A program made the translations under genes and the position numbers. From NCBI RefSeq assembly GCF_029223865.1, contig NZ_CP119520.1, positions 434,001 to 498,000 on the forward strand: 64,000 nt of DNA, given 5' to 3'. This stretch comes from Telluria mixta. GTDB lineage: Bacteria; Pseudomonadota; Gammaproteobacteria; Burkholderiales; Burkholderiaceae_D. The notes below the pieces were generated by a model. That model had not been told where the DNA came from. It saw only the letters and a list, made by a program, of their open reading frames with translations, and searched no databases. Below are positions 1-64,000 of the stretch, piece by piece; the first letter of the stretch is position 1; every line of letters starts with the position of its first letter.

Positions 1-1584
1 CTTGATGAAGGCGCGGTCGATCTTGAGCACGCTGGCCGGCAGCTTTTGCAGGTAGGCCAGGCTGCTGTAGCCGGTGCCGAAATCGTCGATCGCGATCTCG
101 ATGCCCATGTCGCGCAGCGCGCACAGCTGCTCGATCACGCGGCCGTCGTCCCGTGCGAGGACGCTTTCGGTGAACTCGAGCTCGATCGCGCCGGGCGGCA
201 CGTCGTGCCGCGCCAGCAGGCGTGCAACGCCGGCCGCGAAGTCGGGCTCCTCGAGGTTCGGCGCGGACACGTTGATCGACACCTTAAGGGAGTGTCCGGC
301 CCGGCGCCAGCGCGCGACCTGGGCCAGCGCATTGTCCAGCACCCATTGCGTGAGTTCCTGGATATGGGCGGTTTCTTCGACGAGCGGCACGAATTCGGCG
401 GGCGAGACGGGACCATGATGCGGGTGGCGCCAGCGCAGCAGCGCTTCGGCGCCGCGCGGCCGGCCGGACAGGTCGACGCGCGGCTGGAACATCAGCGCCA
501 GCTGGTCGTCCGCCCGCAGCGCGTCGGACAGGCTGCCCAAGAGCTGGAAGCGGCGCGCGTGGATACGGTCGTGGTCGGGGTCATAGCTGGCCGTCAGCAC
601 GCCGTCGTCGCGGGCGTCCTCGGCCGCGTTGTACAGGCGGCGCAGCACGTCGCGCGGCGTCACGTCGGCCGGTTTGAACGTATAGACGCCGATGGCGGGC
701 ACGGCGCGCACCGGGATGCCGTCGCAGGCTATCGGTTCGCGCAGGTGCAGGTCGAGCCGGCGCGCGGCCGCCTCCCACACGCTCGCGCAGGTTGCGCTCA
801 GCAGCACCGCGCAGCGCGTCGGGCCGATGTGGTACAGGCACGTGTCCGCGTCGAGGCAGCGGCGGATGGTTTCGGTCGAGCTGTGGATCAGGTTCTCGAC
901 GAAATTGGCACCGAGCACACGCATCCCCTGGCGCAGCTGGCGCGCGGGCAGCAGCTCGATCAGCAGGGCCGTGTGCTCGGCCTCGGGCTGGCGTCCGGCG
1001 ATGTCGTCCAGGTCGTCGATCAACTGGTATTCGTTCGGATGGCCGCTCACCGGGTGGATGCGGCCGATGCTGTTTTCCAGTTCGATCTGGCTCATCACCA
1101 TCTCGGCCAGGTCCGCCAGCAATTCCGTTTCCTCGGTGCTGAACGTGCGCGGCCGGTTGTCGATCACGCACAGCGTGCCCAGGCTGTAGCCCGTGCGCGT
1201 GATCAAGGGCGCGCCCGCGTACGCGCGCATGCCGCCCTGCTGCACGATGTCGGTATGTTCGAACCGTTCGTCTGCGAGGAGGTCGGACACCGTGTAGACG
1301 CCGTCCGACTGGAAGGCCCAGTGGCATGGCGTCTGTTCGCGCGGCGCTTCCGTCAGGTCAAACCCGACCCGCGATTTGAAGAACTGGCGGTGGCGGTCGG
1401 ACAGCGAGATCGACGAGACCGGCACCCGCAACAGGCGGCTGGCCATGCGTGTGATGCGGTCGTAGGCTTCGTTCGGCGCGGTATCGAGCAGGCGGAGGTT
1501 GTGCAGCGCGGCCAGGCGCGCCTCTTCATTGGCGGTGAGGGGGTTGCAACAGTTCGTTCGGAACTTGGCTAGTTTTCTGCGATC
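1..1584 (-). pseudogene. GAF-GGDEF-EAL c-di-GMP phosphodiesterase, 5' end cut off by a TnpB element (3' end beyond window)
   Basis: Read leftwards; the C-terminus lies beyond base 1. The frame encodes a GAF domain (about 1500-1060), a degenerate GGDEF domain (about 1000-600, reading GPTRCAVLL where the GGDEF loop is expected) and an EAL domain (about 530 to the edge) with EALLRW at 447-430, ELEFTES near 186-163 and DDFGTGYSS near 87-61. These EAL residues are those of active c-di-GMP hydrolases, so the ancestral protein was probably a phosphodiesterase with a dead cyclase domain. There is no ATG, GTG or TTG between the GAF region and an in-frame TAA at 1587-1585, where the TnpB element starts. 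The natural start was therefore displaced. Translation from an internal start is possible but would lose part of the GAF domain. Confidence 0.75.
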
Positions 1585-2878
1585 TTATGCAAAACAAGCA
1601 AGTTTGTTCGGTTCAGCACGGTTACCAAAGCTCCCGACACCTCGACCAACACCGTTGTAAAAACACAATGCTCGTAGCGCACCGCATCCGGCTGGACCCG
1701 AACAACGTGCAGGCGACCTACTTTGCGCGCGCGGCCGGCACGGCCCGCTTCACCTATAACTGGGCACTGAACGAATGGCGGAAACAGTACGAAGCCTGCA
1801 AAACCGATCCGACGCTGACCAAGCCTTCCGAAGCGGCGTTGCGACGCCTGCTCAACAGCATCAAGCGCGAGCAGTTTCCCTGGATGCTCGATGTCACGAA
1901 GAACGCGCCGCAAATGGCCATCATGCAGCTCGGGCGAGCCTTCGAGAACTTCTTCGCGGGGCGCGCCCGTTACCCGCGGTTCCGCAGGAAAGGACGGGAC
2001 GACCGCTTTACCTTGACCAATGATCAGTTCCAGGTCGAGGGGCGGCGCATCCGTATTCCAAAGCTGGGATGGGTCCGCATGCGCGAGACACTGCGCTTCG
2101 CGGGTCGCATCGTTTCCGCCTCGGTCGCACGTATCGCTCACCACTGGTACGCCAGCATCACCGTCGATACCTCCGATCCACCTGTGCCGCCTGCCGAGAA
2201 CCAGGGCGCGGTCGGGGTGGACCTGGGCGTCAAGGCGCTGGCCACGTTGTCGACCGGTGAATCGTTCGAAGGCCCGAAGGCGCTGCGTACCTTGCTGATA
2301 CGCCTGCGACGACTGTCGCGTGGCTTGTCCCGTAAAGTCCAAGGGTCGCGCAATCGCGCGAAGGCGAAGCTGAAACTGGCGAAGCTCCACGCACGCATCG
2401 CGAACATTCGTCGCAACAGCCTGCACCAGCTGAGCACAAGCATCACCCGCCGCTTTCACACGATTGGCATCGAAGACCTCAACGTCAAAGGCATGCTGGG
2501 CAACCGGCATCTGGCGCGGGCCATTGCCAACATGGGTTTCTTCGAACTGCGCCGCCAGCTCGAGTACAAGGCGGCCTGGCGCGGCGGGAAGGTCTTGCTG
2601 GCCGATCGCTGGTTCCCAAGCAGCAAACTGTGCTCAGGCTGTGGATACCGGTTGGATGAGCTCGGCCTCGATGTGCGTCACTGGACCTGCCCGGGTTGCG
2701 GGGCATCCCACGACCGCGACGTGAACGCCGCAACCAATCTAAGAAACCTGGCGGTGAGTTCCACCGCATCCGCCTGTGGAGGGGAAGTCGCTGGCCGTGC
2801 GCGTGAGCGCAGGGTGAAACCGGCCCCGGTGAAGCAGGAATCCAACCGAAAAGTTAACTATGGTTAGCTTTGCATAAG
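1584..2878 (+). mobile_element. TnpB-only IS200/IS605-type element
   Basis: A single tnpB gene without a tnpA partner. The outermost matching bases are a perfect 10-bp inverted pair, CTTATGCAAA at 1584-1593 and TTTGCATAAG at 2869-2878. A short hairpin follows the left end (AACAA...TTGTT, about 1593-1609). Another overlaps the tnpB stop codon (GTTAAC-TATG-GTTAGC, 2853-2868). Subterminal hairpins are what this family uses for end recognition, and the right end normally also encodes the guide RNA (omega RNA). I see no target-site duplication, as expected for the family. The exact ends are not certain to the base; I used the inverted pair as limits. Confidence 0.65.
1668..2867 (+). CDS. tnpB: RNA-guided endonuclease TnpB (IS200/IS605 family)
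   Basis: 399 residues from ATG 1668; an upstream in-frame ATG at 1587 would add 27 residues inside the element end, and the family N-terminus (LVAHRIRLDPNN) fits the later start. The RuvC-like site is complete: D185 in GVDLGVKAL, E269 in GIEDLNVKG, and HDRDVNAA near the C-terminus (D349/D351). A zinc ribbon lies between the last two motifs (CSGC at about 325 and CPGC at about 344). The family cuts DNA using a guide RNA transcribed from the element's right end, and helps to keep the element at its site. The gene looks intact. It is embedded in the broken EAL gene and reads opposite to it. Confidence 0.9.
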   Translation: MLVAHRIRLDPNNVQATYFARAAGTARFTYNWALNEWRKQYEACKTDPTLTKPSEAALRRLLNSIKREQFPWMLDVTKNAPQMAIMQLGRAFENFFAGRARYPRFRRKGRDDRFTLTNDQFQVEGRRIRIPKLGWVRMRETLRFAGRIVSASVARIAHHWYASITVDTSDPPVPPAENQGAVGVDLGVKALATLSTGESFEGPKALRTLLIRLRRLSRGLSRKVQGSRNRAKAKLKLAKLHARIANIRRNSLHQLSTSITRRFHTIGIEDLNVKGMLGNRHLARAIANMGFFELRRQLEYKAAWRGGKVLLADRWFPSSKLCSGCGYRLDELGLDVRHWTCPGCGASHDRDVNAATNLRNLAVSSTASACGGEVAGRARERRVKPAPVKQESNRKVNYG

Positions 2879-2959
2879 TTTGGAAGAACGGTGTCGTTCC
2901 ATCCGGCCACTGTAGCGCCCATCCGTTGTGATAGCAACAGCAATATTGCCAGGTAGATA

Positions 2960-3046
2960 TTAGTCGCCGCGGTTGATGGGAAAGCAGAACGCGGCGATCA
3001 CGAGCACGATGACCAGGAACCAGGTCACCCGATCCAGCCAGTCCAT
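2960..3046 (-). CDS. Small membrane protein, 28 residues, unknown
   Basis: ATG at 3046, TAA at 2962-2960. The peptide begins MDWLDRVTW, has a hydrophobic run (FLVIVLVIAAFCF, residues 10-22) and ends PINRGD, which is the profile of a single-span small membrane protein. It lies 93 bp downstream of sbp, after the double hairpin, on the same strand. No strong ribosome-binding site is visible and I do not recognise the sequence. The transmembrane-like composition and clean start and stop support it; chance cannot be excluded for an ORF this short. Confidence 0.4.
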   Translation of the reverse strand: MDWLDRVTWFLVIVLVIAAFCFPINRGD

Positions 3047-3068
3047 GATGGGTCCGAGAAAAATGAAG

Positions 3069-3120
3069 GCCGGCGCACGCGCCGGCGTTGAACCAGAATG
3101 CCGGCGCAAGTAGCGCCGGC
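3069..3120 (-). terminator. Double GC-rich hairpin downstream of sbp
   Basis: Two successive inverted repeats, each with an 8-bp GCCGGCGC/GCGCCGGC stem (3069-3086 and 3100-3120). On the minus strand the second is followed by CTTCATTTTTCTC. It probably ends or attenuates the sbp transcript. Confidence 0.55.
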
Positions 3121-3139
3121 GGAACGGTATCAGGCTATC

Positions 3140-4144
3140 TTACTTGCCCGGCTGGTACAACTGGTCGAACGTGCCGCCATCCGCGAAGTGGGTCTTCTGC
3201 GCCTTGGTCCAGCCGCCGAACACGTCGTTGATGGTGAACAGGTTCACTTTCGGGAACTGCGCCGCGTATTTCGCGCCGACCGTGGCGTTGATCGGACGGT
3301 AGTAGTTCTTCGCGATGATGTCCTGGCCTTCATCCGTGTACAGGTATTGCAGGTAGGCCTCGGCCACCTTGCGGGTGCCGCGCTTGTCGACGACCTTGTC
3401 GACGACGGCCACCGGCGGCTCGGCCAGGATGCTCTGCTTCGGCGCCACGATCTCGAACTTGTCCGGGCCCAGTTCCTTGATGGCCAGGATCGCTTCGTTT
3501 TCCCAGGCGATCAGCACGTCGCCGATGCCGCGTTCGACGAAGGTCGTAGTCGCGCCGCGCGCGCCGGAGTCGAGCACAGGCACGTTCTTGAACAGCTTGG
3601 CCACGTAGTCGCGTGCCTTCGCTTCATTGCCGCCCGGCTGTTTCAGGGCATTGCCCCAGGCCGCCAGGTAATTCCAGCGTGCGCCGCCGGACGTCTTCGG
3701 GTTCGGGGTGATGACTTGCACGCCCGGCTTGATCAGGTCGTTCCAGTCGTGGATGCCTTTCGGGTTGCCCTTGCGGACCAGGAACACGATGGTCGAGTTG
3801 TACGGCGAGCTGTTGTGCTGCAGGCGCTTCTGCCAGTCCTTGGCGACCAGGCCGCGCTCGGCGATCTCGTCGATGTCCCATGCGAGGGCCAGGGTGACGA
3901 CGTCCGCCTGCAGGCCGTCGATCACGGAGCGGGCCTGCTTGCCCGAACCGCCGTGCGATGCCTTGAAGGTGACGTTGTCGCCGGTCTGGGCCTTGTACTT
4001 GGCGGCGAAGGCTTTACCGACGTCCTGGTACAGCTCGCGCGTCGGGTCGTACGACACGTTCAGGAGAGTGATGTCGGCGGCATGCACGGTCGGGGCAACG
4101 AGTGCGATAGCCACGGTTGCCTGGATCAGTTTTTTTAACAGCAT
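3140..4144 (-). CDS. sbp: Periplasmic sulfate-binding protein (sulfate ABC transporter)
   Basis: 334 residues from ATG 4144. The start is preceded by a GAGAG ribosome site and followed by a signal peptide ([22 protein letters not shown]) that an upstream start would bury. Mature family signatures include [13 protein letters not shown] near the N-terminus, [12 protein letters not shown] and the [13 protein letters not shown] segment, which line the sulfate pocket in Sbp/CysP proteins. Function: captures sulfate or thiosulfate in the periplasm for the CysTWA permease. No permease genes are adjacent, so it works with a transporter encoded elsewhere. A CysB-type box and a -10 lie upstream (4183-4234), in keeping with sulfur-limitation control. 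The neighbouring sigma-54 activator gene is transcribed in the same direction 182 bp upstream. Confidence 0.93.
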
Positions 4145-4182
4145 ATTGTTTCTCTCTTTCAAGGGCAGGTTCTGGAAGTCAC

Positions 4183-4234
4183 AGGTTAAGCACAGCAGGT
4201 CGAAAACCAAACGAATACTTTTGCCCTTGTTTAT
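4183..4234 (-). promoter_or_regulatory. CysB-type box and -10 upstream of sbp
   Basis: On the minus strand the box starts ATAA at 4234, then GCAAA, TATTCG and TTTT at the same relative positions as in the boxes before ccmA and ccmC. A -10 (TAACCT, 4188-4183) lies 46 bases downstream of the first A, the same distance as in those copies. Assignment to CysB rests on the sulfate-uptake gene and on my recollection of betaproteobacterial sites, not on a search. Confidence 0.5.
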
Positions 4235-4326
4235 CCGGTTTTGTCATATCCCCTTGGGCACGGGCGCACGAACGCAAACAGGGTGCGCGGCGAGGCCGGG
4301 CACCCTGCGCAAACGACGCGGCGGCG

Positions 4327-5550
4327 TCACAACAGTTCGGACTTTTTCAGGTACGTGCGCAGGATGTTCCTGCTGATATTCAGCTGCTTGGCCGTGCGCA
4401 CCTGGTTGCACAGGTTGTGGCGCCACGCGTCCTCCGCCAGTTGCAGCACCATGTTCTCGAACTCGATCGTGCGGTCCGAATGGAGCAGCTGCTGCCAGGC
4501 CTGGCGCAGTTCCGCGTACGTGCCCTCGACGGCGGGCGCGTGCGGTCGCGGCGCGGACGTTTCCGGCGCCGCGGCGTGCTGTACGAACGCCTGCGGCACG
4601 TCCGGCACGGACACCGGGGCAGCCACGGCCTGCGTGTGCCAGCTGGGCAGGTGCAGGTCGGCCGCCGTGATCACGCCCTGCTGGCACACGAGCAGCGCGC
4701 GGTGGATGACGTTTTCCAGTTCGCGGATGTTGCCCGGCCACGGATACGCGAGCAGCGCCTGGTCCGCCTCCGGCAGGACGACGGGGTCGGCCACGTGCAG
4801 CCGCTGCGCGTACATCTGCAGGAAGTGGCGGGTCAGCGGCAGGATGTCGCCGGCGCGCTCGCGCAGCGGCTTCAAGGGGAGCGTCACCACTTGCAGGCGG
4901 TAGAACAGGTCTTCGCGGAAGCGCCCTGCCCGCACGGCCTCCGCGAGATCGACGTTGGTCGCGGCGATCAGGCGCACGTCGATGGGGATCGGCTTGCGGC
5001 CGCCCAGCCGCACCACTTCGCGTTCCTGCAACACGCGCAGGAGTTTTACCTGCATCGCGAGCGGCAGGTCGCCGATTTCGTCGAGGAACAGCGTGCCGCC
5101 GTTGGCCGTCTCGAACCAGCCGGCCTTGGCCTGCTGCGCGCCCGTGAACGCGCCGCGCTCGTAGCCGAACAACTCGCTTTCGATCAGCGTCTCGGAAAAC
5201 GCGCCGCAGTTGATGGCGACGAAGTTCGAGCTGGCACGGCGCGAGAGCGCATGCACGTGGCGCGCGACGAGCTCCTTGCCGGTACCCGTCTCGCCCATGA
5301 TCAGCGCCGTCGCTTCGCTGGGCGCGATGCGCTTGATCAGGTCCTGCAGCGCGCGCGACTGCGGGTCGGAAAACACGAAGGCCGTGGCGCGGATCAGCAG
5401 GCTCAGTTGCTGCGATTCGCGGAAAGCGATCAGCGTGGGGCTGTCCGCCCGCTCGAACTCGTGCTCGCCCGGCGGCCTCACGATGGCGGTCGTGGGGCCC
5501 GCGGTACGCGGCAGGTCGGCGGTCTTGTGGTGTAGGGTCGTCAGGCTCAT
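4327..5550 (-). CDS. Sigma-54-dependent activator (bacterial enhancer-binding protein), SfnR-like, no sensor domain
   Basis: 407 residues from ATG 5550. Residues 1-55 contain no recognisable sensory domain. The AAA+ domain follows, with Walker A GETGTGKE (86-93), the sigma-54-contacting GAFTGA loop (133-138), Walker B FLDEIGD (about 155-161) and [11 protein letters not shown] (about 270). The C-terminus has a Fis-type helix-turn-helix ([20 protein letters not shown]). Activators of this shape, such as SfnR of Pseudomonas putida, lack a sensor and are controlled by how much is made; sfnR itself is CysB-dependent. Here a CysB-type box precedes the gene, which sits beside sbp. An 18-bp palindrome repeated before several sigma-54 promoters in this window lies just upstream, so this protein is the best candidate to bind it. 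The exact start is uncertain: the predicted -10 leaves almost no leader. Confidence 0.88.
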
Positions 5551-5557
5551 GGTTGTC

Positions 5558-5610
5558 AATATAACGTGCGCTTTCCGGCCCGGAGAACGAAGATAAAGGC
5601 ATTTGCTTAT
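5558..5610 (-). promoter_or_regulatory. Degenerate CysB-type box and -10 upstream of the sigma-54 activator gene
   Basis: Minus strand: ATAA starts at 5610, then AAATGC, then TTCG at the spacing seen in the sbp, ccmA and ccmC boxes. The TTTT block is missing. A -10 (TATATT, 5563-5558) falls 47 bases downstream of the first A. The predicted transcription start would be at or next to ATG 5550, suggesting a leaderless or nearly leaderless message. Confidence 0.35.
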
Positions 5611-5676
5611 TCGGCAAGGCGCCGTGCTGGTGGCAGCGCACAACATTGTTGAGGACGCAGCACGCCGCATCGCCGC

Positions 5677-5694
5677 CTGCTGCGAATCGAACAG
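5677..5694 (+). promoter_or_regulatory. Upstream activator site, 18-bp palindromic motif (RND operon)
   Basis: CTGCTGCGAATCGAACAG. It is nearly identical to a copy before the receptor gene at 38.8 kb (CTGCTGCGAAATCAACAG). It lies between the divergent sigma-54 activator gene and the RND operon, 28 bp upstream of a -24/-12 match. Confidence 0.55.
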
Positions 5695-5722
5695 TTTTTG
5701 CCGCTGCGGCGGCCCAAATCCC

Positions 5723-5738
5723 GGGCATGGTTGTTGCA
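5723..5738 (+). promoter_or_regulatory. Sigma-54 (-24/-12) promoter for the RND operon
   Basis: GGGCATGGTTGTTGCA against the consensus TGGCACGN4TTGCA: the GG-N10-GC core is exact, with two other mismatches. Transcription would begin near 5749, about 50 bp before the mdtA start. The adjacent palindromic site supports it. Confidence 0.55.
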
Positions 5739-5798
5739 GGATGACGACGATCGACAGGCCGTCGCATTTCGACGACGGCCGCAAATCCGGGACCAGGA

Positions 5799-6977
5799 AT
5801 GACAGACAAGAGACGATGGCGCCGCGCCGCGGGCGTGCTCGGGCTGACCGCGTGCGTGGGTGTGGCGGGCTGCGGCCAGCAGGTGAAGGAAGAACGCCAG
5901 GGCGCCGCCGCCAACCGGCCCGTGCCCGTGGCCGTCGCGGCGGCCGGCAAACAGGACGTGCGCGTCGTGCAGAGCGCGCTCGGGACGGTGGTGCCGCAGG
6001 CGTCCGTCGTCGTGCGTGCGCGCGTCGGCGGCCAATTACAAAAGGTGCTGTTCCAGGAGGGTCAATTGGTCAAAGCCGGCGAGCTGCTGGCGGAAATCGA
6101 CCCGCGCCCGTTCGTGGCGCAGCTGACGCAGGCGGAAGGACAACTCAAGCGCGATCTCGCGCTGTTGAAGAACGCGCAGGCCGACCTCGCGCGCTACCAG
6201 GGCCTGCGCGCCCACGACTCGATCTCGGAACAGGCGCTCGACAACCAGGCCGCGCTCGTGCAGCAGTACCAGGGCACGGTGCAGGCCGACCAGGGCGTCG
6301 TCGACAACGCGCGCCTGCAACTGAGCTTCGCCCGCATCACGGCGCCCGTGTCGGGCCGCATCGGCCTGCGCCAGGTCGACGTCGGCAACATCGTCGCACC
6401 GAACGACGCGGCGGGCCTCGCCGTCATCACGGCCGTACAACCCATTGCCGCGCTGTTCTCGCTGCCGGAAGACCAGTTGCCCGCCATCGCCGCGCAGCTC
6501 GCCGGCGCGCAGAAGCAGGGCCGCGTGCTCGCGGTGGAAGCGTGGGACCGCGCCGGCACGCGCAAGCTCGCGCAGGGCCGGCTGGAGACGATCGACAACC
6601 AGATCGATCCTGCCACCGGCACCATCCGCTTCAAGGCGCAGTTCGCGAACGCGGACGGCGCGCTGTACCCCAACCAGTTCGTCAACGTGCGCCTGCTCGT
6701 CGAGACGCGGTCGGCACAAATCGTCGCGCCCAGCGTCGCGATCCAGAACGGCAACCAGGGGCCGTTCGTGTACGTGGTCGGCACCGATAAAACCGTTGCG
6801 CTGCGCCCCGTCACGCTGGGCCCCGTCGACGGCGACAAGACGACCGTCACCACGGGCCTGGAACCCGGCGAACAGGTCGTCGTGACGGGCACGGACCGGT
6901 TGCGCAACGGTGCGAAAGTGGTGCTGCCGGAGTCCCGCAAGGCACGCGCGACCGCACGCGCGGAGATCGCGGGATGA
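5799..6977 (+). CDS. mdtA: RND efflux periplasmic adaptor (MdtA type), lipoprotein
   Basis: 392 residues. The N-terminus has a basic start, a hydrophobic stretch and a lipobox ending VAGC (Cys about 25), so it is probably an inner-membrane-anchored lipoprotein. The order is typical of membrane-fusion proteins: beta-barrel/lipoyl segment ([18 protein letters not shown]), alpha-hairpin (residues about 100-165), second lipoyl half ([20 protein letters not shown]) and a C-terminal membrane-proximal domain. It links the inner-membrane RND pumps to the outer-membrane channel. Its stop overlaps the next start by four bases (ATGA), so the operon is translationally coupled. A sigma-54 promoter match lies about 60 bp upstream, which is unusual for an mdt operon. 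Confidence 0.92.
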
Positions 6978-9900
6978 ACCCGTCGCGCGTCTTCATCCGG
7001 CGTCCGGTGGCGACGCTCCTGCTGATGCTGGCCGTGCTGCTGTCCGGCCTCCTCGCGTACCGGCTGCTGCCGCAGTCCGCGCTGCCCCAGGTCGACTATC
7101 CGACGATCCAGGTGTCGACCGGCTATCCGGGCGCCAGCCCGGACGTCGTCGCCACGGCCATTACCGCGCCGCTGGAACGCCAGTTCGGCGCCATCGCGGG
7201 CCTGAACCAGATGTCGTCGTCGAGTTCCGGCGGCGCGTCCGTGATCACCCTGCAGTTCGCGCTCGACGTGAGCCTCGACGTGGCCGAACAGTCCGTGCAG
7301 GCCGCCATCAACGCGGCCGCAAGCTACCTGCCGCAGGACCTGCCGTCGCCTCCCGTCTACAGCAAGGTCAATCCGGCCGACGCGCCCGTCCTCACGCTGG
7401 CCGTGCGCTCGGACACGCTGCCGCTGACACGCCTGCAGGACATCGTCGACACGTCGATGGCGCAAAAGATCGCGCAGGTGTCGGGCGTCGGCCTCGTGAG
7501 CCTCGCGGGCGGTCAGCGCCCGGCCGTGCGCATCCAGGTCAACCCGGCCGCGCTGGCCGCGTACGGCATCGGCTTCGACCAGCTGCGCGCGGCCATCGGC
7601 GCGGCCAACTCGAACCAGGCGAAGGGCAGCTTCGACGGCCCACTGCAGACCGCGGCGCTGGACGCCAACAGCCAGCTGCGCAGCGCCGGGGAATACCGGC
7701 AAGTGGTGCTGGCCACGCGCGCCGGCAACCCGGTGCACCTGGCCGACGTGGCCGACGTGCGCGAAGCGCCGGAAGACCTGCACCTGGCCGCGTGGGCGAA
7801 CGAACACCAGGCGATCCTCGTGAACATCCAGCGCCAGCCGGGCGCCAACGTGATCGATGTCGCGGAGCGCATCAAGGCGCTGCTGCCGTCCCTGCGCGCG
7901 GGGCTGCCGGCGAACGTCGAGCTGACGGTGCTGTCCGACCGCACGACCACCATCCGCCAGGCCGTGCACGACGTGCAGTTCGAACTGGTGCTGGCGATTG
8001 CGCTGGTCGTGATGGTCATCGCGCTGTTCCTGCGCAGCCTGTCCGCCACGCTGATCCCCAGCCTCGCGGTGCCGCTGTCGCTCGTCGGCACGTTCGGCGT
8101 GATGTATCTCGCCGGCTTCAGCCTGAACAACCTCACCTTGATGGCGCTGACGATCGCCACGGGCTTCGTCGTCGACGACGCCATCGTCATGATCGAGAAC
8201 ATCGCGCGCCACGTGGAGGAAGGGGAATCGCCGCTGGACGCCGCGCTGAAGGGCTCGAAGCAGATCGGTTTCACGATCATCTCGCTGACCTTCTCGCTGA
8301 TCGCGGTATTGATCCCGCTGCTGTACATGGCGGACGTCGTCGGACGGCTGTTCCGCGAATTCGCGGTCACGCTCGCCGTCGCCATCCTGATCTCCGCGGT
8401 GGTATCGCTGACGCTCACGCCGATGCTGTGCGCGCGCCTGCTGAAGCACGAGAAGCCCGCGGAGGATCCGTTCTTCGACGCGGTATTGAAGCGCTACGGC
8501 CGCGCGCTGGAATGGGTGCTGCGCCACCAGGGCGCGACACTCCTCGTCACGTTCGGCACCGTCGTGCTGACGGCGCTGCTGGCCTGGGGCATCCCGAAAG
8601 GCTTTTTCCCCGCCCAGGACACGGGCGCCATCCAGGTCATCACGGAAGGCCCGCAGACGACATCGTTCGGCGCGATGGCCGAGCGCCAGCAGGCCCTCGC
8701 ACAAGCGCTGCTGCGCGATCCGGCCGTGGCGAGCCTGTCGTCCATCGTCGGCATCGACGGCACCAACGCCACCGTCAACAGCGGCCGCCTGCTCGTCAAT
8801 TTGAAACCGCACGAGGAACGCGGCGACCGCGCGCCGGCCATCATCGCGCGCCTGCGCCAGGCCGCGCACGACGTCCCCGGCATCACGGCATATTTCCAGC
8901 CGCTGCAGGACCTGACGGTGGAAGACCGCGTCAGCCGCACGCAATACCAGTACCTCGTCGAGAGCATGGACGGCGACGCGCTGGCGGCGTCCCTGCCGCC
9001 GTTGCTGACGGCCCTCCGTTCGCTGCCGCAGCTCACGGACGTCGCGAGCAACGTGCAGGACGCGGGCCTGAAAGCCTACCTGGAAATCGACCGCGACGCC
9101 GCGAGCCGCCTCGGCGTGACGGTGGCCGCCATCGACGACGCGTTGTACAGCGCGTTCGGCCAGCGCCTCGTGTCGACCATCTTCACGCAGACGAACCAGT
9201 ACCGCGTGGTGCTGGAAGCGCAGCGCGACCGCGACGCCGGCCTGAACGCGCTCGGCAGCCTCTACGTCAGCGGCGCGAACGGCCGCCAGATTCCGCTCGC
9301 CACGCTCGTGCGCGTGCGCGAGGCGCCCGCAAACCTGCTGATCAGCCGAGAAAAACAGTTCCCCGCCGCGACCATCTCGTTCAACCTGGCCGACGGCTAT
9401 TCGCTGGGCGACGCCGTGGCCGCCATCGAGGCGAAGCGCGCCACGCTCGACCTGCCCGAAGCCGTGCAGACCCGCTTCCGCGGCGCGGCCCTCGCGTTCC
9501 GCACGGCGCTGTCGAACGAATTCTTCCTGATCGTCGCGGCGCTCGTGACCATGTACATCGTGCTGGGCGTGCTGTACGAAAGCTTCGTGCATCCGCTCAC
9601 GATCCTGTCGACCCTGCCTTCCGCCGGTATCGGCGCGCTGCTCGCGCTGTGGGTCGGCGGCCACGACCTGAGCGTGATCGCCATCATCGGCATCGTCCTG
9701 CTGATCGGCATCGTGCAAAAGAACGCCATCATGATCATCGACTTCGCGCTGGAGGCGGAGCGCAGCCGCGGCATGCACCCGCGCGCCGCGATCTACGAAG
9801 CCTGCCTGCTGCGCCTGCGCCCGATCCTGATGACGACCCTGGCCGCGCTGTTCAGCGCCGTGCCGATGATCTTCGGCAGCGGCCCCGGTGCCGAGCTGCG

Positions 9901-10075
9901 CGAGCCGCTCGGCATCGCCCTTGTCGGCGGCCTGCTGGCCAGCCAGGCGCTGACCCTGTTCACGACGCCCGTCATCTACCTCGCCTTCGACCGGCTGGGC
10001 CGCAGGTTCGGCCGCGCGTCCGCCGTCCCGGCCGTGCGCCCGGGCGAGGCGCAGGTGGTGGAGCTGCGCGCGTGA
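6974..10075 (+). CDS. mdtB: RND efflux pump subunit, MdtB type
   Basis: 1033 residues, the normal length for an RND transporter. The N-terminus ([20 protein letters not shown]) is the canonical first transmembrane helix. The protein has two repeated halves, each with a large periplasmic loop; the [13 protein letters not shown] segment (about residue 400) carries the proton-relay aspartates of TM4, and the second half contains [20 protein letters not shown]. With MdtC it forms a heterotrimer (in E. coli two MdtB and one MdtC) that exports bile salts, novobiocin and other amphiphiles. Coupled to mdtA (ATGA overlap) and to mdtC (overlap at 10072-10075). Confidence 0.92.
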
Positions 10076-13000
10076 ATTTCTCCGCCTTCTTCATCCGCCG
10101 GCCTGTCGCCACGATCCTGCTCACCCTGGCCATCGCGCTGCCCGGCATGCTCGCGTATGCGCTGCTGCCGCGTGCCGCCCTGCCCCAGGTCGACTTTCCC
10201 ACGCTGAGCGTGCAGGCCAACCTGCCCGGCGCCAGTCCGGAAACGATGGCCGCGACGGTGGCGACGCCGCTCGAGCGCGTGCTAGGGCGTATTGCCGGCA
10301 TCACGGAAATGACGTCGTCGAGCACGCAGGGCGTCACGCGCATCAACCTGCAGTTCGACATCGACCGCGACATCGACGGCGCCGCGCGCGACGTGCAATC
10401 GGCGATCAACGCGGCCCGCGCGCTGCTGCCGACGATGCCGAACAACCCGTCGTACCGCAAGTCGAATTCGGCCGGCCCGCCCGTCATGACCTTCGCGCTG
10501 CGCTCCCAAACGCACACGCAGGACCAGCTGTACGACATCGCCTTCACCCTGCTGGGCCAGAAGGTCTCGCAAGTCAAGGGCGTGGGCCAGGTTAACGTCA
10601 ACGGCAGCTCGCTGCGCGCCGTGCGCATCGAGGTCGACCCGAACGTCCTGAACCAGTATGGCATCGGCCTGGAAAAGGTGCGGCAGGCGCTGGCCGCCGC
10701 CAACGTCAACGCCCCCAAGGGCTTCGTCGAGGACGGGCAGCGGCGCTGGCAGATCGACGTCAACGACCAGGCACGCCAGGCGCGCGACTACCGCAACCTC
10801 GTCGTCGCGTGGAACAAGGATGCGCCGGTGCGCCTGTCCGACGTGGCGCGCGTGCGCGACGCCGTGCAGGACGTGCGCAACGCCGGCACGTACGGCGGCA
10901 AGCCGGCCGTGATCATCGCGGCGTTCGCGCAGCCGGGCGCCAACGTGATCGCCACCGTCGACGCGCTGCGCGCCCTGCTGCCGCAACTGCGTGCGATGGC
11001 GCCGGCCGGCGTCGACGTCGACGTCGCGATCGACCGCAGCTCCACCATCCGCAAGTCGCTGACGGAAGTGCAGGAAACGCTGGCCATCGCCGTCGTGCTC
11101 GTGGTCGCGGTGACGTTCCTGTTCCTGCGCAACGGCCGCGCGACGCTGATCCCCAGCATCGCGATCCCCGTCTCGCTGCTGGGCACGCTCGCCATCATCT
11201 ACCTGCTCGGCTACAGCCTGAACAACCTGTCGCTGATGGCGCTGATCATCTCGACGGGCTTCGTCGTCGACGATGCGATCGTCGTCGTGGAAAACGCCGT
11301 CAAGCACATCGAGGAAGGCATGGCGCCCATCGCCGCCGCGCTGCGCGGTGCCAGGGAAGTAGGCTTCACCGTACTCGCGATGAGCGTGTCGCTCGTGGCC
11401 GTGTTCATCCCGCTGCTGTTCATGGGCGGCATCGTCGGGCGGCTGTTCCGCGAATTCGCCGTCACCCTGTCACTCGCCGTGCTGATCTCGCTCGTGATCT
11501 CGCTGACGACGACGCCGATGCTGTGCGCGCTGCTGCTGCGCCCTGTCGACACGCATGCGAAGCCCGGCCGTCTGGACCGTCTGATGGACGTCCCGCTTGC
11601 GTGGTACCGCCGCACTTTGGACTGGACCTTGCGCCACGCGGGGTTCACCCTGCTCGTGCTGGCGGCCACGATCGCGCTGAACACGTGGCTGTACACGATC
11701 GTGCCGAAGGGGTTCTTTCCGATCCAGGACACGGGCCGGCTGATGGGCTCCTTCCAGGCCGACCAGTCCACGTCGTTCCAGGCGATGCGGCAAAAAATCG
11801 ACCGCATGCTGAAAATCCTCGGCGAGGATCCGGACATCGATAATTTTTATGAATACTCGGGCGGCTTCGGCAGCCAGCAGACGAATACGGGCACCGTGTT
11901 CGTGCGCCTGAAGCCGCTGGGCGAACGCAAGGCCAGCGCACAGGAGATCATCGCGCGCCTGCGTCCGAAGCTGGCCGGCGTGCCCGGCATCTCGCTGTTC
12001 CTGTCGTCGAACCAGGACCTGACGATCGGTGCCCGTTCCAGCGGCGCGCAATACCAGTACACGATCCTGTCGAGCGACCTGGACGCGTTGCGCACGCTCG
12101 CCCCGCGCCTGCGCGGCGCCTTGGCCAGGCTGCCGCAGCTCACGGACGTCAACAGCGACTTCCAGGACAAGGGCCTGCAGACGCGCCTCGTCGTCGACCG
12201 TGCGGCCGCCGCGCGGCTCGGCATCACGGCGCGCCACATCGACGCCACCTTGAACGACGCGTTCGGCCAGCGCCCCGTCTCCACGATCTACGAACCGCTG
12301 AACCAGTACTTCGTCGTCCTCACCCTGCTGCCGCAATTCACGCAGGATGCCGCCGCGCTGAACCACGTCTACCTGACGGGTGCCGACGGCGCGAAGGTGC
12401 CGCTGGCCGCGATCAGCCACTGGGAACGGCAAACGGCACCGCTGGCCATCAACCACCAGGGCCCGGCCGCCGCGACGACCGTCTCGTTCAACCTCGCGCC
12501 GGGCGTCACGCTCGACCAGGCCGCGGCACTCGTCGACAAGGCGTTCGCGGGCCTGAATCCGCCGGACAGCGTCACGGGCCGCTTCGCCGGTGCCGCCCAG
12601 GTGTTCCAGGATTCGCTCGCCACGCAGCCGTGGCTGATCCTCGCCGCGCTGCTGTCCGTGTACATCGTGCTCGGCATCCTGTACGAAAGCGCGATCCACC
12701 CGCTGACGATCCTGTCGACCCTGCCGTCGGCGGGCGTCGGTGCGCTACTGGCGCTGATGGCGTGCGGCACGGAGTTCTCGCTGATCGCGTTCATCGGCGT
12801 GATCCTGCTCGTCGGGATCGTCAAGAAGAACGCGATCATGATGATCGACACGGCGCTGCAGCTGGAACGCGACCAGGGCCTCGGGCCGGAGGCGTCGATC
12901 CGTCAGGCTTGCCTGCTGCGCTTCCGTCCGATCCTGATGACGACCCTGGCCGCGCTGTTCGGCGCCCTGCCGCTGGCCCTCGGCGCCGGCGACGGCGCGG

Positions 13001-13158
13001 AGCTGCGCCGGCCGCTGGGCCTCGCCATTGTGGGCGGCCTGCTGTTCAGCCAGGCCCTCACGCTCTACACGACACCGGTCGTCTACCTGGCGCTCGACCG
13101 CGTGCGCCACAAGGCGCTGCGCCGCTTCAAGCGCGCGCCGGTGCTCGCCACAACCTGA
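10072..13158 (+). CDS. mdtC: RND efflux pump subunit, MdtC type
   Basis: 1028 residues from GTG 10072, which overlaps the mdtB stop (GTGA). The reading frame stays open leftwards through mdtB, giving a spurious 2082-codon frame, but homology begins at [20 protein letters not shown]. The TM4 region [19 protein letters not shown] and the second-half segment [20 protein letters not shown] are intact. It is closely related to the preceding MdtB, and the pair is typical of the MdtBC class, where only one subunit is thought to carry the active proton relay. The ribosome site lies within the end of mdtB. Confidence 0.92.
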
Positions 13159-13169
13159 ATCCTCACGCA

Positions 13170-14561
13170 ATGAACGCTCCTCGACTTACCCTGCTCTCCC
13201 TGCTCCTCGCCGGCTGCGCCACCGGCCCCGCCTATCATCGTCCCGACGTCCCGGTCACCACGTACAAGGAGACGACCACACTGCCCGCCTGGAAGTATGC
13301 CGAACCCGCGGAACTCGACACGCAGGGCCGTTGGTGGCTCGGGTATGGCGATACGCACCTGTCCGAACTCGTCGAGGAAGCGGGCCGGTCCAACGATACG
13401 ATCCGCATCAGCGAAGCGCGCTACCGCCAGGCGCTGGCCCTGGCCGCATCCTCCCGGGCCAGTCTGTTCCCGTTCCTCGACCTGACCGGCGGCGCGAAAC
13501 GCGGCACGGGCAACGGTGCCGGCGGCGCCGGCAATGTCGCGACAAGCCGCCGCATCGCCCTGGAAGCGGGCTGGGAAGCGGACGTGTGGGGCCGCGTGCG
13601 CAACCAGGCCGAATCGAGCCGACTGGCAGCTGAAGCCGGTGCCGCCGACCTGGCCGCGGCCCGGCTCGCGGTGCAGGCGACGGTGGCACAGCTGTACTTT
13701 CAGGTCCGTGTCGTCGACGCCCAGCAACGCCTGCTGGACAGCACGGTGCAGGCGTACGAATGCAGCCTGCAACTGACGCAGCAGCGCCTGCGCTTCGGCG
13801 TCGCCACGCCGGCCGACGTCGCGCAGGCACAGGCGCAGTTGAAAACCACGCAGGCGCAGGCCGTCGACAACCGCGTGCAGCGCAGCCAGCTGGAACATGC
13901 GCTGGCCGTGCTGCTGGGCCGCGAACCTGCCTCGTTCGCGCTTGCCCCGGCCGCACGGGTGGCGGTCAAGGTCCCCGTCGTCCCCGCCGGCGTGCCGTCC
14001 AAGCTGCTGGAACGCCGCCCCGACGTGGCGGCCGCCGAGCGCCGCGTAGCCAGCGCCAATGCGAGCGTCGGTGCCGCGCAGGCCGCGTACTTCCCCGACC
14101 TGACGCTGTCCGCCATGGGCGGTTTCCAGAGCACGGACGGCGCGCACTGGCTGACGGTGCCGCACCGCGTGTGGGCGCTCGGTCCCGCGCTGGCCGTCAC
14201 CCTGTTCGACGGCGGCGCACGGCGCGCGCAGACGGACAGCGCCATCGCCGTCTACGACGCGACCGTGGCCGGCTACCGCCAGACGGTGCTGGACAGCGTG
14301 CAGGAAGTGGAAGATGCGCTGGCCCTGCTGGCGGGCCTGGAACAGGAATCGGAACTGCTGGAGGCGGCCGTGCAGGCGTCGCGCGAATCGGAGCGCCAGA
14401 TGCTGGCGCGCTACCGGGCCGGCACGACCGACTACCTGAGCGTGGTGACGGTACAGGCGACGGCGCTGGCGGCCGAACGCAGCGCGCTCGCTGCGCAGGG
14501 GCGCAGGCTGGCGGCGAGCGTCAGCCTGGTCAAGGCGTTGGGTGGCGGGTGGAACGGGTAA
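13170..14561 (+). CDS. Outer-membrane efflux channel lipoprotein (OprM/NodT family)
   Basis: 463 residues from ATG 13170, twelve bases after mdtC. A lipobox (LLLAGCATGPAYHRPDVP) marks it as an outer-membrane lipoprotein. Two outer-membrane-efflux repeats follow; the diagnostic ERRPDVAAAERRVASANASVG lies at about residue 285-305 and FDGGARRAQ at about 350. It forms the trimeric TolC-like duct through which MdtABC discharges. Classical E. coli mdtABC uses TolC encoded elsewhere, so the dedicated channel makes this a self-contained export machine. It converges with metY; the two stop codons are adjacent (14561/14562) with no terminator space. Confidence 0.9.
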   Translation: MNAPRLTLLSLLLAGCATGPAYHRPDVPVTTYKETTTLPAWKYAEPAELDTQGRWWLGYGDTHLSELVEEAGRSNDTIRISEARYRQALALAASSRASLFPFLDLTGGAKRGTGNGAGGAGNVATSRRIALEAGWEADVWGRVRNQAESSRLAAEAGAADLAAARLAVQATVAQLYFQVRVVDAQQRLLDSTVQAYECSLQLTQQRLRFGVATPADVAQAQAQLKTTQAQAVDNRVQRSQLEHALAVLLGREPASFALAPAARVAVKVPVVPAGVPSKLLERRPDVAAAERRVASANASVGAAQAAYFPDLTLSAMGGFQSTDGAHWLTVPHRVWALGPALAVTLFDGGARRAQTDSAIAVYDATVAGYRQTVLDSVQEVEDALALLAGLEQESELLEAAVQASRESERQMLARYRAGTTDYLSVVTVQATALAAERSALAAQGRRLAASVSLVKALGGGWNG

Positions 14562-15833
14562 TCAAACGGCGTCGAGGGCTTGGGCCAGGTCCTCGAGCAG
14601 ATCGTCGATATGTTCGATGCCGATCGACAGCCGCACCGTATCCTCGGTGACGCCGGCCTTCGCCAGTTCGTCCGGCCCGAGCTGGCGATGCGTCGTCGAC
14701 GCCGGATGGCATGCCAGCGACTTCGCATCGCCGATGTTGACGAGCCGCGTGAACAGCTTGAGCGCATCCTGGAAGCGCGCCCCGCCCTCGCGACCGCCGG
14801 ACACGCCGAACGTCAGCACGCCGGACGGCCGGCCTTCCAGGTATTTGACGGCCAGGTCGTGGCTCGGATGGTCGGGCAGGCCCGCGTAGTTGACCCAGCG
14901 GACCTTCGGATGGCGATCGAGGTACTCGGCGACTTTCAGCGTGTTCTCCGTGATGCGGTCCAGGCGCAGCGCGAGCGTTTCGATGCCTTGCAGGATCAGG
15001 AACGCATTGAACGGCGAGATCGCGCCGCCCGTGTTGCGCAGCGGGACCACGCGTGCGCGGCCGATGAATGCGGCCGGACCGAGTGCCTCCGTGTAGACGA
15101 CGCCGTGGTACGACACGTCCGGCTCGTTCAGGCGGCGGAAGCGTTCCTTGTGCTCGGCCCAGGGGAATTTTCCAGAATCGACGATGATGCCGCCGATCGA
15201 GTTGCCGTGGCCGCCCAGGTACTTGGTCAGTGAATGCACGACGATGTCGGCGCCGTGTTCGAAGGGGCGCAGCAGGTAAGGCGTGGCGACCGTGTTGTCG
15301 ACGATGAGCGGCACGCCGTGGCGGTGCGCGACCTCGGCGATCTTTTCGATGTCCGTGATGTTGCCGAGCGGGTTACCGATCGATTCGATGTACACGGCCT
15401 TCGTGCGTTCGTCGATCAGGTGCGCGAACGATTCCGGCTCGCGGTAGTCGGCGAAGCGCGTCTGGATGCCGAACTGCGGCAAGGTGTGGGCGAACAGGTT
15501 GTAGGTGCCGCCGTACAGCGTGGAGGCGGAGATGATGTTGTCGCCCGCTTCCGCGATGGTCAGGATCGCATACGTGATCGCCGTCTGTCCCGACGCCAGC
15601 GCCAGCGCGCCCACGCCGCCTTCCAGCGCCGCGACGCGCTGTTCCAGCACGTCCTGCGTCGGGTTCATGATGCGCGTGTAGATATTCCCGGGCACCTTCA
15701 GGTCGAACAGGTCGGCGCCGTGCTGCGTGCTGTCGAACGCGTACGACACCGTCTGGTAGATCGGTACCGCGGCGGCGCGCGTGGTCGGGTCGGGCGAATA
15801 GCCGCCGTGGACGGCGATGGTCTCTCTCTTCAT
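14562..15833 (-). CDS. metY: O-acetylhomoserine aminocarboxypropyltransferase (sulfhydrylase), PLP enzyme
   Basis: 423 residues from ATG 15833, with GGAG six bases upstream. A Cys/Met-metabolism PLP enzyme: the Schiff-base lysine is K204 in [13 protein letters not shown], the N-terminal [15 protein letters not shown] contacts the cofactor phosphate, and ALASGQTAI is the conserved loop near residue 80. Its length and the [15 protein letters not shown] context fit OAH sulfhydrylase rather than cystathionine gamma-synthase. It makes homocysteine directly from O-acetylhomoserine and sulfide in the cytoplasm. It is divergent from ccmA; a CysB-type box lies in the 135-bp gap, oriented towards ccmA. 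A sulfur-assimilation role fits the other sulfur-linked genes in the window. Confidence 0.9.
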
Positions 15834-15906
15834 GGTTTCTCCGTGATCGTTTCGGTGCTCTGGAATATACGGTCGGGTGGCATGCGCGGTGAACGAAGGA
15901 CTGCGC

Positions 15907-15958
15907 ATAACGACATGCGAATTCCTTCGATGTCTTTTTCTCCACACCCCGCTATAGT
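15907..15958 (+). promoter_or_regulatory. CysB-type box and -10 upstream of ccmA
   Basis: ATAACGACATGCGAA at 15907-15921, a 4-base spacer, TTCGAT (15926-15931) and TTTTT; the -10 is TATAGT at 15953-15958. The first 16 bases (from C15906) are identical to the copy before ccmC. No good -35 is present, as expected for an activator-dependent promoter. The start would be about 4 bp before ATG 15969, so the message may be near leaderless. Confidence 0.6.
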
Positions 15959-15968
15959 CCGCTCGACC

Positions 15969-16598
15969 ATGACCCTGCAAGCCCATCACATCGCCTGCGT
16001 GCGCGGCGGCCGCACCCTGTTCTCGAACATCGACCTCGCCGTCGCGCCGGGCGAGGCGCTGTGGGTGGCCGGCGCCAACGGCAGCGGCAAGAGCAGCCTG
16101 CTGCGCATCCTGTGCGGCCTCACGCCGCCGGCGGCCGGCACCGTGCACTGGCGCGGCCGCGACATCGCGACGTCGCGCGAAGACTACCACCGCGACCTGT
16201 TCTACTGCGGCCACGCGCCCGGGCTGAAGGACGACCTGCCCGCCTGGCGCAACCTCGACGTCGCGCGCCGCATCGCCGGCCAGTCCGGCGGCATCGACGA
16301 CGCCCGGCGCGCGCTCGCGCTGTTCGGCCTGGAGCACGCGCTGCACCTGCCGTGCGCGATCCTGTCGCAGGGCCAGCGCAAGCGCGTCGCTCTCGCACGG
16401 CTGGCGCTGGCCCCGCGGCCGGCACTCCTCATCCTTGACGAACCGTTTTCCGCGCTGGACACCGGGTCCATCGCCGCGCTCCATTCGCTCCTGGATCAAC
16501 ATCTCGATGAGGGCGGCAGCATCGTCTACACGACCCACCAGGACCTGGCACTCTCCGCGGGCCGCCTGCACCGGCTCGACCTCGGCGGACAAAGCTGA
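15969..16598 (+). CDS. ccmA: Heme exporter ATP-binding subunit CcmA
   Basis: 209 residues. An ABC ATPase with Walker A GANGSGKSSLL (about residues 36-46), the signature SQGQRKRVALARL (about 136-148), Walker B LLILDEPFSALD and a switch histidine in TTHQDL. With CcmB and CcmC it forms the ATP-driven complex that releases heme-loaded CcmE during System I cytochrome c maturation. It is the first gene of ccmABCDEFGHI. The stop overlaps the ccmB start by one base. Driven by the CysB-type box promoter just upstream; there is no room for a normal leader. Confidence 0.95.
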   Translation: MTLQAHHIACVRGGRTLFSNIDLAVAPGEALWVAGANGSGKSSLLRILCGLTPPAAGTVHWRGRDIATSREDYHRDLFYCGHAPGLKDDLPAWRNLDVARRIAGQSGGIDDARRALALFGLEHALHLPCAILSQGQRKRVALARLALAPRPALLILDEPFSALDTGSIAALHSLLDQHLDEGGSIVYTTHQDLALSAGRLHRLDLGGQS

Positions 16599-17266
16599 TG
16601 CTCGCGACCTTCCTGTGCATCATCCGGCGCGACCTGGAGCTCGCCCTGCGCCGCAGGTCGGACGTGTTCACGACCTTGTTCTTCTTCGTGATCGTGATCT
16701 CGCTGTTCCCGCTCGGCGTCGGACCGGAACCGGCACTGCTGCGCACGATGGCGCCCGGCATCCTGTGGGTCGCGGCGCTGCTGGCGGCCATGCTGTCGCT
16801 GGCGCGCCTGTTCGCGCCGGACCATGCGGACGGCACGCTCGAACAGATGCTGCTGTCGCCCGAACCGCTGGCGGTGCTGGTCGCCGCGAAGATCCTCGCG
16901 CACTGGCTCGTCGCCGGCCTGCCGCTCGTGCTGCTCGCGCCGTTGCTGGCACTGCAGTTCGACCTGTCGCCCGCGGCCATCGGCACACTCACGCTCGGGC
17001 TGTTGATCGGCACGCCGGTTTTGAGCCTGTTCGGCGCCATCGGCGGCGCGCTCACGCTGGGCGTGCGCGGCAGCGGCGTGCTCGTCGCGCTGCTCGTGCT
17101 GCCGTTGTACGTGCCCGTGCTGATCTTTGGCGCGGGTGCCGTCGGCGCGGAGATGAGTGGCATGGATGGCGCGGCGCACCTGTCGCTGCTGGGCGCCCTG
17201 CTCGCGGGCGCCGTCGCGCTGGCGCCCTGGGCCACGGCGCGCGCGCTGCGCATCGCACTCGAATGA
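16598..17266 (+). CDS. ccmB: Heme exporter membrane subunit CcmB
   Basis: 222 residues, six predicted membrane spans; begins FLCIIRRDLELALRRRSDV, which is characteristic of CcmB, and contains LEQMLLSPEPLAVLVAAKI in the cytoplasmic loop. It is the permease partner of CcmA in the CcmABCD complex that frees holo-CcmE. One-base overlap with ccmA. A gap of 152 bp separates it from ccmC, and this gap holds a second CysB-type promoter and a terminator-like hairpin, so transcription is not simply continuous across the cluster. Confidence 0.93.
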   Translation: MLATFLCIIRRDLELALRRRSDVFTTLFFFVIVISLFPLGVGPEPALLRTMAPGILWVAALLAAMLSLARLFAPDHADGTLEQMLLSPEPLAVLVAAKILAHWLVAGLPLVLLAPLLALQFDLSPAAIGTLTLGLLIGTPVLSLFGAIGGALTLGVRGSGVLVALLVLPLYVPVLIFGAGAVGAEMSGMDGAAHLSLLGALLAGAVALAPWATARALRIALE

Positions 17267-17273
17267 CGAGCTC

Positions 17274-17325
17274 ATAACGACATGCGAACATATTCGATTA
17301 CTTTTTTCGCGCCAGGCGATACAGT
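17274..17325 (+). promoter_or_regulatory. CysB-type box and -10 between ccmB and ccmC
   Basis: ATAACGACATGCGAA at 17274-17288, spacer CATA, TTCGAT (17293-17298) and TTTTTT, with -10 TACAGT at 17320-17325. Box-to-(-10) distance is 46 bases, the same as before ccmA. The predicted start is near 17331, immediately at the first hairpin of the leader. Confidence 0.6.
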
Positions 17326-17329
17326 GAAT

Positions 17330-17397
17330 CCGTCCCTGCCATTCTCCCGTTGGGACGGTCTCCTGGGCCCGCGTCCAACACACGCGGGCTTTTTTTT
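17330..17397 (+). ncRNA. Candidate small RNA or attenuated leader upstream of ccmC
   Basis: The predicted transcript from the box promoter would be about 67 nt: a 7-bp hairpin (CCGTCCC 17330-17336 with GGGACGG 17352-17358) and then a perfect intrinsic terminator. The transcript would end 21 bases before the ccmC ATG. It could be an independent sulfur-regulated small RNA or an attenuator leader of ccmCDEFGHI. I do not recognise the sequence as a known RNA family. Confidence 0.45.
17367..17397 (+). terminator. Intrinsic terminator in front of ccmC
   Basis: GCCCGCGT (17367-17374), loop CCAACAC, ACGCGGGC (17382-17389), then eight T (17390-17397). Perfect 8-bp stem and U-tract. It could also end the ccmAB transcript. 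Confidence 0.8.
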
Positions 17398-17418
17398 GAA
17401 CGCCAACGACGTCACGAC

Positions 17419-18168
17419 ATGACACCACCGACTTCCCACGCGGCCCCACGCCTGGCGCCTGGCCGCATCCACTGGTTCGGCTACGCGTCGCCGCAAGTCT
17501 TCTATCCGCTCGCGGGCCGCCTGATTCCCTGGTTCGCCGGCGCGGCGCTGGTCCTCGCGGCCGTCGGCCTTGCCATCGGCTTCCTCGTCGCGCCCACCGA
17601 CCACCAGCAGGGCGACGCCTACCGCATCATCTTCGTGCACGTGCCGGCGGCCTGGCTGTCGATGCTGATCTACGTCGCGATGGCCTTCTGGGCCGGACTC
17701 GGGCTCGTGCTGAACACGCGCCTCTCCGCGATGATGGCGCGCGCTCTGGCCCCGACCGGCGCGCTGTTCACGTTCCTCGCGCTGTGGACGGGCGCCCTGT
17801 GGGGCCGGCCGACCTGGGGCGCGTGGTGGGTGTGGGATGCGCGCCTGACGTCGGAGCTCCTGCTGCTGTTCCTGTACGTGGGCTTCATGGCGCTGCAATC
17901 GGCCATCGACGATCCGGTGCGCGGCGACAAGGCCGGCGCCGTGATCGCCCTCGTCGGCGTGATCAACGTCCCCGTCATCTATTTCTCGGTCCAGTGGTGG
18001 AACACCTTGCACCAGGGCGCGTCCGTCAGCCTGCGCGCGGCGCCCAGCATGGCGACGACGATGCTGACCGGGATGCTCGTGATGACGTTCGCGCTGTGGG
18101 CCTATGCCATCGCCGCCGTGCTCGCGCGGCTGCGCTGCATCATTCTCGAACGGGGAGCGGCACGATGA
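17419..18168 (+). CDS. ccmC: Heme-handling protein CcmC
   Basis: 249 residues from ATG 17419. Six-span HemD/CcmC family protein with the tryptophan-rich periplasmic motif [20 protein letters not shown] (about residue 135), which holds heme, and flanking histidines ([11 protein letters not shown] near residue 75 and NTLHQGASV near 195). It hands heme to CcmE as part of CcmABCD. The ribosome site is weak. The stop overlaps ccmD (ATGA). The upstream terminator means expression may depend on readthrough. Confidence 0.95.
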
Positions 18169-18317
18169 TCTGGCAAACCTGGCACGATTTTCTCGCGATG
18201 GGTGGCTACGCGCCGTATGTCTGGGGTTCCGTCGGCGCGACCGCGGCGGGCGTGTTGATCGAGGTACTGGCGCTGCGCGCACGCCGCCGCGCCGCCCTGT
18301 CGAAAGGCCGGCCATGA
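18165..18317 (+). CDS. ccmD: Heme exporter small subunit CcmD
   Basis: 50 residues. One transmembrane helix after a [11 protein letters not shown] segment, which is typical of CcmD, with a basic cytoplasmic tail ([10 protein letters not shown]). It stabilises the CcmC-CcmE interaction and release of heme-CcmE. It overlaps ccmC and ccmE by four bases at each end. Confidence 0.9.
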
Positions 18318-18772
18318 GCCTGAAACCCCGCCACAAACGTTTGATACTGCTGGCCGGCGCTCTTGCCGCGCTGGGCATCGCCACGATGCTCGTGCTGTCC
18401 GCATTCCGCAAGAACCTCGTATTCTTCTTCACGCCCACGCAGGTCCTGGCGGGCGAAGCGCCGCGCGGCCAGAGCCTGCGCATCGGCGGCCTCGTCGAGA
18501 ATGGGACGCTGCAGCGCCAGCCCGATGGCGTCACCGTCCGCTTCGTCGTGACCGACCTCGCGCACAAGGTGACGGTCAACTACCGCGGCATCCTGCCCGA
18601 CCTGTTCAAGGAAGGCAAAGGCGTCGTCGCGCAGGGCCGTCTGAATGCGGACCACGTGTTCGTCGCCGACCAGGTACTGGCCAAGCACGACGAGAACTAC
18701 ATGCCGCCCGAAGCCGCGGAAGCATTGCGGAAAGGCGCCCTCGCCGCCAACGAATCGAAAGGCAAGCCATGA
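18314..18772 (+). CDS. ccmE: Periplasmic heme chaperone CcmE
   Basis: 152 residues. An N-terminal signal anchor ([20 protein letters not shown]) precedes an OB-fold domain. The heme-attachment histidine is H125 in [10 protein letters not shown], the strictly conserved site of covalent heme binding in proteobacterial CcmE, and the following tyrosine (Y129) is the axial ligand. It ferries heme from CcmC to the CcmF/H ligase. Coupled to ccmD and ccmF. Confidence 0.95.
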
Positions 18773-20781
18773 TCCCGGAACTGGGTAACGTCGCGCTGGT
18801 GCTGGCGCTGTGCCTCGCCGTCCTGCAGGGTACGCTGCCGCTCGCCGGCTCGCTGAACGGCAACGCGCGCTGGCTGGCGCTGGCGCGCACCGCGGCTGTC
18901 GGCCAGGCGCTGTTCGTCACGCTGGCGTTCGCGATCCTCGTGCACGCGTTCGCCGTCAACGATTTTTCCGTCGCCTACGTGGCCGGCAACTCGAACACGG
19001 CGCTGCCGCTCGTCTACCGCATCACGGCGACGTGGGGCGGACACGAAGGGTCGCTGCTGCTGTGGGTGCAGACGCTCGCGCTGTGGACGCTCGCCGTCGT
19101 CGCGTTCAGCCGCCAGCTGCCGCCGGCGACGTCCGCGCGCGTGCTGGCCGTGATGGGCCTCGTCGCCATCGGCTTCCTGTCGTTCACGCTGTTCACGTCG
19201 AATCCGTTCGACCGCAGCCTGCCCGCGCCCCTGGACGGCAAGGACCTGAACCCGCTGCTGCAGGACGTGGGCATGATCGTGCATCCGCCGCTGCTGTACA
19301 TGGGCTATGTCGGGTTCTCCGTCGCCTTCGCGTTCGCCATCGCAGCCTTGATCGGCGGCGAGCTGGATGCGGCCTGGGCGCGCTGGGCGCGGCCGTGGAC
19401 GCTCGTCGCCTGGACCTTCCTCACGCTCGGCATCTTCCTCGGCAGCTTCTGGGCCTATTACGAACTGGGCTGGGGCGGCTGGTGGTTCTGGGACGCCGTG
19501 GAAAACGCGTCGTTCATGCCCTGGCTCGTCGGCGCGGCGCTGATCCACTCGCTGGCCGTCACGGAAAAGCGCGGCGCCTTCCGCAACTGGACCGTGCTGC
19601 TCGCGATCCTCGCGTTCTCGTTGTCGCTGCTGGGCACCTTCCTCGTCCGCTCCGGCGTGCTGACGTCCGTGCACGCGTTCGCGTCCGATCCGCGCCGCGG
19701 CCTGTTCATCCTCGTGTTCCTCGCCATCGTCATCGGCGGCTCGCTGGCGCTGTACGCGTGGCGCGCGCCGACCATTGGCCTCGGCGGCCGCTTTGCACTC
19801 TTCTCGCGCGAGTCGCTTCTGCTGGTGAACAACGTGCTGCTGCTCGTGGCCGCAGCCACCGTGCTGCTGGGCACCCTGTATCCGCTGTTCCTCGATGCGC
19901 TGGGCGGCGGCAAGATCTCCGTCGGCCCGCCGTATTTCGAGACCGTGTTCGTGCCGCTGATGGTGCCCGTGCTGCTGCTGATCGCCGTCGGTCCGTTCGT
20001 CCCGTGGAAGAACGGTTCGCTGCGCGACGTGGCCGTGCGCCTGCGTCCGGCCGCGCTGCTGGCCGTGCTGCTGACCGTGGTGCTGGGCGCGGCCGGCTTG
20101 TTCGTCGTGCGCGGCTCGCCGACGGTCGCGCTGGGCGTGCTGCTGGCCGCATGGACGCTCTCCGCCACGTTGCAGCACGTGGTCCGCAACCTGAGCCAGG
20201 CGCCGCGCGGCACGTCGCTCGCCCGGCGCGCGTCTCGCCAGGGCGCGGCCTGGTGGGGCATGGTGATCGCGCATGCGGGCGTCGGCATCTTCGTCATCGG
20301 CGTCACGCTCGTCAAGGGCACGGAGACGGCGGACGACGTGAGCCTGCGCGTGGGCGGCAGCGCCCGCGCGGGCGACTACACGTTCACGTTCGAGGGACTG
20401 GAAAAAATCCGCGCCTCCAACTACGTCGGCGCGCGCGCCACGTTCGCCGTCACGCTGGACGGCGCGCGCGTCGCGACGCTCCATCCGGAAAAACGTTTCT
20501 ACACGGTGCAGCAGATGCCGACGACGGAAGCCGCCATCGACCGCGGTATCGCGCGCGACCTGTACGTGTCGCTGGGCGAACTGACGAAGGACGGCACGTG
20601 GATCGTGCGCGTCCAGCACAAGCCCTTCATGGGCTGGATCTGGGCCGGCTGCCTTGTCATCGCCGCAGGCGGACTGCTGGCCGCCGTCGACCGCCGCTAC
20701 CGCACGCGCCGCGTCGCCGCCCCGGACACCGCCCGCGCCGCGCCGGCCATCCCCGTTCCATCATCATCGAGGTCCGCATGA
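18769..20781 (+). CDS. ccmF: Cytochrome c heme lyase subunit CcmF
   Basis: 670 residues with about 14 or 15 membrane spans. The WWD heme-handling motif is present ([20 protein letters not shown], about residues 235-254), with conserved histidines in [11 protein letters not shown] (about 87) and [12 protein letters not shown] (about 165). It performs stereospecific ligation of heme from CcmE to reduced CXXCH apocytochromes in the periplasm. Overlaps ccmE and ccmG. The window encodes several c-type cytochromes that need this machinery. Confidence 0.95.
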
Positions 20782-21305
20782 AACGCTACGCCATCCCGCT
20801 CGGCATCTTCGCCATCCTGCTCGTCTTCCTCGGCGTCGGCCTGCGCCTGAAGCCGCAGGAAGTCCCGTCCCCGTTCATCGGCAAGCCTGCGCCCGCCTTC
20901 AAGCTCAGCCAGCTCGAACAGGCCGACAGGACGTTCTCGCCGCAGGACATGCGCGGCAAGGTCTGGCTGTTCAACGTGTGGGCGTCGTGGTGCACGTCGT
21001 GCCGCGCCGAGCATCCGGTGCTCGTGGAGTTCGCGAAGCAGGCGGCCGTGCCGATCGTGGGCCTGAACTACATGGACGTGCGCGAAGACGGCAGCCGCTG
21101 GCTCGACAGGTTCGGCAATCCGTACGCGCTGTCCGTGTTCGACGCGGACGGCAAGGTCGGCACGGACTACGGCGTGTACGGCGTGCCCGAGACCTTCGTC
21201 ATCGACCGCCAGGGCAACATCCGCCTCAAGCTGACCGGTCCCGTGACGCCGGAGATCATCAAGAACACCCTGCTGCCGCTGATCCGGGAACTGGAACATG
21301 CGTAA
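20778..21305 (+). CDS. ccmG: Thioredoxin-like apocytochrome reductant CcmG (DsbE)
   Basis: 175 residues with an N-terminal membrane anchor and a periplasmic thioredoxin fold. The active site is WCTSC (C72/C75), and the GVYGVPETFVID segment carries the cis-proline. It keeps the CXXCH cysteines of apocytochromes reduced for heme attachment and receives electrons from a DsbD-type protein; a ScsB/DsbD-like gene lies at 34.1 kb. Overlaps ccmF by four and ccmH by eight bases. Confidence 0.93.
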   Translation: MKRYAIPLGIFAILLVFLGVGLRLKPQEVPSPFIGKPAPAFKLSQLEQADRTFSPQDMRGKVWLFNVWASWCTSCRAEHPVLVEFAKQAAVPIVGLNYMDVREDGSRWLDRFGNPYALSVFDADGKVGTDYGVYGVPETFVIDRQGNIRLKLTGPVTPEIIKNTLLPLIRELEHA

Positions 21306-21699
21306 GCGCTTCGCCACCCTGCTGCTGTGCGCGGCGCTCGCTCCGGCCAGCGCGCAACCGGACGATGCGACACTTGACCGGCGCGTCGAGCGCGTGACCG
21401 CGGAGCTGCGCTGCCTCGTGTGCCAGAACCAGACGATCGCGGACTCGCACGCGGAGCTGGCCCTGATGCTGAAGCGCCAGGTGCGCGACATGCTGGCGCG
21501 CGGCGCCACCGACCGGCAGGCCATCGACTTCATGGTGCAGCGCTACGGCGACTTCGTGCTGTACCGCCCACCCGTCAAGGCCAGCACGTGGCTGCTGTGG
21601 TTCGGCCCCTTCGGCCTGCTGCTGGCCGGCCTCGCCCTGCTGTTCGCCCGCCTGCGCGCGCGCCAGTTCGAACCCGACAATGAGGAGTCTGCCGCATGA
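21298..21699 (+). CDS. ccmH: Cytochrome c biogenesis protein CcmH (CcmL)
   Basis: 133 residues: a cleavable signal peptide ending near ASAQ, the redox motif LRCLVCQNQ (C39/C42) that forms mixed disulfides with apocytochrome c, and one C-terminal transmembrane helix. This is the short CcmH form, with the TPR part encoded separately as ccmI downstream. It works with CcmG to present reduced apocytochrome to CcmF. Eight-base overlap with ccmG. Confidence 0.92.
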   Translation: MRKRFATLLLCAALAPASAQPDDATLDRRVERVTAELRCLVCQNQTIADSHAELALMLKRQVRDMLARGATDRQAIDFMVQRYGDFVLYRPPVKASTWLLWFGPFGLLLAGLALLFARLRARQFEPDNEESAA

Positions 21700-22382
21700 C
21701 GTCTTTCCTGCTCGGCGCGATCGCCCTGGTGGCCATCGCCCTCGCCTTCGCCCTGGCGCCGCTGCTGCGCCGTCACCCGGCCGGCCTTGCGCCTCGCCCC
21801 GACCGCGACTGGTCACCCATCGCCATCGGCCTCGTGCTCCCCGCGGCCGCCGTGGCGCTGTACGCGGCCATCGGCACGCCGCAGGCCGTGCTGGCGCCGC
21901 CGACGCAGGCGGACACGCCGGCGATCGGTCCCGCGCAGATCGAGGCGATGGTGAACCGCCTGGCCGAACGCCTCAAGAATGAACCTGACGACGCCGAAGG
22001 CTGGCGCATGCTCGCGCACTCGTACGAGACGCTGCGCCGCTTCGATGCCGCGGTGGAGGCCTACCGCCACCTGATCGCGCTGGAGCCGAACAATGCGAAC
22101 GGGCTGACCGACGCCGCCGTCGCGCTGGGGATGGCGATGAACCAGGATTTGTCGGGCGAACCGGAACGGCTGATCGACCGCGCGCTAGCCATCAACCCGA
22201 ACCATGTGCAGGCGCTCGCGCTGAAGGGCAGCGCCGCCTACGAACGGGGCGATTACGCGCAGGCGATCCCACCGTGGAAAAAAATCCTGGCGATGGTGCC
22301 GCAGGATTCGGAGATGGCCCGCTCGATCGGGGCCAGTGTGGAGAAGGCGGAAGCGTTGGCGGCCAAGAGTTCGAAACGTTGA
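21696..22382 (+). CDS. ccmI: TPR apocytochrome c chaperone CcmI
   Basis: 228 residues. Two N-terminal membrane helices (residues about 3-20 and 45-62) are followed by tetratricopeptide repeats (for example WRMLAHSYETLRRFDAAVEA and ALKGSAAYERGDYAQAIPPW). The family binds the C-terminus of apocytochromes and delivers them to the CcmFH ligase. Four-base overlap with ccmH; last gene of the cluster. A REP pair follows within ten bases. Confidence 0.88.
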   Translation: MTSFLLGAIALVAIALAFALAPLLRRHPAGLAPRPDRDWSPIAIGLVLPAAAVALYAAIGTPQAVLAPPTQADTPAIGPAQIEAMVNRLAERLKNEPDDAEGWRMLAHSYETLRRFDAAVEAYRHLIALEPNNANGLTDAAVALGMAMNQDLSGEPERLIDRALAINPNHVQALALKGSAAYERGDYAQAIPPWKKILAMVPQDSEMARSIGASVEKAEALAAKSSKR

Positions 22383-22387
22383 AAAAC

Positions 22388-22472
22388 CGTCGTTCCCGCG
22401 CAGGCGGGAACCTAAGTTGGTGGCGCTGCCGCGGCGCGTACAAATTGGGTCCCCGCCTGCGCGGGGACGACG
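22388..22472. repeat. REPIN: two REP palindromes in inverted orientation
   Basis: CGTCGTTCCCGCGCAGGCGGGAACC (22388-22412) and the inverted near-copy GGTCCCCGCCTGCGCGGGGACGACG (22448-22472). Each is itself palindromic. They separate the convergent ccmI and HtrA-like genes and probably act as a bidirectional transcript barrier. Confidence 0.8.
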
Positions 22473-22479
22473 TAGGTGC

Positions 22480-23871
22480 TCAGTGAGCTTCGGGACGCAG
22501 CATCACGAACTGCGACGTATCTCCCCGCCGCACGAGCAATACCGATGCCTTCCCCGCCTTGTCGGCCTGCTTCGCGAACGCCGCGGCACTGGCCACGTCC
22601 GCATTGTCGAGCGCAAGGATGATATCTCCCGGGCGCACGCCGGCCACCTGCGCCGCGCCTTCCACCTTGTCGACCACCACGCCGGTGCGTGCGCCCAGTT
22701 CCGCCTTCTGCGCCGCCGTCAGGTCCAGCACCGACACGCCCAGCCGGTTGCCCGGCGCCGCCGGCGCGGGTTGCGCGCGAACCTTCGGTGCCGGCCGTTC
22801 CGCTTCCAGCTCGGCCAGCGTGACGGTGACATGGCGTGCGGACCCGTTGCGCAGCACGGTCAGGTTGACCGTCGTGCCGGGCCGCGTGTCGGCCGCCAGG
22901 CGGCGCAGTTGCGCGCTGCGCTCGATGGCCGCACCGTTGAACGCGACGATGATGTCGCCGTCGCGCAGGCCCGCGCGTTCGGCCGGTCCGCCCCGTTCGA
23001 TGCGACCGACGAATCCGCCCTGCGTGTTCGCGAGACCCAGCGCGTCGGCCACGTCACGGTCGACGTCCGTCAGGTAGACGCCCATGCGGCCGCGCGTCAC
23101 GCGTCCGCTGCCCTTCAGTTGCCCGGCCACGCGCAGCGCGTCCTCGATCGGAATCGCGAACGAGATGCCCATGAAGCCGCCGGAGCGGCTGTAGATCTGC
23201 GAATTGATGCCGACCACTTCGCCGCGCAAATTGATCAGCGGGCCGCCCGAGTTGCCGGGATTGACCGGCACGTCGGTCTGGATGAGCGGCAGGAAGTCGC
23301 CCGTCTCGCGCGCGCGGGCGGAGACGATGCCCGCCGTGACCGTGTTGTCCAGGTCGAACGGCGAGCCGATCGCGATGACCCATTCGCCCGCTTTCGTGTT
23401 GCCCGAATTGCCCGTCGTGAGGGTCGGCAGGCCGGCGGCGTCGATCTTCAGGATCGCGACATCGGTGCGCTTGTCGGTGCCGACGACCCGCGCCCTGAAC
23501 TCGCGCCGGTCGGCCAGCTTGACGTACACCTCGTCGGCGCCGTCGACCACGTGCGCATTCGTCAGCACGTCGCCGTCGCGCGACACGATGAAGCCGGAGC
23601 CGACGCCGCGCCGCACGCGCTCCGGTGCTTCGTCCGACGGGAGCGGCGGATGATCGCGCGGCAGCGGCTCGCCGAAGAAGCGCCGGAACAGCTCGCGCGT
23701 CTCCGGGTCGTCGCTCTCATGCGCGGCCACGGTCCGCGTGGTGCGGATGTTGACCACGGCGGGACCGGCTTTCTCGACCAGCGTGCTGAAATCGGGCCCC
23801 ACCTCGACGGCTTGCGCGGCGCCGAGCACGCAGGCAAAAACAAGTGGAGACGCGTAACGGAAGGATGTCAT
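22480..23871 (-). CDS. Periplasmic serine protease/chaperone, HtrA (DegP/DegQ) family
   Basis: 463 residues from ATG 23871 (GTGGAG six bases upstream; another ATG two codons earlier is less well placed). A signal peptide ends near GAAQA. The trypsin-like catalytic triad is H107 (TNAHVVDG), D137 (RTDVAILK) and S208 (GNSGGPLIN). Two PDZ domains follow, about residues 260-350 and 375-460. It degrades or refolds damaged envelope proteins. It is the last gene of the leftward periplasmic operon, 19 bp from the lectin-like gene; quality control of secreted redox proteins is a plausible role. Confidence 0.9.
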   Translation of the reverse strand: MTSFRYASPLVFACVLGAAQAVEVGPDFSTLVEKAGPAVVNIRTTRTVAAHESDDPETRELFRRFFGEPLPRDHPPLPSDEAPERVRRGVGSGFIVSRDGDVLTNAHVVDGADEVYVKLADRREFRARVVGTDKRTDVAILKIDAAGLPTLTTGNSGNTKAGEWVIAIGSPFDLDNTVTAGIVSARARETGDFLPLIQTDVPVNPGNSGGPLINLRGEVVGINSQIYSRSGGFMGISFAIPIEDALRVAGQLKGSGRVTRGRMGVYLTDVDRDVADALGLANTQGGFVGRIERGGPAERAGLRDGDIIVAFNGAAIERSAQLRRLAADTRPGTTVNLTVLRNGSARHVTVTLAELEAERPAPKVRAQPAPAAPGNRLGVSVLDLTAAQKAELGARTGVVVDKVEGAAQVAGVRPGDIILALDNADVASAAAFAKQADKAGKASVLLVRRGDTSQFVMLRPEAH

Positions 23872-23890
23872 GGGCATCTCCACGGACCGG

Positions 23891-24589
23891 TCAGTTGACG
23901 GCGAAGCAGTACAACAGGCCCGCCCCACCGGTACTCACGAGATTCTCCTGCCCGCAGCCGCGGCTCGCATGCGCCGAGTTCCACGACGTGTTGCCGCCGC
24001 CGGTCCGGTCGAAGTGGCCCAGCTGCGTCGACGCATCCGCCGCGCTGCTCGTGTAGTTGCGGCACGTATGGTCGGCCGCGTCGGCGAACGCGCGGCCGTC
24101 CGGCGTCGACCCGGTGATGATGTCATGCTCGTTCGGCTTGTCGCCGAAGCCTTTCACCGGCTCGTTCTTTTCGTTGAAGACGGTGGCGCGCGTCAGGTTG
24201 TTGCCGAGGCGGGCCGCCTCCAGCGTGTCGCCGTGCAGGTGTGCGACGTCGCGCGCGACGACGGCGCCGCGCGTGTTGTACCACGGTCCCTGGCCGATGC
24301 GGTCGCGCGCGTTGACCGCGGGTTGGCCCTCCGACGCCTGCGTGCTGAGGTAGGCGTGCCAGGTGCGGTTGCCGGCACCGACCGTGGTCGCCAGTTTCTG
24401 GCACTGGGCATCGGCGCCGGCCAGGCCGCCGAGATTACCGCCCTTGCCGACGCCTTCGCTGGTGACGAAGAAGCCGAGCGGCTTCGCCGGGTCGGTCGAG
24501 CGCGCGGCGGATTGCTGGGCCACGGCCGGCAGGACGCAGGCGGTGGCGAGGAGCGCGGCTGCGACGGCCGCATGTTTCAGGTGAATCAT
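23891..24589 (-). CDS. Secreted lectin-like / DUF1554-type protein
   Basis: 232 residues with a clear signal peptide (MIHLKHAAVAAALLATACVLPAVAQ; shown only to mark the start). The mature part reads FFVTSEGVGKGGNLGGLAGADAQCQKLA near residues 40-67 and TWHAYLSTQ, a pattern I associate with DUF1554/endostatin-like or C-type-lectin-like folds of secreted proteins. Three cysteines in the mature chain (QCQ, TCRNY and RGCGQ, plus YCF near the end) could form disulfides. No catalytic motif is visible. It sits between the cytochrome c-prime and HtrA genes in the same operon, so it is probably periplasmic or surface-exposed. The family name is tentative. Confidence 0.5.
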   Translation of the reverse strand: MIHLKHAAVAAALLATACVLPAVAQQSAARSTDPAKPLGFFVTSEGVGKGGNLGGLAGADAQCQKLATTVGAGNRTWHAYLSTQASEGQPAVNARDRIGQGPWYNTRGAVVARDVAHLHGDTLEAARLGNNLTRATVFNEKNEPVKGFGDKPNEHDIITGSTPDGRAFADAADHTCRNYTSSAADASTQLGHFDRTGGGNTSWNSAHASRGCGQENLVSTGGAGLLYCFAVN

Positions 24590-24613
24590 TCAGGTCTCCG
24601 ATGTGATGACAGG

Positions 24614-25081
24614 TCAGTCCTTGGCCTTGAAGTCGTCGTGGCAGGCCTTGCAGGTGCGGGTCAGCTTGCCGTACTGGGTCTTGATGGCGGCCGCGTCGCC
24701 GCCGGCAGCCAGCGAGGCCAGCTCGTTCGCTTCCTTCGCGAAGCTCGCGCCCAGCTCACCGAAATGCTTCGTGTCCTTGAACGCTTCCGGCTTCGCACTC
24801 GTGTCGTGCCAGCCCTTGCCCTGCTCCGTGCCCGGCGCGAACAGCGAGCCCAGGCCCGAGTTGGCGACGGCGGCGATGGTGTTGGCGGCGCGCAGGACCT
24901 CGTCCTTGTTGTACTGGCCGTCCAGCGAGGCCTTGATGCGGCCGGAGTTCCAGGCCACGACCTGGAACGCCGACTGGCGCCACTTGATCAGGTTTTCCGG
25001 CTTCGGCCCCTGCTGGGCCAGTGCGGACGCGGAAGCCGCAATCACGGCGAGGGCGACGAGAGTCTTGGTACGCTTGTTCAT
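24614..25081 (-). CDS. Cytochrome c-prime (class II c-type cytochrome)
   Basis: 155 residues: signal peptide to about residue 22 (ASALAQ), a four-helix-bundle length, and a single C-terminal heme site CKACH (about residues 146-150) followed by DDFKAKD. A C-terminal CXXCH in a protein of this size is diagnostic of class II cytochromes. Family members bind NO or other small ligands or shuttle electrons in the periplasm. It needs the Ccm machinery encoded nearby. Lies 45 bp after the dienelactone hydrolase gene. Confidence 0.88.
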   Translation of the reverse strand: MNKRTKTLVALAVIAASASALAQQGPKPENLIKWRQSAFQVVAWNSGRIKASLDGQYNKDEVLRAANTIAAVANSGLGSLFAPGTEQGKGWHDTSAKPEAFKDTKHFGELGASFAKEANELASLAAGGDAAAIKTQYGKLTRTCKACHDDFKAKD

Positions 25082-25126
25082 CTTCTTCCTTCTGGTGGGG
25101 GTAAAAAAAGTGACGACGACCGGGCT

Positions 25127-26017
25127 TCAGGCACGCAGGGTCCGGTCGAACAGGGCCAGCGTGCGTTGCCACGCGAGCTTCGCCGCCGCGTCGTCATAGC
25201 GCGGCGTCGTATCGTTGTTGAAGCCGTGTTCCACGCCCGGGTACACGTAACCCTCGTGGCGGATCCCGGCCGACTTCAGCGCGGCCTCGTAGCCGGGCCA
25301 CGCTTCCAGCAGGCGCGCATCGTTGCCGGCGTGGTGGACGAGGACCTGCGCCTTGATCCGCGGGACGTCCGCCGGCGCGGGTGCGGCCCCGTAGAACGGC
25401 ACGGCGGCGGCCAGGTCGGGCAACCTCGTCGCCAGCAGGTTCGCGATCCCGCCGCCGTAGCAGAAGCCGACGACGCCGACCTTGCCGTTCGTGCCGGGCA
25501 GCGTCTTCAACGCGCCGGCAGCGGCGACGAAGTCTTCGCGCGTCTTCGCCTGGTCCAGTTTCGGGAACAGGGCACGGGCCTTGTCCTCGTCGCCGGGATA
25601 GCCGCCCAGCGGATACAAGGCGTCCGGCGCGAACGCGACATAGCCGGCGAGCGCGAGGCGGCGCGCGATGTCTTCGATGTGGGGGTTCAGGCCGCGGTTC
25701 TCGTGCACCACCAGCACGGCACCCGGCCTGCCCTGCGCATTTGCCGGGCGCACCAGGTAGCCGTGCACCTTGCCGTTGCCGTCCGGGGACGGAAACTCCA
25801 CGCGGCTGCCCACGATGCGCGGGTCGGTCGGCGCGACCTGCTGCGCCTGGGCGAAGTTGGGGCTCAACGCGGCGAGCAGCGCTTCAGCCGACAGCGCGCC
25901 CGCTGCGACCTTGCCGGCCGATTGCAGGAAGCCCCGGCGGCTCAAGTCGCCGTGCACGTATTTGTCGAACAGCTGCAGTACCTGCGGGTCGAAATCCTTC
26001 GCGGTCTTGCGGGTCAT
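25127..26017 (-). CDS. Dienelactone hydrolase-family enzyme, exported (Tat-type leader)
   Basis: 296 residues. The N-terminal 60 residues carry a twin-arginine pattern (DLSRRGFLQSAGKVAAG), so the enzyme is probably exported folded. The alpha/beta-hydrolase core has the nucleophile Cys in GFCYGGG (about residue 168), a catalytic Asp region HAGNDAR and His in VEHGFNND. Classical dienelactone hydrolases are cytoplasmic and open lactones in chlorocatechol breakdown; this periplasmic YghX-like variant has no assigned substrate. Its start overlaps the SMP-30 stop by four bases, which suggests the two enzymes act on related lactones or esters. Confidence 0.85.
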   Translation of the reverse strand: MTRKTAKDFDPQVLQLFDKYVHGDLSRRGFLQSAGKVAAGALSAEALLAALSPNFAQAQQVAPTDPRIVGSRVEFPSPDGNGKVHGYLVRPANAQGRPGAVLVVHENRGLNPHIEDIARRLALAGYVAFAPDALYPLGGYPGDEDKARALFPKLDQAKTREDFVAAAGALKTLPGTNGKVGVVGFCYGGGIANLLATRLPDLAAAVPFYGAAPAPADVPRIKAQVLVHHAGNDARLLEAWPGYEAALKSAGIRHEGYVYPGVEHGFNNDTTPRYDDAAAKLAWQRTLALFDRTLRA

Positions 26018-26964
26018 TTTGCACGCCCTTCGAAGCCCTGCGCCAGCAACGCGATCCTGTAGGCGGCGCCGCGGCCGACGACGTACAGCGTGTGCTTGCC
26101 GGGTCCGGAGAACGCGAGGTTCTGCGGCTTCTTCGGCAGCGCGATCACGCCGAGCGCGTCGCCGCGCGGGCCGAACACTTCGATGCCGGCGTTCGATGCC
26201 ACGTACAGGCGTCCGGCACCGTCGACCGCGAGGCCGTCCGCGCCGCTGGACCAGCCGTTATCTCCCTTGCTCCAGCCGGCCAGGCGGGCGAAATCGCGGC
26301 GCTTGCCGACCGTGCCGTCCGGCGCCACGTCGTACGCCAGCACGTGCTCGCCCTGTGTGTTGGCCACGTACAGCGTCTTTTCGTCGGGACTCAGCTGAAT
26401 GCCGTTCGGCCGCTCGATGTCGGCCGCCACGCGTTCCAGCTTGCCCGCCGCCGGGATGCGGTACACGGCCGGCTTGGCCACGGCATGCGCGTGCTGGCCG
26501 TTCCTCGCGCCCGGCGCCGCGCCGGAATCGGTGAAGTAGACGTTGCCGTTGCGGCCGACCACGAGGTCGTTCGGGCGGCCGAACGGCAGGCCGTCCCATT
26601 GGTCGGCCAGCGTGCGCGCCTTGTCCGCCGGCGCGACGATGCCCACGCGTGGCTCGCGCACCTGCACGGCGTACAGCGCGCCGCCCGCGCCGAAGCCGAG
26701 GCCATTCGAACCGTTGCTGTTGTCGAGGTAGGTCGACGTCGTGCCGTCGGCGCCAATGCGCGTGATGCGGTTGGCCGTCGTCTCCGTGAAGATCAGGCTC
26801 CCGTCGGCCAGCGCCAGCGGGCCCTCGGTGCCGTCGAAACCTTCCCTGATCAATTCGATCTTCGTGCCGGCCGCGGCGACGCCGGGGATGGCCGTCGCGA
26901 TGGTGTCCTGCGCCTGCGCCAGGCCGGCGGCGAGCGCGAGGACTGCGATGGTGATCTGTTTCAT
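26014..26964 (-). CDS. Secreted SMP-30/gluconolactonase-type beta-propeller protein
   Basis: 316 residues from ATG 26964 (upstream GAGGAG, then a signal peptide ending GLAQAQ). Six-bladed propeller family: EGPLALADGSLIFTE near residue 46, the metal-site asparagine/aspartate motifs GRPNDLVVGRNGNVYFTDS (about 128-146), RPNGIQLSPDEKTLYVANT and GADGLAVDGAGRLYVAS. Members are Ca-dependent lactonases or sugar-lactone hydrolases; this one is exported. Ten bases from the peroxiredoxin gene and overlapping the dienelactone hydrolase. A shared lactone-opening pathway is inference. Confidence 0.85.
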   Translation of the reverse strand: MKQITIAVLALAAGLAQAQDTIATAIPGVAAAGTKIELIREGFDGTEGPLALADGSLIFTETTANRITRIGADGTTSTYLDNSNGSNGLGFGAGGALYAVQVREPRVGIVAPADKARTLADQWDGLPFGRPNDLVVGRNGNVYFTDSGAAPGARNGQHAHAVAKPAVYRIPAAGKLERVAADIERPNGIQLSPDEKTLYVANTQGEHVLAYDVAPDGTVGKRRDFARLAGWSKGDNGWSSGADGLAVDGAGRLYVASNAGIEVFGPRGDALGVIALPKKPQNLAFSGPGKHTLYVVGRGAAYRIALLAQGFEGRAK

Positions 26965-26974
26965 GCGCTCCTCC

Positions 26975-27550
26975 TCATTTCGCGACGGCCAGCTTTTGCA
27001 CGGCCTGCAGCGCCTGTTCGACGTTCGCGCCCGGCGCCAGTCCACCGACAACCGCGGCGACCTTGCCGTTCGGCGTCACGATGAACGTGGTGCGTTCGGC
27101 GAAACCGTGGTCGATGTCCTTGCCGCGCGTGTCCTTGCGGCCCGGCGCGGCTTCGCGCACCGTCAGGTCGTACGACTTCGCGATGCGGCCGTCGGCATCC
27201 GACGCGACCGCGATCTTGCCGGCGCAGTACTCCGGATCGGCCGAGAAGTCGTTCAGGCGCGCGATGCTGTCCAGCGAGACGCCGACGATGCTCGCGCCGG
27301 CCGCGGCGAATTTTTCCTGGTTGACGGCGAATGCATGCGCCTGCACGTTGCAGCCGCCCGTATAGGCCGACGGGTAGAAGTACACGACCACGGGGCCCTT
27401 CTTCAGCGCGTCCTTGAGCGAATAGCCGAAGGCCTTGCCGGCCTGCGACGCCTGCGTCTTGAAGTCCGGGGCGCTGTCGCCCTCTTTCAGCGCGGCCGCG
27501 GCGGGCAGCGCGATCGATGCGGCCAGCACGGCCGCCACCAACAATTTCAT
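26975..27550 (-). CDS. Exported peroxiredoxin (AhpC/TSA, BCP-like)
   Basis: 191 residues from ATG 27550; an ATG one codon earlier overlaps the cytochrome stop by four bases, but AGGAG is better spaced for the second. A signal peptide ends near PAAAA. The thioredoxin-fold core has FYPSAYTGGCNVQAHAF, with C69 at the position of the peroxidatic cysteine, and a second cysteine in DPEYCAGKI (about 116). It is expected to reduce peroxides in the periplasm. Its place between the diheme cytochrome and SMP-30 suggests protection of the redox proteins or use of cytochrome-derived electrons. Confidence 0.83.
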   Translation of the reverse strand: MKLLVAAVLAASIALPAAAALKEGDSAPDFKTQASQAGKAFGYSLKDALKKGPVVVYFYPSAYTGGCNVQAHAFAVNQEKFAAAGASIVGVSLDSIARLNDFSADPEYCAGKIAVASDADGRIAKSYDLTVREAAPGRKDTRGKDIDHGFAERTTFIVTPNGKVAAVVGGLAPGANVEQALQAVQKLAVAK

Positions 27551-28143
27551 CATCTCTCCTGTATCCCTGATAGGTAATGCGCCAATACGTCGATCTCGGC
27601 GTCCGTCAATCCCTTCGTGGCCTCGTTCATCGTGCCGCCCGGGCTGTTCCTGCGTTCGCCGCTGCGCCATGCCAGCAACTGGTTGCGCAAGTACTTCACG
27701 TCCTGCCCGCCGATCACGGGAAACGCCGCGTTGCCGGTTCCCTTGCCCTGCGGGCCGTGGCAGGCCGCGCAGGTGGCGAACAGCCGCTGCGCCGTCGCCG
27801 CGTCGGCATGCGTCGCCTCGCCGCGCATCGCGGGCAGGCCGCCGTAGTACGCGGCGATGTCGGCGATGTCCGCTTCGTCCAGGCTCCTCGCCATGACCAT
27901 CATGTAGTCGTGTTTGCGCGCGCCGCTGCGAAAGTCCTGCAACTGCTTGACGATGTACGCCGGATACTGGCCGGCCAGCCGGGCGAACTTCCCGTCCTCG
28001 CCATTGCCGTTGCCGTCGGCGCCGTGGCATTCCTGGCAGCGCTCCGATTCCGACTTGATGCGGCCTGCTTCCACGTTGCCCGCCCATGCCGCGAGCGGCA
28101 GGACGAGCGCGAGGACGGCGCACGCGTTCTTCAGATTCTTCAA
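27550..28143 (-). CDS. Diheme cytochrome c (c4 type)
   Basis: 197 residues: a signal peptide to about residue 21 (AAWAG) and two class I heme domains with CQECHGADGNG (about 36) and CAACHGPQGKG (about 125), each with a downstream methionine (MMVMARSL and GGTMNEATKG). The tandem layout and length match cytochrome c4, a periplasmic electron carrier to terminal oxidases. The stop overlaps the peroxiredoxin start. Ten bases from the preceding monoheme cytochrome gene. Confidence 0.9.
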   Translation of the reverse strand: MKNLKNACAVLALVLPLAAWAGNVEAGRIKSESERCQECHGADGNGNGEDGKFARLAGQYPAYIVKQLQDFRSGARKHDYMMVMARSLDEADIADIAAYYGGLPAMRGEATHADAATAQRLFATCAACHGPQGKGTGNAAFPVIGGQDVKYLRNQLLAWRSGERRNSPGGTMNEATKGLTDAEIDVLAHYLSGIQER

Positions 28144-28152
28144 GCGCTGCGC

Positions 28153-28533
28153 CTATTCTTTCTTGTAGAACGTGTGGCATGTCTTGCAGGTCCGCGACAG
28201 CGTGGTGGCGGCATCGGTCGCCTTGTCGAAGTCGTTGGACGTGACCGAGTCGACGATCGCGAGGGTCAGTTCGCGGCTCTTTTTCGACAGGTCGACCGCA
28301 TTGGCGGCATCGCCCTTCTGCACGAAATAGGTTTCCACGGTGTCGAACATGGCGTTCATGGACTTCGCATCCGCGATGGCGGCCTTGCCGTCCTTGAGCG
28401 CGATGTTCGACGCCAGGCTCTTGTTCGTATCGTCGATGTTCTGCATCAGGTCCATGTCCAGCTCAGCCGCCGCCCAGGCCAGGCCGGCGCTGACGGACAA
28501 CATGGCGCCGAAGACGATCAGTTTTCTCTGCAT
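28153..28533 (-). CDS. Small monoheme c-type cytochrome, class II-like
   Basis: 126 residues: a signal peptide to about residue 21 (GLAWAA), a predicted helical body and one C-terminal heme motif, CKTCHTFYKKE (about 116-126). The C-terminal site places it with class II (c-prime/c-556) cytochromes, though it is shorter than the 24.6-kb paralogue. Probably a periplasmic electron shuttle for the DUF1549/DUF1553 and DUF1501 proteins encoded just upstream. Confidence 0.8.
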   Translation of the reverse strand: MQRKLIVFGAMLSVSAGLAWAAAELDMDLMQNIDDTNKSLASNIALKDGKAAIADAKSMNAMFDTVETYFVQKGDAANAVDLSKKSRELTLAIVDSVTSNDFDKATDAATTLSRTCKTCHTFYKKE

Positions 28534-28593
28534 GTGTTTCGTTTCTCTTTCCGCTTGCGCCCCCGGGACGCATCCCGGGGGTCGTGCCGTCGC

Positions 28594-30045
28594 TTACGCG
28601 AGAATCTCCTTGATGACCTTCCCGTACACGACGGTCGGACGCTCGGACCGGCCGTTGTTGAGGAAGGTGGTCTTCAGGTGGTCGAGGCCCATCAGCTGCA
28701 GCACGGTGGCGTGCAGGTCGTACGTGTCGACCGCCTTGTCCTTGTCGGCCACCTGCAGGCCCACCTCGTCCGTCTCGCCGTACGTGTAGCCCGCCTTCAG
28801 GCCGCCGCCCGCCATCCACTGCGTGTAGCCCCATGGGTTGTGGTCGCGGCCCGTGCCGCTCTCGCCCCACGACGTGCGGCCGAACTCCGACGCCCAGACG
28901 ACGAGCGTCGTGTCGAGCAGGCCGCGTTCCTTCAGGTCGTGCAGCAGGCCCGCGATCGGCTTGTCGACCATGCGCGCCATCACGCCGTGGTTCTCATCCA
29001 GCTCGCTGTGCGCATCCCAGCTCTGGCGGTCGGACTCGACGCCTTCCGGATAGCCGGACACCACCTGCACGAAGCGCACGCCGTTCTCCACGAGGCGGCG
29101 CGCACGCAGCAGCACTTCGCCGTAGCTCTGGCTGACCTTGTCGTTCAGGCCGTACAGCTCCTTCGTCGCGGCCGACTCCTTGCTGATGTCGACGGCGGCC
29201 GGCGCGGCGACCTGCATACGGTCGGCCAGTTCGTACGAACGCAGGCGGGCGCGCAGTTCGGTGTCGTTCGGGTAGCGCTGCGCGCCCAGGTTGTTCAGCT
29301 GCTTGAGCAGGTCGAGCGACGAGCGCTGCTGCGCGGCGCTGCGCAGTTCCGGACGCTCGAGGTACAGGATCGGCGAATCGCCCGGACGGAACGCGGTGCC
29401 CTGGTAGACGGCCGGCAGGAAACCCGAGCTCCAGTTGACGGAACCGGCCGACGGTTCGCGGTCGCCGTTGTACAGCACGACGTACGGCGGCAGGTCGGGG
29501 TTGGCGGCGCCGAGCGCGTAGCTGATCCAGGCGCCCAGCGACGGGCGGCCCGGGTTCAGGTCGCCCGTGTTCAGCTTGAGGATGGAGATGTCGTGCGTGG
29601 CGCCGATCGTCGTGCTGGACTTGATGAAGGTGATCTTGTCCGCGTGCTGGGCCAGGTTCGGCAGCAGGCTCGAAAACCAGGCACCGCTCTCGCCGTACTG
29701 CTTCCAGGTGCGCTCCTTCGATACGTACAGCTTGCCCACGCCGCCCTGCGTCGACGTCTTGATCCCTTTCAGGAACGACGCCGGCACGGGCTGGCCCGCG
29801 AGCTTCTGCAGGTCCGGCTTGTAGTCGTACAGGTCGAGCGTGCTGGGGGCGCCGTTCTGGTGCAGCCAGATGACGGACTTGATCTTGGCCGGGAAGTGCG
29901 GCGACTTGGCCGCGAGCGGGTCGATCAGTTCGGCGGCCGTGGCGGCGGACAGCAGGCCGCCGCCGGGCAGCAGGCCGGTCAGGGCGCCGGCGCCGAAGCC
30001 GAGGCCGGATTTGATCAGGAAGTCCCGACGTGAATTGATACTCAT
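28594..30045 (-). CDS. DUF1501 Tat-exported protein (sulfatase/alkaline-phosphatase-like fold)
   Basis: 483 residues from ATG 30045. A twin-arginine leader (NSRRDFLIKSGLGFGAGAL) indicates export of a folded protein. DUF1501 proteins are distant relatives of sulfatases and alkaline phosphatases; characteristic segments here are VIWLHQNGAPSTLDLYDYKP (about 72-91), WASEFGRTSWGESGTGRDHNPWG (two pieces around 400-420) and DLHATVLQLMGLDH. The biochemical role of the family is unknown. It is nearly always paired with DUF1549/DUF1553 proteins in Planctomycetes and Verrucomicrobia, as here (73 bp upstream), and rarely with this many cytochromes. Its likely partner is the 785-residue heme protein. Confidence 0.85.
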   Translation of the reverse strand: MSINSRRDFLIKSGLGFGAGALTGLLPGGGLLSAATAAELIDPLAAKSPHFPAKIKSVIWLHQNGAPSTLDLYDYKPDLQKLAGQPVPASFLKGIKTSTQGGVGKLYVSKERTWKQYGESGAWFSSLLPNLAQHADKITFIKSSTTIGATHDISILKLNTGDLNPGRPSLGAWISYALGAANPDLPPYVVLYNGDREPSAGSVNWSSGFLPAVYQGTAFRPGDSPILYLERPELRSAAQQRSSLDLLKQLNNLGAQRYPNDTELRARLRSYELADRMQVAAPAAVDISKESAATKELYGLNDKVSQSYGEVLLRARRLVENGVRFVQVVSGYPEGVESDRQSWDAHSELDENHGVMARMVDKPIAGLLHDLKERGLLDTTLVVWASEFGRTSWGESGTGRDHNPWGYTQWMAGGGLKAGYTYGETDEVGLQVADKDKAVDTYDLHATVLQLMGLDHLKTTFLNNGRSERPTVVYGKVIKEILA

Positions 30046-30118
30046 GATGTTCCCTTTTTCTTGTGTTTCTGGGTTCGCCATTGCGGGCACGGCGTGTCCG
30101 CAATGACGTTCTCGTTAT

Positions 30119-32476
30119 TTAGAAGCGATATGCGAAATCGTTCGAGTTGGCGACGGCATGCACGAGATCGACGAAGGCGGCGGTGCGCACGGGGTCGATC
30201 TTCTTCGCATCCTTCAGGCCACTCGGCACGGCAACCTCGAACTGGCCGCTGGCCGCCTTCTCGCGGATGGCGATCTGTTCCTGCGCCAGGAAGCTCTTGA
30301 GCGCGGCCCGTTCGGTCTTGTTGGGCTCACGCGAGAACAGGATCTCGTAGACCCGGTTGAGCTGGGCGTCCTCGTTGTTGCCTGCCTCGTTGATCACGCG
30401 GCCGGCCAGCGCCTGGCTCCACTCGAACACGATGTCGCTGTTGAACATCGTCAGCGCCTGCAGCGGCGTCGTCGTCACGTCACGCTTGTGGTGCGGGTTG
30501 TTCGGGTTGGCCGGATCGAAGTTCTGGGTGATCGGGTACGGGAAGCTGCGGCGCGTGAACACGTACAGGCTGCGGCGGTACCAGTCTTCCTTGTTGTCCG
30601 ACACGGTCCAGGCACGGTTGCCGGCGAAGTCGCGCGACTTGCCGCCGCCGTCGCCCTTCTTCAGCACCGGCGGGAACACGGACGGGCCGCCCACCTTGTC
30701 GACCAGCAGGCCCGATGCGTACAGCAGCGAGTCGCGGATCTCTTCCGCTTCCAGGCGCTTGCGCGGATACACCGCCAGCAGCTCGTTCTTCGGATCGACC
30801 TTCTGCACGTCCGGACGCTCGTTGGAGGCCTGGCGGTACGTGGACGACAGCAGGACCTCGCGGTGCAGCTTCTTCACGTTCCAGCCGCTCTGGACGAAGC
30901 CGGTGGCCAGGTGGTCCAGCAGTTCCGGGTGCGTGGGCTTGGCGCCGGCGCGGCCGAAGTCCGCGACGGTGGCGACGATGCCCTTGTCGAAGTACTGCGC
31001 CCACACGCGGTTGGCGTACACGCGGGCCGTCAGCGGATTGCTCTCGCTGCTGACCCACTTGGCCAGCGCGGTGCGGCGGCCGGACGATTTATCGGTCGGC
31101 TGGATGTCCAGCTTGACGTCCTTGCCGCCCCACAGTGCCGGGATGCCCGGTTCGACGGCTTCCAGCGGTTTCTCGTGGATGCCGGTGAAGCGGATGCGCG
31201 TCTCGGGCACTTCCTTGCTCGTCAGCTCGAACGCGGTGGTGTACGTGGCCGAGCCCTTCGCTGGACGCAGCTTGTCGAATTTCTTCAGCTGTTCCTGCAG
31301 CGACTTGTACTCTTCATACTTGGCGACGTTCTCCGGCTTGAAGTCGGCGCGGTCCTTTTCCTCGGCCGTGCGCTTCAGGAAGGCGATGATCTCCTGGTCC
31401 GACGCGACCGACTGCTTGCGCCAGTTGACCCAGCGGTCCAGCGCGTTCCAGTCCTTCTCCGGCTTGAAGATCGATTCGCGGCTGTCGCTCAGGTAGCGCT
31501 CGTTGTAGTACTGGCGGCCTTCGGGACGGACCGTGTCGAGGATCGCCTTCATCTTCGCGCGGATGTCCTTGGTCGCCTCGTTGTACGCGGCCTGCTGCTT
31601 CTGGAACTCCTTGTCGAACTCCGTTTCCGAACCCTTGGCCAGCGGCGTCTTCTCGTTGACCGACGTGTTGGCGAAGAAGGCCTGCAGCTGGAAGTATTCC
31701 TTCTGGCTGACCTTGTCCATCTTGTGGTTGTGGCAGCGCGCGCAACCGATGGTGGACGCCAGGAAGGTCTCGCCGACCAGGTCCGTCATGTCCGTCTCGA
31801 TCTGGTACTTGCGCTGCACGAGGTCGCGCGAGTTGAAGTTGTCCGGATAGCCGGCGAGGAAGCCCGTCGCGATGCGCGCTTCCTGGCTTTCCGGCCACAG
31901 CTCGTCGCCGGCCAGCTGTTCCTGGATGAAGCGGTTGAACGGCTTGTCCGTGTTGAACGCGTTGATCACGTAGTCGCGGTAGCGCCAGTTGTTCGGGCGG
32001 GTGTTATCGTTCTGGAAGCCGGTGCTGTCGGCGTAGCGTGCGAGGTCCAGCCAGCGGCGCGCCTGGCGCTCGCCGAAGTGGTGCGATGCCAGCAGGCGGT
32101 CGACCAGCTTCTCGTACGCGTCGGGCGACTTGTCGTTCTCGAACGCCTTCACTTCCTCGGGCGTCGGCAGGATGCCCCAGGTATCGAGCGTGGCGCGGCG
32201 GATGAAGGTGGCGCGGTCCGCTTCCGGCGACGGCTTGATGCCCTTCGCTTCCAGCTTCGCGAGCACGTACGCGTCGACGGGCGTGCGCACCCATTTCTTT
32301 TGCTTGACCGTGGGCTCGGCCGGCGCCACGGCCGGCGTATACGCCCACGCTTTGGACGCGGCGGCGGCCGGCGCGTCTTTCGCCGGTACGACTGCCGGCT
32401 TGTCCTGGTCAGCGGCGGAGACGACCGCCGCTGCGAAGCTCAAGGCGACGGCAAGATACAAAGCCTTGCTTTTCAT
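30119..32476 (-). CDS. DUF1549/DUF1553 (PSCyt2/PSD1) periplasmic c-type heme protein
   Basis: 785 residues, with a signal peptide ending VVSAA. DUF1549 occupies about residues 60-270 and contains one heme-binding motif, CARCHNHK (C245, C248, H249). DUF1553 occupies about 480-745, with ANRVWAQYFDKGIV and FTRRSFPYPITQNFD as landmarks. The family was first noticed as planctomycete-specific cytochromes; its substrate is unknown. It is the first gene of a ten-gene leftward operon, preceded by a one-mismatch sigma-54 promoter (32549-32564), an IHF site and two palindromic activator sites. An ortholog pair with DUF1501 in a betaproteobacterium suggests ancient transfer, but codon use matches the neighbours. 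Confidence 0.87.
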   Translation of the reverse strand: MKSKALYLAVALSFAAAVVSAADQDKPAVVPAKDAPAAAASKAWAYTPAVAPAEPTVKQKKWVRTPVDAYVLAKLEAKGIKPSPEADRATFIRRATLDTWGILPTPEEVKAFENDKSPDAYEKLVDRLLASHHFGERQARRWLDLARYADSTGFQNDNTRPNNWRYRDYVINAFNTDKPFNRFIQEQLAGDELWPESQEARIATGFLAGYPDNFNSRDLVQRKYQIETDMTDLVGETFLASTIGCARCHNHKMDKVSQKEYFQLQAFFANTSVNEKTPLAKGSETEFDKEFQKQQAAYNEATKDIRAKMKAILDTVRPEGRQYYNERYLSDSRESIFKPEKDWNALDRWVNWRKQSVASDQEIIAFLKRTAEEKDRADFKPENVAKYEEYKSLQEQLKKFDKLRPAKGSATYTTAFELTSKEVPETRIRFTGIHEKPLEAVEPGIPALWGGKDVKLDIQPTDKSSGRRTALAKWVSSESNPLTARVYANRVWAQYFDKGIVATVADFGRAGAKPTHPELLDHLATGFVQSGWNVKKLHREVLLSSTYRQASNERPDVQKVDPKNELLAVYPRKRLEAEEIRDSLLYASGLLVDKVGGPSVFPPVLKKGDGGGKSRDFAGNRAWTVSDNKEDWYRRSLYVFTRRSFPYPITQNFDPANPNNPHHKRDVTTTPLQALTMFNSDIVFEWSQALAGRVINEAGNNEDAQLNRVYEILFSREPNKTERAALKSFLAQEQIAIREKAASGQFEVAVPSGLKDAKKIDPVRTAAFVDLVHAVANSNDFAYRF

Positions 32477-32548
32477 TTGACTGACTCCCTCATTGGTTCA
32501 TCCGATCCTAAAAGTTGATGCGCGTGGTGATGGTCTCGCCTCTCTCTT

Positions 32549-32564
32549 TGCAACTATCGCGCCA
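32549..32564 (-). promoter_or_regulatory. Sigma-54 promoter of the DUF1549/cytochrome operon
   Basis: Minus strand TGGCGCGATAGTTGCA: one mismatch to TGGCACGN4TTGCA. Predicted start near 32537, about 60 bp before the first gene. It shares TAGTTGCA with the divergent promoter at 32765. The whole 32477-32817 gap (341 bp) is regulatory and holds no gene. Confidence 0.75.
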
Positions 32565-32593
32565 GCTCCGCGCAATTGCGTGATTGGATGCCG

Positions 32594-32606
32594 CAAACCC
32601 TTGATT
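32594..32606 (-). promoter_or_regulatory. IHF consensus site
   Basis: CAAACCCTTGATT on the plus strand fits the reverse IHF consensus YAAN4TTGATW exactly. It lies between the activator sites and the leftward sigma-54 promoter, the usual place for IHF bending. A near-copy occurs at 38507. Confidence 0.55.
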
Positions 32607-32656
32607 TCTCGGGCTTCCTGCCATGCAGGGCGGTGGTTCTGCGCCTTGTGTGATGA

Positions 32657-32705
32657 CTGCTGGTTTGCGAACAGTGCGCGGCATGCGGTGTTCGCTTTTC
32701 AGCAG
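32657..32705. promoter_or_regulatory. Pair of 18-bp palindromic activator sites between divergent sigma-54 promoters
   Basis: CTGCTGGTTTGCGAACAG at 32657-32674 and GTGTTCGCTTTTCAGCAG at 32688-32705; the second is the inverse of the first apart from the centre and one end base. Starts are 31 bp apart, about three helical turns. They lie about 93 bp from the leftward and 60 bp from the rightward promoter. Confidence 0.65.
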
Positions 32706-32764
32706 ACATTGGATTAGCCAGCAGTACGAAAGCGCACACCGCCCGCAAATCCGGGGCAAACGAT

Positions 32765-32780
32765 TGGCACGGTAGTTGCA
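32765..32780 (+). promoter_or_regulatory. Sigma-54 promoter of the rhodanese/cytochrome b561 operon
   Basis: TGGCACGGTAGTTGCA: exact match to TGGCACGN4TTGCA. Predicted start near 32791, 27 bp before ATG 32818. Confidence 0.85.
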
Positions 32781-32817
32781 ACGATGAAGACACCCCCAAC
32801 AACAATGAAAGCGACAC

Positions 32818-33309
32818 ATGAACATCCTTAAGACCACCATCGCCGCCACCCTGCTCCTCGCCGGCGCCGCATCGTTCGCCCAGGAAGCGGCAGCGCCGGC
32901 CGCCGCCAAACCGGCCGCTGCACCGCAGCCGTGGACCTACAAGACGAAGCAGCTCTCGCGCGCCGAGATCGACAAGCTGCTGCTCCAGCCGGGCAAGGTG
33001 CTGGTGCTCGACGTGCGCCGTCCGGACGAACTGCCGTCCAAGGGTTCGTTCCCGGTCTTCCTGAGCATCCAGAACGCGGACCTCGAGAAGTACCTGAAAT
33101 ACATCCCGAAAGACCGCCAGATCGTGACCGTGTCCAACCGCGCCCACCGCGCCGGCGCCGCGGGCGACCTGCTGACGCTGCGCGGCTTCAAGGTCGCGGG
33201 TGCGGCCGGCACGCTGGACTACGAAGAGCAAGGCGGCGTCGTCGAACACATCAAGCCGCCCGCGCCGCCGGCCGCCGCACCGGCACCGGCCGTGGCCCAG
33301 GCGCAGTAA
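32818..33309 (+). CDS. Exported rhodanese-like domain protein without the catalytic cysteine
   Basis: 163 residues: signal peptide to about residue 22 (AASFAQ), an Ala/Pro-rich linker, a rhodanese fold (VLVLDVRRPDELPSKGSFPV at about 61-80) and an Ala/Pro tail. Where rhodaneses carry the CXXGXR sulfur-transfer loop this protein reads VSNRAHRAGAAGDLL, with no cysteine anywhere in the mature chain. It therefore cannot carry persulfide and may be a binding or scaffold module. First gene of a sigma-54-driven rightward operon with cytochrome b561 and a ScsB/DsbD-like reductant. Confidence 0.82.
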   Translation: MNILKTTIAATLLLAGAASFAQEAAAPAAAKPAAAPQPWTYKTKQLSRAEIDKLLLQPGKVLVLDVRRPDELPSKGSFPVFLSIQNADLEKYLKYIPKDRQIVTVSNRAHRAGAAGDLLTLRGFKVAGAAGTLDYEEQGGVVEHIKPPAPPAAAPAPAVAQAQ

Positions 33310-33321
33310 CCGTTCGTGACG

Positions 33322-34134
33322 ATGGCCATGAATTACCGCACCGCCGCCAAGGCAGACCTTTATCCGAGCAGCCCCGTCGCGGCGCCGACGGCGCACGCGA
33401 CCCGCATCCGCCTGTGGGACCTGCCGGTCCGCATCTTCCACTGGTCCCTCGTGATCGCCGTCCTCGTGGCCTTCGTCACCGCCAAGCTGGGCGGCGACTG
33501 GATGGACTGGCACGGCCGCGCGGGCCTGGCCATCGTCGGCCTCGTGACGTTCCGCCTCGTGTGGGGCATCGTGGGCTCGACCCATGCCCGCTTCCTGAGC
33601 TTCGCCCCGACGCCGGCGCGCCTGCGCGCCTACCTGACGGGCCGCTGGCACGGCATCGGCCACAACCCGCTGGGCGCGCTGTCCGTGTTCGGCCTCCTCG
33701 GCCTGCTGGCAGTGCAGGCGGGCACCGGCCTGTTTTCCAACGACGACATCGCGTTCGACGGGCCGCTCTCAAGCCTCGTCGAAAAAGCGCGTTCGGACAG
33801 CCTGACGGGCCTGCACCACCAGTTGTCGGACGTGCTGCTCGTGCTGCTCGGATTGCACATCCTCGCGATCGTGTTCTACCTGGTCGTCAAGAGGCACAAC
33901 CTGATCAAGCCGATGGTCACCGGCTGGAAGCACGCGCAGGGCCGCGTCGCACCGGCGCCGAAGACGCGCGGCGGCAGTCCGCTCGGTCTCGTCATCGCGC
34001 TGCTCGTCGCGGCGGCGGTCACGTATGCGGCCAGCGGCAAGCTGCTGCATCAACCGCCTCCGGCGCCCGCGCCCGCGGCCGCGCCGGCGGCGTCCCCTCC
34101 ACCGACTACCTACAGCAGCACGCCAGGCTGGTAA
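33322..34134 (+). CDS. Membrane cytochrome b561-type heme protein
   Basis: 270 residues from ATG 33322; an in-frame GTG at 33316 and ATG at 33328 are alternatives. Four transmembrane helices with heme-ligating histidines in RIFHWSLVIAVLVAF (about 37), MDWHGRAGLAIVG (about 61), GLHHQLSDVLLVLLGLHIL (about 165-183). A fifth hydrophobic helix (LGLVIALLVAAAVTYAA) and a Pro/Ala-rich tail follow. Such proteins pass electrons between the quinone pool and periplasmic cytochromes, so this is the likely membrane link for the soluble c-type cytochromes of the divergent operon. Twelve bp after the rhodanese-like gene. Confidence 0.83.
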   Translation: MAMNYRTAAKADLYPSSPVAAPTAHATRIRLWDLPVRIFHWSLVIAVLVAFVTAKLGGDWMDWHGRAGLAIVGLVTFRLVWGIVGSTHARFLSFAPTPARLRAYLTGRWHGIGHNPLGALSVFGLLGLLAVQAGTGLFSNDDIAFDGPLSSLVEKARSDSLTGLHHQLSDVLLVLLGLHILAIVFYLVVKRHNLIKPMVTGWKHAQGRVAPAPKTRGGSPLGLVIALLVAAAVTYAASGKLLHQPPPAPAPAAAPAASPPPTTYSSTPGW

Positions 34135-34140
34135 TTCCCA

Positions 34141-36249
34141 ATGCAACGTTTGACCTCTTTTTGCCGGCGCACCCTCGGTGCGCTGGCGTTTTTTTTCATG
34201 GGGCTGGTCACGGCCGCTCCCGCCATCACCGACACCGCGGCCACCGCCCACGTGCGCATCCGCCTGCTGGCCGCGGCCGACGCCGTGCATCCCGGCGAGC
34301 GGATCCTGTTCGGCGTCGAGCAGACGCTCGATCCGGAATGGCACACCTACTGGATCAATCCCGGCGAGACGGGCGTGCCCACGCGGATTGCCTGGGACCT
34401 GCCGGCCGGCGCCAGTGCCGGCGCCATCGCCTGGCCGGTGCCGGAGCGCTTTCGCACGGGGCCCGTCACGAGCTACGGCTACGCGGGACGCGCGACCTTG
34501 CTGTCGACCTTGACGGTCCCGCAAGACGCCCGGCCCGGCACGACGTTTCCGGTGCGGGCGCGCGTGAGCTGGCTGGTGTGCAAGGACGTGTGCATTCCGC
34601 AGCAGGCGGAGGTCGGCCTCGCGCTGCCCGTGCTGGCCGTCGGCATGCCGTCCGGCGCCGGCGCGCTGGCAGTGGGGCCCGCGCACGCGGCTTTGCCGGC
34701 GGCGGCGCCGGGCACCGTCCATGCGGCGACGGATGGCAAGGCGGTCGCACTGACCGTAGCCGGCGCGGGCGTGCGCACCGCGGATCTCGAAGATGCGTGG
34801 TTCTATGACGACGCGCGCGGCCGCATCGCGCCGGGTGCCCCGCAAGCGGCGCGCATCGACGGCGACCGCCTGGTGGTGCGGCTGCGCGCGGGTGAGCAGG
34901 CCGGCGCGCGCCTGACCGGCGTGCTGGTGGTGAAAACGCACACGGCCGCGCGCGGTTACGCCATCGACACGGCGCTCGCCGCGAGCACGGCACCCATCGC
35001 GCTGCCGGAGGACGCGGCGCCGGCGGCCGACGCATCGCTGCCGCTGGCCCTGCTCCTTGCGCTGCTGGGCGGCCTGGTGCTGAACCTGATGCCGTGCGTG
35101 TTTCCGGTCCTGTCGATCAAGGCGCTGTCCCTGCTCGATCACGCGCGCGACGATCCGCGCACGGCGCGCCTGCACGGCGTCGCGTACACGCTGGGCGTGC
35201 TGGCCAGCTTCGCGCTGCTGGGTGTCGCGCTGATCCTGCTGAAGGCGGGCGGCGCGCAGGCCGGCTGGGGCTTCCAGTTCCAGTCGCCCACGTTCGTGCT
35301 GGCCACGGCCTACCTGATGTGCGCCGTCGGGCTGAACCTGTCGGGCGTGTTCGAGGTGGGGGGCACGCTCGCTGGCGTCGGCGACTCGCTCGCGTCCCGT
35401 GCCGGCTACGCGGGCAGCTTTTTCACGGGCGTGCTAGCCACCGTGGTCGCGACGCCGTGCACGGCGCCGTTCATGGGCGGTGCCGTCGCGTACGCGCTCG
35501 CGCAGCCGCCCGCCGTGCTGGTGGCCGTGTTCCTGGCGATGGGTTTCGGGCTCGCCCTGCCCTATCTGCTGCTCAGCGCACGTCCGGTGCTGCAACGGCA
35601 CCTGCCCCGTCCCGGTCCCTGGATGGTGCGCGCGCGCCAGGCGTTCGCATTCCCGATGTACGGTGCGGCCGTGTGGCTCGTGTGGGTGCTGGCGCGGCAG
35701 AACGGCGTGGATGCCGGCGCCGCCGCGCTGGGCGGCATGGTGGCGCTCGCGTTCGCGGCCTGGTTGTATGGCGCCACGCGCTTTGCGTCCGCGTCGATGC
35801 GCGTCGCCGGCGGCATCGGCGCGGCCCTGGTCGTCGTCGCGGCGCTGGCGGTGGGCCATGCCGGCATCCAGCGCGGACAACCGGTCGCCACGACCGACGC
35901 CGGCTGGACGCCGTACAGCGCCGAACGCCTGCAGGCGCTGCGTGCGGCCGGCAAGCCGGTGTTCGTGAACCTCACGGCGTCCTGGTGCATCACCTGCCTC
36001 GTCAACGAAAGAGTCGCGCTGAGCGACGGCGCGGTCGACGCCGCGTTCCGCCAGGCCGGCATCGCCTACCTGAAAGGCGACTGGACGAGCCAGGACGAAC
36101 GCATTACCGCCTTGCTCACGCAATTCGGCCGCAGCGGCGTACCGCTCTACATCTTCTATCCGGGGGGCCGGGATTCCCGGCCGGTGGTGCTGCCGCAGCT
36201 GCTCACGCCCGGCATCGTGCTCGACACAATCGGTACAGCGCGCAATTGA
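34141..36249 (+). CDS. Thiol:disulfide interchange protein, ScsB/DsbD type
   Basis: 702 residues: signal peptide, an N-terminal periplasmic domain with SWLVCKDVCIPQ (C147/C151), a DsbD membrane domain of eight helices beginning LVLNLMPCVFPVLSIKAL (about 311) with the partner cysteine in VVATPCTAPFMGG (about 440), and a C-terminal thioredoxin domain with WCITC (C616/C619). It moves reducing power from cytoplasmic thioredoxin to periplasmic thiol proteins; CcmG and the exported peroxiredoxin are candidate clients. It starts 6 bp after the cytochrome b561 gene, so it belongs to the same sigma-54 operon. No clear ribosome site precedes it. Confidence 0.87.
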   Translation: MQRLTSFCRRTLGALAFFFMGLVTAAPAITDTAATAHVRIRLLAAADAVHPGERILFGVEQTLDPEWHTYWINPGETGVPTRIAWDLPAGASAGAIAWPVPERFRTGPVTSYGYAGRATLLSTLTVPQDARPGTTFPVRARVSWLVCKDVCIPQQAEVGLALPVLAVGMPSGAGALAVGPAHAALPAAAPGTVHAATDGKAVALTVAGAGVRTADLEDAWFYDDARGRIAPGAPQAARIDGDRLVVRLRAGEQAGARLTGVLVVKTHTAARGYAIDTALAASTAPIALPEDAAPAADASLPLALLLALLGGLVLNLMPCVFPVLSIKALSLLDHARDDPRTARLHGVAYTLGVLASFALLGVALILLKAGGAQAGWGFQFQSPTFVLATAYLMCAVGLNLSGVFEVGGTLAGVGDSLASRAGYAGSFFTGVLATVVATPCTAPFMGGAVAYALAQPPAVLVAVFLAMGFGLALPYLLLSARPVLQRHLPRPGPWMVRARQAFAFPMYGAAVWLVWVLARQNGVDAGAAALGGMVALAFAAWLYGATRFASASMRVAGGIGAALVVVAALAVGHAGIQRGQPVATTDAGWTPYSAERLQALRAAGKPVFVNLTASWCITCLVNERVALSDGAVDAAFRQAGIAYLKGDWTSQDERITALLTQFGRSGVPLYIFYPGGRDSRPVVLPQLLTPGIVLDTIGTARN

Positions 36250-36252
36250 TCC

Positions 36253-36448
36253 AATTCGGGGTCAGACCCCAAATTCGGGGTCAGAGCACTTTTTTGTGCA
36301 CGATCCTCGGGGCAAGTTCAGACCCCGTCGTTGGCCGCCCCGACGTCGGTGAGGTAGGCGCCTGCCAGCGTGTTGTTATACTCAGAACCATTGATCGGAA
36401 ATGTGCTCTGACCCCGAATTGAAGCCAGAATGTGCTCTGACCCCGAAT
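36253..36448. repeat. Palindromic repeat cluster with GGGGTCAGA units
   Basis: Four units: AATTCGGGGTCAGACCCC (36253-36270), AATTCGGGGTCAGAGCAC (36272-36289), GTGCTCTGACCCCGAATT (36403-36420) and TGTGCTCTGACCCCGAAT (36431-36448). The second and third are exact inverted copies bounding about 110 bp without a gene. It resembles REP/RAYT-type non-autonomous elements seen in many betaproteobacteria. Confidence 0.7.
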
Positions 36449-36479
36449 GAAAAAAGCGCCGGCTGACTGCGCCGGCGCT
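36449..36479 (-). terminator. Intrinsic terminator of tonB-exbB-exbD
   Basis: Minus strand: GCGCCGGC (36478-36471), loop GCAGTCA, GCCGGCGC (36463-36456), then TTTTTT. Perfect 8-bp stem with a U-tract 32 bp after exbD. Confidence 0.88.
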
Positions 36480-36510
36480 CGTACTGCAGACTTCATTGTC
36501 GGTGCCGGAT

Positions 36511-36921
36511 TCACCCCCCAGGCTGTGTCAGCACCGACAACTTGGTCACACCCGACCGCTGGATGTTCGCGATCACCTTGGCGACCGCGCGATACGGCAC
36601 GCCTTCGTCGGCCTGCAGGCTTACCGCCAGCTCGGGATTCGTGGCCACCACGCTTTTCAGCTCCGGCTCCAGCGCGGCCAGGTCCACTTCGCGCTTGTCG
36701 ATGTAGATCTTGCTGGCGCCATCGACGCTGACCGTCACGGACTTCGTCGGGTTCGCGGGCTCCGTGGTGGAGGTCTTGGGCAGGTTGATCCGCACCGCGT
36801 TGTTCAGCAGCGGCGCGGTCAGGATGAAGACGACCATCAGCACGAGCATCACGTCGACGAGCGGCGTGATGTTGATTTCGCTGACGACGTCGCTGCTGTC
36901 TTTTCCGGTCGAGAAGGCCAT
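36511..36921 (-). CDS. exbD: Proton-channel energiser subunit ExbD
   Basis: 136 residues: a short cytoplasmic N-terminus, one transmembrane helix with the proton-translocating aspartate in ITPLVDVMLVLMVVFI (D23), and a periplasmic domain ending VTKLSVLTQ. With ExbB it converts proton-motive force into TonB movement. Its start overlaps the exbB stop at one base. The gene order tonB-exbB-exbD sits opposite the two receptor genes, a self-sufficient uptake module. Confidence 0.92.
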   Translation of the reverse strand: MAFSTGKDSSDVVSEINITPLVDVMLVLMVVFILTAPLLNNAVRINLPKTSTTEPANPTKSVTVSVDGASKIYIDKREVDLAALEPELKSVVATNPELAVSLQADEGVPYRAVAKVIANIQRSGVTKLSVLTQPGG

Positions 36922-37643
36922 TACGCTGCCGCTCCCACAGGCTGGGCACCCACGTGCACCGGTTTGCCGGAAGGACGCACGGTTGCCTTGGTCACCCGGA
37001 AGCCATTCTTCTGCGCCAGGTTGACGAAGTCGGTGGCGAAATTATCCAGCTCGGCCGCCTTCACTTTCAGGCGGCGCACATAGTAGTTGAATGCCAGCAC
37101 GGCCGGCACGGCGACGGCGATGCCGATGCCCGTGGCGATCAGCGCTTCGCCGATCGGACCGGCGACCACTTCGATACTGGCCGATCCGCTCTTGCCGATG
37201 GCGCCCAGTGCGTTGATGATGCCGAACACCGTGCCGAACAGGCCGACGAACGGCGCCGTGCTGCCGATCGAGGCCAGCACCGCGAGGCCGCTTTCCAGCG
37301 ACTGGTATTCCTTCTGGATCTGCTGGCGCAGCTGGCGCTCCAGCAGTTCCTGGCGATCCCAGCTGTGCTCGAGGTCGCTGCCAGAGCCGTCGGTGTCATT
37401 CACGTACAGCGCTTCGAAGCCGACGTTGGCCAGGCGCGATTTAGGGCTGGCATCGCTGCCCAGCGCCGTCGCCGCGTCCAGCGAGTTGGCACTCCAGAAC
37501 TTCTGCGTAAACTGTTTATCCTGTTTGCCGACACGCGCGTGCTGCACGGCCTTGGCCAGGATCAGGACCCAGGTGACGATGGAGAACAGCACCAGTCCGT
37601 ACAGGGCGCCTTGAACGATGAGATTGAGGTATTGAGGAGACAT
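36921..37643 (-). CDS. exbB: Proton-channel energiser subunit ExbB (MotA/TolQ/ExbB family)
   Basis: 240 residues with three transmembrane helices (about 10-32, 120-142 and 167-189). The MotA/TolQ/ExbB core is clear in LASIGSTAPFVGLFGTVFGI (about 122-141) and GIGIAVAVPAVLAFNYYVRR. It forms the pentameric channel around ExbD that drives TonB. 28 bp downstream of tonB. Confidence 0.92.
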   Translation of the reverse strand: MSPQYLNLIVQGALYGLVLFSIVTWVLILAKAVQHARVGKQDKQFTQKFWSANSLDAATALGSDASPKSRLANVGFEALYVNDTDGSGSDLEHSWDRQELLERQLRQQIQKEYQSLESGLAVLASIGSTAPFVGLFGTVFGIINALGAIGKSGSASIEVVAGPIGEALIATGIGIAVAVPAVLAFNYYVRRLKVKAAELDNFATDFVNLAQKNGFRVTKATVRPSGKPVHVGAQPVGAAA

Positions 37644-37671
37644 GGAGATGAGCGCCTATAGAGTAAAAAAA

Positions 37672-38451
37672 TCAGGAAAGCTTGAAGTTGAGGGGAACGG
37701 TGACCCAGCCGTCGATCGGGGTCTGGCCGCGCCGCGCCGGATCGAAGGTCCACTGCAGGACCGCCTTGATGGCCGCGTCGTCCAGGATCTTGAAGCCCGT
37801 GGACTTGTCGACCGTGACGTTGTCCGCCTTGCCCGATGCCAGCACGTGCACCTTGAGGATCACGCGACCCTGCATGCCGCGGTCCTGGGCGAGGGCCGGA
37901 TAATCCGGTGCCGGATTGTTGCGGTAGCCGACGAAGCCCCGTGCTTCCGTCACCGGTTCCGGCGGCGGCGGTGGCGGCGGCGCGGCCACGACGGGCGCCG
38001 GTGCCGGTGCGGGTGCGGTGGCCACCTGCACCGTGTCGGCCGTCGGGGGACCGTTGTCGACGGCCTGCGGGCTGACCACCGGCAGCGGCGGCGCGGCCTT
38101 CACCGGTGCCGCCTTGACGACGCGCGGCTGCGGTTTCGGCGGTTCCGGCGGGGGTGGCGGTGGCGGTGGCGGCGGTGCGATCTCGATCGCAAGCGGCTGC
38201 ACCTTGGGCTGCTCAGGCAGCGTGGTGGCCGGCCGGTGCAGCGCGACGATCACGCCGACGTGCGCCAGTGCGGTCAGGCCGATCAGCGCGGCCAGGCCCC
38301 CCTTGTTGCGCGCGCCGGCGGCCCGCAGCTGGCGGATCGCCGCACTGACCGGTTGCTGTTCCACCGCGAGACGGGGCGCCGGGCGGACGGCGCGACGCAC
38401 CGCGGCCTTCCTGGGCGAGTATTTAATGCTCTCAAAACTCAAAGTGGTCAT
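37672..38451 (-). CDS. tonB: TonB energy-transducing protein
   Basis: 259 residues from ATG 38451. A long (about 50 residue) basic cytoplasmic N-terminus precedes one transmembrane anchor (LAALIGLTALAHVGVIVAL, with the conserved His). A periplasmic proline-rich spacer (ten consecutive prolines near residue 95, then PEPPKPQPR) and a C-terminal TonB domain (YPALAQDRGMQGRVILKVHV ... LQWTFDPARRG) follow. It transmits energy to the TonB boxes of outer-membrane receptors, here probably the two adjacent paralogues. Transcription from a sigma-54-type promoter 35 bp upstream, rather than a Fur-controlled one, argues against an iron role. Confidence 0.9.
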   Translation of the reverse strand: MTTLSFESIKYSPRKAAVRRAVRPAPRLAVEQQPVSAAIRQLRAAGARNKGGLAALIGLTALAHVGVIVALHRPATTLPEQPKVQPLAIEIAPPPPPPPPPPEPPKPQPRVVKAAPVKAAPPLPVVSPQAVDNGPPTADTVQVATAPAPAPAPVVAAPPPPPPPEPVTEARGFVGYRNNPAPDYPALAQDRGMQGRVILKVHVLASGKADNVTVDKSTGFKILDDAAIKAVLQWTFDPARRGQTPIDGWVTVPLNFKLS

Positions 38452-38485
38452 GACGAGGCCTTTCTGTTGTCCGTGCCATGACCGT

Positions 38486-38501
38486 TGCAGGAAGCGTGCC
38501 T
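38486..38501 (-). promoter_or_regulatory. Sigma-54 promoter of tonB-exbB-exbD
   Basis: Minus strand AGGCACGCTTCCTGCA: two mismatches to TGGCACGN4TTGCA, with the GG and GC dinucleotides correctly spaced. Predicted start near 38475, 24 bp before tonB. The gap 38452-38793 (342 bp) is regulatory throughout and holds no gene. Confidence 0.6.
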
Positions 38502-38506
38502 GATCG

Positions 38507-38519
38507 TAAGCCCTTGATT
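38507..38519 (-). promoter_or_regulatory. IHF consensus site
   Basis: TAAGCCCTTGATT fits YAAN4TTGATW exactly. The surrounding 17 bp match the 32592-32608 site at 15 positions. Placed between the activator pair and the leftward sigma-54 promoter. Confidence 0.55.
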
Positions 38520-38529
38520 TCATTGGACG

Positions 38530-38570
38530 CTGCTGATCTCGCGACAGCGCGGCTGCTGCGAAATCAACAG
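38530..38570. promoter_or_regulatory. Pair of 18-bp palindromic activator sites (tonB / receptor 1)
   Basis: CTGCTGATCTCGCGACAG at 38530-38547 and CTGCTGCGAAATCAACAG at 38553-38570, starts 23 bp apart. The second differs from the 5677 site only in the centre. They lie between two divergent sigma-54 promoters. Confidence 0.6.
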
Positions 38571-38724
38571 GTCGCGCGCCCTCCCCTGTTCAAACCTGCA
38601 CATCGCCCCCAGTGCGCGGATTGCAACACCGGCGCCGTTCATTCCTGCTCAGGAATTTACATTTCCAGCAGCCCGGCCAGATACGAAAATGTCTCTCTTC
38701 TATATAAACGGTTTATTTCGTTAT

Positions 38725-38740
38725 TGGCACGCTCCTTGCG
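38725..38740 (+). promoter_or_regulatory. Sigma-54 promoter of TonB-dependent receptor 1
   Basis: TGGCACGCTCCTTGCG: exact -24 (TGGCACG) and -12 (TTGC) elements. Predicted start near 38751, 43 bp before the gene. An AT-rich near-IHF palindrome (ATAAACGGTTTAT, 38704-38716) lies just upstream. Confidence 0.85.
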
Positions 38741-38793
38741 GTAAAGACGGATGACCGCAGTACCGACCTTAGCCACCAAGAGAGACCAAGCCA

Positions 38794-41625
38794 ATGACAC
38801 AAACGAATATCGCCGTTCGCCCGATGCCGTTCCGCCTTGCCCCCCTCGCCGCCGCGCTCGCGGGTCTCGGCCTGCTGTGCGGCGGAGCGGCCAACGCGCA
38901 GCAGGCAACGCCCACCGTGGCGGAACTGCAGGCGCAGCTTGCGCGCGTACAGGCGGAAAACGCCCAGTTGCGGCAGGCACTGGCCGGACAGACGAATGCA
39001 CCGGCGCCCGCCGCGCCGGCAGAAGCACAAGCGGTTGCCGCACAGCCCGCCGAGGAAGAGCCGCAAGCCCTGGGCGACGTCACCGTGCGCGGCAGGAAGA
39101 AGATCGAGACGCTGAAGGAAGTGCCGCTGTCGATCTCCGTCGTCAGCGGCGCGGAACTGGACCGCGAACTGGCGCAGGATCTCTCCGCCATCACCAAGCG
39201 CGGCGCGAACATCCAGTTCAACCAGAACAATACGCGCGGCGCCTCGCTGTCGATCCGCGGCCTGGGCAAGCGCTCGTTCACGGAAACGCAGGACCCCAGC
39301 GTGGGCATGGTCGTCGACGGCGTCGCGTACGGCCTCACGCAGCTCGCCAACTTCGACATCTACGACATCGATACGGTCGACGTCGTGCGCGGCCCGCAGG
39401 GCACGCTGGGCGGCAAGGGTGCCAGCTCCGGCGTCGTCTCGATCAATACGAAGCGGCCGGACTTTTATCCCAGTGCGGACTACCAGCTGGGGTTCGGCCA
39501 GCGCGACACCGTGATCGCCAAGGCCAACCTGGGCGGCCCCGTGATCGAGGACCTGCTGGCGTGGCGCGGCTCGTTCGTCGTCAACCGCAGCCGCGGCTTC
39601 TATGCGAACAATTTCGACACGAACTACAGCCTCTACAACAAGAACCGCGTCAGCGGCCGCGTCCAGTTCCTGTTCACGCCCACGGCCGGGTTCAACGCGC
39701 GCCTCAGCGCCGACCTGGAACCGCACGCGTCGCAGGTGCAGAACGGCCTCACCTTCTACCACAACCAGCCGGAGCGCTTCGCCGACGGCAGCCTGACCGA
39801 TCCGAGCGGCACCACCGTGCGCTCCAAGCTGACGGGCTACACCAACGCGGCCGGTGTCCGCACGCCGGGCCGGGCGTGGTTCGCGGGCCGCGATTTCAAC
39901 GGCACGCCGTACACGTACGAGAACAACTACATCGGCGACAACAACCTGAACTTCAACGAGAACCAGGGCCAGACGGTGTCGAACAAAGGCGCGTCGGCGG
40001 AACTGACGTGGAAGCTGCCCAATGCCACCCTCACCTCGCTGACGGCCACGCGCAAGTACAGCTTCGACGCGCACAATGACGAAGGCACGCCGTTCGACAT
40101 CAACCGCAACGGCGGCGGCGGCGTGTTCTACCAGCAGTGGAGCCAGGAATTCAAGCTGCAGTCGAAGCCGGGCGGCCCGTTCGACTACGTGACGGGCCTG
40201 TACTACCTGCAAACGAAGAACGACATCCAGTCCAAGACCGGCTGGGGATCCGATGCCGGCGCCTGGTTCGCGACGACCGCGCAATATGCGGCGCTCGACA
40301 CCAACGCGGGCACCAACAGGGGCGCTGGCCTGGCCCTGCTCGCGGACAGCCTGAACGACGGCATCGTCCAGGGCGACACATGGGTCAAGACGAAGAGCAC
40401 GGCGTGGTACGGCAACACGACGTGGCACATCGACGATGCGTTCGCGCTGACGGGCGGCCTGCGCGTGACGCACGAGAACCGCACGACGACGGACACGCGC
40501 TTCCTGGAGGCGAACGGCGCCGGTGGCGCGCTGAATCCGGTGACGGTGCGCGGCGTGGCGCTGGGCGGCTTCGGCACCGGCACGGGCGGCGCCCTGCTGG
40601 CCGGGAACTCGGCGGCGCAACTGCTTCTCGCGGACGCCGTCGCGAACCGCTACTTCGGCGTGAGTGCCGGCACCAATCCCGGCGATGCCTATAACAGTCT
40701 GACCGCAGCGCAGAAGGCGCAGGTCGCCGCGGCCAAGGCCGTGCGTGCGGGCCAGATCGGGCAAATCATCGGCGGCGTGGCGAGCCGCTACAACGACAAC
40801 CTGTTCACGGGCGTGATCAGCCCGTCGTGGCGCATCAGCGACCAATACACGACGTATGCGTCGTGGCAGTACGGCGAAAAGTCGGGCTCCGCGCTGAACG
40901 TCAACGGCGTGTCGGCCAACGTGCGGCCCGAGAAGACGAACGCGTTCGAGGTCGGCCTGAAATCCAGCCTGCTGAACAACACGCTGATCGTCAACACGGA
41001 CCTGTTCCTGATGAAGATCCGCGACTACCAGACCACCGTGCGCGTCGTCGACGAATTCACGACGCAGACGAACATCGCGAACGGCCAGGCCAATCCGACC
41101 GCCTACGTGTCGGCCCAGGGCAACGTGCCGAAGGCGCGGGCGCGCGGCTGGGAGTTCGACGGCGCGTACAGCGGCATCCCCAACCTGAACATCCGCTTCT
41201 CGGGCGCGTACAACGATGCGCGCTACGTCAGCTTCCCGCAGGCCGCCAAACCGGACGAACTGGGCTACCTGCCGGCCGCATACGTCGACCAGAGCGGCCT
41301 GACCTTGCCCGGCGCCGCGCGCTGGACGGGCAACCTGGGCGCCGAATACAAGCTGCCGATCCGGGGCGGCAACACGGTCCACGCCAGCTTCAATACCGCG
41401 TTCACGAGCCGCTACAACAACAGCGACACGCTGTCCGACTGGGGCTGGGTGCCGGGCAGCAGCACGACGGACCTCGCCATCGGCGTGAACACGAAGAGCA
41501 ACTTCGACGTGACCCTGATCGTGAAGAACCTCACCAACAGCCTCGCGCACGAGGCGGGCTGGGTCAGCTACGCGCCGAATCCGTATCCGCGCTGGATCGG
41601 TCTCGTGTTCAGCGGGAAGCTGTAA
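38794..41625 (+). CDS. TonB-dependent outer-membrane receptor 1, with N-terminal coiled coil
   Basis: 943 residues. A signal peptide ends near ANAQQA; next comes a short heptad-like coiled coil (TVAELQAQLARVQAENAQLR, about residues 39-58), an Ala/Pro-rich linker, then the plug domain (LGDVTVRGRKKIETLKEVPL onward; VVRGPQGTLGGKGASSGVV about 200) and a 22-stranded barrel ending in the C-terminal aromatic strand WIGLVFSGKL. The coiled coil before the plug is unusual for ordinary siderophore receptors. Substrate unknown; divergent tonB-exbBD, an exact sigma-54 promoter and the absence of a visible Fur box argue for a non-iron nutrient. Closely related to receptor 2. Confidence 0.88.
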   Translation: MTQTNIAVRPMPFRLAPLAAALAGLGLLCGGAANAQQATPTVAELQAQLARVQAENAQLRQALAGQTNAPAPAAPAEAQAVAAQPAEEEPQALGDVTVRGRKKIETLKEVPLSISVVSGAELDRELAQDLSAITKRGANIQFNQNNTRGASLSIRGLGKRSFTETQDPSVGMVVDGVAYGLTQLANFDIYDIDTVDVVRGPQGTLGGKGASSGVVSINTKRPDFYPSADYQLGFGQRDTVIAKANLGGPVIEDLLAWRGSFVVNRSRGFYANNFDTNYSLYNKNRVSGRVQFLFTPTAGFNARLSADLEPHASQVQNGLTFYHNQPERFADGSLTDPSGTTVRSKLTGYTNAAGVRTPGRAWFAGRDFNGTPYTYENNYIGDNNLNFNENQGQTVSNKGASAELTWKLPNATLTSLTATRKYSFDAHNDEGTPFDINRNGGGGVFYQQWSQEFKLQSKPGGPFDYVTGLYYLQTKNDIQSKTGWGSDAGAWFATTAQYAALDTNAGTNRGAGLALLADSLNDGIVQGDTWVKTKSTAWYGNTTWHIDDAFALTGGLRVTHENRTTTDTRFLEANGAGGALNPVTVRGVALGGFGTGTGGALLAGNSAAQLLLADAVANRYFGVSAGTNPGDAYNSLTAAQKAQVAAAKAVRAGQIGQIIGGVASRYNDNLFTGVISPSWRISDQYTTYASWQYGEKSGSALNVNGVSANVRPEKTNAFEVGLKSSLLNNTLIVNTDLFLMKIRDYQTTVRVVDEFTTQTNIANGQANPTAYVSAQGNVPKARARGWEFDGAYSGIPNLNIRFSGAYNDARYVSFPQAAKPDELGYLPAAYVDQSGLTLPGAARWTGNLGAEYKLPIRGGNTVHASFNTAFTSRYNNSDTLSDWGWVPGSSTTDLAIGVNTKSNFDVTLIVKNLTNSLAHEAGWVSYAPNPYPRWIGLVFSGKL

Positions 41626-41629
41626 GCGG

Positions 41630-41699
41630 CTGTTGAATTTTCAACAGTCTGCCTGATACGGGCCGTCGCGCTGTGGCTCCGCTGTTGCTCCGGCAACAG
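41630..41699. promoter_or_regulatory. Pair of 18-bp palindromic activator sites upstream of receptor 2
   Basis: CTGTTGAATTTTCAACAG at 41630-41647 and CTGTTGCTCCGGCAACAG at 41682-41699, both strong palindromes (arms CTGTTGAA/TTCAACAG and CTGTTGC/GCAACAG). Starts are 52 bp apart, five helical turns. The first begins four bases after the receptor 1 stop. Confidence 0.65.
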
Positions 41700-41728
41700 C
41701 GCGGGCCCGATTTCGCGTCATTTTCGGG

Positions 41729-41744
41729 TGGTACGGGATTTGCA
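41729..41744 (+). promoter_or_regulatory. Sigma-54 promoter of TonB-dependent receptor 2
   Basis: TGGTACGGGATTTGCA: one mismatch to TGGCACGN4TTGCA. Predicted start near 41755, 27 bp before ATG 41782 and 29 bp after the nearer activator site. Confidence 0.75.
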
Positions 41745-41781
41745 GAAAGAAAGTTTTCTCCCCCGTTTCAGAAAGCCCGTC

Positions 41782-44526
41782 ATGACCCATCAGAAGAACA
41801 CCCCGCTCCGCCTCGCCCCGATCGCCGCCGTGCTCGCGGGCGCCGCCCTGTTCAGCGCGCCGCTGTACGCCGCCGAAGCGACACCCACCGTGGCCGAGCT
41901 GCAGGCGGAAATCGCACGCCTCAAACAGATCATCGCCAACCAGGGCGGGGCCGCGGCCCCCGCGTCCACGCCTGTCGCGCAAGCGCCCGCTGCGCCGGCG
42001 ACGGCCGCCGCCGAAGAAGAACCGCAGGCATTGGGCGAAGTGACCGTCCGCAGCCGCAACCGGCTGGAACGCCTGCAGGACGTGCCGCTGTCCGTCTCCG
42101 TCGTCACCGGCAAGGAACTGGACCGCCTGAACGCCACCGATATCAAGTCGCTGACCCAGCGCGCCGCCAACGTGACGTGGAACCAGGGTAACCAGCGCAC
42201 GTCCAGCCTGTCCATCCGCGGCATCGGCAAGCAGGGCCAGACCGAGGCGCAGGATCCGAGCGTCGGCCTGATCGTCGACGGCGTCAACTATGCGTACAAC
42301 GCCCTCTCCTCCAGCTTCGACTTCACCGACGTCGACACCGTCGAAGTGACGCGCGGTCCGCAGGGCACGCTGCTGGGCAAGAGCACCAGTGTCGGCGTCG
42401 TCGCCGTCAACACGCGCCGGCCGTCGTTCACGCCGGATGCGTCGTACTCGGTGACGCTCGGCCAGCTCGACACCGTGCAGGCCCGGTACGCGGGCGGCGG
42501 CCCGGTGATCGACAACCTGCTGGCCTACCGCGTCGCGCTGAGCGCCACCAAGGGCCAGGGCGACATCAAGAACGCGTACAACCCGGACATCACGTACACG
42601 AACAAGGACCGCGTGTCGGGCCGCGTGCAATTCCTGTTCACGCCGACGCAGGACTTCAGCGCCCGCGTCGCCCTCGACGCGCAGCCGCGTGCGGGCGAGA
42701 CGACCAACAGCCGCACGATCTTCAAGCCGACGCCGGCGGTGTATTCGAACGGATCCGTCAACACGCTGGCCACCGACAACGGCACGCGCCTGCAGCGCAG
42801 CTGGTTCACGCAGCAGAACAAGTACACGTACGCGGGCAACTACCTGTACGGCGGCGGCGAGAACGTCGTCAACAACGACAACGGCCGCCCACTCGTCACC
42901 GGCAGCAACGGCGCGACGCTGGACCTGAACTGGAACGTGGCGGGCCACAACCTGACGTCGATCAGCGCGTACAAGGATTACCACTTCGACGCCAGCAACG
43001 ACGAAGGCACGCCGTTCGACATCAACCGCAACTCGGGCGGCTTCTGGAACGACTACCGCCAGGTGACGCAGGAAGTCCGTCTCAGCTCGCAGCCGGGCGG
43101 CTTCGTCGATTACCAGACCGGCGTCTTCCTGATGAAGGTGAACAATGATGCGACCTATCGCAGGAGCTGGGGCAGCGACGCGGGCGCCTGGTTCGCCAAT
43201 GCCGGCCAGTACAACCGCCTGTATGCCGATGCGAGCGGCCGCAATCTGCTCCTGAATTCGCTGGACGGCGTGTCGATGGCGTTCAACTCGCCGTCCGGCA
43301 CGCAGCACATCGTCAACAAGAGCGAGGCCGCGTTCGCGCAGGCGAACTGGCACCTGACCGATGCGCTGACCCTGACGACCGGCGCGCGCCTCACGCACGA
43401 GAACCGCAAGAACGAAGGCAGCTCGTCGATCTTCGACAGCGGCTTCGCGCCCGAACTCAATCCGGCCCAGGTGGGCGCCGTACAGTTGAACGGCTTTGCC
43501 TCGGACGCCAAGGGTGGCCTGCTGGCCGCCAACACGGCGGCGCAGCTGGCGGTGGCGGATGCCGTCGCCAGGAAATACTTCAACGCGGCGTCCTACGCCA
43601 GCCTGAGCACCGCGCAGAGGCAGCAGGTGGCGGACGCGAAGGCGATCCGCGCATCGCAGCTCGGCGTGCTGTTCCCGCTCACGCAGGCGCAGCCCTACAT
43701 CGGCAACCTGAAATCGTTCGTGCTCAGCCCGACCTATAAATTCACGCCCGACCTGACCGGCTACACGTCGTGGCAATACGGCGAGAAGGCGGGCATCTCG
43801 CAGCTGACCAACGGCGTGTCCAACCTGGTCGACAAGGAGCGCACGAGCGCGTTCGAGATCGGCGTGAAGTCGGCCTTCCTGAACCGCTCGCTGCTGCTCA
43901 ACGCGGACCTGTACCTGATGAACATCCGTAATTACCAGCAGGCCGTGCGCGTACTGGACGTGTACACGACGCAGCTGAACAACGATGGCCAGAGCTATTA
44001 CACGACGGCCACCGGCAACGTGCCGAAGGTGCAGACGAAGGGCCTGGAATTCGACGGCGCCTGGTCGGGCATCAAGAACGTGACCCTGCGCTTCGCCGGC
44101 GCCTACACGAACGCCGTCTATAAAGAGTTCACCAACTCGGCCCAGCCGGTGGAGAACGGCTATGCCGGTGCCGCGCCCTACCGCGACGTGACGGGCAGCG
44201 TGCTGCCGGGCGTATCGAAATGGACCTTCAACGTGGGCGGCGACTACCGCGTGCCGCTGGCGCACAACCTCGAAGGCCGCGCGAGCTTCAACACCGCCTA
44301 CAACACCCGCTACAACTCGGACGTTTCCCTGTCCGACTACGCCGGGATCGGCGGCTCCGGCATCACGGACCTGGCGTTCGGCATCGGCAAGCGCGACGGC
44401 TCGCTCGACGTGAGCCTGATCGTGAAGAACGCGTTCAAGAACCACGCGCCGCTGGCGGCCTCGTGGAACTCGTACACGCCCGCCGTGCCGCGCTGGTTCG
44501 GCCTGTCGGTCAGCGGCAAGCTGTAA
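41782..44526 (+). CDS. TonB-dependent outer-membrane receptor 2, with N-terminal coiled coil
   Basis: 914 residues from ATG 41782; the upstream frame lacks homology and overlaps the promoter. A signal peptide ends near LYAAEA, followed by TVAELQAEIARLKQIIANQG (about residues 37-56), a short coiled coil matching that of receptor 1. The plug has LGEVTVRSRNRLERLQDVPL and VTRGPQGTLLGKSTSVGVVA; the barrel ends RWFGLSVSGKL. It shares long blocks with receptor 1 (for example NDEGTPFDINRN and YTSWQYGEKAG/YASWQYGEKSG), so the two arose by tandem duplication, yet each has its own sigma-54 promoter and activator sites. Substrate unknown. Confidence 0.88.
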   Translation: MTHQKNTPLRLAPIAAVLAGAALFSAPLYAAEATPTVAELQAEIARLKQIIANQGGAAAPASTPVAQAPAAPATAAAEEEPQALGEVTVRSRNRLERLQDVPLSVSVVTGKELDRLNATDIKSLTQRAANVTWNQGNQRTSSLSIRGIGKQGQTEAQDPSVGLIVDGVNYAYNALSSSFDFTDVDTVEVTRGPQGTLLGKSTSVGVVAVNTRRPSFTPDASYSVTLGQLDTVQARYAGGGPVIDNLLAYRVALSATKGQGDIKNAYNPDITYTNKDRVSGRVQFLFTPTQDFSARVALDAQPRAGETTNSRTIFKPTPAVYSNGSVNTLATDNGTRLQRSWFTQQNKYTYAGNYLYGGGENVVNNDNGRPLVTGSNGATLDLNWNVAGHNLTSISAYKDYHFDASNDEGTPFDINRNSGGFWNDYRQVTQEVRLSSQPGGFVDYQTGVFLMKVNNDATYRRSWGSDAGAWFANAGQYNRLYADASGRNLLLNSLDGVSMAFNSPSGTQHIVNKSEAAFAQANWHLTDALTLTTGARLTHENRKNEGSSSIFDSGFAPELNPAQVGAVQLNGFASDAKGGLLAANTAAQLAVADAVARKYFNAASYASLSTAQRQQVADAKAIRASQLGVLFPLTQAQPYIGNLKSFVLSPTYKFTPDLTGYTSWQYGEKAGISQLTNGVSNLVDKERTSAFEIGVKSAFLNRSLLLNADLYLMNIRNYQQAVRVLDVYTTQLNNDGQSYYTTATGNVPKVQTKGLEFDGAWSGIKNVTLRFAGAYTNAVYKEFTNSAQPVENGYAGAAPYRDVTGSVLPGVSKWTFNVGGDYRVPLAHNLEGRASFNTAYNTRYNSDVSLSDYAGIGGSGITDLAFGIGKRDGSLDVSLIVKNAFKNHAPLAASWNSYTPAVPRWFGLSVSGKL

Positions 44527-44543
44527 CAGCCACGGGGGCGGTG

Positions 44544-44561
44544 CTGTTATACGTACAACAG
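44544..44561. promoter_or_regulatory. Orphan copy of the 18-bp palindromic motif upstream of flagellin
   Basis: CTGTTATACGTACAACAG. It matches the motif arms of the other sites exactly, but no GG-N10-GC sigma-54 element follows before the flagellin gene, so its function is open; chance or a receptor 2 downstream structure is possible. Confidence 0.3.
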
Positions 44562-44595
44562 TCAAAATGACAACACCGCACCCCGAAAAAAATTT

Positions 44596-44621
44596 TAAAA
44601 AAATTTCCGCTCGGCATTTAA
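44596..44621 (+). promoter_or_regulatory. Candidate sigma-28 promoter of flagellin
   Basis: TAAA at 44596-44599, a 14-base spacer, GCATTTAA at 44614-44621 against the consensus TAAA-N15-GCCGATAA (five of eight in the -10). Flagellin genes are normally sigma-28 targets, and a sigma-28 gene lies at 62.6 kb. Confidence 0.35.
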
Positions 44622-44708
44622 TGACTCACGCTAAATGGTCGTCTTGTACTTGTGAGAGCGCGAGATGCGCAACCTCCCAACAGTATCCAAGCCATTAGGA
44701 GCCATATC

Positions 44709-45581
44709 ATGCTGAGCCTTCACACCAACGCCGCTTCGCTTTCCGCACAAAATTCCCTGAGCCGCACCCAGAGCGCGCTGTCGACCTCGATGACCCGCCT
44801 GTCGACCGGCTACCGCATCAACTCGTCGATGGACGACGCAGCCGGCCTGCAGATCGCCACCCGCCTGAAAGCCCAGACCAGCGGCATGGCCGTCGCAATG
44901 CGCAACACCCAGAACTCGACCTCCATGCTGCAGACCGCCGACGGCGCGCTGGGCGAAGTCAGCAACATCCTGGTTCGCATGAAGGACCTGGCGACCCAGT
45001 CCGCCGACGCCTCGTCGACCACCGACGACAAGGACGCGATGCAGTCCGAGTTCGACGCGCTGGGCAACGAACTGAACAACATCATGAAGAACACCACCTT
45101 CGGCGGCAAGGCGCTGCTGAGCGGCGGTACCATCGCCAGCTCGATGACCTTCCAGATCGGCGCCAGCAGCAGCGAAACGATGACGCTCGACCTGTCGGCC
45201 GCCGGCACCGTCGGCAGCGTGGCCGACCTGGATACCGCGTTGGGCGCCGTGACGGCGAAATACGCCGCCCCGGGCGCTACCGCCGGCACCGAACTGACCA
45301 GCGCTCCGACCACCGCGATGGACAACGTCAAGGCCGCACTCGACAAGCTGGGCGCCACCCGTTCGGCACTGGGCGGCGCGGCTAACCGTCTCGACCACGT
45401 TTTCAACAACCTGTCGAACATCAGCACCAACACGCAGAACGCCACCGGCCGCATCATGGACGTCGACTTCGCGACCGAATCGTCGAGCATGACCTCGAAC
45501 CAGATGCTGATGCAAGCTGGTACCGCCATGCTGAAGCAGACCAACAGCATGTCGTCGATGGTCATGTCCCTGCTGCAGTAA
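44709..45581 (+). CDS. fliC: Flagellin (lateral type, LafA-like)
   Basis: 290 residues from ATG 44709, seven bases after AGGAG. The conserved D0/D1 N-terminus (LHTNAASLSAQNSLSRTQSA ... RLSTGYRINSSMDDAAGLQI) and C-terminus (GRIMDVDFATESSSMTSNQML) flank a very short central domain, giving a small flagellin typical of lateral or minimal filaments. It is exported by the adjacent FlhA-type apparatus and capped by the FliD encoded at 58.8 kb. A terminator follows at 45634. In laf loci flagellin usually lies next to the cap gene; here it has moved to the other end, beside flhA. Confidence 0.93.
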   Translation: MLSLHTNAASLSAQNSLSRTQSALSTSMTRLSTGYRINSSMDDAAGLQIATRLKAQTSGMAVAMRNTQNSTSMLQTADGALGEVSNILVRMKDLATQSADASSTTDDKDAMQSEFDALGNELNNIMKNTTFGGKALLSGGTIASSMTFQIGASSSETMTLDLSAAGTVGSVADLDTALGAVTAKYAAPGATAGTELTSAPTTAMDNVKAALDKLGATRSALGGAANRLDHVFNNLSNISTNTQNATGRIMDVDFATESSSMTSNQMLMQAGTAMLKQTNSMSSMVMSLLQ

Positions 45582-45633
45582 TCGCAGGGCCAGTGATGGC
45601 CACCCCGGGCCAGTAGAGCCGGGATTCGAAAGA

Positions 45634-45656
45634 GGCCAGCCACAAGCTGGCCTTTT
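45634..45656 (+). terminator. Intrinsic terminator after flagellin
   Basis: GGCCAGC (45634-45640), loop CACAA, GCTGGCC (45646-45652), then TTTT. 52 bp after the flagellin stop. Confidence 0.8.
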
Positions 45657-45676
45657 CACTTTACACTGCCGAGATC

Positions 45677-46546
45677 ATGGCCAGTCTATCCATCCCCGCT
45701 CTTCCGCCTCCCGTCATTCCGGCAAGCGCGCCCGGCGCCCTGCCGGCGGCGCCAGTCGGCGCAGTCGCGGCCGCCGTCCCGGTCGCCTTGCTGCAGGCCG
45801 AGCTCGAGGCGCTCCCGCTGCCGCTGCCGGCCGCGCAACCGGCGCCCGCTCTCCCGGCCGGCGACGCCCTGCCCGACGCCGCGGCGATGCGGCCCGACCA
45901 GGTGGTCATGGCACGCCAGCTCACCTGGCCACGCCCGGACGGCGGTGCGCTCGCCGCGTCCTGGCGCGGCATGGTGCGCAGCTACGGCACGCAGCTCGTC
46001 GCGCGCGCGGTGCAGGCGTCCCAGCAACAGCGCGGCCAGTCGCTGCCCGGCACCTTGCTGCAGAGCGGTTTGGATGCGCGCGTGCTGCGCCAGGCCGATC
46101 TCGCGACGCTGCCGCCCGACGCCTGGCGCTTCACCGTGCATGCGGGCGGGCCGCAGGCCCAGCACCTGCGCGTGATCGGGGAAGAGGAAGCGGCGCAAAA
46201 GCCGCAACGGCGCCGGCGCCGTGCCGCGCTGCGCCTGGAACTGGTGCTGGCCGACGGCACCGTCGTCACGGTGCAGGCGGAACCGCTGGCCGATGGGGTC
46301 ATGCTCGACGTGTGCACGCTTGACCCCGGCACCCTGCTCCACCTGCGCGCGCTGCAGCCGCAGCTGGAAGATGCCGTGCGCCGTTCCGGCCTGCGCGTGC
46401 TCGGGTGGACGTGGAGCGACAGCCTGCCGAAAGGCCCGGTGCACGCGCGCCTGCCGTCGACCGAGGCGGCCGCCGCCCTCAGCCTGCCCGTGTTCCGCGC
46501 GATGGCGGAACTGGCGCTATTGCTGCCGGCGGAAGCCGGCGCCTGA
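45677..46546 (+). CDS. Uncharacterised protein, possibly FliK-like, in flagellar locus
   Basis: 289 residues, not recognised. The first 70 residues are Ala/Pro-rich and low-complexity. A central part (TWPRPDGGALAASWRGMVRS) is followed by a basic stretch (KPQRRRRRAA) and a C-terminal half (RLELVLADGTVVTVQAEPLA ... LRALQPQLEDAVRRSGLRVL) whose beta-strand/helix order resembles the C-terminal domain of FliK-type hook-length proteins. A second, clearer FliK lies at 60.9 kb. It is convergent with flhA, with adjoining stop codons (46546/46547). A role in flagellum assembly is inferred from position only. Confidence 0.5.
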   Translation: MASLSIPALPPPVIPASAPGALPAAPVGAVAAAVPVALLQAELEALPLPLPAAQPAPALPAGDALPDAAAMRPDQVVMARQLTWPRPDGGALAASWRGMVRSYGTQLVARAVQASQQQRGQSLPGTLLQSGLDARVLRQADLATLPPDAWRFTVHAGGPQAQHLRVIGEEEAAQKPQRRRRRAALRLELVLADGTVVTVQAEPLADGVMLDVCTLDPGTLLHLRALQPQLEDAVRRSGLRVLGWTWSDSLPKGPVHARLPSTEAAAALSLPVFRAMAELALLLPAEAGA

Positions 46547-48643
46547 TCACCCAACCGTACCGATGATCGAGACTTCCCGGTTCTCCGGGATCTCGTTATA
46601 CGACAGCACGTGCAGCCCCGGCGCGAACAGGCGCGCGTAGCGGGCCAGCAGCGGGCGGATCTGCGGCAGCACCAGCAACAGCGGCGGCGTATGCTGCTGC
46701 TTCATCTGCTCGCGCGCCACCGGCATGTTCAGCTGCAGTTGCGACAGCAGCTGCGGATCGATCGGGTAGTTGTCCAGCACGACCTTGCCGCCGCCGTTCT
46801 GGCGCGCCTGGTTCAGGGAACCGAGCAGCATGTTTTCCAGCTCGCCCGACAGGTTGAACGCGGGCATGTCCTTCTTCTTGCCGTACAGGCCCGACACGAT
46901 CTGGCGGCGCAGCGCGCAGCGCACCTCGGCCGCGAGCAGGATCGGATCCTTCGTCGATTCCGAGCTGTCCAGCAGGGTGGTCGCGATCACGACGATGTCT
47001 TTCAGCGACACGTTCTCGGCCAGCAGCACGCGGAACACGCGCAAGAGCTGCGTGTGCGTGAGCGCCTTGTCCAGCGCGCCGGCCAGCTTCGGCGACAGCG
47101 CGGTCAGGCGCTCCATCAGCGCGGGCACGTCCTCGTGGCGGAACAGTTCCGCCATGTAGTCGCGCGCGACCTTGGACGTGTGCGTGGCGATCGCGCTCGG
47201 CACCTCGACGACCTGGTAGCCCTGCCCCAGCGCGTGCGCCTTCTGCTCCGGATCGATCCACGTGACGGCCATGCCGAACGCCGGCTCGATGCCGGGGATG
47301 CCGTCGATCTCGCCGTACACGTTCGGCGACGGAATCGCCATCAGGCATTCTGCCACGACCTCGCCCTCGGCCACGACGGTGCCGTTGATCGCGATCGCGT
47401 ACTGGTTCGGGCGCAGCGTCAGGTCGTCGCGCACGCCGATCGCCGGCAGCAGGAGACCCATCTGCTCGGACAGGCTCTGGCGCACGCCCTTGATCCGTTT
47501 GGTCAGCACTTCGCCCTGGCCCTTGTCGACCAGGTGCACGAGCTTGTAGCCGACGGTGATCGAGATCGGCTGCACGACGGGCAGTTGCTGCCAGTCGAGT
47601 TCCGGCGTGCGGTCGTCGCGCAGCGCGGCCTCGATGGCGGCCACGTTCGATTCGTCCGGCGGCGCCACCTGTTCGCGCGCCAGCTTCCAGCCGACGTAGC
47701 CGATGGCGGCCGCGAACACCATGAAGAACAGCGACGGCATGCCCGGCACCATGGCCAGGATCAGCATCACGCCGGCAGCCGAATACAGCACGCTCGGATT
47801 GGCCAGCAGCTGGCCGCCGACCTGCTGTTCGAAGTCGCCCGAATCGCTGATGCGGGTGACGAGGATCGCCGCCGCCGCGGACAGCAGGAGTGCCGGTACC
47901 TGGGCGACGAGGCCGTCGCCGATGGTCAGCAGCGCATACTGGCGGAACGCGTCGCTGAACGACAGGTCGTGCATCAGCGCGCCGATCGCGACGCCGCCGA
48001 TCATGTTGATCAAGAGGATGAGGATCGACGCGATCGCATCGCCGCGCACGAACTTGGAGGCACCATCCATCGCGCCGTAGAAGTCCGCTTCGGACGCCAC
48101 GTCCTTGCGGCGCACCTGCGCCTGTTCCTGGTTGATCAGGCCCGCGTTCAGGTCGGCGTCGATCGCCATCTGCTTGCCGGGCAGCGCGTCCAGCGTGAAG
48201 CGCGCGGACACCTCGGAGATACGTTCCGAACCCTTCGTCACGACGACGAAGTTGATGATCATGAGGATCACGAAGACGACGATACCGACGACGAAGTTAC
48301 CACCGATGACGACGTTGCCGAAGGCCTCGATCACGTGGCCGGCGGCGTTCGTGCCCTCGTGGCCGTGCAGCAGCACGACGCGCGTGGACGCGACGTTCAG
48401 CGCGAGGCGCAGCAAGGTGGTGCCGAGGATGACGGTCGGGAAGACCGAGAAGTCCAGCGGCCGCCTGGTCGAGACGGACGTCAGGATCACGATCAGCGCC
48501 ATCACGATGTTGAACGTGAAGAGCACGTCCAGCAGCACCGGCGGCAGCGGCAGCATGATCATCGCCAGGATGGTCAGCAGGAACGCCGGGGTGGCGAACT
48601 TCTGGCGGCGCAGCTCGAGCATCAAGCTGTTGATCAAGTTCAT
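46547..48643 (-). CDS. flhA: Flagellar export-gate protein FlhA (LfhA-like)
   Basis: 698 residues. About eight N-terminal transmembrane helices (residues 1-330), the cytoplasmic FHIPEP motif region (residues about 145-160, VVVTKGSERISEVSARFTLD then PGKQMAIDADLNAGLI) and a C-terminal docking domain that binds chaperone-substrate complexes. It is the nonameric ring of the flagellar type III export gate. Start codon overlaps the flhB stop by four bases. The order flhA-flhB-fliR-fliQ-fliP-fliN-fliM on one strand is that of the lfhAB-lfiRQPNM operon of Flag-2 lateral systems. Confidence 0.93.
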   Translation of the reverse strand: MNLINSLMLELRRQKFATPAFLLTILAMIMLPLPPVLLDVLFTFNIVMALIVILTSVSTRRPLDFSVFPTVILGTTLLRLALNVASTRVVLLHGHEGTNAAGHVIEAFGNVVIGGNFVVGIVVFVILMIINFVVVTKGSERISEVSARFTLDALPGKQMAIDADLNAGLINQEQAQVRRKDVASEADFYGAMDGASKFVRGDAIASILILLINMIGGVAIGALMHDLSFSDAFRQYALLTIGDGLVAQVPALLLSAAAAILVTRISDSGDFEQQVGGQLLANPSVLYSAAGVMLILAMVPGMPSLFFMVFAAAIGYVGWKLAREQVAPPDESNVAAIEAALRDDRTPELDWQQLPVVQPISITVGYKLVHLVDKGQGEVLTKRIKGVRQSLSEQMGLLLPAIGVRDDLTLRPNQYAIAINGTVVAEGEVVAECLMAIPSPNVYGEIDGIPGIEPAFGMAVTWIDPEQKAHALGQGYQVVEVPSAIATHTSKVARDYMAELFRHEDVPALMERLTALSPKLAGALDKALTHTQLLRVFRVLLAENVSLKDIVVIATTLLDSSESTKDPILLAAEVRCALRRQIVSGLYGKKKDMPAFNLSGELENMLLGSLNQARQNGGGKVVLDNYPIDPQLLSQLQLNMPVAREQMKQQHTPPLLLVLPQIRPLLARYARLFAPGLHVLSYNEIPENREVSIIGTVG

Positions 48644-49779
48644 GTCGGGGTAACCTCACTCAAAGCGGCCGGCACGGCCACGTCATTCGGGAAACGCGGG
48701 GGCGCCTGGCGCCGGCCCGCACGGAAAGCGTTCAATTGCAGCACGTAGTTCAGCACCTGCGACACCGCCTGGTACAGCGCGGCGGGAATCTGCTGCTGCA
48801 CCTGGCTGGTGTTGTAGATGGCACGTGCCAGCGGCGGCAACGCGATCGTCTCGATCTCGTGCTTCGCCGCGACGGAGCGGATGTACAGGGCCATCTCGTC
48901 GATGCCCTTCGCCACCACGAACGGCGCTTCCGCACGCTTGGTGTCGTACTTCAGCGCGACCGCGTAGTGCTCGGGATTCACGATCACCACGTCGGCGGTC
49001 GGCACCGTCTTGTTCACGTTACGGCGTGCCATCTGCTGCTGCAGCTGGCGGATGCGCGCACGGATCTCGGGCTTGCCCTCGGTGCTCTTGTATTCTTCCT
49101 TCACTTCCTGCTTGCTCATGCGCTGGCCGCGGGCGAACAGGAAGGCCTGCAGCGGCACGTCGATCAGCGCGAACAGCACGAACACGGCGACCAGCGCCAT
49201 CAGGCCGTCGAACATCATGCCGCCGCCGTGCAGCAGCGCGTCCGGCAGCGGCATGCGCTGCAGGTTGACCCACGCCGACAGCGCCGAGCGCACGACGTGC
49301 ACCAGCACCACCGCCAGCAGCGCGGCCTTCGCCACCGACGTCGCGAATGTCGTCCAGTGCTTGCCCGAGGCCAGGTTGCCCAGGTTCTTCACCGGCGAGA
49401 AGCGCTCGAACTTCGGGATCAAATTGTTCGTCGAAACGACCCAGCCGCCCGGCACCAGGCTCGCGGCGATGATCGCGAGCGGCACACCGGCGAGCGGCAG
49501 CACCATCTTCACGAGCAGCACGGCGGCGCCGCTCCACACGACGGTCATCGCGTTCTCCATCGAACCGGCCGCACCGAGCGGCGCGTACACGAGCCGGAAC
49601 AGCGACCGGAACGATTCCAGGTAGTCGGGCAGCAGGAACACGAACAGCTTCAGGCTGACAAGGATCCCGACCGCCGTGGCCAGGTCCTTCGAGCGGACGA
49701 CGTGGCCCTGCTCGCGCGCCTTCTTCAGCTTCTGGGCTGAGGCCTTTTCTGTTTTATCGCCGCCGGTACTGTCAGCCAT
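48640..49779 (-). CDS. flhB: Flagellar export switch protein FlhB (LfhB-like), variant cleavage motif
   Basis: 379 residues: an N-terminal Lys-rich DKTEKASAQKLKKAREQG segment, four transmembrane helices (about 30-210) and a cytoplasmic C-domain. The self-cleavage site reads NPEH (residues 268-271, in VIVNPEHYAVALKYD) instead of the usual NPTH. FlhB normally cuts itself between Asn and Pro to switch from rod-hook to filament export; Asn-Pro and His are kept, so cleavage may still occur. Overlaps fliR by eight bases. Confidence 0.92.
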   Translation of the reverse strand: MADSTGGDKTEKASAQKLKKAREQGHVVRSKDLATAVGILVSLKLFVFLLPDYLESFRSLFRLVYAPLGAAGSMENAMTVVWSGAAVLLVKMVLPLAGVPLAIIAASLVPGGWVVSTNNLIPKFERFSPVKNLGNLASGKHWTTFATSVAKAALLAVVLVHVVRSALSAWVNLQRMPLPDALLHGGGMMFDGLMALVAVFVLFALIDVPLQAFLFARGQRMSKQEVKEEYKSTEGKPEIRARIRQLQQQMARRNVNKTVPTADVVIVNPEHYAVALKYDTKRAEAPFVVAKGIDEMALYIRSVAAKHEIETIALPPLARAIYNTSQVQQQIPAALYQAVSQVLNYVLQLNAFRAGRRQAPPRFPNDVAVPAALSEVTPT

Positions 49780-50551
49780 GCGCCGCCCCCATCTGCTGCT
49801 GGAGCATCTCCAGCACCTGGTTCGTCATCTGCACATAGTGTTCCGGGATGAAGCGCACGACCTGCACGAGCATCATCAGGCCGAACAGCGTCACCAGCGA
49901 AAAGCCCAGCGAGAACAGGTTCAGCGACGGCGCCACCCGGTTCAGGAAGCCGAAGCCGATCTGCACGACCAGCGTCGAAAACACGATCGGGAGCGCCAGC
50001 AGGATCGCGGCCGAGAACACCCAGCCCACGTTCAGCGCCACCGTCTCCAGCAGGAGACTCTTGTAGCCGCCGCCGACCGGCCACGCCTTGAAGCTCTGGC
50101 CCAGCACGCCCGCGAGCACGAGGTGGCCGTCGACGGCGAAGAACACCAGGATCGCGACGAGGCCCAGCAGGCCCGAGATGACGTCCGACTGCTGGCCGTT
50201 CACGGGGTCGTTCATCTGCGCCATCGAAAAGCCCACCTGGCTCGAGACGAGGAAGCCGAGCATGTTCACGACGGCCATCGTCAGCTGCATGGCGAGGCCG
50301 ATCACGCCGCCGATCACGGCCTGCTCGATCATCACGACGACGCCGGCCAGCGAGAACGGATCGGGCATGACGGCGCCTTTCGTCAGCGGCAGCATCAGGA
50401 ACGCGAGCACCACGGACAACAGCGCGCGCACCGGGATCGGCACGAGCGCGTCGCCGATCACGGGGGCCGTCGACAGCAGCGCCATGACGCGGCAGAACGG
50501 CCACCACAGCGCGCTGATGAACGGCAGCAGCAGGTGGGATACTTCCAGCAT
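49772..50551 (-). CDS. fliR: Flagellar export protein FliR (LfiR-like)
   Basis: 259 residues from ATG 50551. Six hydrophobic segments; conserved pieces include AFCRVMALLSTAPVIGD-like text near residue 20 (PFCRVMALLSTAPVIGDALV) and LVQIGFGFLNRVAPSLNLFS (about 190-209), typical of FliR/SctT. It forms the FliPQR export channel with FliP and FliQ. Overlaps fliQ by one base and flhB by eight. Confidence 0.92.
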   Translation of the reverse strand: MLEVSHLLLPFISALWWPFCRVMALLSTAPVIGDALVPIPVRALLSVVLAFLMLPLTKGAVMPDPFSLAGVVVMIEQAVIGGVIGLAMQLTMAVVNMLGFLVSSQVGFSMAQMNDPVNGQQSDVISGLLGLVAILVFFAVDGHLVLAGVLGQSFKAWPVGGGYKSLLLETVALNVGWVFSAAILLALPIVFSTLVVQIGFGFLNRVAPSLNLFSLGFSLVTLFGLMMLVQVVRFIPEHYVQMTNQVLEMLQQQMGAAHG

Positions 50552-50820
50552 CAGCCGACCAGGGTCGCGGCGCGCTGGAACACGCTCACGCAATAGTCCA
50601 TCAGTTTGCCGGTCATCCAGTGACCGGCGAGGATCAGGGCCACCAGCGTCACGAGGAGACGCGGCAGGAAGCTCAGCGTCTGCTCGTTGATCTGGGTGGC
50701 GGCCTGCACGAGGGCGACGATGACGCCGGCCACGAGGCCAGGCACCACCAGCACCATCACGAGCAGCATCACCAGCTGCAGGGCTTCGACGACGAAGTCG
50801 ACGGCGATATCAGGAGTCAT
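50551..50820 (-). CDS. fliQ: Flagellar export protein FliQ (LfiQ-like)
   Basis: 89 residues from ATG 50820; two transmembrane helices (about 17-40 and 52-75) with the family text LVPGLVAGVIVALVQAATQINEQTLSFLPR (two parts, residues about 28-57). Part of the FliPQR channel. Eleven bp after fliP. Confidence 0.92.
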   Translation of the reverse strand: MTPDIAVDFVVEALQLVMLLVMVLVVPGLVAGVIVALVQAATQINEQTLSFLPRLLVTLVALILAGHWMTGKLMDYCVSVFQRAATLVG

Positions 50821-50831
50821 GTGAATGAATG

Positions 50832-51608
50832 CTAGATGCCGTGGATGCTGCCGACCAGCGTATTCACGGTCAGGGTCCAGCCATCGACGAGCACGAACAA
50901 CAGGAGCTTGAACGGCAGCGAGATGACAAGCGGCGACAGCATCATCATGCCCATCGCCATCAGCACCGACGACACCACAAGGTCGATGATCAGGAACGGA
51001 ATGAACAGCATGCAGCCGATCTGGAACGCGCTCTTGAGCTCGGACAGCACGAAGGCGGCCATCTTCACCGTGAAGCCGCGGTCCATCGGCTTCATCTCGG
51101 CCGGCTCGCCGGCCAGGTGCGCGATCTGGGCCAGCGCCGTCTTGCTCGTCTGGGCCAGCATGAAGCGCGACAGCGGCACTTCGGCGATCTTGAGCGCCTG
51201 CTCCAGCGAGATCTTGTCCTTGTCGTACGGGACGAAGGCCTCGTTCCACACCTGTTCGCCGACGGGACGCATGACGAGCAGGGTCAGGATCAGCGCGACG
51301 CCGGTGATGATCCGGTTGGGCAGGCCCTGCTGCAGGCCCAGGGCCTGGCGCAGCAGCGACAGCACGATCACGAAGCGGGTGAAGCTGGTCATCATCATGA
51401 CCAACACGGGCAGCAGCCCGAGGATGGTCATCAGGACCAGGATCTGCGACTTCACCGTGAGGCCGCTGGACGAGCCGGGGATCACGCCGGGCAGGACGTC
51501 CGGTCCCGCGGGCGCGGCCCATGCACTCGCGCCGGCCAGCAACAGTACGGCGCCCGCGATGGCGGGCGCGAAGCGGCGCAAACGGGCGCCGCCGATGTGC
51601 AACGTCAT
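50832..51608 (-). CDS. fliP: Flagellar export protein FliP (LfiP-like)
   Basis: 258 residues: a cleavable signal peptide (to about residue 31, ASAWAA), then four transmembrane segments with the SFTRFVIVLSLLRQALGLQQ motif (about 73-92) and RGFTVKMAAFVLSELKSAFQ signature near residue 180. Core of the export channel. Overlaps fliN by four bases. Confidence 0.93.
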   Translation of the reverse strand: MTLHIGGARLRRFAPAIAGAVLLLAGASAWAAPAGPDVLPGVIPGSSSGLTVKSQILVLMTILGLLPVLVMMMTSFTRFVIVLSLLRQALGLQQGLPNRIITGVALILTLLVMRPVGEQVWNEAFVPYDKDKISLEQALKIAEVPLSRFMLAQTSKTALAQIAHLAGEPAEMKPMDRGFTVKMAAFVLSELKSAFQIGCMLFIPFLIIDLVVSSVLMAMGMMMLSPLVISLPFKLLLFVLVDGWTLTVNTLVGSIHGI

Positions 51609-51970
51609 GACGTGATCAGGTCCAGGTTGAGGCCGTCCAGGTCGATCACCTTCAGGCCGTACTGCTCGCCCGCGACGACCACTTCGGCGCGCCCGATCGC
51701 GGCGCCGTTGACCTTGATGACGAGCGGCTCGCCCGCCATGGCGTCGAGCGGCAGCACGCTGTCCGGGCCGATCGCCATCAGTTCCTGCAGCGAGATGCGG
51801 GCCGAGCCCACTTCCAGCGTCAGCGTCACCGGGATACGGCGCATCATCTGCGGCAGGCGCGGCGCGGCTTTCGGTGCCGGAGCCGCATTGGCCTTACCTT
51901 CTGCGGCTTCTTCCGACAGCTCGTCGTCGATGAGGATATCGCCACCGGCGAATTGATCGTTCAGGTTCAT
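51605..51970 (-). CDS. fliN: Flagellar motor switch protein FliN (LfiN-like)
   Basis: 121 residues: an acidic, Ala-rich N-terminus and one SpoA domain (RIPVTLTLEVGSARISLQEL ... GEPLVIKVNGAAIGRAEVVV). It forms the C-ring base with FliM and helps dock FliH. Five bp after the fliM gene. Confidence 0.9.
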   Translation of the reverse strand: MNLNDQFAGGDILIDDELSEEAAEGKANAAPAPKAAPRLPQMMRRIPVTLTLEVGSARISLQELMAIGPDSVLPLDAMAGEPLVIKVNGAAIGRAEVVVAGEQYGLKVIDLDGLNLDLITS

Positions 51971-51975
51971 GTTGA

Positions 51976-52836
51976 TTACTCGGCGTCTTCAAAAGAGGTT
52001 AAACACAGCTTGCCTTTGTGCTCGGCGACGGCGGCGGTGAACAACCGCGCCTCGTCGAGCAGGACGTCGGCCCGGCCCACGTTCACCGGGATCACGTCGC
52101 CCACCTTCAGGTCGAACAATGCGCCCAGGGTGATTTCCTTGCTGACCAGGCGGCCGTCCAGTTTGACCTGGAGTTTGGTCGCAAGCGGCTCGGCCGGTCC
52201 GCGCGCGGCGGTCGGGCGGCCACTTTCCGGGCGCAGCGTGCCCAGGATCATGGCCATCAGTTGCTGGTCGGGCGCGATCCAGAACTGGCCGGTGTTATCG
52301 TTGTTGTCACGGACCTGCACGCGCAGGGCCCAGTTGCTTTCGCCGGGCATTGCCGAAGGCACCACGGCATTGGCCTGGACGGGCCGCGGTGCCACGTCCA
52401 TTGCCACACTGGCAGCGACGCGTGCATACAACAGATCCACCATTTGTTGCGTTAGTACGACGCCCAATCTTTCTTCAGTGGCCGTCACACGCTCGGTTTG
52501 CGGGTCCCGCTGAGTTGCGCCGGCGCCACGTCCACCGTAGCGTCGCTCCAACAGTGTCAGTAATAAACCACGCTCGAAAGTCACCGCGACGGTACCGAGA
52601 GCACCCAGTACGGCCATCCAGCGCAGGCTCATTTCTTGCGGCACGCGGCCGAATTCAACGGTATCGAGACGCCATCCGGCCCAGTAGCGGCGCGCGCTGC
52701 CTTGCATGGCAGCGTCCAGGTCTTCCTGCAGACGCGCGGCGAACAGGGGCAGCAGATGTACCGGACGCCCTAGAAGACAGGGGTCGAGCACTTGGTGCTG
52801 CAGGGTGGTGTCGGGGTTTGCAATCGGCATGGTCAA
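51976..52836 (-). CDS. fliM: Flagellar motor switch protein FliM-like (LfiM-like), lacking the CheY-binding N-terminus
   Basis: 286 residues (ATG at 52830 is an alternative start). The C-terminal SpoA domain is clear (LQVKLDGRLVSKEITLGALF ... IPVNVGRADVLLDEARLFTA); the middle domain is divergent. The N-terminal LSQxEIDALL-type peptide that binds phosphorylated CheY is missing, and the protein is about 40 residues shorter than chemotactic FliM. Lateral-type FliM proteins often drive non-switching or differently controlled motors. First gene of the leftward export operon. Confidence 0.85.
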   Translation of the reverse strand: MTMPIANPDTTLQHQVLDPCLLGRPVHLLPLFAARLQEDLDAAMQGSARRYWAGWRLDTVEFGRVPQEMSLRWMAVLGALGTVAVTFERGLLLTLLERRYGGRGAGATQRDPQTERVTATEERLGVVLTQQMVDLLYARVAASVAMDVAPRPVQANAVVPSAMPGESNWALRVQVRDNNDNTGQFWIAPDQQLMAMILGTLRPESGRPTAARGPAEPLATKLQVKLDGRLVSKEITLGALFDLKVGDVIPVNVGRADVLLDEARLFTAAVAEHKGKLCLTSFEDAE

Positions 52837-53163
52837 ATTAAAAAAATGATAAGCAGAGATGCTTTCTTTTCATTCCTCTGGGCAACAATTATACCCGGGA
52901 AATTGTGTCACGCCATTTGATTTTCCCCTTTGAATTCGCCATTGCCCTACGGTAAGATACGGTCACTGCGCTGGGGAAATCAAAAATTCTCTCTGGGTAT
53001 CGGACGGGACCGCTGCTATTCTCCTCGGTTCGGCGCCAGAAACCAAGCCACAGTATGACACTGAAAATTTAACAATTTTCTTAATGTCAACGGTAGTTGC
53101 AAAGAATGTAACACCAGTCTTCTAAGCAATATTTACCTAAAGTTACAATCCGCAAACTTAAGC
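52837..53163. promoter_or_regulatory. Divergent flagellar promoter region (fliM / fliE), 327 bp without a gene
   Basis: AT-richer than its surroundings. Leftward: GGGTATAATTGTTGC (minus strand, 52896-52882) contains both a perfect TATAAT and a weak GG-N10-GC sigma-54 pattern, 45 bp before fliM. Rightward: an interrupted palindrome, TGACA-CT-GAAAATT-TAAC-AATTTTC-TTAA-TGTCA (53056-53089), about 75 bp before fliE, looks like an operator. The sigma-54 activator gene lafK that lies here in other Flag-2 loci is absent. Confidence 0.45.
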
Positions 53164-53529
53164 ATGGGAGCGACGACCACGATGGGAACTGAACTTGCCG
53201 GCCTGATCCGGGCCGACCTGGCAGCCCTCAGCAACGATGCCAACCGCCTCGCCAGCGTGGCGCCGGCGGCCAATGCCGGCCACCCTGCCCTGGGCGATGG
53301 CACCGGCGACTTCTCCTTCGCGCAGAGCATGAAGAATGCCCTGGTCAGCGTGGACCAGGACCAGCAGGTGGCCAACCAGAAGATGGCCGACGTGGACAGC
53401 GGCAAGAGCGACGACCTGGTCGGCGCCATGCTGTCGTCGCAGCAGGCCAATCTTTCCTTCTCCATGCTGATGCAGGTCCGTAACAAGGTGATGGGTGCCG
53501 TGGACGAGCTGATGAAGCTGCCGGTGTAA
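53164..53529 (+). CDS. fliE: Flagellar MS-ring/rod adaptor FliE
   Basis: 121 residues; ATG at 53182 is an alternative start. The C-terminal half carries the family core (FAQSMKNALVSVDQDQQVAN ... GAMLSSQQANLSFSMLMQVR NK, residues about 52-110). It joins the MS ring to the rod and is the first exported rod protein. First gene of the rightward fliEFGHIJ operon, 16 bp before fliF. Confidence 0.88.
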   Translation: MGATTTMGTELAGLIRADLAALSNDANRLASVAPAANAGHPALGDGTGDFSFAQSMKNALVSVDQDQQVANQKMADVDSGKSDDLVGAMLSSQQANLSFSMLMQVRNKVMGAVDELMKLPV

Positions 53530-53545
53530 CGGGAACGAACCGAAC

Positions 53546-55300
53546 GTGATTGCTACTCTCAAGTCCGCCATCGGCGGCAAGCGCCTGGCCCTGCCGCCCG
53601 CGTTGACCAAGAACCTGACCCCGATGCTGGTGCTGGCCATCGGCATCACCGCGGCCGTCATGCTGTACATGTGGAACGACCAGGCCGGCTACAAACCGGT
53701 GTTCGGCGCCCACGAGAAGGTCGCCGCCAGCGACATGATGACGGTGCTCGACGCCGAACACGTGCCCTACCGCATCCACCCGGATTCGGGCCAGGTCATG
53801 GTGCCGACCGGCCAGCTGGGCAAGGTCCGCATGCTGCTGGCCGCCAAGGGCGTGACCGCGCAGCTGCCGGCCGGCCTGGAGCTGATGGACAAGAACGACC
53901 CGCTGGGCGTGTCGCAGTTCGTGCAGGACGTGCGCTTCCGCCGCGGCCTGGAAGGCGAGCTGGCGCAGTCGATCCTCACCCTGGACGCCATCGCCTCGGC
54001 GCGCGTGCACCTGGCCATCGCCAAGTCCTCGTCGTTCGTGTCCAGCGACGGCGACAAGTCGTCCGCCTCCGTCGTGGTGGCGGTCAAGCCGGGCCGTACG
54101 CTGTCGAACGAACAGATCGCCGCGATCGTCAACATGGTGTCCGGCAGCGTCGCCGGCCTGGCACCGGCGCGCGTGTCGCTGGTCGACCAGAACGGCAACT
54201 ACCTGTCGTCGCGCGTGGACCTGACCGAAGGCTTCGACGGCGCCGCCCAGGGCGATGCCGCCGCCAAGCGCTACCAGGATGAAGTGCGCGCCAACGTGGC
54301 CGGCCTGCTCGGCCCGGTGCTCGGCGCCGACAACTTCAAGGTCAGCGTGACGGCCGACGTCGACAACGACAAGGTCGAGGAAACGCAGGAGAAATACGGC
54401 GAAGCCCCGAAAGTCACCAGCGAAGCGATGCGCGAGGAGATGGAAAAGAGCCGCATGGCGCTGGGTGTGCCGGGCACGCTGTCGAACCGTCCCCCGGTCG
54501 CCGCCAATCCGCCGGCCGATCCGAACGCCGCCGCCAACGGCGCCGCCGGCGACGCGAACGCCAAGGCCGACGACGGCAGCGCCCGCAAGAACGCGACGAC
54601 CCGCCAGTACGCCTACGACCGCGCGATCACGCAGATCAAGCGCTCGCGTGGCCGCCTGAAGAAGCTGTCGGTGGCGGTGGTGCTGAACAACGCCAAGGCC
54701 ACGATGCCGAAGACGGGCTGGACCCCGGCCGAGATCGCCAACATCGACAAGATCCTGCGCGGCGGCCTGGGCATCGACGCCACCCGCGGCGACGTGCTGA
54801 CGGTGTCCTCGCTGTCGTTCCCCGCCCCGGTCGCGGTCGAGCCGTGGTACCAGGAGCGCGACAACATCGTCGACATGGTCCGTTACGGCATGTACGCGCT
54901 CGGCGCCCTGTTCGGCTGGCTGCTGATCCTGCGTCCGCTGATGCGCATGCTGAACCAGCGCGTCGCGCCGCAACCGGCAGCGGCAGCCGCAGCACCGAAC
55001 CTGGCGACGGTGCAGGCCGGCGCAAGCAATGCCCTGCCGGGCACGCACAACGCCGGCGCACTGCCGGCCCCGGGCGCCACCGCAGCAGCGGGCGCCCTGC
55101 CGGGTGAACCGACGGCGGCATCGGCCAGCGGCACGCTGCCGGTCCAGGCGCTGCTCGAGGAATACGATTTGCCCCCGGCCGGCTCGGCCGTGGATGTGAT
55201 GGTCGACCATCTGAAGGTCCTGGCGGGTAAAGAGCCGGAGCGGGTGGCGGAAGTGGTCAAACAATGGGTGCAAAAGAAAAATGGCGGATCTGAACAATAA
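53546..55300 (+). CDS. fliF: Flagellar MS-ring protein FliF
   Basis: 584 residues from GTG 53546. Transmembrane helix near residues 24-44 (PMLVLAIGITAAVMLYMWND), YscJ/FliF ring domains (about 50-220; YRIHPDSGQVMVPTGQLGKV), an Ala/Asn-rich insert (about 310-350), a second transmembrane helix (about 450-468, YGMYALGALFGWLLILRPLM) and a C-terminal tail that binds FliG. It builds the membrane platform of the basal body. Its end overlaps fliG by 20 bases. Confidence 0.93.
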   Translation: MIATLKSAIGGKRLALPPALTKNLTPMLVLAIGITAAVMLYMWNDQAGYKPVFGAHEKVAASDMMTVLDAEHVPYRIHPDSGQVMVPTGQLGKVRMLLAAKGVTAQLPAGLELMDKNDPLGVSQFVQDVRFRRGLEGELAQSILTLDAIASARVHLAIAKSSSFVSSDGDKSSASVVVAVKPGRTLSNEQIAAIVNMVSGSVAGLAPARVSLVDQNGNYLSSRVDLTEGFDGAAQGDAAAKRYQDEVRANVAGLLGPVLGADNFKVSVTADVDNDKVEETQEKYGEAPKVTSEAMREEMEKSRMALGVPGTLSNRPPVAANPPADPNAAANGAAGDANAKADDGSARKNATTRQYAYDRAITQIKRSRGRLKKLSVAVVLNNAKATMPKTGWTPAEIANIDKILRGGLGIDATRGDVLTVSSLSFPAPVAVEPWYQERDNIVDMVRYGMYALGALFGWLLILRPLMRMLNQRVAPQPAAAAAAPNLATVQAGASNALPGTHNAGALPAPGATAAAGALPGEPTAASASGTLPVQALLEEYDLPPAGSAVDVMVDHLKVLAGKEPERVAEVVKQWVQKKNGGSEQ

Positions 55301-56303
55301 CGACGTGCAGGAAGCAGTGCTGAGCCCGGTCGAACAGGCCGCGATCGTGTTGCTGTCCATCGGCGAAGAACCGGCCGCGGCCGTTCTGCGCTGCCTCGAA
55401 CGCGAGGAATTGATCGAGCTGACCCAGGTGATGAGCCGGATGAGCGGCATCAAGGTCGACGCCGTGAAGAACTCGATCCAGAAGTTCTTCGACGACTACC
55501 GCCAGCAAAGCGGCCTGCACGGCGCGTCGCGCAGCTACCTGAAGCGTTCGCTCGACCTGGCCCTGGGCAGCGAGATCGCCAATTCCGTGCTGAACACGAT
55601 CTACGGCGACGCGATCCGCCCGATGATGGCGCGCCTGCAGTACGCGTCGCCGAAGTGGCTGGCCGACTACATCGCCGCCGAGCACGTGCAGATGCAGGCC
55701 GTGTTCCTCGCCTTCCTGCCGCCCGCGCTGGCCGGCCAGATCATCGACGCGCTGCCGGAAGGCGGCCGCGAACTGGTCCTGCTGAACCTGGCACGCCTGG
55801 AAGAGATCGACCGCGACCTGCTCACCGAGCTGGAAGAGCTGGTGCAGCGCTGCCTGTCCGCGCTGGACACGCAGAGCGCCACCGTGGAAGGCGTGCGCCA
55901 GGCGGCCGACATCCTGAACCGCCTGCCGAACAACCGCGCCACGATGGTCGAGCTGCTGCGCGCGCACGACCCGGACGTCGTGTCCAGGATCGAGATGTCG
56001 ATGTACGACTTCTTCATCCTGTCGACGCAGACCGAACAGACGATCACCCGCCTGCTCGACGAGATCCCGCTGGAGCAGTGGGCCATCGCGCTCAAGGGTG
56101 CGGAACCCGCGCTGCGCGACGCGGTGCTCGGCGCGATGCCGAAGCGCCAGGCGCAGAGCTTCGACGACCTCATGAAGCGTTCCGGCCCGGTGCCGATGTC
56201 GCGCATCGTGCAGACCCGCCAGGAGATCATGGCGCAGGTCAAGGAGCTCGTCGACAACGGTGAAATCGAAGTCCAGCTGTTTGCCGAGGCGACTGCCGAA
56301 TGA
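55281..56303 (+). CDS. fliG: Flagellar motor switch protein FliG
   Basis: 340 residues. N-terminal FliF-binding domain (SPVEQAAIVLLSIGEEPAAA), middle domain with a divergent EHPQ-like motif (AAEHVQMQAVFLAFLPPALA, about 133-152) and a C-terminal torque domain (about 245-330) containing the charged ridge KGAEPALRDAVLGAMPKRQA. It transmits torque from MotA to the rotor. Overlaps fliH by four bases. Confidence 0.93.
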   Translation: MADLNNNDVQEAVLSPVEQAAIVLLSIGEEPAAAVLRCLEREELIELTQVMSRMSGIKVDAVKNSIQKFFDDYRQQSGLHGASRSYLKRSLDLALGSEIANSVLNTIYGDAIRPMMARLQYASPKWLADYIAAEHVQMQAVFLAFLPPALAGQIIDALPEGGRELVLLNLARLEEIDRDLLTELEELVQRCLSALDTQSATVEGVRQAADILNRLPNNRATMVELLRAHDPDVVSRIEMSMYDFFILSTQTEQTITRLLDEIPLEQWAIALKGAEPALRDAVLGAMPKRQAQSFDDLMKRSGPVPMSRIVQTRQEIMAQVKELVDNGEIEVQLFAEATAE

Positions 56304-56992
56304 AGCAGTTCCGGCCTTACCACTTCCCGCCGCTGGCGCAGTTCATCGCCGCCGGCGCGGCCAAGGGCGCGCAATCGTCGTCCTCCGCCACGCCGACCGA
56401 GGACTGGCAGAGCGCGGTGGCCGACGGCTATCGCCAGGGCCAGCGCGAAGGCTATGAAGTCGGCCTGGATGAAGGCCGTGCCGACGGCTACGACGCGGGC
56501 CATGCCGAAGGCGTGGAGCGCGGCATCGCCGAAGGCCGCCAGCAGGCGCTGGCCGAGCTGGAACAGATGGCCAAGCCGGTCGACGCCATGCTGCGCAGCC
56601 TGAAGAAGATGAAGACCGAATTCCGCAACGCCCAGCGCAAGGAAGTCGTGGACCTGGTCGGCAAGATCGCCCGCCAGGTGATCCGTGCCGAACTGGCGCT
56701 GCAACCCGTGCAGATGCTGAACCTCGTCGACGAGGCGCTGGCCGCGATGCCGCCCACGCGCGACGAGGTGGAAGTGTTCATGAATCCGGAAGAACTCAAG
56801 CGCATCCAGGAACTCGATCCGAAGCGCGCCAAGAAGTGGAACCTGATGTCCGATCCTGCCCTGGACCTGGGCGAGTGCCGCGTGCGTGCGGGCGACCATG
56901 AAGTGGACGCCGGCTGCCAGAACCGCCTCGCCGCCTGCATGACGCAAGTGCGTGAAAGCCTGGATACCGCCGCGAAGGAGGACGCCGAGTGA
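56300..56992 (+). CDS. fliH: Flagellar export ATPase regulator FliH
   Basis: 230 residues: N-terminal region, then a run of GxxxG-type repeats (GYRQGQREGYEVGLDEGRAD and GYDAGHAEGVERGIAEGRQQ, about 43-82), typical of FliH, and a C-terminal domain (about 105-225) that binds FliI. Controls the export ATPase. Overlaps fliG and fliI by four bases. Confidence 0.9.
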   Translation: MKQFRPYHFPPLAQFIAAGAAKGAQSSSSATPTEDWQSAVADGYRQGQREGYEVGLDEGRADGYDAGHAEGVERGIAEGRQQALAELEQMAKPVDAMLRSLKKMKTEFRNAQRKEVVDLVGKIARQVIRAELALQPVQMLNLVDEALAAMPPTRDEVEVFMNPEELKRIQELDPKRAKKWNLMSDPALDLGECRVRAGDHEVDAGCQNRLAACMTQVRESLDTAAKEDAE

Positions 56993-58305
56993 GCGCACTG
57001 GCCGAAACTCTGCGCGCGCTCGAGATCAAGGCGCCGCCGGTCGCGACACCCACCGGGCGCCTCGTCGCCGTGCAGGGCCTGCTGCTCGAAAGCGTGGGCT
57101 GCCGCCTGCACACGGGCCAGCGCTGCCGCGTCGAGACCGTCGACGGCTCCTGGCTCGACGCGCAGGTCGTGGGTTTCCGCGACAAGGTCACGTACCTGAT
57201 GCCGTTCAAGCAGGCCGACGGCCTCGTGACCGGCGCACGCGTGCTGCCGGCCACGGGTCCGTCCAGCATCCAGATCGGCCCGTCGTGGATGGGCCGCATG
57301 GTGAACGGCCTGGGCGAACCGATCGACGGCCGCGGCAAGCTGGGTGGCGACGAGACCCTGTCGACGACGCCGCCGAAGGTCAACCCGCTGCGCAAGGCGC
57401 CGGTGGAAGAACCGCTGGACGTCGGCGTGCGCGCGATCAATTCGATGCTCACGATCGGCAAGGGCCAGCGCGTCGGCCTGATGGCCGGTTCCGGCGTCGG
57501 TAAATCGGTGCTGCTCGGCCTGATCACGCGCCAGACCGTGGCCGACGTGATCGTCGTGGGCCTGATCGGCGAGCGTAACCGCGAGGTGCGCGAATTCATC
57601 GAGAAATCGCTCGGCCCGGAAGGCCTGAAACGCGCCGTCGTCGTCGTGGCGCCGGCGGACGAAAGCCCGCTGATGCGCGTGATGGCGACGGAACTGTGCC
57701 ATTCGATCGCGGCGCACTTCCGCGACCGCGGCCAGAACGTGCTGCTGCTGTGCGATTCGCTGACGCGCTACGCGATGGCGCTGCGCGAAGTCGCGCTGTC
57801 GCTGGGCGAGCCGCCGGCCACGCGCGGCTACCCGCCGTCGGTGTTCTCGAACCTGCCGCAGCTCGTCGAATCGGCCGGCAACGGCGAAAACGAACAAGGC
57901 AGCATGAGCGCCATCTATACCGTGCTGGCGGAAGGCGACGACCAGCAGGATCCGGTCGTCGACAGCGCCCGCGCGATCCTCGACGGCCACATCGTGCTGA
58001 CGCGCGAGCTGGCCGAACGTGGGCACTACCCGGCGATCGACGTCGCGCAATCCATCAGCCGCTGCATGGCGCAGGTGGTGTCGCCGGAGCACTCCCTGGC
58101 GGCACGCAAGCTGAAGGCGGCGCTGGCGAAGCATGCGCGCGTGCGCGACCTGATCCCGCTCGGCGCCTACCAGCCCGGCGCCGATCCCGAGACCGACCGC
58201 GCCGTGAAGCTGCACCCGCATATCGAGGCGTTCCTGTGCCAGGGCACGCGCGAAGACGCGCCGTTCGAGGCCTGCGTCGATCAACTGAAAGCGATGATGG
58301 CATGA
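56989..58305 (+). CDS. fliI: Flagellum-specific export ATPase FliI
   Basis: 438 residues from GTG 56989, overlapping the fliH stop. F1-beta-like ATPase with Walker A GSGVGKS (167-173), the export-ATPase signature RGYPPSVFSNLPQLVESAGN (about 280-299) and Walker B LLLCDSLTRYAM (about 250-261). Energises unfolding and delivery of export substrates. Overlaps fliJ by four bases. Confidence 0.94.
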   Translation: MSALAETLRALEIKAPPVATPTGRLVAVQGLLLESVGCRLHTGQRCRVETVDGSWLDAQVVGFRDKVTYLMPFKQADGLVTGARVLPATGPSSIQIGPSWMGRMVNGLGEPIDGRGKLGGDETLSTTPPKVNPLRKAPVEEPLDVGVRAINSMLTIGKGQRVGLMAGSGVGKSVLLGLITRQTVADVIVVGLIGERNREVREFIEKSLGPEGLKRAVVVVAPADESPLMRVMATELCHSIAAHFRDRGQNVLLLCDSLTRYAMALREVALSLGEPPATRGYPPSVFSNLPQLVESAGNGENEQGSMSAIYTVLAEGDDQQDPVVDSARAILDGHIVLTRELAERGHYPAIDVAQSISRCMAQVVSPEHSLAARKLKAALAKHARVRDLIPLGAYQPGADPETDRAVKLHPHIEAFLCQGTREDAPFEACVDQLKAMMA

Positions 58306-58754
58306 GCAAGCGCGAAACGATCACCAGCCTGGACACGCTCGTGCGCATGCGCAGCACCGAAGTCGAACGGCTGCAGACGGCAATGGCCAAGAAGGAAGCG
58401 ACGCGTGCGCGCTACCAGGCCAGCGTGGAACGCCTGACGGCGCTGGCGGAAGGCAGCGGCCCGTCCGGGCAACCGGCCGGCGCGCGCGCACTGTCGCCGG
58501 CGCTGGCCATCAACTGCGGCAATTACAAGCAGGCCGTGTTCGCGCTGGCGGACACGCACCGGACCGACCTGCAACTGCACGAGGCCGACATGGCCGTCGC
58601 GCAGAAAAACCTGGCCCAGGCCTGGACGCGGCGCGAGCTGCTGGGCAAGGTGCTGGAGCAGCACGAGACCGCGTATGCACGCGCGCAGGAACGCACGCAG
58701 CGCAAACGCGAAGACGAGATCGCCACGCAGTCGTGGCTGGCAAAGAACGTATAA
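58302..58754 (+). CDS. fliJ: Flagellar export stalk protein FliJ
   Basis: 150 residues, almost wholly charged and helical (for example RSTEVERLQTAMAKKEATRA and QERTQRKREDEIATQSWLAK), predicted antiparallel coiled coil as in FliJ. It links the FliI ring to FlhA. Recognised mainly by size, character and position directly after fliI. Confidence 0.8.
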   Translation: MSKRETITSLDTLVRMRSTEVERLQTAMAKKEATRARYQASVERLTALAEGSGPSGQPAGARALSPALAINCGNYKQAVFALADTHRTDLQLHEADMAVAQKNLAQAWTRRELLGKVLEQHETAYARAQERTQRKREDEIATQSWLAKNV

Positions 58755-58768
58755 GCAGGAGAACCGAT

Positions 58769-60235
58769 ATGGCATCGAACGCGATCACCGCCCCCACCTA
58801 CGACCCGACCAGCACCGCCAAGGCCCTGGCCGACAAGTACATCTCGGGTGCGCAGACCCAGCTGACCAACCAGACCAAGGCGGCGAGCGACACGGCCAAG
58901 GCGCTCTCGACGCTCAGCGGCGCGATCTCGACCTTCCAGACGTCGCTTGCCTCCCTGGCCGGCATCGGCCATTCGATGCTGGCCCAGAGCGCAACCCTGT
59001 CCGACACGACGCTCGGCACGGCCACCGCCAAGTCGACCGCGACGCCCGGCACCTACAGCGTGTTCGTCAAACAGGTTGCCACGCCGAGCCAGCTCGCGTA
59101 CAACGTGGCCGACTACGACCTGAGCGGCGAACAGCAGCCTGACGGCACCTACCAGCCCGGCATGCTGAAGCTGAACCTGGCCGACCCGGCCGATCTCGCC
59201 GCGACCCCGGTCACCATCAACGTCGACCTCGCCGCCGCGGACGCGGACCATAACGGCACACTCACCGCACGCGAACTCGCGGCCGCCATCAACCAGTCCG
59301 GCGACAATGCCGGCAAGGTAACGGCCGGCATCGTCACGATCGGCACCGGTCCCACCGCCACGTCGCGTCTCGTGCTGACGTCGACGAAGACCGGCGCCGC
59401 CAACACCATTTCGCTCGATACGAGCGGCGTGCTCAACGCCAACCTGAAGACTGCCCTGGACGCTGCGCCGACGGTCACGAGCACGGCCCAGGACGCCATC
59501 GTCAATTTCGGCGATCCCAGCGATCCCACGACGGAAGTCAAGCAGGCGTCGAACACCTTCACGAACATCGACGGCGTGGCGTTCACGGCAACCAAGGCCC
59601 AGGCCCCGGGCGCCACGCCGATCACGCTGACGGTCGGCAGCGACACCAGTGGCACGACGGCGAACGTGCAGGCTTTCGTCGACGCCTACAACAAGCTCAA
59701 GAGCGCACTCGACGGCCTCGTCTCGGCGGGCGATCCGGACACCAATACCGCTGCCGGCGCGTTCGCGCACGACGCGGGCGTGACTGCGCTGCGCAACCGC
59801 GTCATCGACCTGCTGCGTCCGAGCGGCGTGCTGTCGCTGGCCAGCTACGGCATCACGGCCGCCCGCGACGGCACCATCACCCTGGATTCGACCCGCCTGC
59901 AAAAGCAGCTGGCCGTCAATCCGACCGGCCTCGACACGCTGATCGGCTCGGCCAGTGCGTCGGCGCCGTCCGGCGTGTCGGGCGCCCTGAACACCTACCT
60001 GAATACGTGGACTAAAGGGACCACCGGCACGACCGGCCAGATCAAGCAGCGCACCGATGCCAACACCACGCTGCAGACGAGACTGACCAGCCGCCAGGCG
60101 GACCTCGACACCAGGTACGACGCGGCGTACCAGCGCTACCTGAAGCAATACACCGCCCTGCAGGCCCTGCAGTCGACCATGCAAAACAATTCTTCGATGT
60201 TCAGCGCGCTGTTCACCAGCGACTCATCCAACTGA
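58769..60235 (+). CDS. fliD: Filament cap protein FliD (LafB-like)
   Basis: 488 residues from ATG 58769, with AGGAG seven bases upstream; an earlier in-frame ATG lies inside fliJ. FliD N-terminal domain (DPTSTAKALADKYISGAQTQ ... SVFVKQVATPSQLAYNVADY) and C-terminal helical domain (VDAYNKLKSALDGLVSAGDP ... ALNTYLNTWTKGTTG; final LQALQSTMQNNSSMFSALF). It caps the growing filament. The cap gene directly after fliJ, without hook genes between, is a compact form of the laf order. Confidence 0.9.
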   Translation: MASNAITAPTYDPTSTAKALADKYISGAQTQLTNQTKAASDTAKALSTLSGAISTFQTSLASLAGIGHSMLAQSATLSDTTLGTATAKSTATPGTYSVFVKQVATPSQLAYNVADYDLSGEQQPDGTYQPGMLKLNLADPADLAATPVTINVDLAAADADHNGTLTARELAAAINQSGDNAGKVTAGIVTIGTGPTATSRLVLTSTKTGAANTISLDTSGVLNANLKTALDAAPTVTSTAQDAIVNFGDPSDPTTEVKQASNTFTNIDGVAFTATKAQAPGATPITLTVGSDTSGTTANVQAFVDAYNKLKSALDGLVSAGDPDTNTAAGAFAHDAGVTALRNRVIDLLRPSGVLSLASYGITAARDGTITLDSTRLQKQLAVNPTGLDTLIGSASASAPSGVSGALNTYLNTWTKGTTGTTGQIKQRTDANTTLQTRLTSRQADLDTRYDAAYQRYLKQYTALQALQSTMQNNSSMFSALFTSDSSN

Positions 60236-60245
60236 GAGATTCGAG

Positions 60246-60635
60246 ATGTCTTATACCGAAGCCTACAGCAGCTATCACGCCACCAGCCTGGACGCGCAAA
60301 CGTCGCGCGCCTCGCCGATCGAACTCGTCCTGGTGCTGACCGATGGCCTGCTCGACGAACTGGCGCGCGCCCGTGCACACATCGTGGCCAAGCGCTACGA
60401 ACAGCGCGCCCACAGCATCAACAAATGCGTCGACATCATCAACGGCCTGTCCAGCTCCCTCGATTTCGAGACCGGCGGCCAGGTCGTCGCCAACCTCGCC
60501 AACCTGTACGACTTCTGCGTCACGCACCTGCATGGCGCGGGCGTCAAGCAGGACCCGGCGATGATCGACGAGGTCGTGCGCATCATGACCACCATCCGCC
60601 AGGGCTGGGCCGGCGTACAGGCGCGCAATGGCTGA
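60246..60635 (+). CDS. fliS: Flagellin chaperone FliS (LafC-like)
   Basis: 129 residues. N-terminal SYTEAYSSYHATSLDAQTSR and PIELVLVLTDGLLDELARAR correspond to the FliS pattern (Y-x-x-x-x-V, then helix 1). It prevents cytosolic flagellin polymerisation and escorts it to FlhA. Ten bp after fliD; overlaps the next gene by eight bases. Confidence 0.9.
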   Translation: MSYTEAYSSYHATSLDAQTSRASPIELVLVLTDGLLDELARARAHIVAKRYEQRAHSINKCVDIINGLSSSLDFETGGQVVANLANLYDFCVTHLHGAGVKQDPAMIDEVVRIMTTIRQGWAGVQARNG

Positions 60636-60966
60636 CAAGACCGACCGGCAGGCACGGCTGGCGCACCTGGATCGCTTAACTGAGAACTTGCAGGACGCCG
60701 CCGCGCGCGAAGACTGGGACCGGCTGGGCGAACAGGCCCGTGCCCTCTTCCCTGCATTGCGCGCGCTTGCCGCACAGGGGCCGTGGAGCGCCGCGGAACG
60801 CGCCGCGCTGGAACGCGTGCGTGCCCAGCACGACGCGGCCGCGCGCCACGTGGCCGCCGCCGCGCGCGCGCTCGAACCGCGCCTGGAAGAGATGCGCGCC
60901 AACAAGGACGGCTGGATCGCCTACGCGATGCACAGCGAAACAGAATCGGGCGCAAGCCAGGAATGA
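60628..60966 (+). CDS. FliT-like flagellar chaperone (LafD position)
   Basis: 112 residues, helical and charged (RLTENLQDAAAREDWDRLGE; EPRLEEMRANKDGWIAYAMH). Small helical proteins between fliS and fliK in lateral loci are FliT/LafD chaperones for the cap protein. Similarity is too weak to prove by eye; the call rests on size, helical content and overlap with fliS and fliK. Confidence 0.6.
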   Translation: MADKTDRQARLAHLDRLTENLQDAAAREDWDRLGEQARALFPALRALAAQGPWSAAERAALERVRAQHDAAARHVAAAARALEPRLEEMRANKDGWIAYAMHSETESGASQE

Positions 60967-62120
60967 CCATGATGCTCAATACCGTAAACCCGTCCACGTC
61001 GACCCTGCCGGCCGCCAAGCAGGCGAATGCCCCGGCTGGCGCCAAGGACGCACCGACCGCGGCGGCACCCGCGCAATCCACGGCCGACGGCGCCGCGCCG
61101 GCGCCGGGCAAGACGTTCGCCCGCTGGCTCGGACTGCAGAACGGCGCCGGCGCCCAGGCGCCGGCTGCCGCCGTGGCGGATCCGGCGACGGACGCAGCCG
61201 CGCAAGCGAGCGCGTCCACCGATGCCCCGAGCGCCGCGGTGACCGACACTGCACCAGTTGACGATGCCGCCACGCCGGACAATCCGCTGCTGGCCGCGAT
61301 GACGATGCCGCTGATGCCGCTGTCGCCGCAACAGGTCACCCAGGCTGTGCAGGCTGCCCAGGGCAGCGCGCACGCCGGCACCGACGATGCCGGCAAGGCC
61401 GACACGCCGGCGCAGCCGCCCGCCGTCTCCGGCCAGGATGCCCGCCGCGCATCGATCGCCCTGCCCCAGGCTGTGCTTGCGCAAGCCGCCCAGCAGGATA
61501 CGACCGCCGCCAACGTGCGCCTGGCCGTCCAGGGCAATGCCGCCAACGGCAACGCCGGCACCGGCGGCCAGGATGCCGGTACGGACGGGTCGGGTGCGCA
61601 GGGCGTGCAGCCGGGCACGGCCACGGCCGCGCCGGTCGCGGGCGCCGTGCCGCTGCCGGCAGCCCAGCCGGCCGCCGACACCGTCAAGCTGGCCGGCCCG
61701 CCGACCGCGTGGCGCCAAACTCTGCAGGAAACGCTGGGCGACCGCCTGAACGTCCACGTCGCGGGCAACGTGCAGCAGGCCACGATCAGCATCGAGCCGC
61801 CCCAGCTGGGCCGCATCGACATCGCGATCCGCCACAGCGCCGGTACGCTGGAAGTGAACATCTCGGCCACCAACGGTGACGTGCTGCGCCAGCTGCAGAC
61901 CGTCAGCGACAACCTGCGCAACGACCTGTCGCAGCGCCAGTACACGGAGGTCGCCGTGACGGTGACGCCGGCACCCAAGAACAATGCGGCGCCGTTCAGC
62001 GACCCGCAGCAGCAGGGCCGCGGCCGCCAGCAGGGCCGCGACCAGGACAACGAGCCCGGCCGTGGTCTGGCCGAGGCCGGCAACCCCGCGTCCGTGTTCA
62101 ATCTCGGCCGCGACTCGTAA
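60963..62120 (+). CDS. fliK: Flagellar hook-length control protein FliK (LafE-like)
   Basis: 385 residues from ATG 60963, overlapping the previous stop. A long Ala/Pro/Asp-rich N-terminal ruler (residues 1-245) precedes the conserved FliK C-domain: ATISIEPPQLGRIDIAIRHS (about 268-287) and QLQTVSDNLRNDLSQRQYTE. It measures hook length and triggers the FlhB specificity switch. Its partner FlhB here has the variant NPEH site. Confidence 0.88.
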   Translation: MTMMLNTVNPSTSTLPAAKQANAPAGAKDAPTAAAPAQSTADGAAPAPGKTFARWLGLQNGAGAQAPAAAVADPATDAAAQASASTDAPSAAVTDTAPVDDAATPDNPLLAAMTMPLMPLSPQQVTQAVQAAQGSAHAGTDDAGKADTPAQPPAVSGQDARRASIALPQAVLAQAAQQDTTAANVRLAVQGNAANGNAGTGGQDAGTDGSGAQGVQPGTATAAPVAGAVPLPAAQPAADTVKLAGPPTAWRQTLQETLGDRLNVHVAGNVQQATISIEPPQLGRIDIAIRHSAGTLEVNISATNGDVLRQLQTVSDNLRNDLSQRQYTEVAVTVTPAPKNNAAPFSDPQQQGRGRQQGRDQDNEPGRGLAEAGNPASVFNLGRDS

Positions 62121-62157
62121 GCACACGAATTGATAGCGCCTCGGCGCAAGTACCAAC

Positions 62158-62628
62158 ATGAGCAAAATGAAAATGATTATTGCCATCGCCGGCGCCGTGA
62201 TCGTGAGCGCGGCCGGTGCGGGTGGCGCGGTCTGGTGGTTCATGCCCAAGCCCGCGGCAGCCGCCGGTGCGGCGAAAAAAGTGGAAGCGGAAAAGGCCAA
62301 GGAAGGCAAGCCGGTCAAGTACGTGACGCTGGACAAGGTCATCGTGATGCTGCGCCGCGGCCCGGAAGACAGCGACACGCATTACCTGTCGACCGACCTG
62401 GTGCTGTCGACCGAAGTGGCGAAGGAAAAGGAAACGAAGGAAAACCTGCCGCTGCTGCGCAGCCTGGCGGTGCGTACCCTGTCGGCCTACACGATGAAGG
62501 AAGCGGCCGGCATGACGGTGGAACAGTACGCGGAAGAACTGAACAAATCCTTCGACGCCAATTATGAGCACGAACACACGGAAAAACCGTTCGTGCAAGT
62601 CATGATCGGCAAGCTGATCATCGAATAA
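62158..62628 (+). CDS. fliL: Flagellar basal-body stator-associated protein FliL (LafF-like)
   Basis: 156 residues: one N-terminal transmembrane helix (MIIAIAGAVIVSAAGAGGAV), a Lys/Ala-rich linker (residues about 38-50) and a periplasmic stomatin-like domain (YVTLDKVIVMLRRGPEDSDT ... KPFVQVMIGKLIIE). It surrounds and supports MotAB stators. 37 bp after fliK. Confidence 0.87.
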   Translation: MSKMKMIIAIAGAVIVSAAGAGGAVWWFMPKPAAAAGAAKKVEAEKAKEGKPVKYVTLDKVIVMLRRGPEDSDTHYLSTDLVLSTEVAKEKETKENLPLLRSLAVRTLSAYTMKEAAGMTVEQYAEELNKSFDANYEHEHTEKPFVQVMIGKLIIE

Positions 62629-62642
62629 CCATCGGGGACAAC

Positions 62643-63383
62643 GTGGGTTACATGACCGACTACGCCGACAGCTACGCCAACAGCGAATACGCCGACGCCG
62701 CCATCCACGCGGCCATGAGCGCGGCCGAAGAGCAGAAACACCTCGTCGCGTACGCGCCGCTGGTCAAGCGCATCGCGCGCCAGCTCACGTCGCAGGTGTC
62801 GGGCGCGATGGGACGCGAGGACATGGAGCAGATCGGGTTGATGGGCCTGCTCGAAGCGCTGCGCCGCTACGGCACCCCGGATACCGGCTTCGCCAGTTAC
62901 GCATCGCTGCGCGTGCGCGGCGCGATCCTCGACGAACTGCGCCGCCAGGACTGGCGTCCCCGCGCCGTGCGCCAGGACAGCCACAAGATGCGCGACGCCG
63001 TGCGCGCCCTCACCCGCAAGCTCGGCCGTGAGCCGAACGACAAGGAAGCGGCGGACGCGCTCGGCATCAGCCAGGAAGACTGGCGCCAGTTCCTGCTGGA
63101 CGACGTCGCCGAGGAGCTGCTCAGCTTCGACGACGTGTTGCAGGAAGCGACCGAGCGCGCCCACAACGCGCCCGGCCCGGAAGAACAGTTCATGGTGCGC
63201 CGCAGCCTGGAGCAGGCGCTGGGCGCCCTGAACGAGCGCGAGCAGCGCGTGATCCAGATGATTTATGAATTCGAGCTCAGCTACAAGGAAATCGCGGCCG
63301 TGCTCGACCTGTCCGACGCCCGCGTGTGCCAGCTCAACAAGAGTGCGCTGGCCAAGATGAAGGCGGCGCTGGCCCAGGCCTGA
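62643..63383 (+). CDS. fliA: Flagellar sigma factor sigma-28, FliA (LafS-like)
   Basis: 246 residues from GTG 62643, preceded by GGGGA; ATG 62652 is an alternative. Region 2 reads LVKRIARQLTSQVSGAMGRE ... GFASYASLRVRGAILDELRR; region 3 is DAVRALTRKLGREPNDKEAA and region 4 is EREQRVIQMIYEFELSYKEI with a helix-turn-helix ending DLSDARVCQLNKSALAKMK. It directs late flagellar genes, presumably flagellin at 44.7 kb. Placement between fliL and motA is a hallmark of laf loci. No FlgM anti-sigma gene is visible in the window. Confidence 0.92.
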   Translation: MGYMTDYADSYANSEYADAAIHAAMSAAEEQKHLVAYAPLVKRIARQLTSQVSGAMGREDMEQIGLMGLLEALRRYGTPDTGFASYASLRVRGAILDELRRQDWRPRAVRQDSHKMRDAVRALTRKLGREPNDKEAADALGISQEDWRQFLLDDVAEELLSFDDVLQEATERAHNAPGPEEQFMVRRSLEQALGALNEREQRVIQMIYEFELSYKEIAAVLDLSDARVCQLNKSALAKMKAALAQA

Positions 63384-63412
63384 ACGACCCGACAAGAAAG
63401 GTAATAACAATC

Positions 63413-64000
63413 ATGCAAATCCTTGGCATCCTCATCGTGCTTGGCGCCGTGTTCGGCGGCTACCTGATGATGGGCGGCACGGCGCTGGCCATCTGGCAGC
63501 CGAACGAACTGATCGTCATCTGCGGCGCCGCCCTTGGCGCCCTCGTGCTCGCCAATCCGAAACACGTGCTGGTCGAGATGCTCGGCCAGATGAAGAAGAT
63601 CGTGGGCAAGCACAAGCACGACTCCGAATTCCAGCGCCAGCTCCTGCTGCTGATGTACGAACTGCTGCAGACGGCGGCCGGCGGCCTGAAGGCGCTCGAC
63701 GCCCACGTCGAGGCACCGAAGGACAGCCCGATGTTCCAGCGCTATCCGCTGATCCTGGAAGAGCCGAAGCTGCTGGCGTTCATCGTCGACAACTTCCGCC
63801 TGATGGCGATGGGCAAGATCAACGCCCACGAACTGGAAGGCGTGCTCGAGCAGGAACTCGAAGCCATCCACGAGGAACTGACCCAGCCGTCCAAGTCGCT
63901 GCACAAGGTGGCCGAAGGCATGCCGGGCTTCGGCATCCTGGCCGCCGTGCTGGGCATCGTGATCACGATGAACTCCGTCGGCGAAGGCGCCGACACGGCC
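63413..64000 (+). CDS. motA: Flagellar stator protein MotA (LafT-like), truncated by window edge
   Basis: The first 196 residues are present and the frame is open at the edge. It begins QILGILIVLGAVFGGYLMMG (TM1), contains the cytoplasmic loop with conserved charged residues (DNFRLMAMGKINAHELEGVL, about 124-143; this contacts FliG) and reaches TM3, with KVAEGMPGFGILAAVLGIVI. Proton-driven type by its close likeness to E. coli MotA. A motB gene is expected next. Confidence 0.92.
   Translation, partial: MQILGILIVLGAVFGGYLMMGGTALAIWQPNELIVICGAALGALVLANPKHVLVEMLGQMKKIVGKHKHDSEFQRQLLLLMYELLQTAAGGLKALDAHVEAPKDSPMFQRYPLILEEPKLLAFIVDNFRLMAMGKINAHELEGVLEQELEAIHEELTQPSKSLHKVAEGMPGFGILAAVLGIVITMNSVGEGADTA

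Follow-up and report, generated by a model that had tools for sequence, protein, structure and literature searches.

A 40-kb gene cluster within the 64,000-nucleotide stretch of DNA analysed here (bases 434001-498000 of one 7.44-Mb contig; hereafter the window, in whose coordinates positions are given) is likely to be a sigma-54 regulon of the SfnR type, confined to this locus, that serves to scavenge a large sulfur compound and is cued by sulfate starvation. An initial annotation of this DNA had proposed a sigma-54 regulon with an upstream palindrome, and the reality of such a regulon is strongly supported by the conservation and spacing of its elements and by the presence of an RpoN gene in the genome.

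All seven 18-bp palindromes of the cluster are intergenic, as that annotation had stated. Six fit CTGYTG-N6-SRACAG exactly, and the seventh, at 32688-32705 on the minus strand, reads CTGCTGAAAAGCGAACAC and departs from the pattern at one position. The candidate activator site of the RND operon (5677-5694, plus strand; CTGCTGCGAATCGAACAG) is identical in four genomes. A site at 32657-32674 (plus) lies 31 bp from that at 32688 in the divergent region common to the DUF1549 and rhodanese operons; sites at 38530-38547 and 38553-38570 (both plus) lie 23 bp apart between tonB-exbBD and the gene for TonB-dependent receptor 1; and sites at 41630-41647 and 41682-41699 (both plus), which precede receptor 2, are 52 bp apart. 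Two further palindromes in the window score 11/12: CCGTTGTGATAGCAACAG at 2923-2940, downstream of the sulfate-binding gene and also seen in G053 and G009, which is perhaps a terminator-like hairpin, and CTGTTATACGTACAACAG at 44544-44561, between receptor 2 and a flagellin gene.

Sigma-54 promoters carry GG at -24 and GC at -12 and lie near the consensus TGGCACG-N4-TTGC. Six -24/-12 elements in the window agree with it at 9 to 11 of 11 positions. Those of the rhodanese-b561-DsbD genes (TGGCACG-N4-TTGC; 32765-32779, plus) and receptor 1 (38725-38739, plus) are exact, those of the DUF1549 operon (TGGCGCG-N4-TTGC, conserved; 32550-32564, minus) and receptor 2 (41729-41743, plus) have one mismatch, and those of the RND operon (5723-5737, plus) and tonB-exbBD (38487-38501, minus) have two. 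The six promoters first reported are all present, two exact and two with one mismatch as had been said, and only the coordinates of the two minus-strand elements needed correction, to those given here.

Our overall confidence rests mainly on conservation, which is independent of the site pattern fitted on the window, and not on the chance figure given below. When the same intergenic regions were compared in three close Massilia genomes, a comparison that had been suggested at the outset, every orthologous site (21/21) and promoter (18/18) was found to recur. Across four genomes, 83/84 columns of the arms and 66/66 of the promoter elements are invariant, versus 31/42 in the spacers and 750/946 in the remaining intergenic DNA (Fisher P 4e-13); the six-base spacers drift like background intergenic DNA. 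The spacing of the sites is likewise as first described, both in its values and in its helical phasing. Two relatives have 41 bp in place of the window's 52 bp, about one helical turn less, and the 28 neighbouring site pairs that we collected are spaced by 18, 21, 23, 30, 31, 33, 41 or 52 bp, of which the 18-bp value rests on one degenerate match. Measured against a 10.5-bp period, the phase gives a Rayleigh value of 6e-8 for all 28 pairs, which are related and not independent, and of 0.03 for the eight distinct spacings.

The same features bear on whether the palindromes might be RNA hairpins, acting as terminators or attenuators, instead of protein sites. A hairpin would suit the site at 41630, which starts 5 bases past the stop codon of receptor 1 and whose six-base arms, like those at 41682, are perfectly complementary; however, no T run follows it, and the arms at 5677, 32657, 38530 and 38553 are imperfectly complementary. 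Transcripts do not end in divergent regions, which hold five of the seven sites, and in G053 the sequence CTGCTG...CAACAG at 41823 disrupts a pair while keeping the CTGYTG consensus. Together with the helical phasing, these observations make the hairpin explanation very improbable, and we treat the palindromes as candidate protein-binding sites.

CTGYTG-N6-CRRCAG, an arm pattern taken from other genomes, has four matches in the window, all of them non-coding; shuffling yielded a mean of 0.03 (30 whole-window shuffles), and no match arose when the non-coding part alone was shuffled 500 times. The non-coding DNA of the window holds four -24/-12 matches of at least 10/11, against a shuffle mean of 0.18, and the coding DNA holds none. 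Genome-wide, the pattern fitted on the window gave 49 exact matches at 46 places and was no commoner than its reversed control (46 matches), and a scan allowing one mismatch gave 765 matches, fewer than the control (1060). Six of the 46 exact places fall inside the window, which makes up 0.86% of the chromosome, and all six are non-coding; the corresponding Poisson P of ~4e-6 is optimistic because the pattern was fitted on the same window. Outside, 33 of 40 exact places score as coding and seven do not clearly do so (L003, L014, L018, L358, L360, L361 and L365). For none of these seven does a -24/-12 element in range reach 10 or 11 of 11: the full palindrome L018 seems to lie in non-coding DNA but lacks a good -24/-12 element nearby, and the promoter matches of L360 and L361 reach only 9/11. 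Both the genome-wide scan and the comparison of coding with intergenic DNA, which had been proposed as checks, speak for the motif within the window, where it is clustered and non-coding, and not beyond it, where exact places are mostly coding and no excess over the control is seen.

From the side of the promoters, 64 near-consensus -24/-12 elements were counted in the genome, a figure that leaves out weaker promoters such as those at 5723 and 38487. Of these, 42 look non-coding, and in three cases, each of them in the cluster, a 12/12 palindrome stands no more than 250 bp upstream. Palindromes scoring 11/12 upstream of other -24/-12 elements (L323, L325 and L335) were disregarded. The regulon is local, comprising one 40-kb cluster with its own activator gene and no genome-wide programme, and outside the cluster the site pattern is not in excess. 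The idea that the motif joins these genes into one programme accordingly survives for the cluster and fails for the genome at large.

That activator gene (4327-5550, minus strand), which the initial annotation did not mention, encodes an orphan, SfnR-like sigma-54 activator of 407 aa (PF00158, 8.3e-71) with a short N-terminus, an AAA+ domain bearing GAFTGA and a Fis-type helix-turn-helix. Receiver, PAS, GAF and V4R domains were not found by Pfam at E<=0.001 in the 485 aa read. The gene and the RND operon diverge from the intergenic region that holds site 5677. Among named genomes, the closest relatives found with the activator protein are Massilia, with three orthologues at 95-97% identity; 77 other loci from the same scan, at 40-57% identity, were left unused. 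The helix-turn-helix carries the pattern NQ-x3-[AG]-x2-L-x2-[ST]RN-x2-R, drawn by eye from the alignment and widened to cover P. aeruginosa 1 and Sphingobium, which is present in 38 of 39 relatives (the window activator included; G055 is the exception), among them both activators of the P. aeruginosa msu locus.

Strong matches to the sigma-54 activator domain occur at about 15 further places in the genome, and one of these activators could conceivably use the sites in place of the SfnR-like protein. We compared 14 of them, leaving out the place at 6049338-6049837, and none has the helix-turn-helix pattern. The co-occurrence of sites and activator across genomes speaks in the same direction. 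A loose composite of site and promoter matched 49 of 61 Massilia genomes, many via the same repeated sequences, and was therefore non-discriminating and rejected; with GCAA and CRTRCCA also required, a filter picked post hoc with the list already known, seven matches remained, in seven of the 61 genomes, all among the 11 that have the activator. An exclusive pairing is argued against by a full palindrome filtered out at that step (CTGTTGGAGTGACAACAG; G040:C1:139454-139504), which lies near a poorer -24 element in a Massilia genome where the activator was not detected at E<=1e-90. We consider it highly unlikely that the sites serve another activator of the genome, and take the product of 4327-5550 as the probable partner.

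Related activators at 67-71% identity were found 19 times, and a palindrome and -24/-12 element stand nearby in 11 of the 13 such loci read (one of them, G285, has its next called gene at a distance of 592 bp); no convincing site-promoter pair was found within 20 kb in G203 and G089, whose activators are 70-71% identical. Low-GC genomes were read by tblastn. Pfam searches on the neighbours at three loci (ten genes in G007, four in G005 and two in G229) identified luciferase-type monooxygenases, NMT1-type binding proteins, TonB receptors and ABC permeases, among others, and among more distant activators a TauD gene (G046) and an FMN reductase gene (G085) stand behind such sites. These organosulfur-type clusters of Massilia and other Oxalobacteraceae have the palindrome, the promoter type and a TonB receptor in common with the window, but they encode luciferase-type monooxygenases and ABC import where the window has a cytochrome-bearing periplasmic set.

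At 53-55% identity, the annotated neighbours of the activators are msuE/ssuD, sfnG/msuE/SfnB or ssuABCD. Plasmid record annotations give sfnG-msuE-SfnB in B. pyrrocinia, msuE-sfnG in B. glumae and ssuABCD in Sphingobium, and in P. aeruginosa msuE-ssuD is annotated with two activators, in agreement with a passage of PMC8234197 that groups msu with sfnR1 and sfnR2. The msu-linked activator of P. aeruginosa is 54.5% identical to that of the window. Its msuE promoter region (L230) contains palindromes CTGTTGCCCGGGCAACAG and CTGTTGCGTGGCTGACAG, scoring 12/12 and 11/12 and 31 bp apart, the spacing of the window sites 32657 and 32688, followed by TGGTACGGCCCTTGC, a promoter of the form TGGTACG-N4-TTGC. 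The sites at B. pyrrocinia msuE are CTGCTGCCTGATCAGCAG and TGGCACGCTCCTTGC; site scores are 11/12 in Sphingobium, only 10/12 in B. glumae and 12/12 in Variovorax, at a locus without annotation. The regulon had been put forward as a candidate new one; its motif is not new in kind, since it also stands before P. aeruginosa msuE and near genes beside related activators. The original SfnR papers reportedly describe SfnR binding sites; a published binding sequence was not found among the literature matches listed.

In a tree that left out P. putida SfnR and the G031:C11 activator fragment (58 aa, internal stop), 39 activator rows are grouped against four outgroup activators with support of 99/98, long branches being flagged. 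The window activator joins G089 at 98/84, a 14-row group is supported at 100/99, and the window activator falls in a sub-group whose members have luciferase-type neighbours. Because related activators share site-promoter pairs, and because the P. aeruginosa relative adjoins msuE-ssuD with such palindromes, we assign the putative regulon, judged by site, helix-turn-helix and tree, to the SfnR type. It resembles the SfnR/sfn-msu regulon of Pseudomonas, which serves sulfate starvation and the use of dimethyl sulfone and methanesulfonate, in the build and helix-turn-helix pattern of its activator and in having two palindromes, 31 bp apart, that precede a -24/-12 element, as at msuE. By contrast, the targets of Pseudomonas SfnR are flavin monooxygenases, whereas those in the window are TonB receptors, TonB-ExbBD, the PSCyt2/DUF1501/cytochrome set, rhodanese-b561-DsbD and an RND pump; sfn, msu and ssu monooxygenase genes, the targets expected of an SfnR regulon, were not found among the annotated cluster genes. 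As far as seen, this target set is new for the SfnR type.

The activator gene adjoins that of a periplasmic sulfate-binding protein (3140-4144, minus; NF008022 554 bits, cut-off 288; TIGR00971 519, cut-off 155.5), and an IS605-type OrfB (TnpB-like) gene lies at the cluster edge (1668-2867). An MdtABC/MuxABC-like RND efflux operon with an outer-membrane factor (5799-14561, plus) is followed by a gene for a MetY-type O-acetylhomoserine sulfhydrylase (14562-15833, minus; TIGR01326 664.6 bits, cut-off 495.1); neither metY nor the sulfate-binding gene has an assigned palindromic site. The cluster further includes a ccm (cytochrome c maturation) operon, at 15969-22382. The DUF1549 operon (23891-32476, minus) encodes a DUF1549/DUF1553 (PSCyt2-PSD1) protein with one CxxCH, a DUF1501 protein (28594-30081) with RRDFL and a Tat-type start, a cytochrome c', a dihaem cytochrome c, AhpC/TSA, SMP-30 and dienelactone hydrolase proteins, another cytochrome c' and a lectin-like protein. 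Genes for a rhodanese-like protein, a cytochrome b561 and a DsbD/ScsB-like protein occupy 32818-36249 (plus); the rhodanese-like protein (32818-33309) has no cysteine, with VTVSNRAHRAG at the usual active site, and is therefore not an ordinary sulfurtransferase. Last come tonB-exbB-exbD (36511-38400, minus) and TonB-dependent receptors 1 (38794-41625, plus) and 2 (41782-44526, plus). The description of these genes as unrelated-looking has an answer: the block includes a sulfate-binding protein and an O-acetylhomoserine sulfhydrylase, and much of the gene set is found again, as a block, in other genera.

This gene content could also be read as the same wiring answering another signal, with an SfnR-family activator that has come to control a periplasmic block concerned with redox, metals or efflux stress. 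The RND pump, the ccm genes, the cytochromes and the DsbD-like and AhpC/TSA proteins suit a redox or stress theme, and no C-S monooxygenase is found among the annotated cluster genes. Yet MetY is encoded in the block, a sulfate-binding gene lies in the stretch read at 8 (and only 8) of 15 loci with the PSCyt2-DUF1501 cassette, and related activators, with which the tree groups that of the window, lie near monooxygenase and NMT1-type genes. Antioxidant genes are themselves among the sulfate-starvation genes of P. aeruginosa according to passages of PMC12581299, which also state that sulfur starvation raises the transcripts of msuD and msuE as well as the proteins SfnR1 and MsuCDE. We therefore regard a different signal as unlikely, though not negligible, and sulfur starvation as the most likely cue.

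The PSCyt2-DUF1501 cassette is rare among the genomes sampled. PSCyt2 (PF07583) matched in 8/245 family genomes and 5/349 order genomes, the window's own genome being in both, which makes 12 distinct genomes with one match each, and all 12 have an SfnR-like activator match. At E<=1e-105 the activator was found in 27 family genomes, which include all eight with PSCyt2, while the other 19 lack PSCyt2; in the four additional order genomes the best activator match is 58-61% identical. The activator lies no more than 25 kb from PSCyt2 and DUF1501 in 10 of the 12 (the window, seven family genomes, G586 and G343) and is distant from the cassette in G311 and G357. Cassette and activator also occur together in the three close Massilia genomes, outside the 12. 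Repeated companions of the cassette are cytochromes c' and c, AhpC/TSA, dienelactone hydrolase, SMP-30 and a lectin-like protein, as well as rhodanese, b561, TonB-ExbBD and TonB receptors; ccm genes are also near it in G311, G357 and G343. In the tree, eight other cassette activators fall in a subclade separate from that of the window, so the SfnR-like activators that accompany the cassette come from two subclades or more. In the second, the palindrome is weaker: among 12 regions read, a 12/12 palindrome and a promoter are nearby in three (G046, G096 and G151), the palindrome scores 11/12 in seven, and the remaining two, G188 and G343, showed none by the cassette. The cassette of G586 likewise had no palindrome found beside it. 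Relatives of the DUF1501 protein at 80-90% identity were noted in Aquabacterium, Leptothrix, Zoogloea, Duganella and others, so that the sampled genomes probably understate how widespread the cassette is.

Type I (formylglycine) sulfatases carry the motif C/S-x-P-x-R. The predicted model of the DUF1501 protein (pLDDT 60.7, modest confidence) resembles sulfatases and phosphatases, but the protein differs from type I sulfatases and the alkaline phosphatase superfamily in having no [CS]xPxR match, and indeed no cysteine, and so is not a type I sulfatase by this measure; a common fold would by itself establish no function. The planctomycete-specific cytochrome domains PSCyt2-PSD1, and DUF1501, are known from Planctomycetes and Verrucomicrobia. 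In the window, the PSCyt2 gene adjoins a DUF1501 gene; the window cassette differs in its host, one of the Betaproteobacteria, and in being accompanied by a sigma-54 activator. Among the literature matches listed (titles, abstract starts and term counts), none linked DUF1501, DUF1549, DUF1553 or PSCyt2 to sulfur starvation, sulfatase or SfnR. The nearest remark, in a passage of PMC5615132, is that sulfatase genes are often near PSCyt genes, and PSCyt2 genes are described there as standing beside families of unknown genes.

Taken as a sulfur-scavenging regulon, the cluster could work as follows. Sulfate starvation would induce the activator gene through CysB-type control, and because the activator has no recognisable sensor domain, its activity is probably set by its amount. 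The activator would bind the 18-bp palindromes, singly or as helically phased pairs, and drive sigma-54 polymerase at the six -24/-12 promoters. The two TonB receptors, energised by the cluster's own TonB-ExbBD, may take up a large sulfur compound, which the DUF1501 protein, with its putative sulfatase/alkaline-phosphatase-like fold, and the cytochrome-bearing DUF1549/1553 protein would process in the periplasm, with electrons passing to the cytochromes and thiol-redox proteins in support. The RND pump may export by-products, and the sulfate-binding protein and MetY would capture and assimilate the sulfur set free. More tentatively, and with distinctly less confidence than in the regulon as a whole, we suggest that the PSCyt2(DUF1549)-PSD1(DUF1553)-DUF1501-cytochrome set could be a cytochrome-linked, formylglycine-independent periplasmic system, releasing the sulfur of large sulfated or organosulfur molecules that enter through TonB receptors.

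The site pattern combined with a -24/-12 element may help to locate SfnR-type regulons in Burkholderiales. An SfnR-type regulator placed over uptake, cytochromes and two uncharacterised families would be a testable clue to the role of those families, and because the cassette families are linked to such an activator, a defined test condition follows, namely sulfate starvation with organic sulfur. If the proposed role is true, sulfur scavenging would give a first function to these protein families, whose abundance in Planctomycetes and Verrucomicrobia is so far unexplained by any role.
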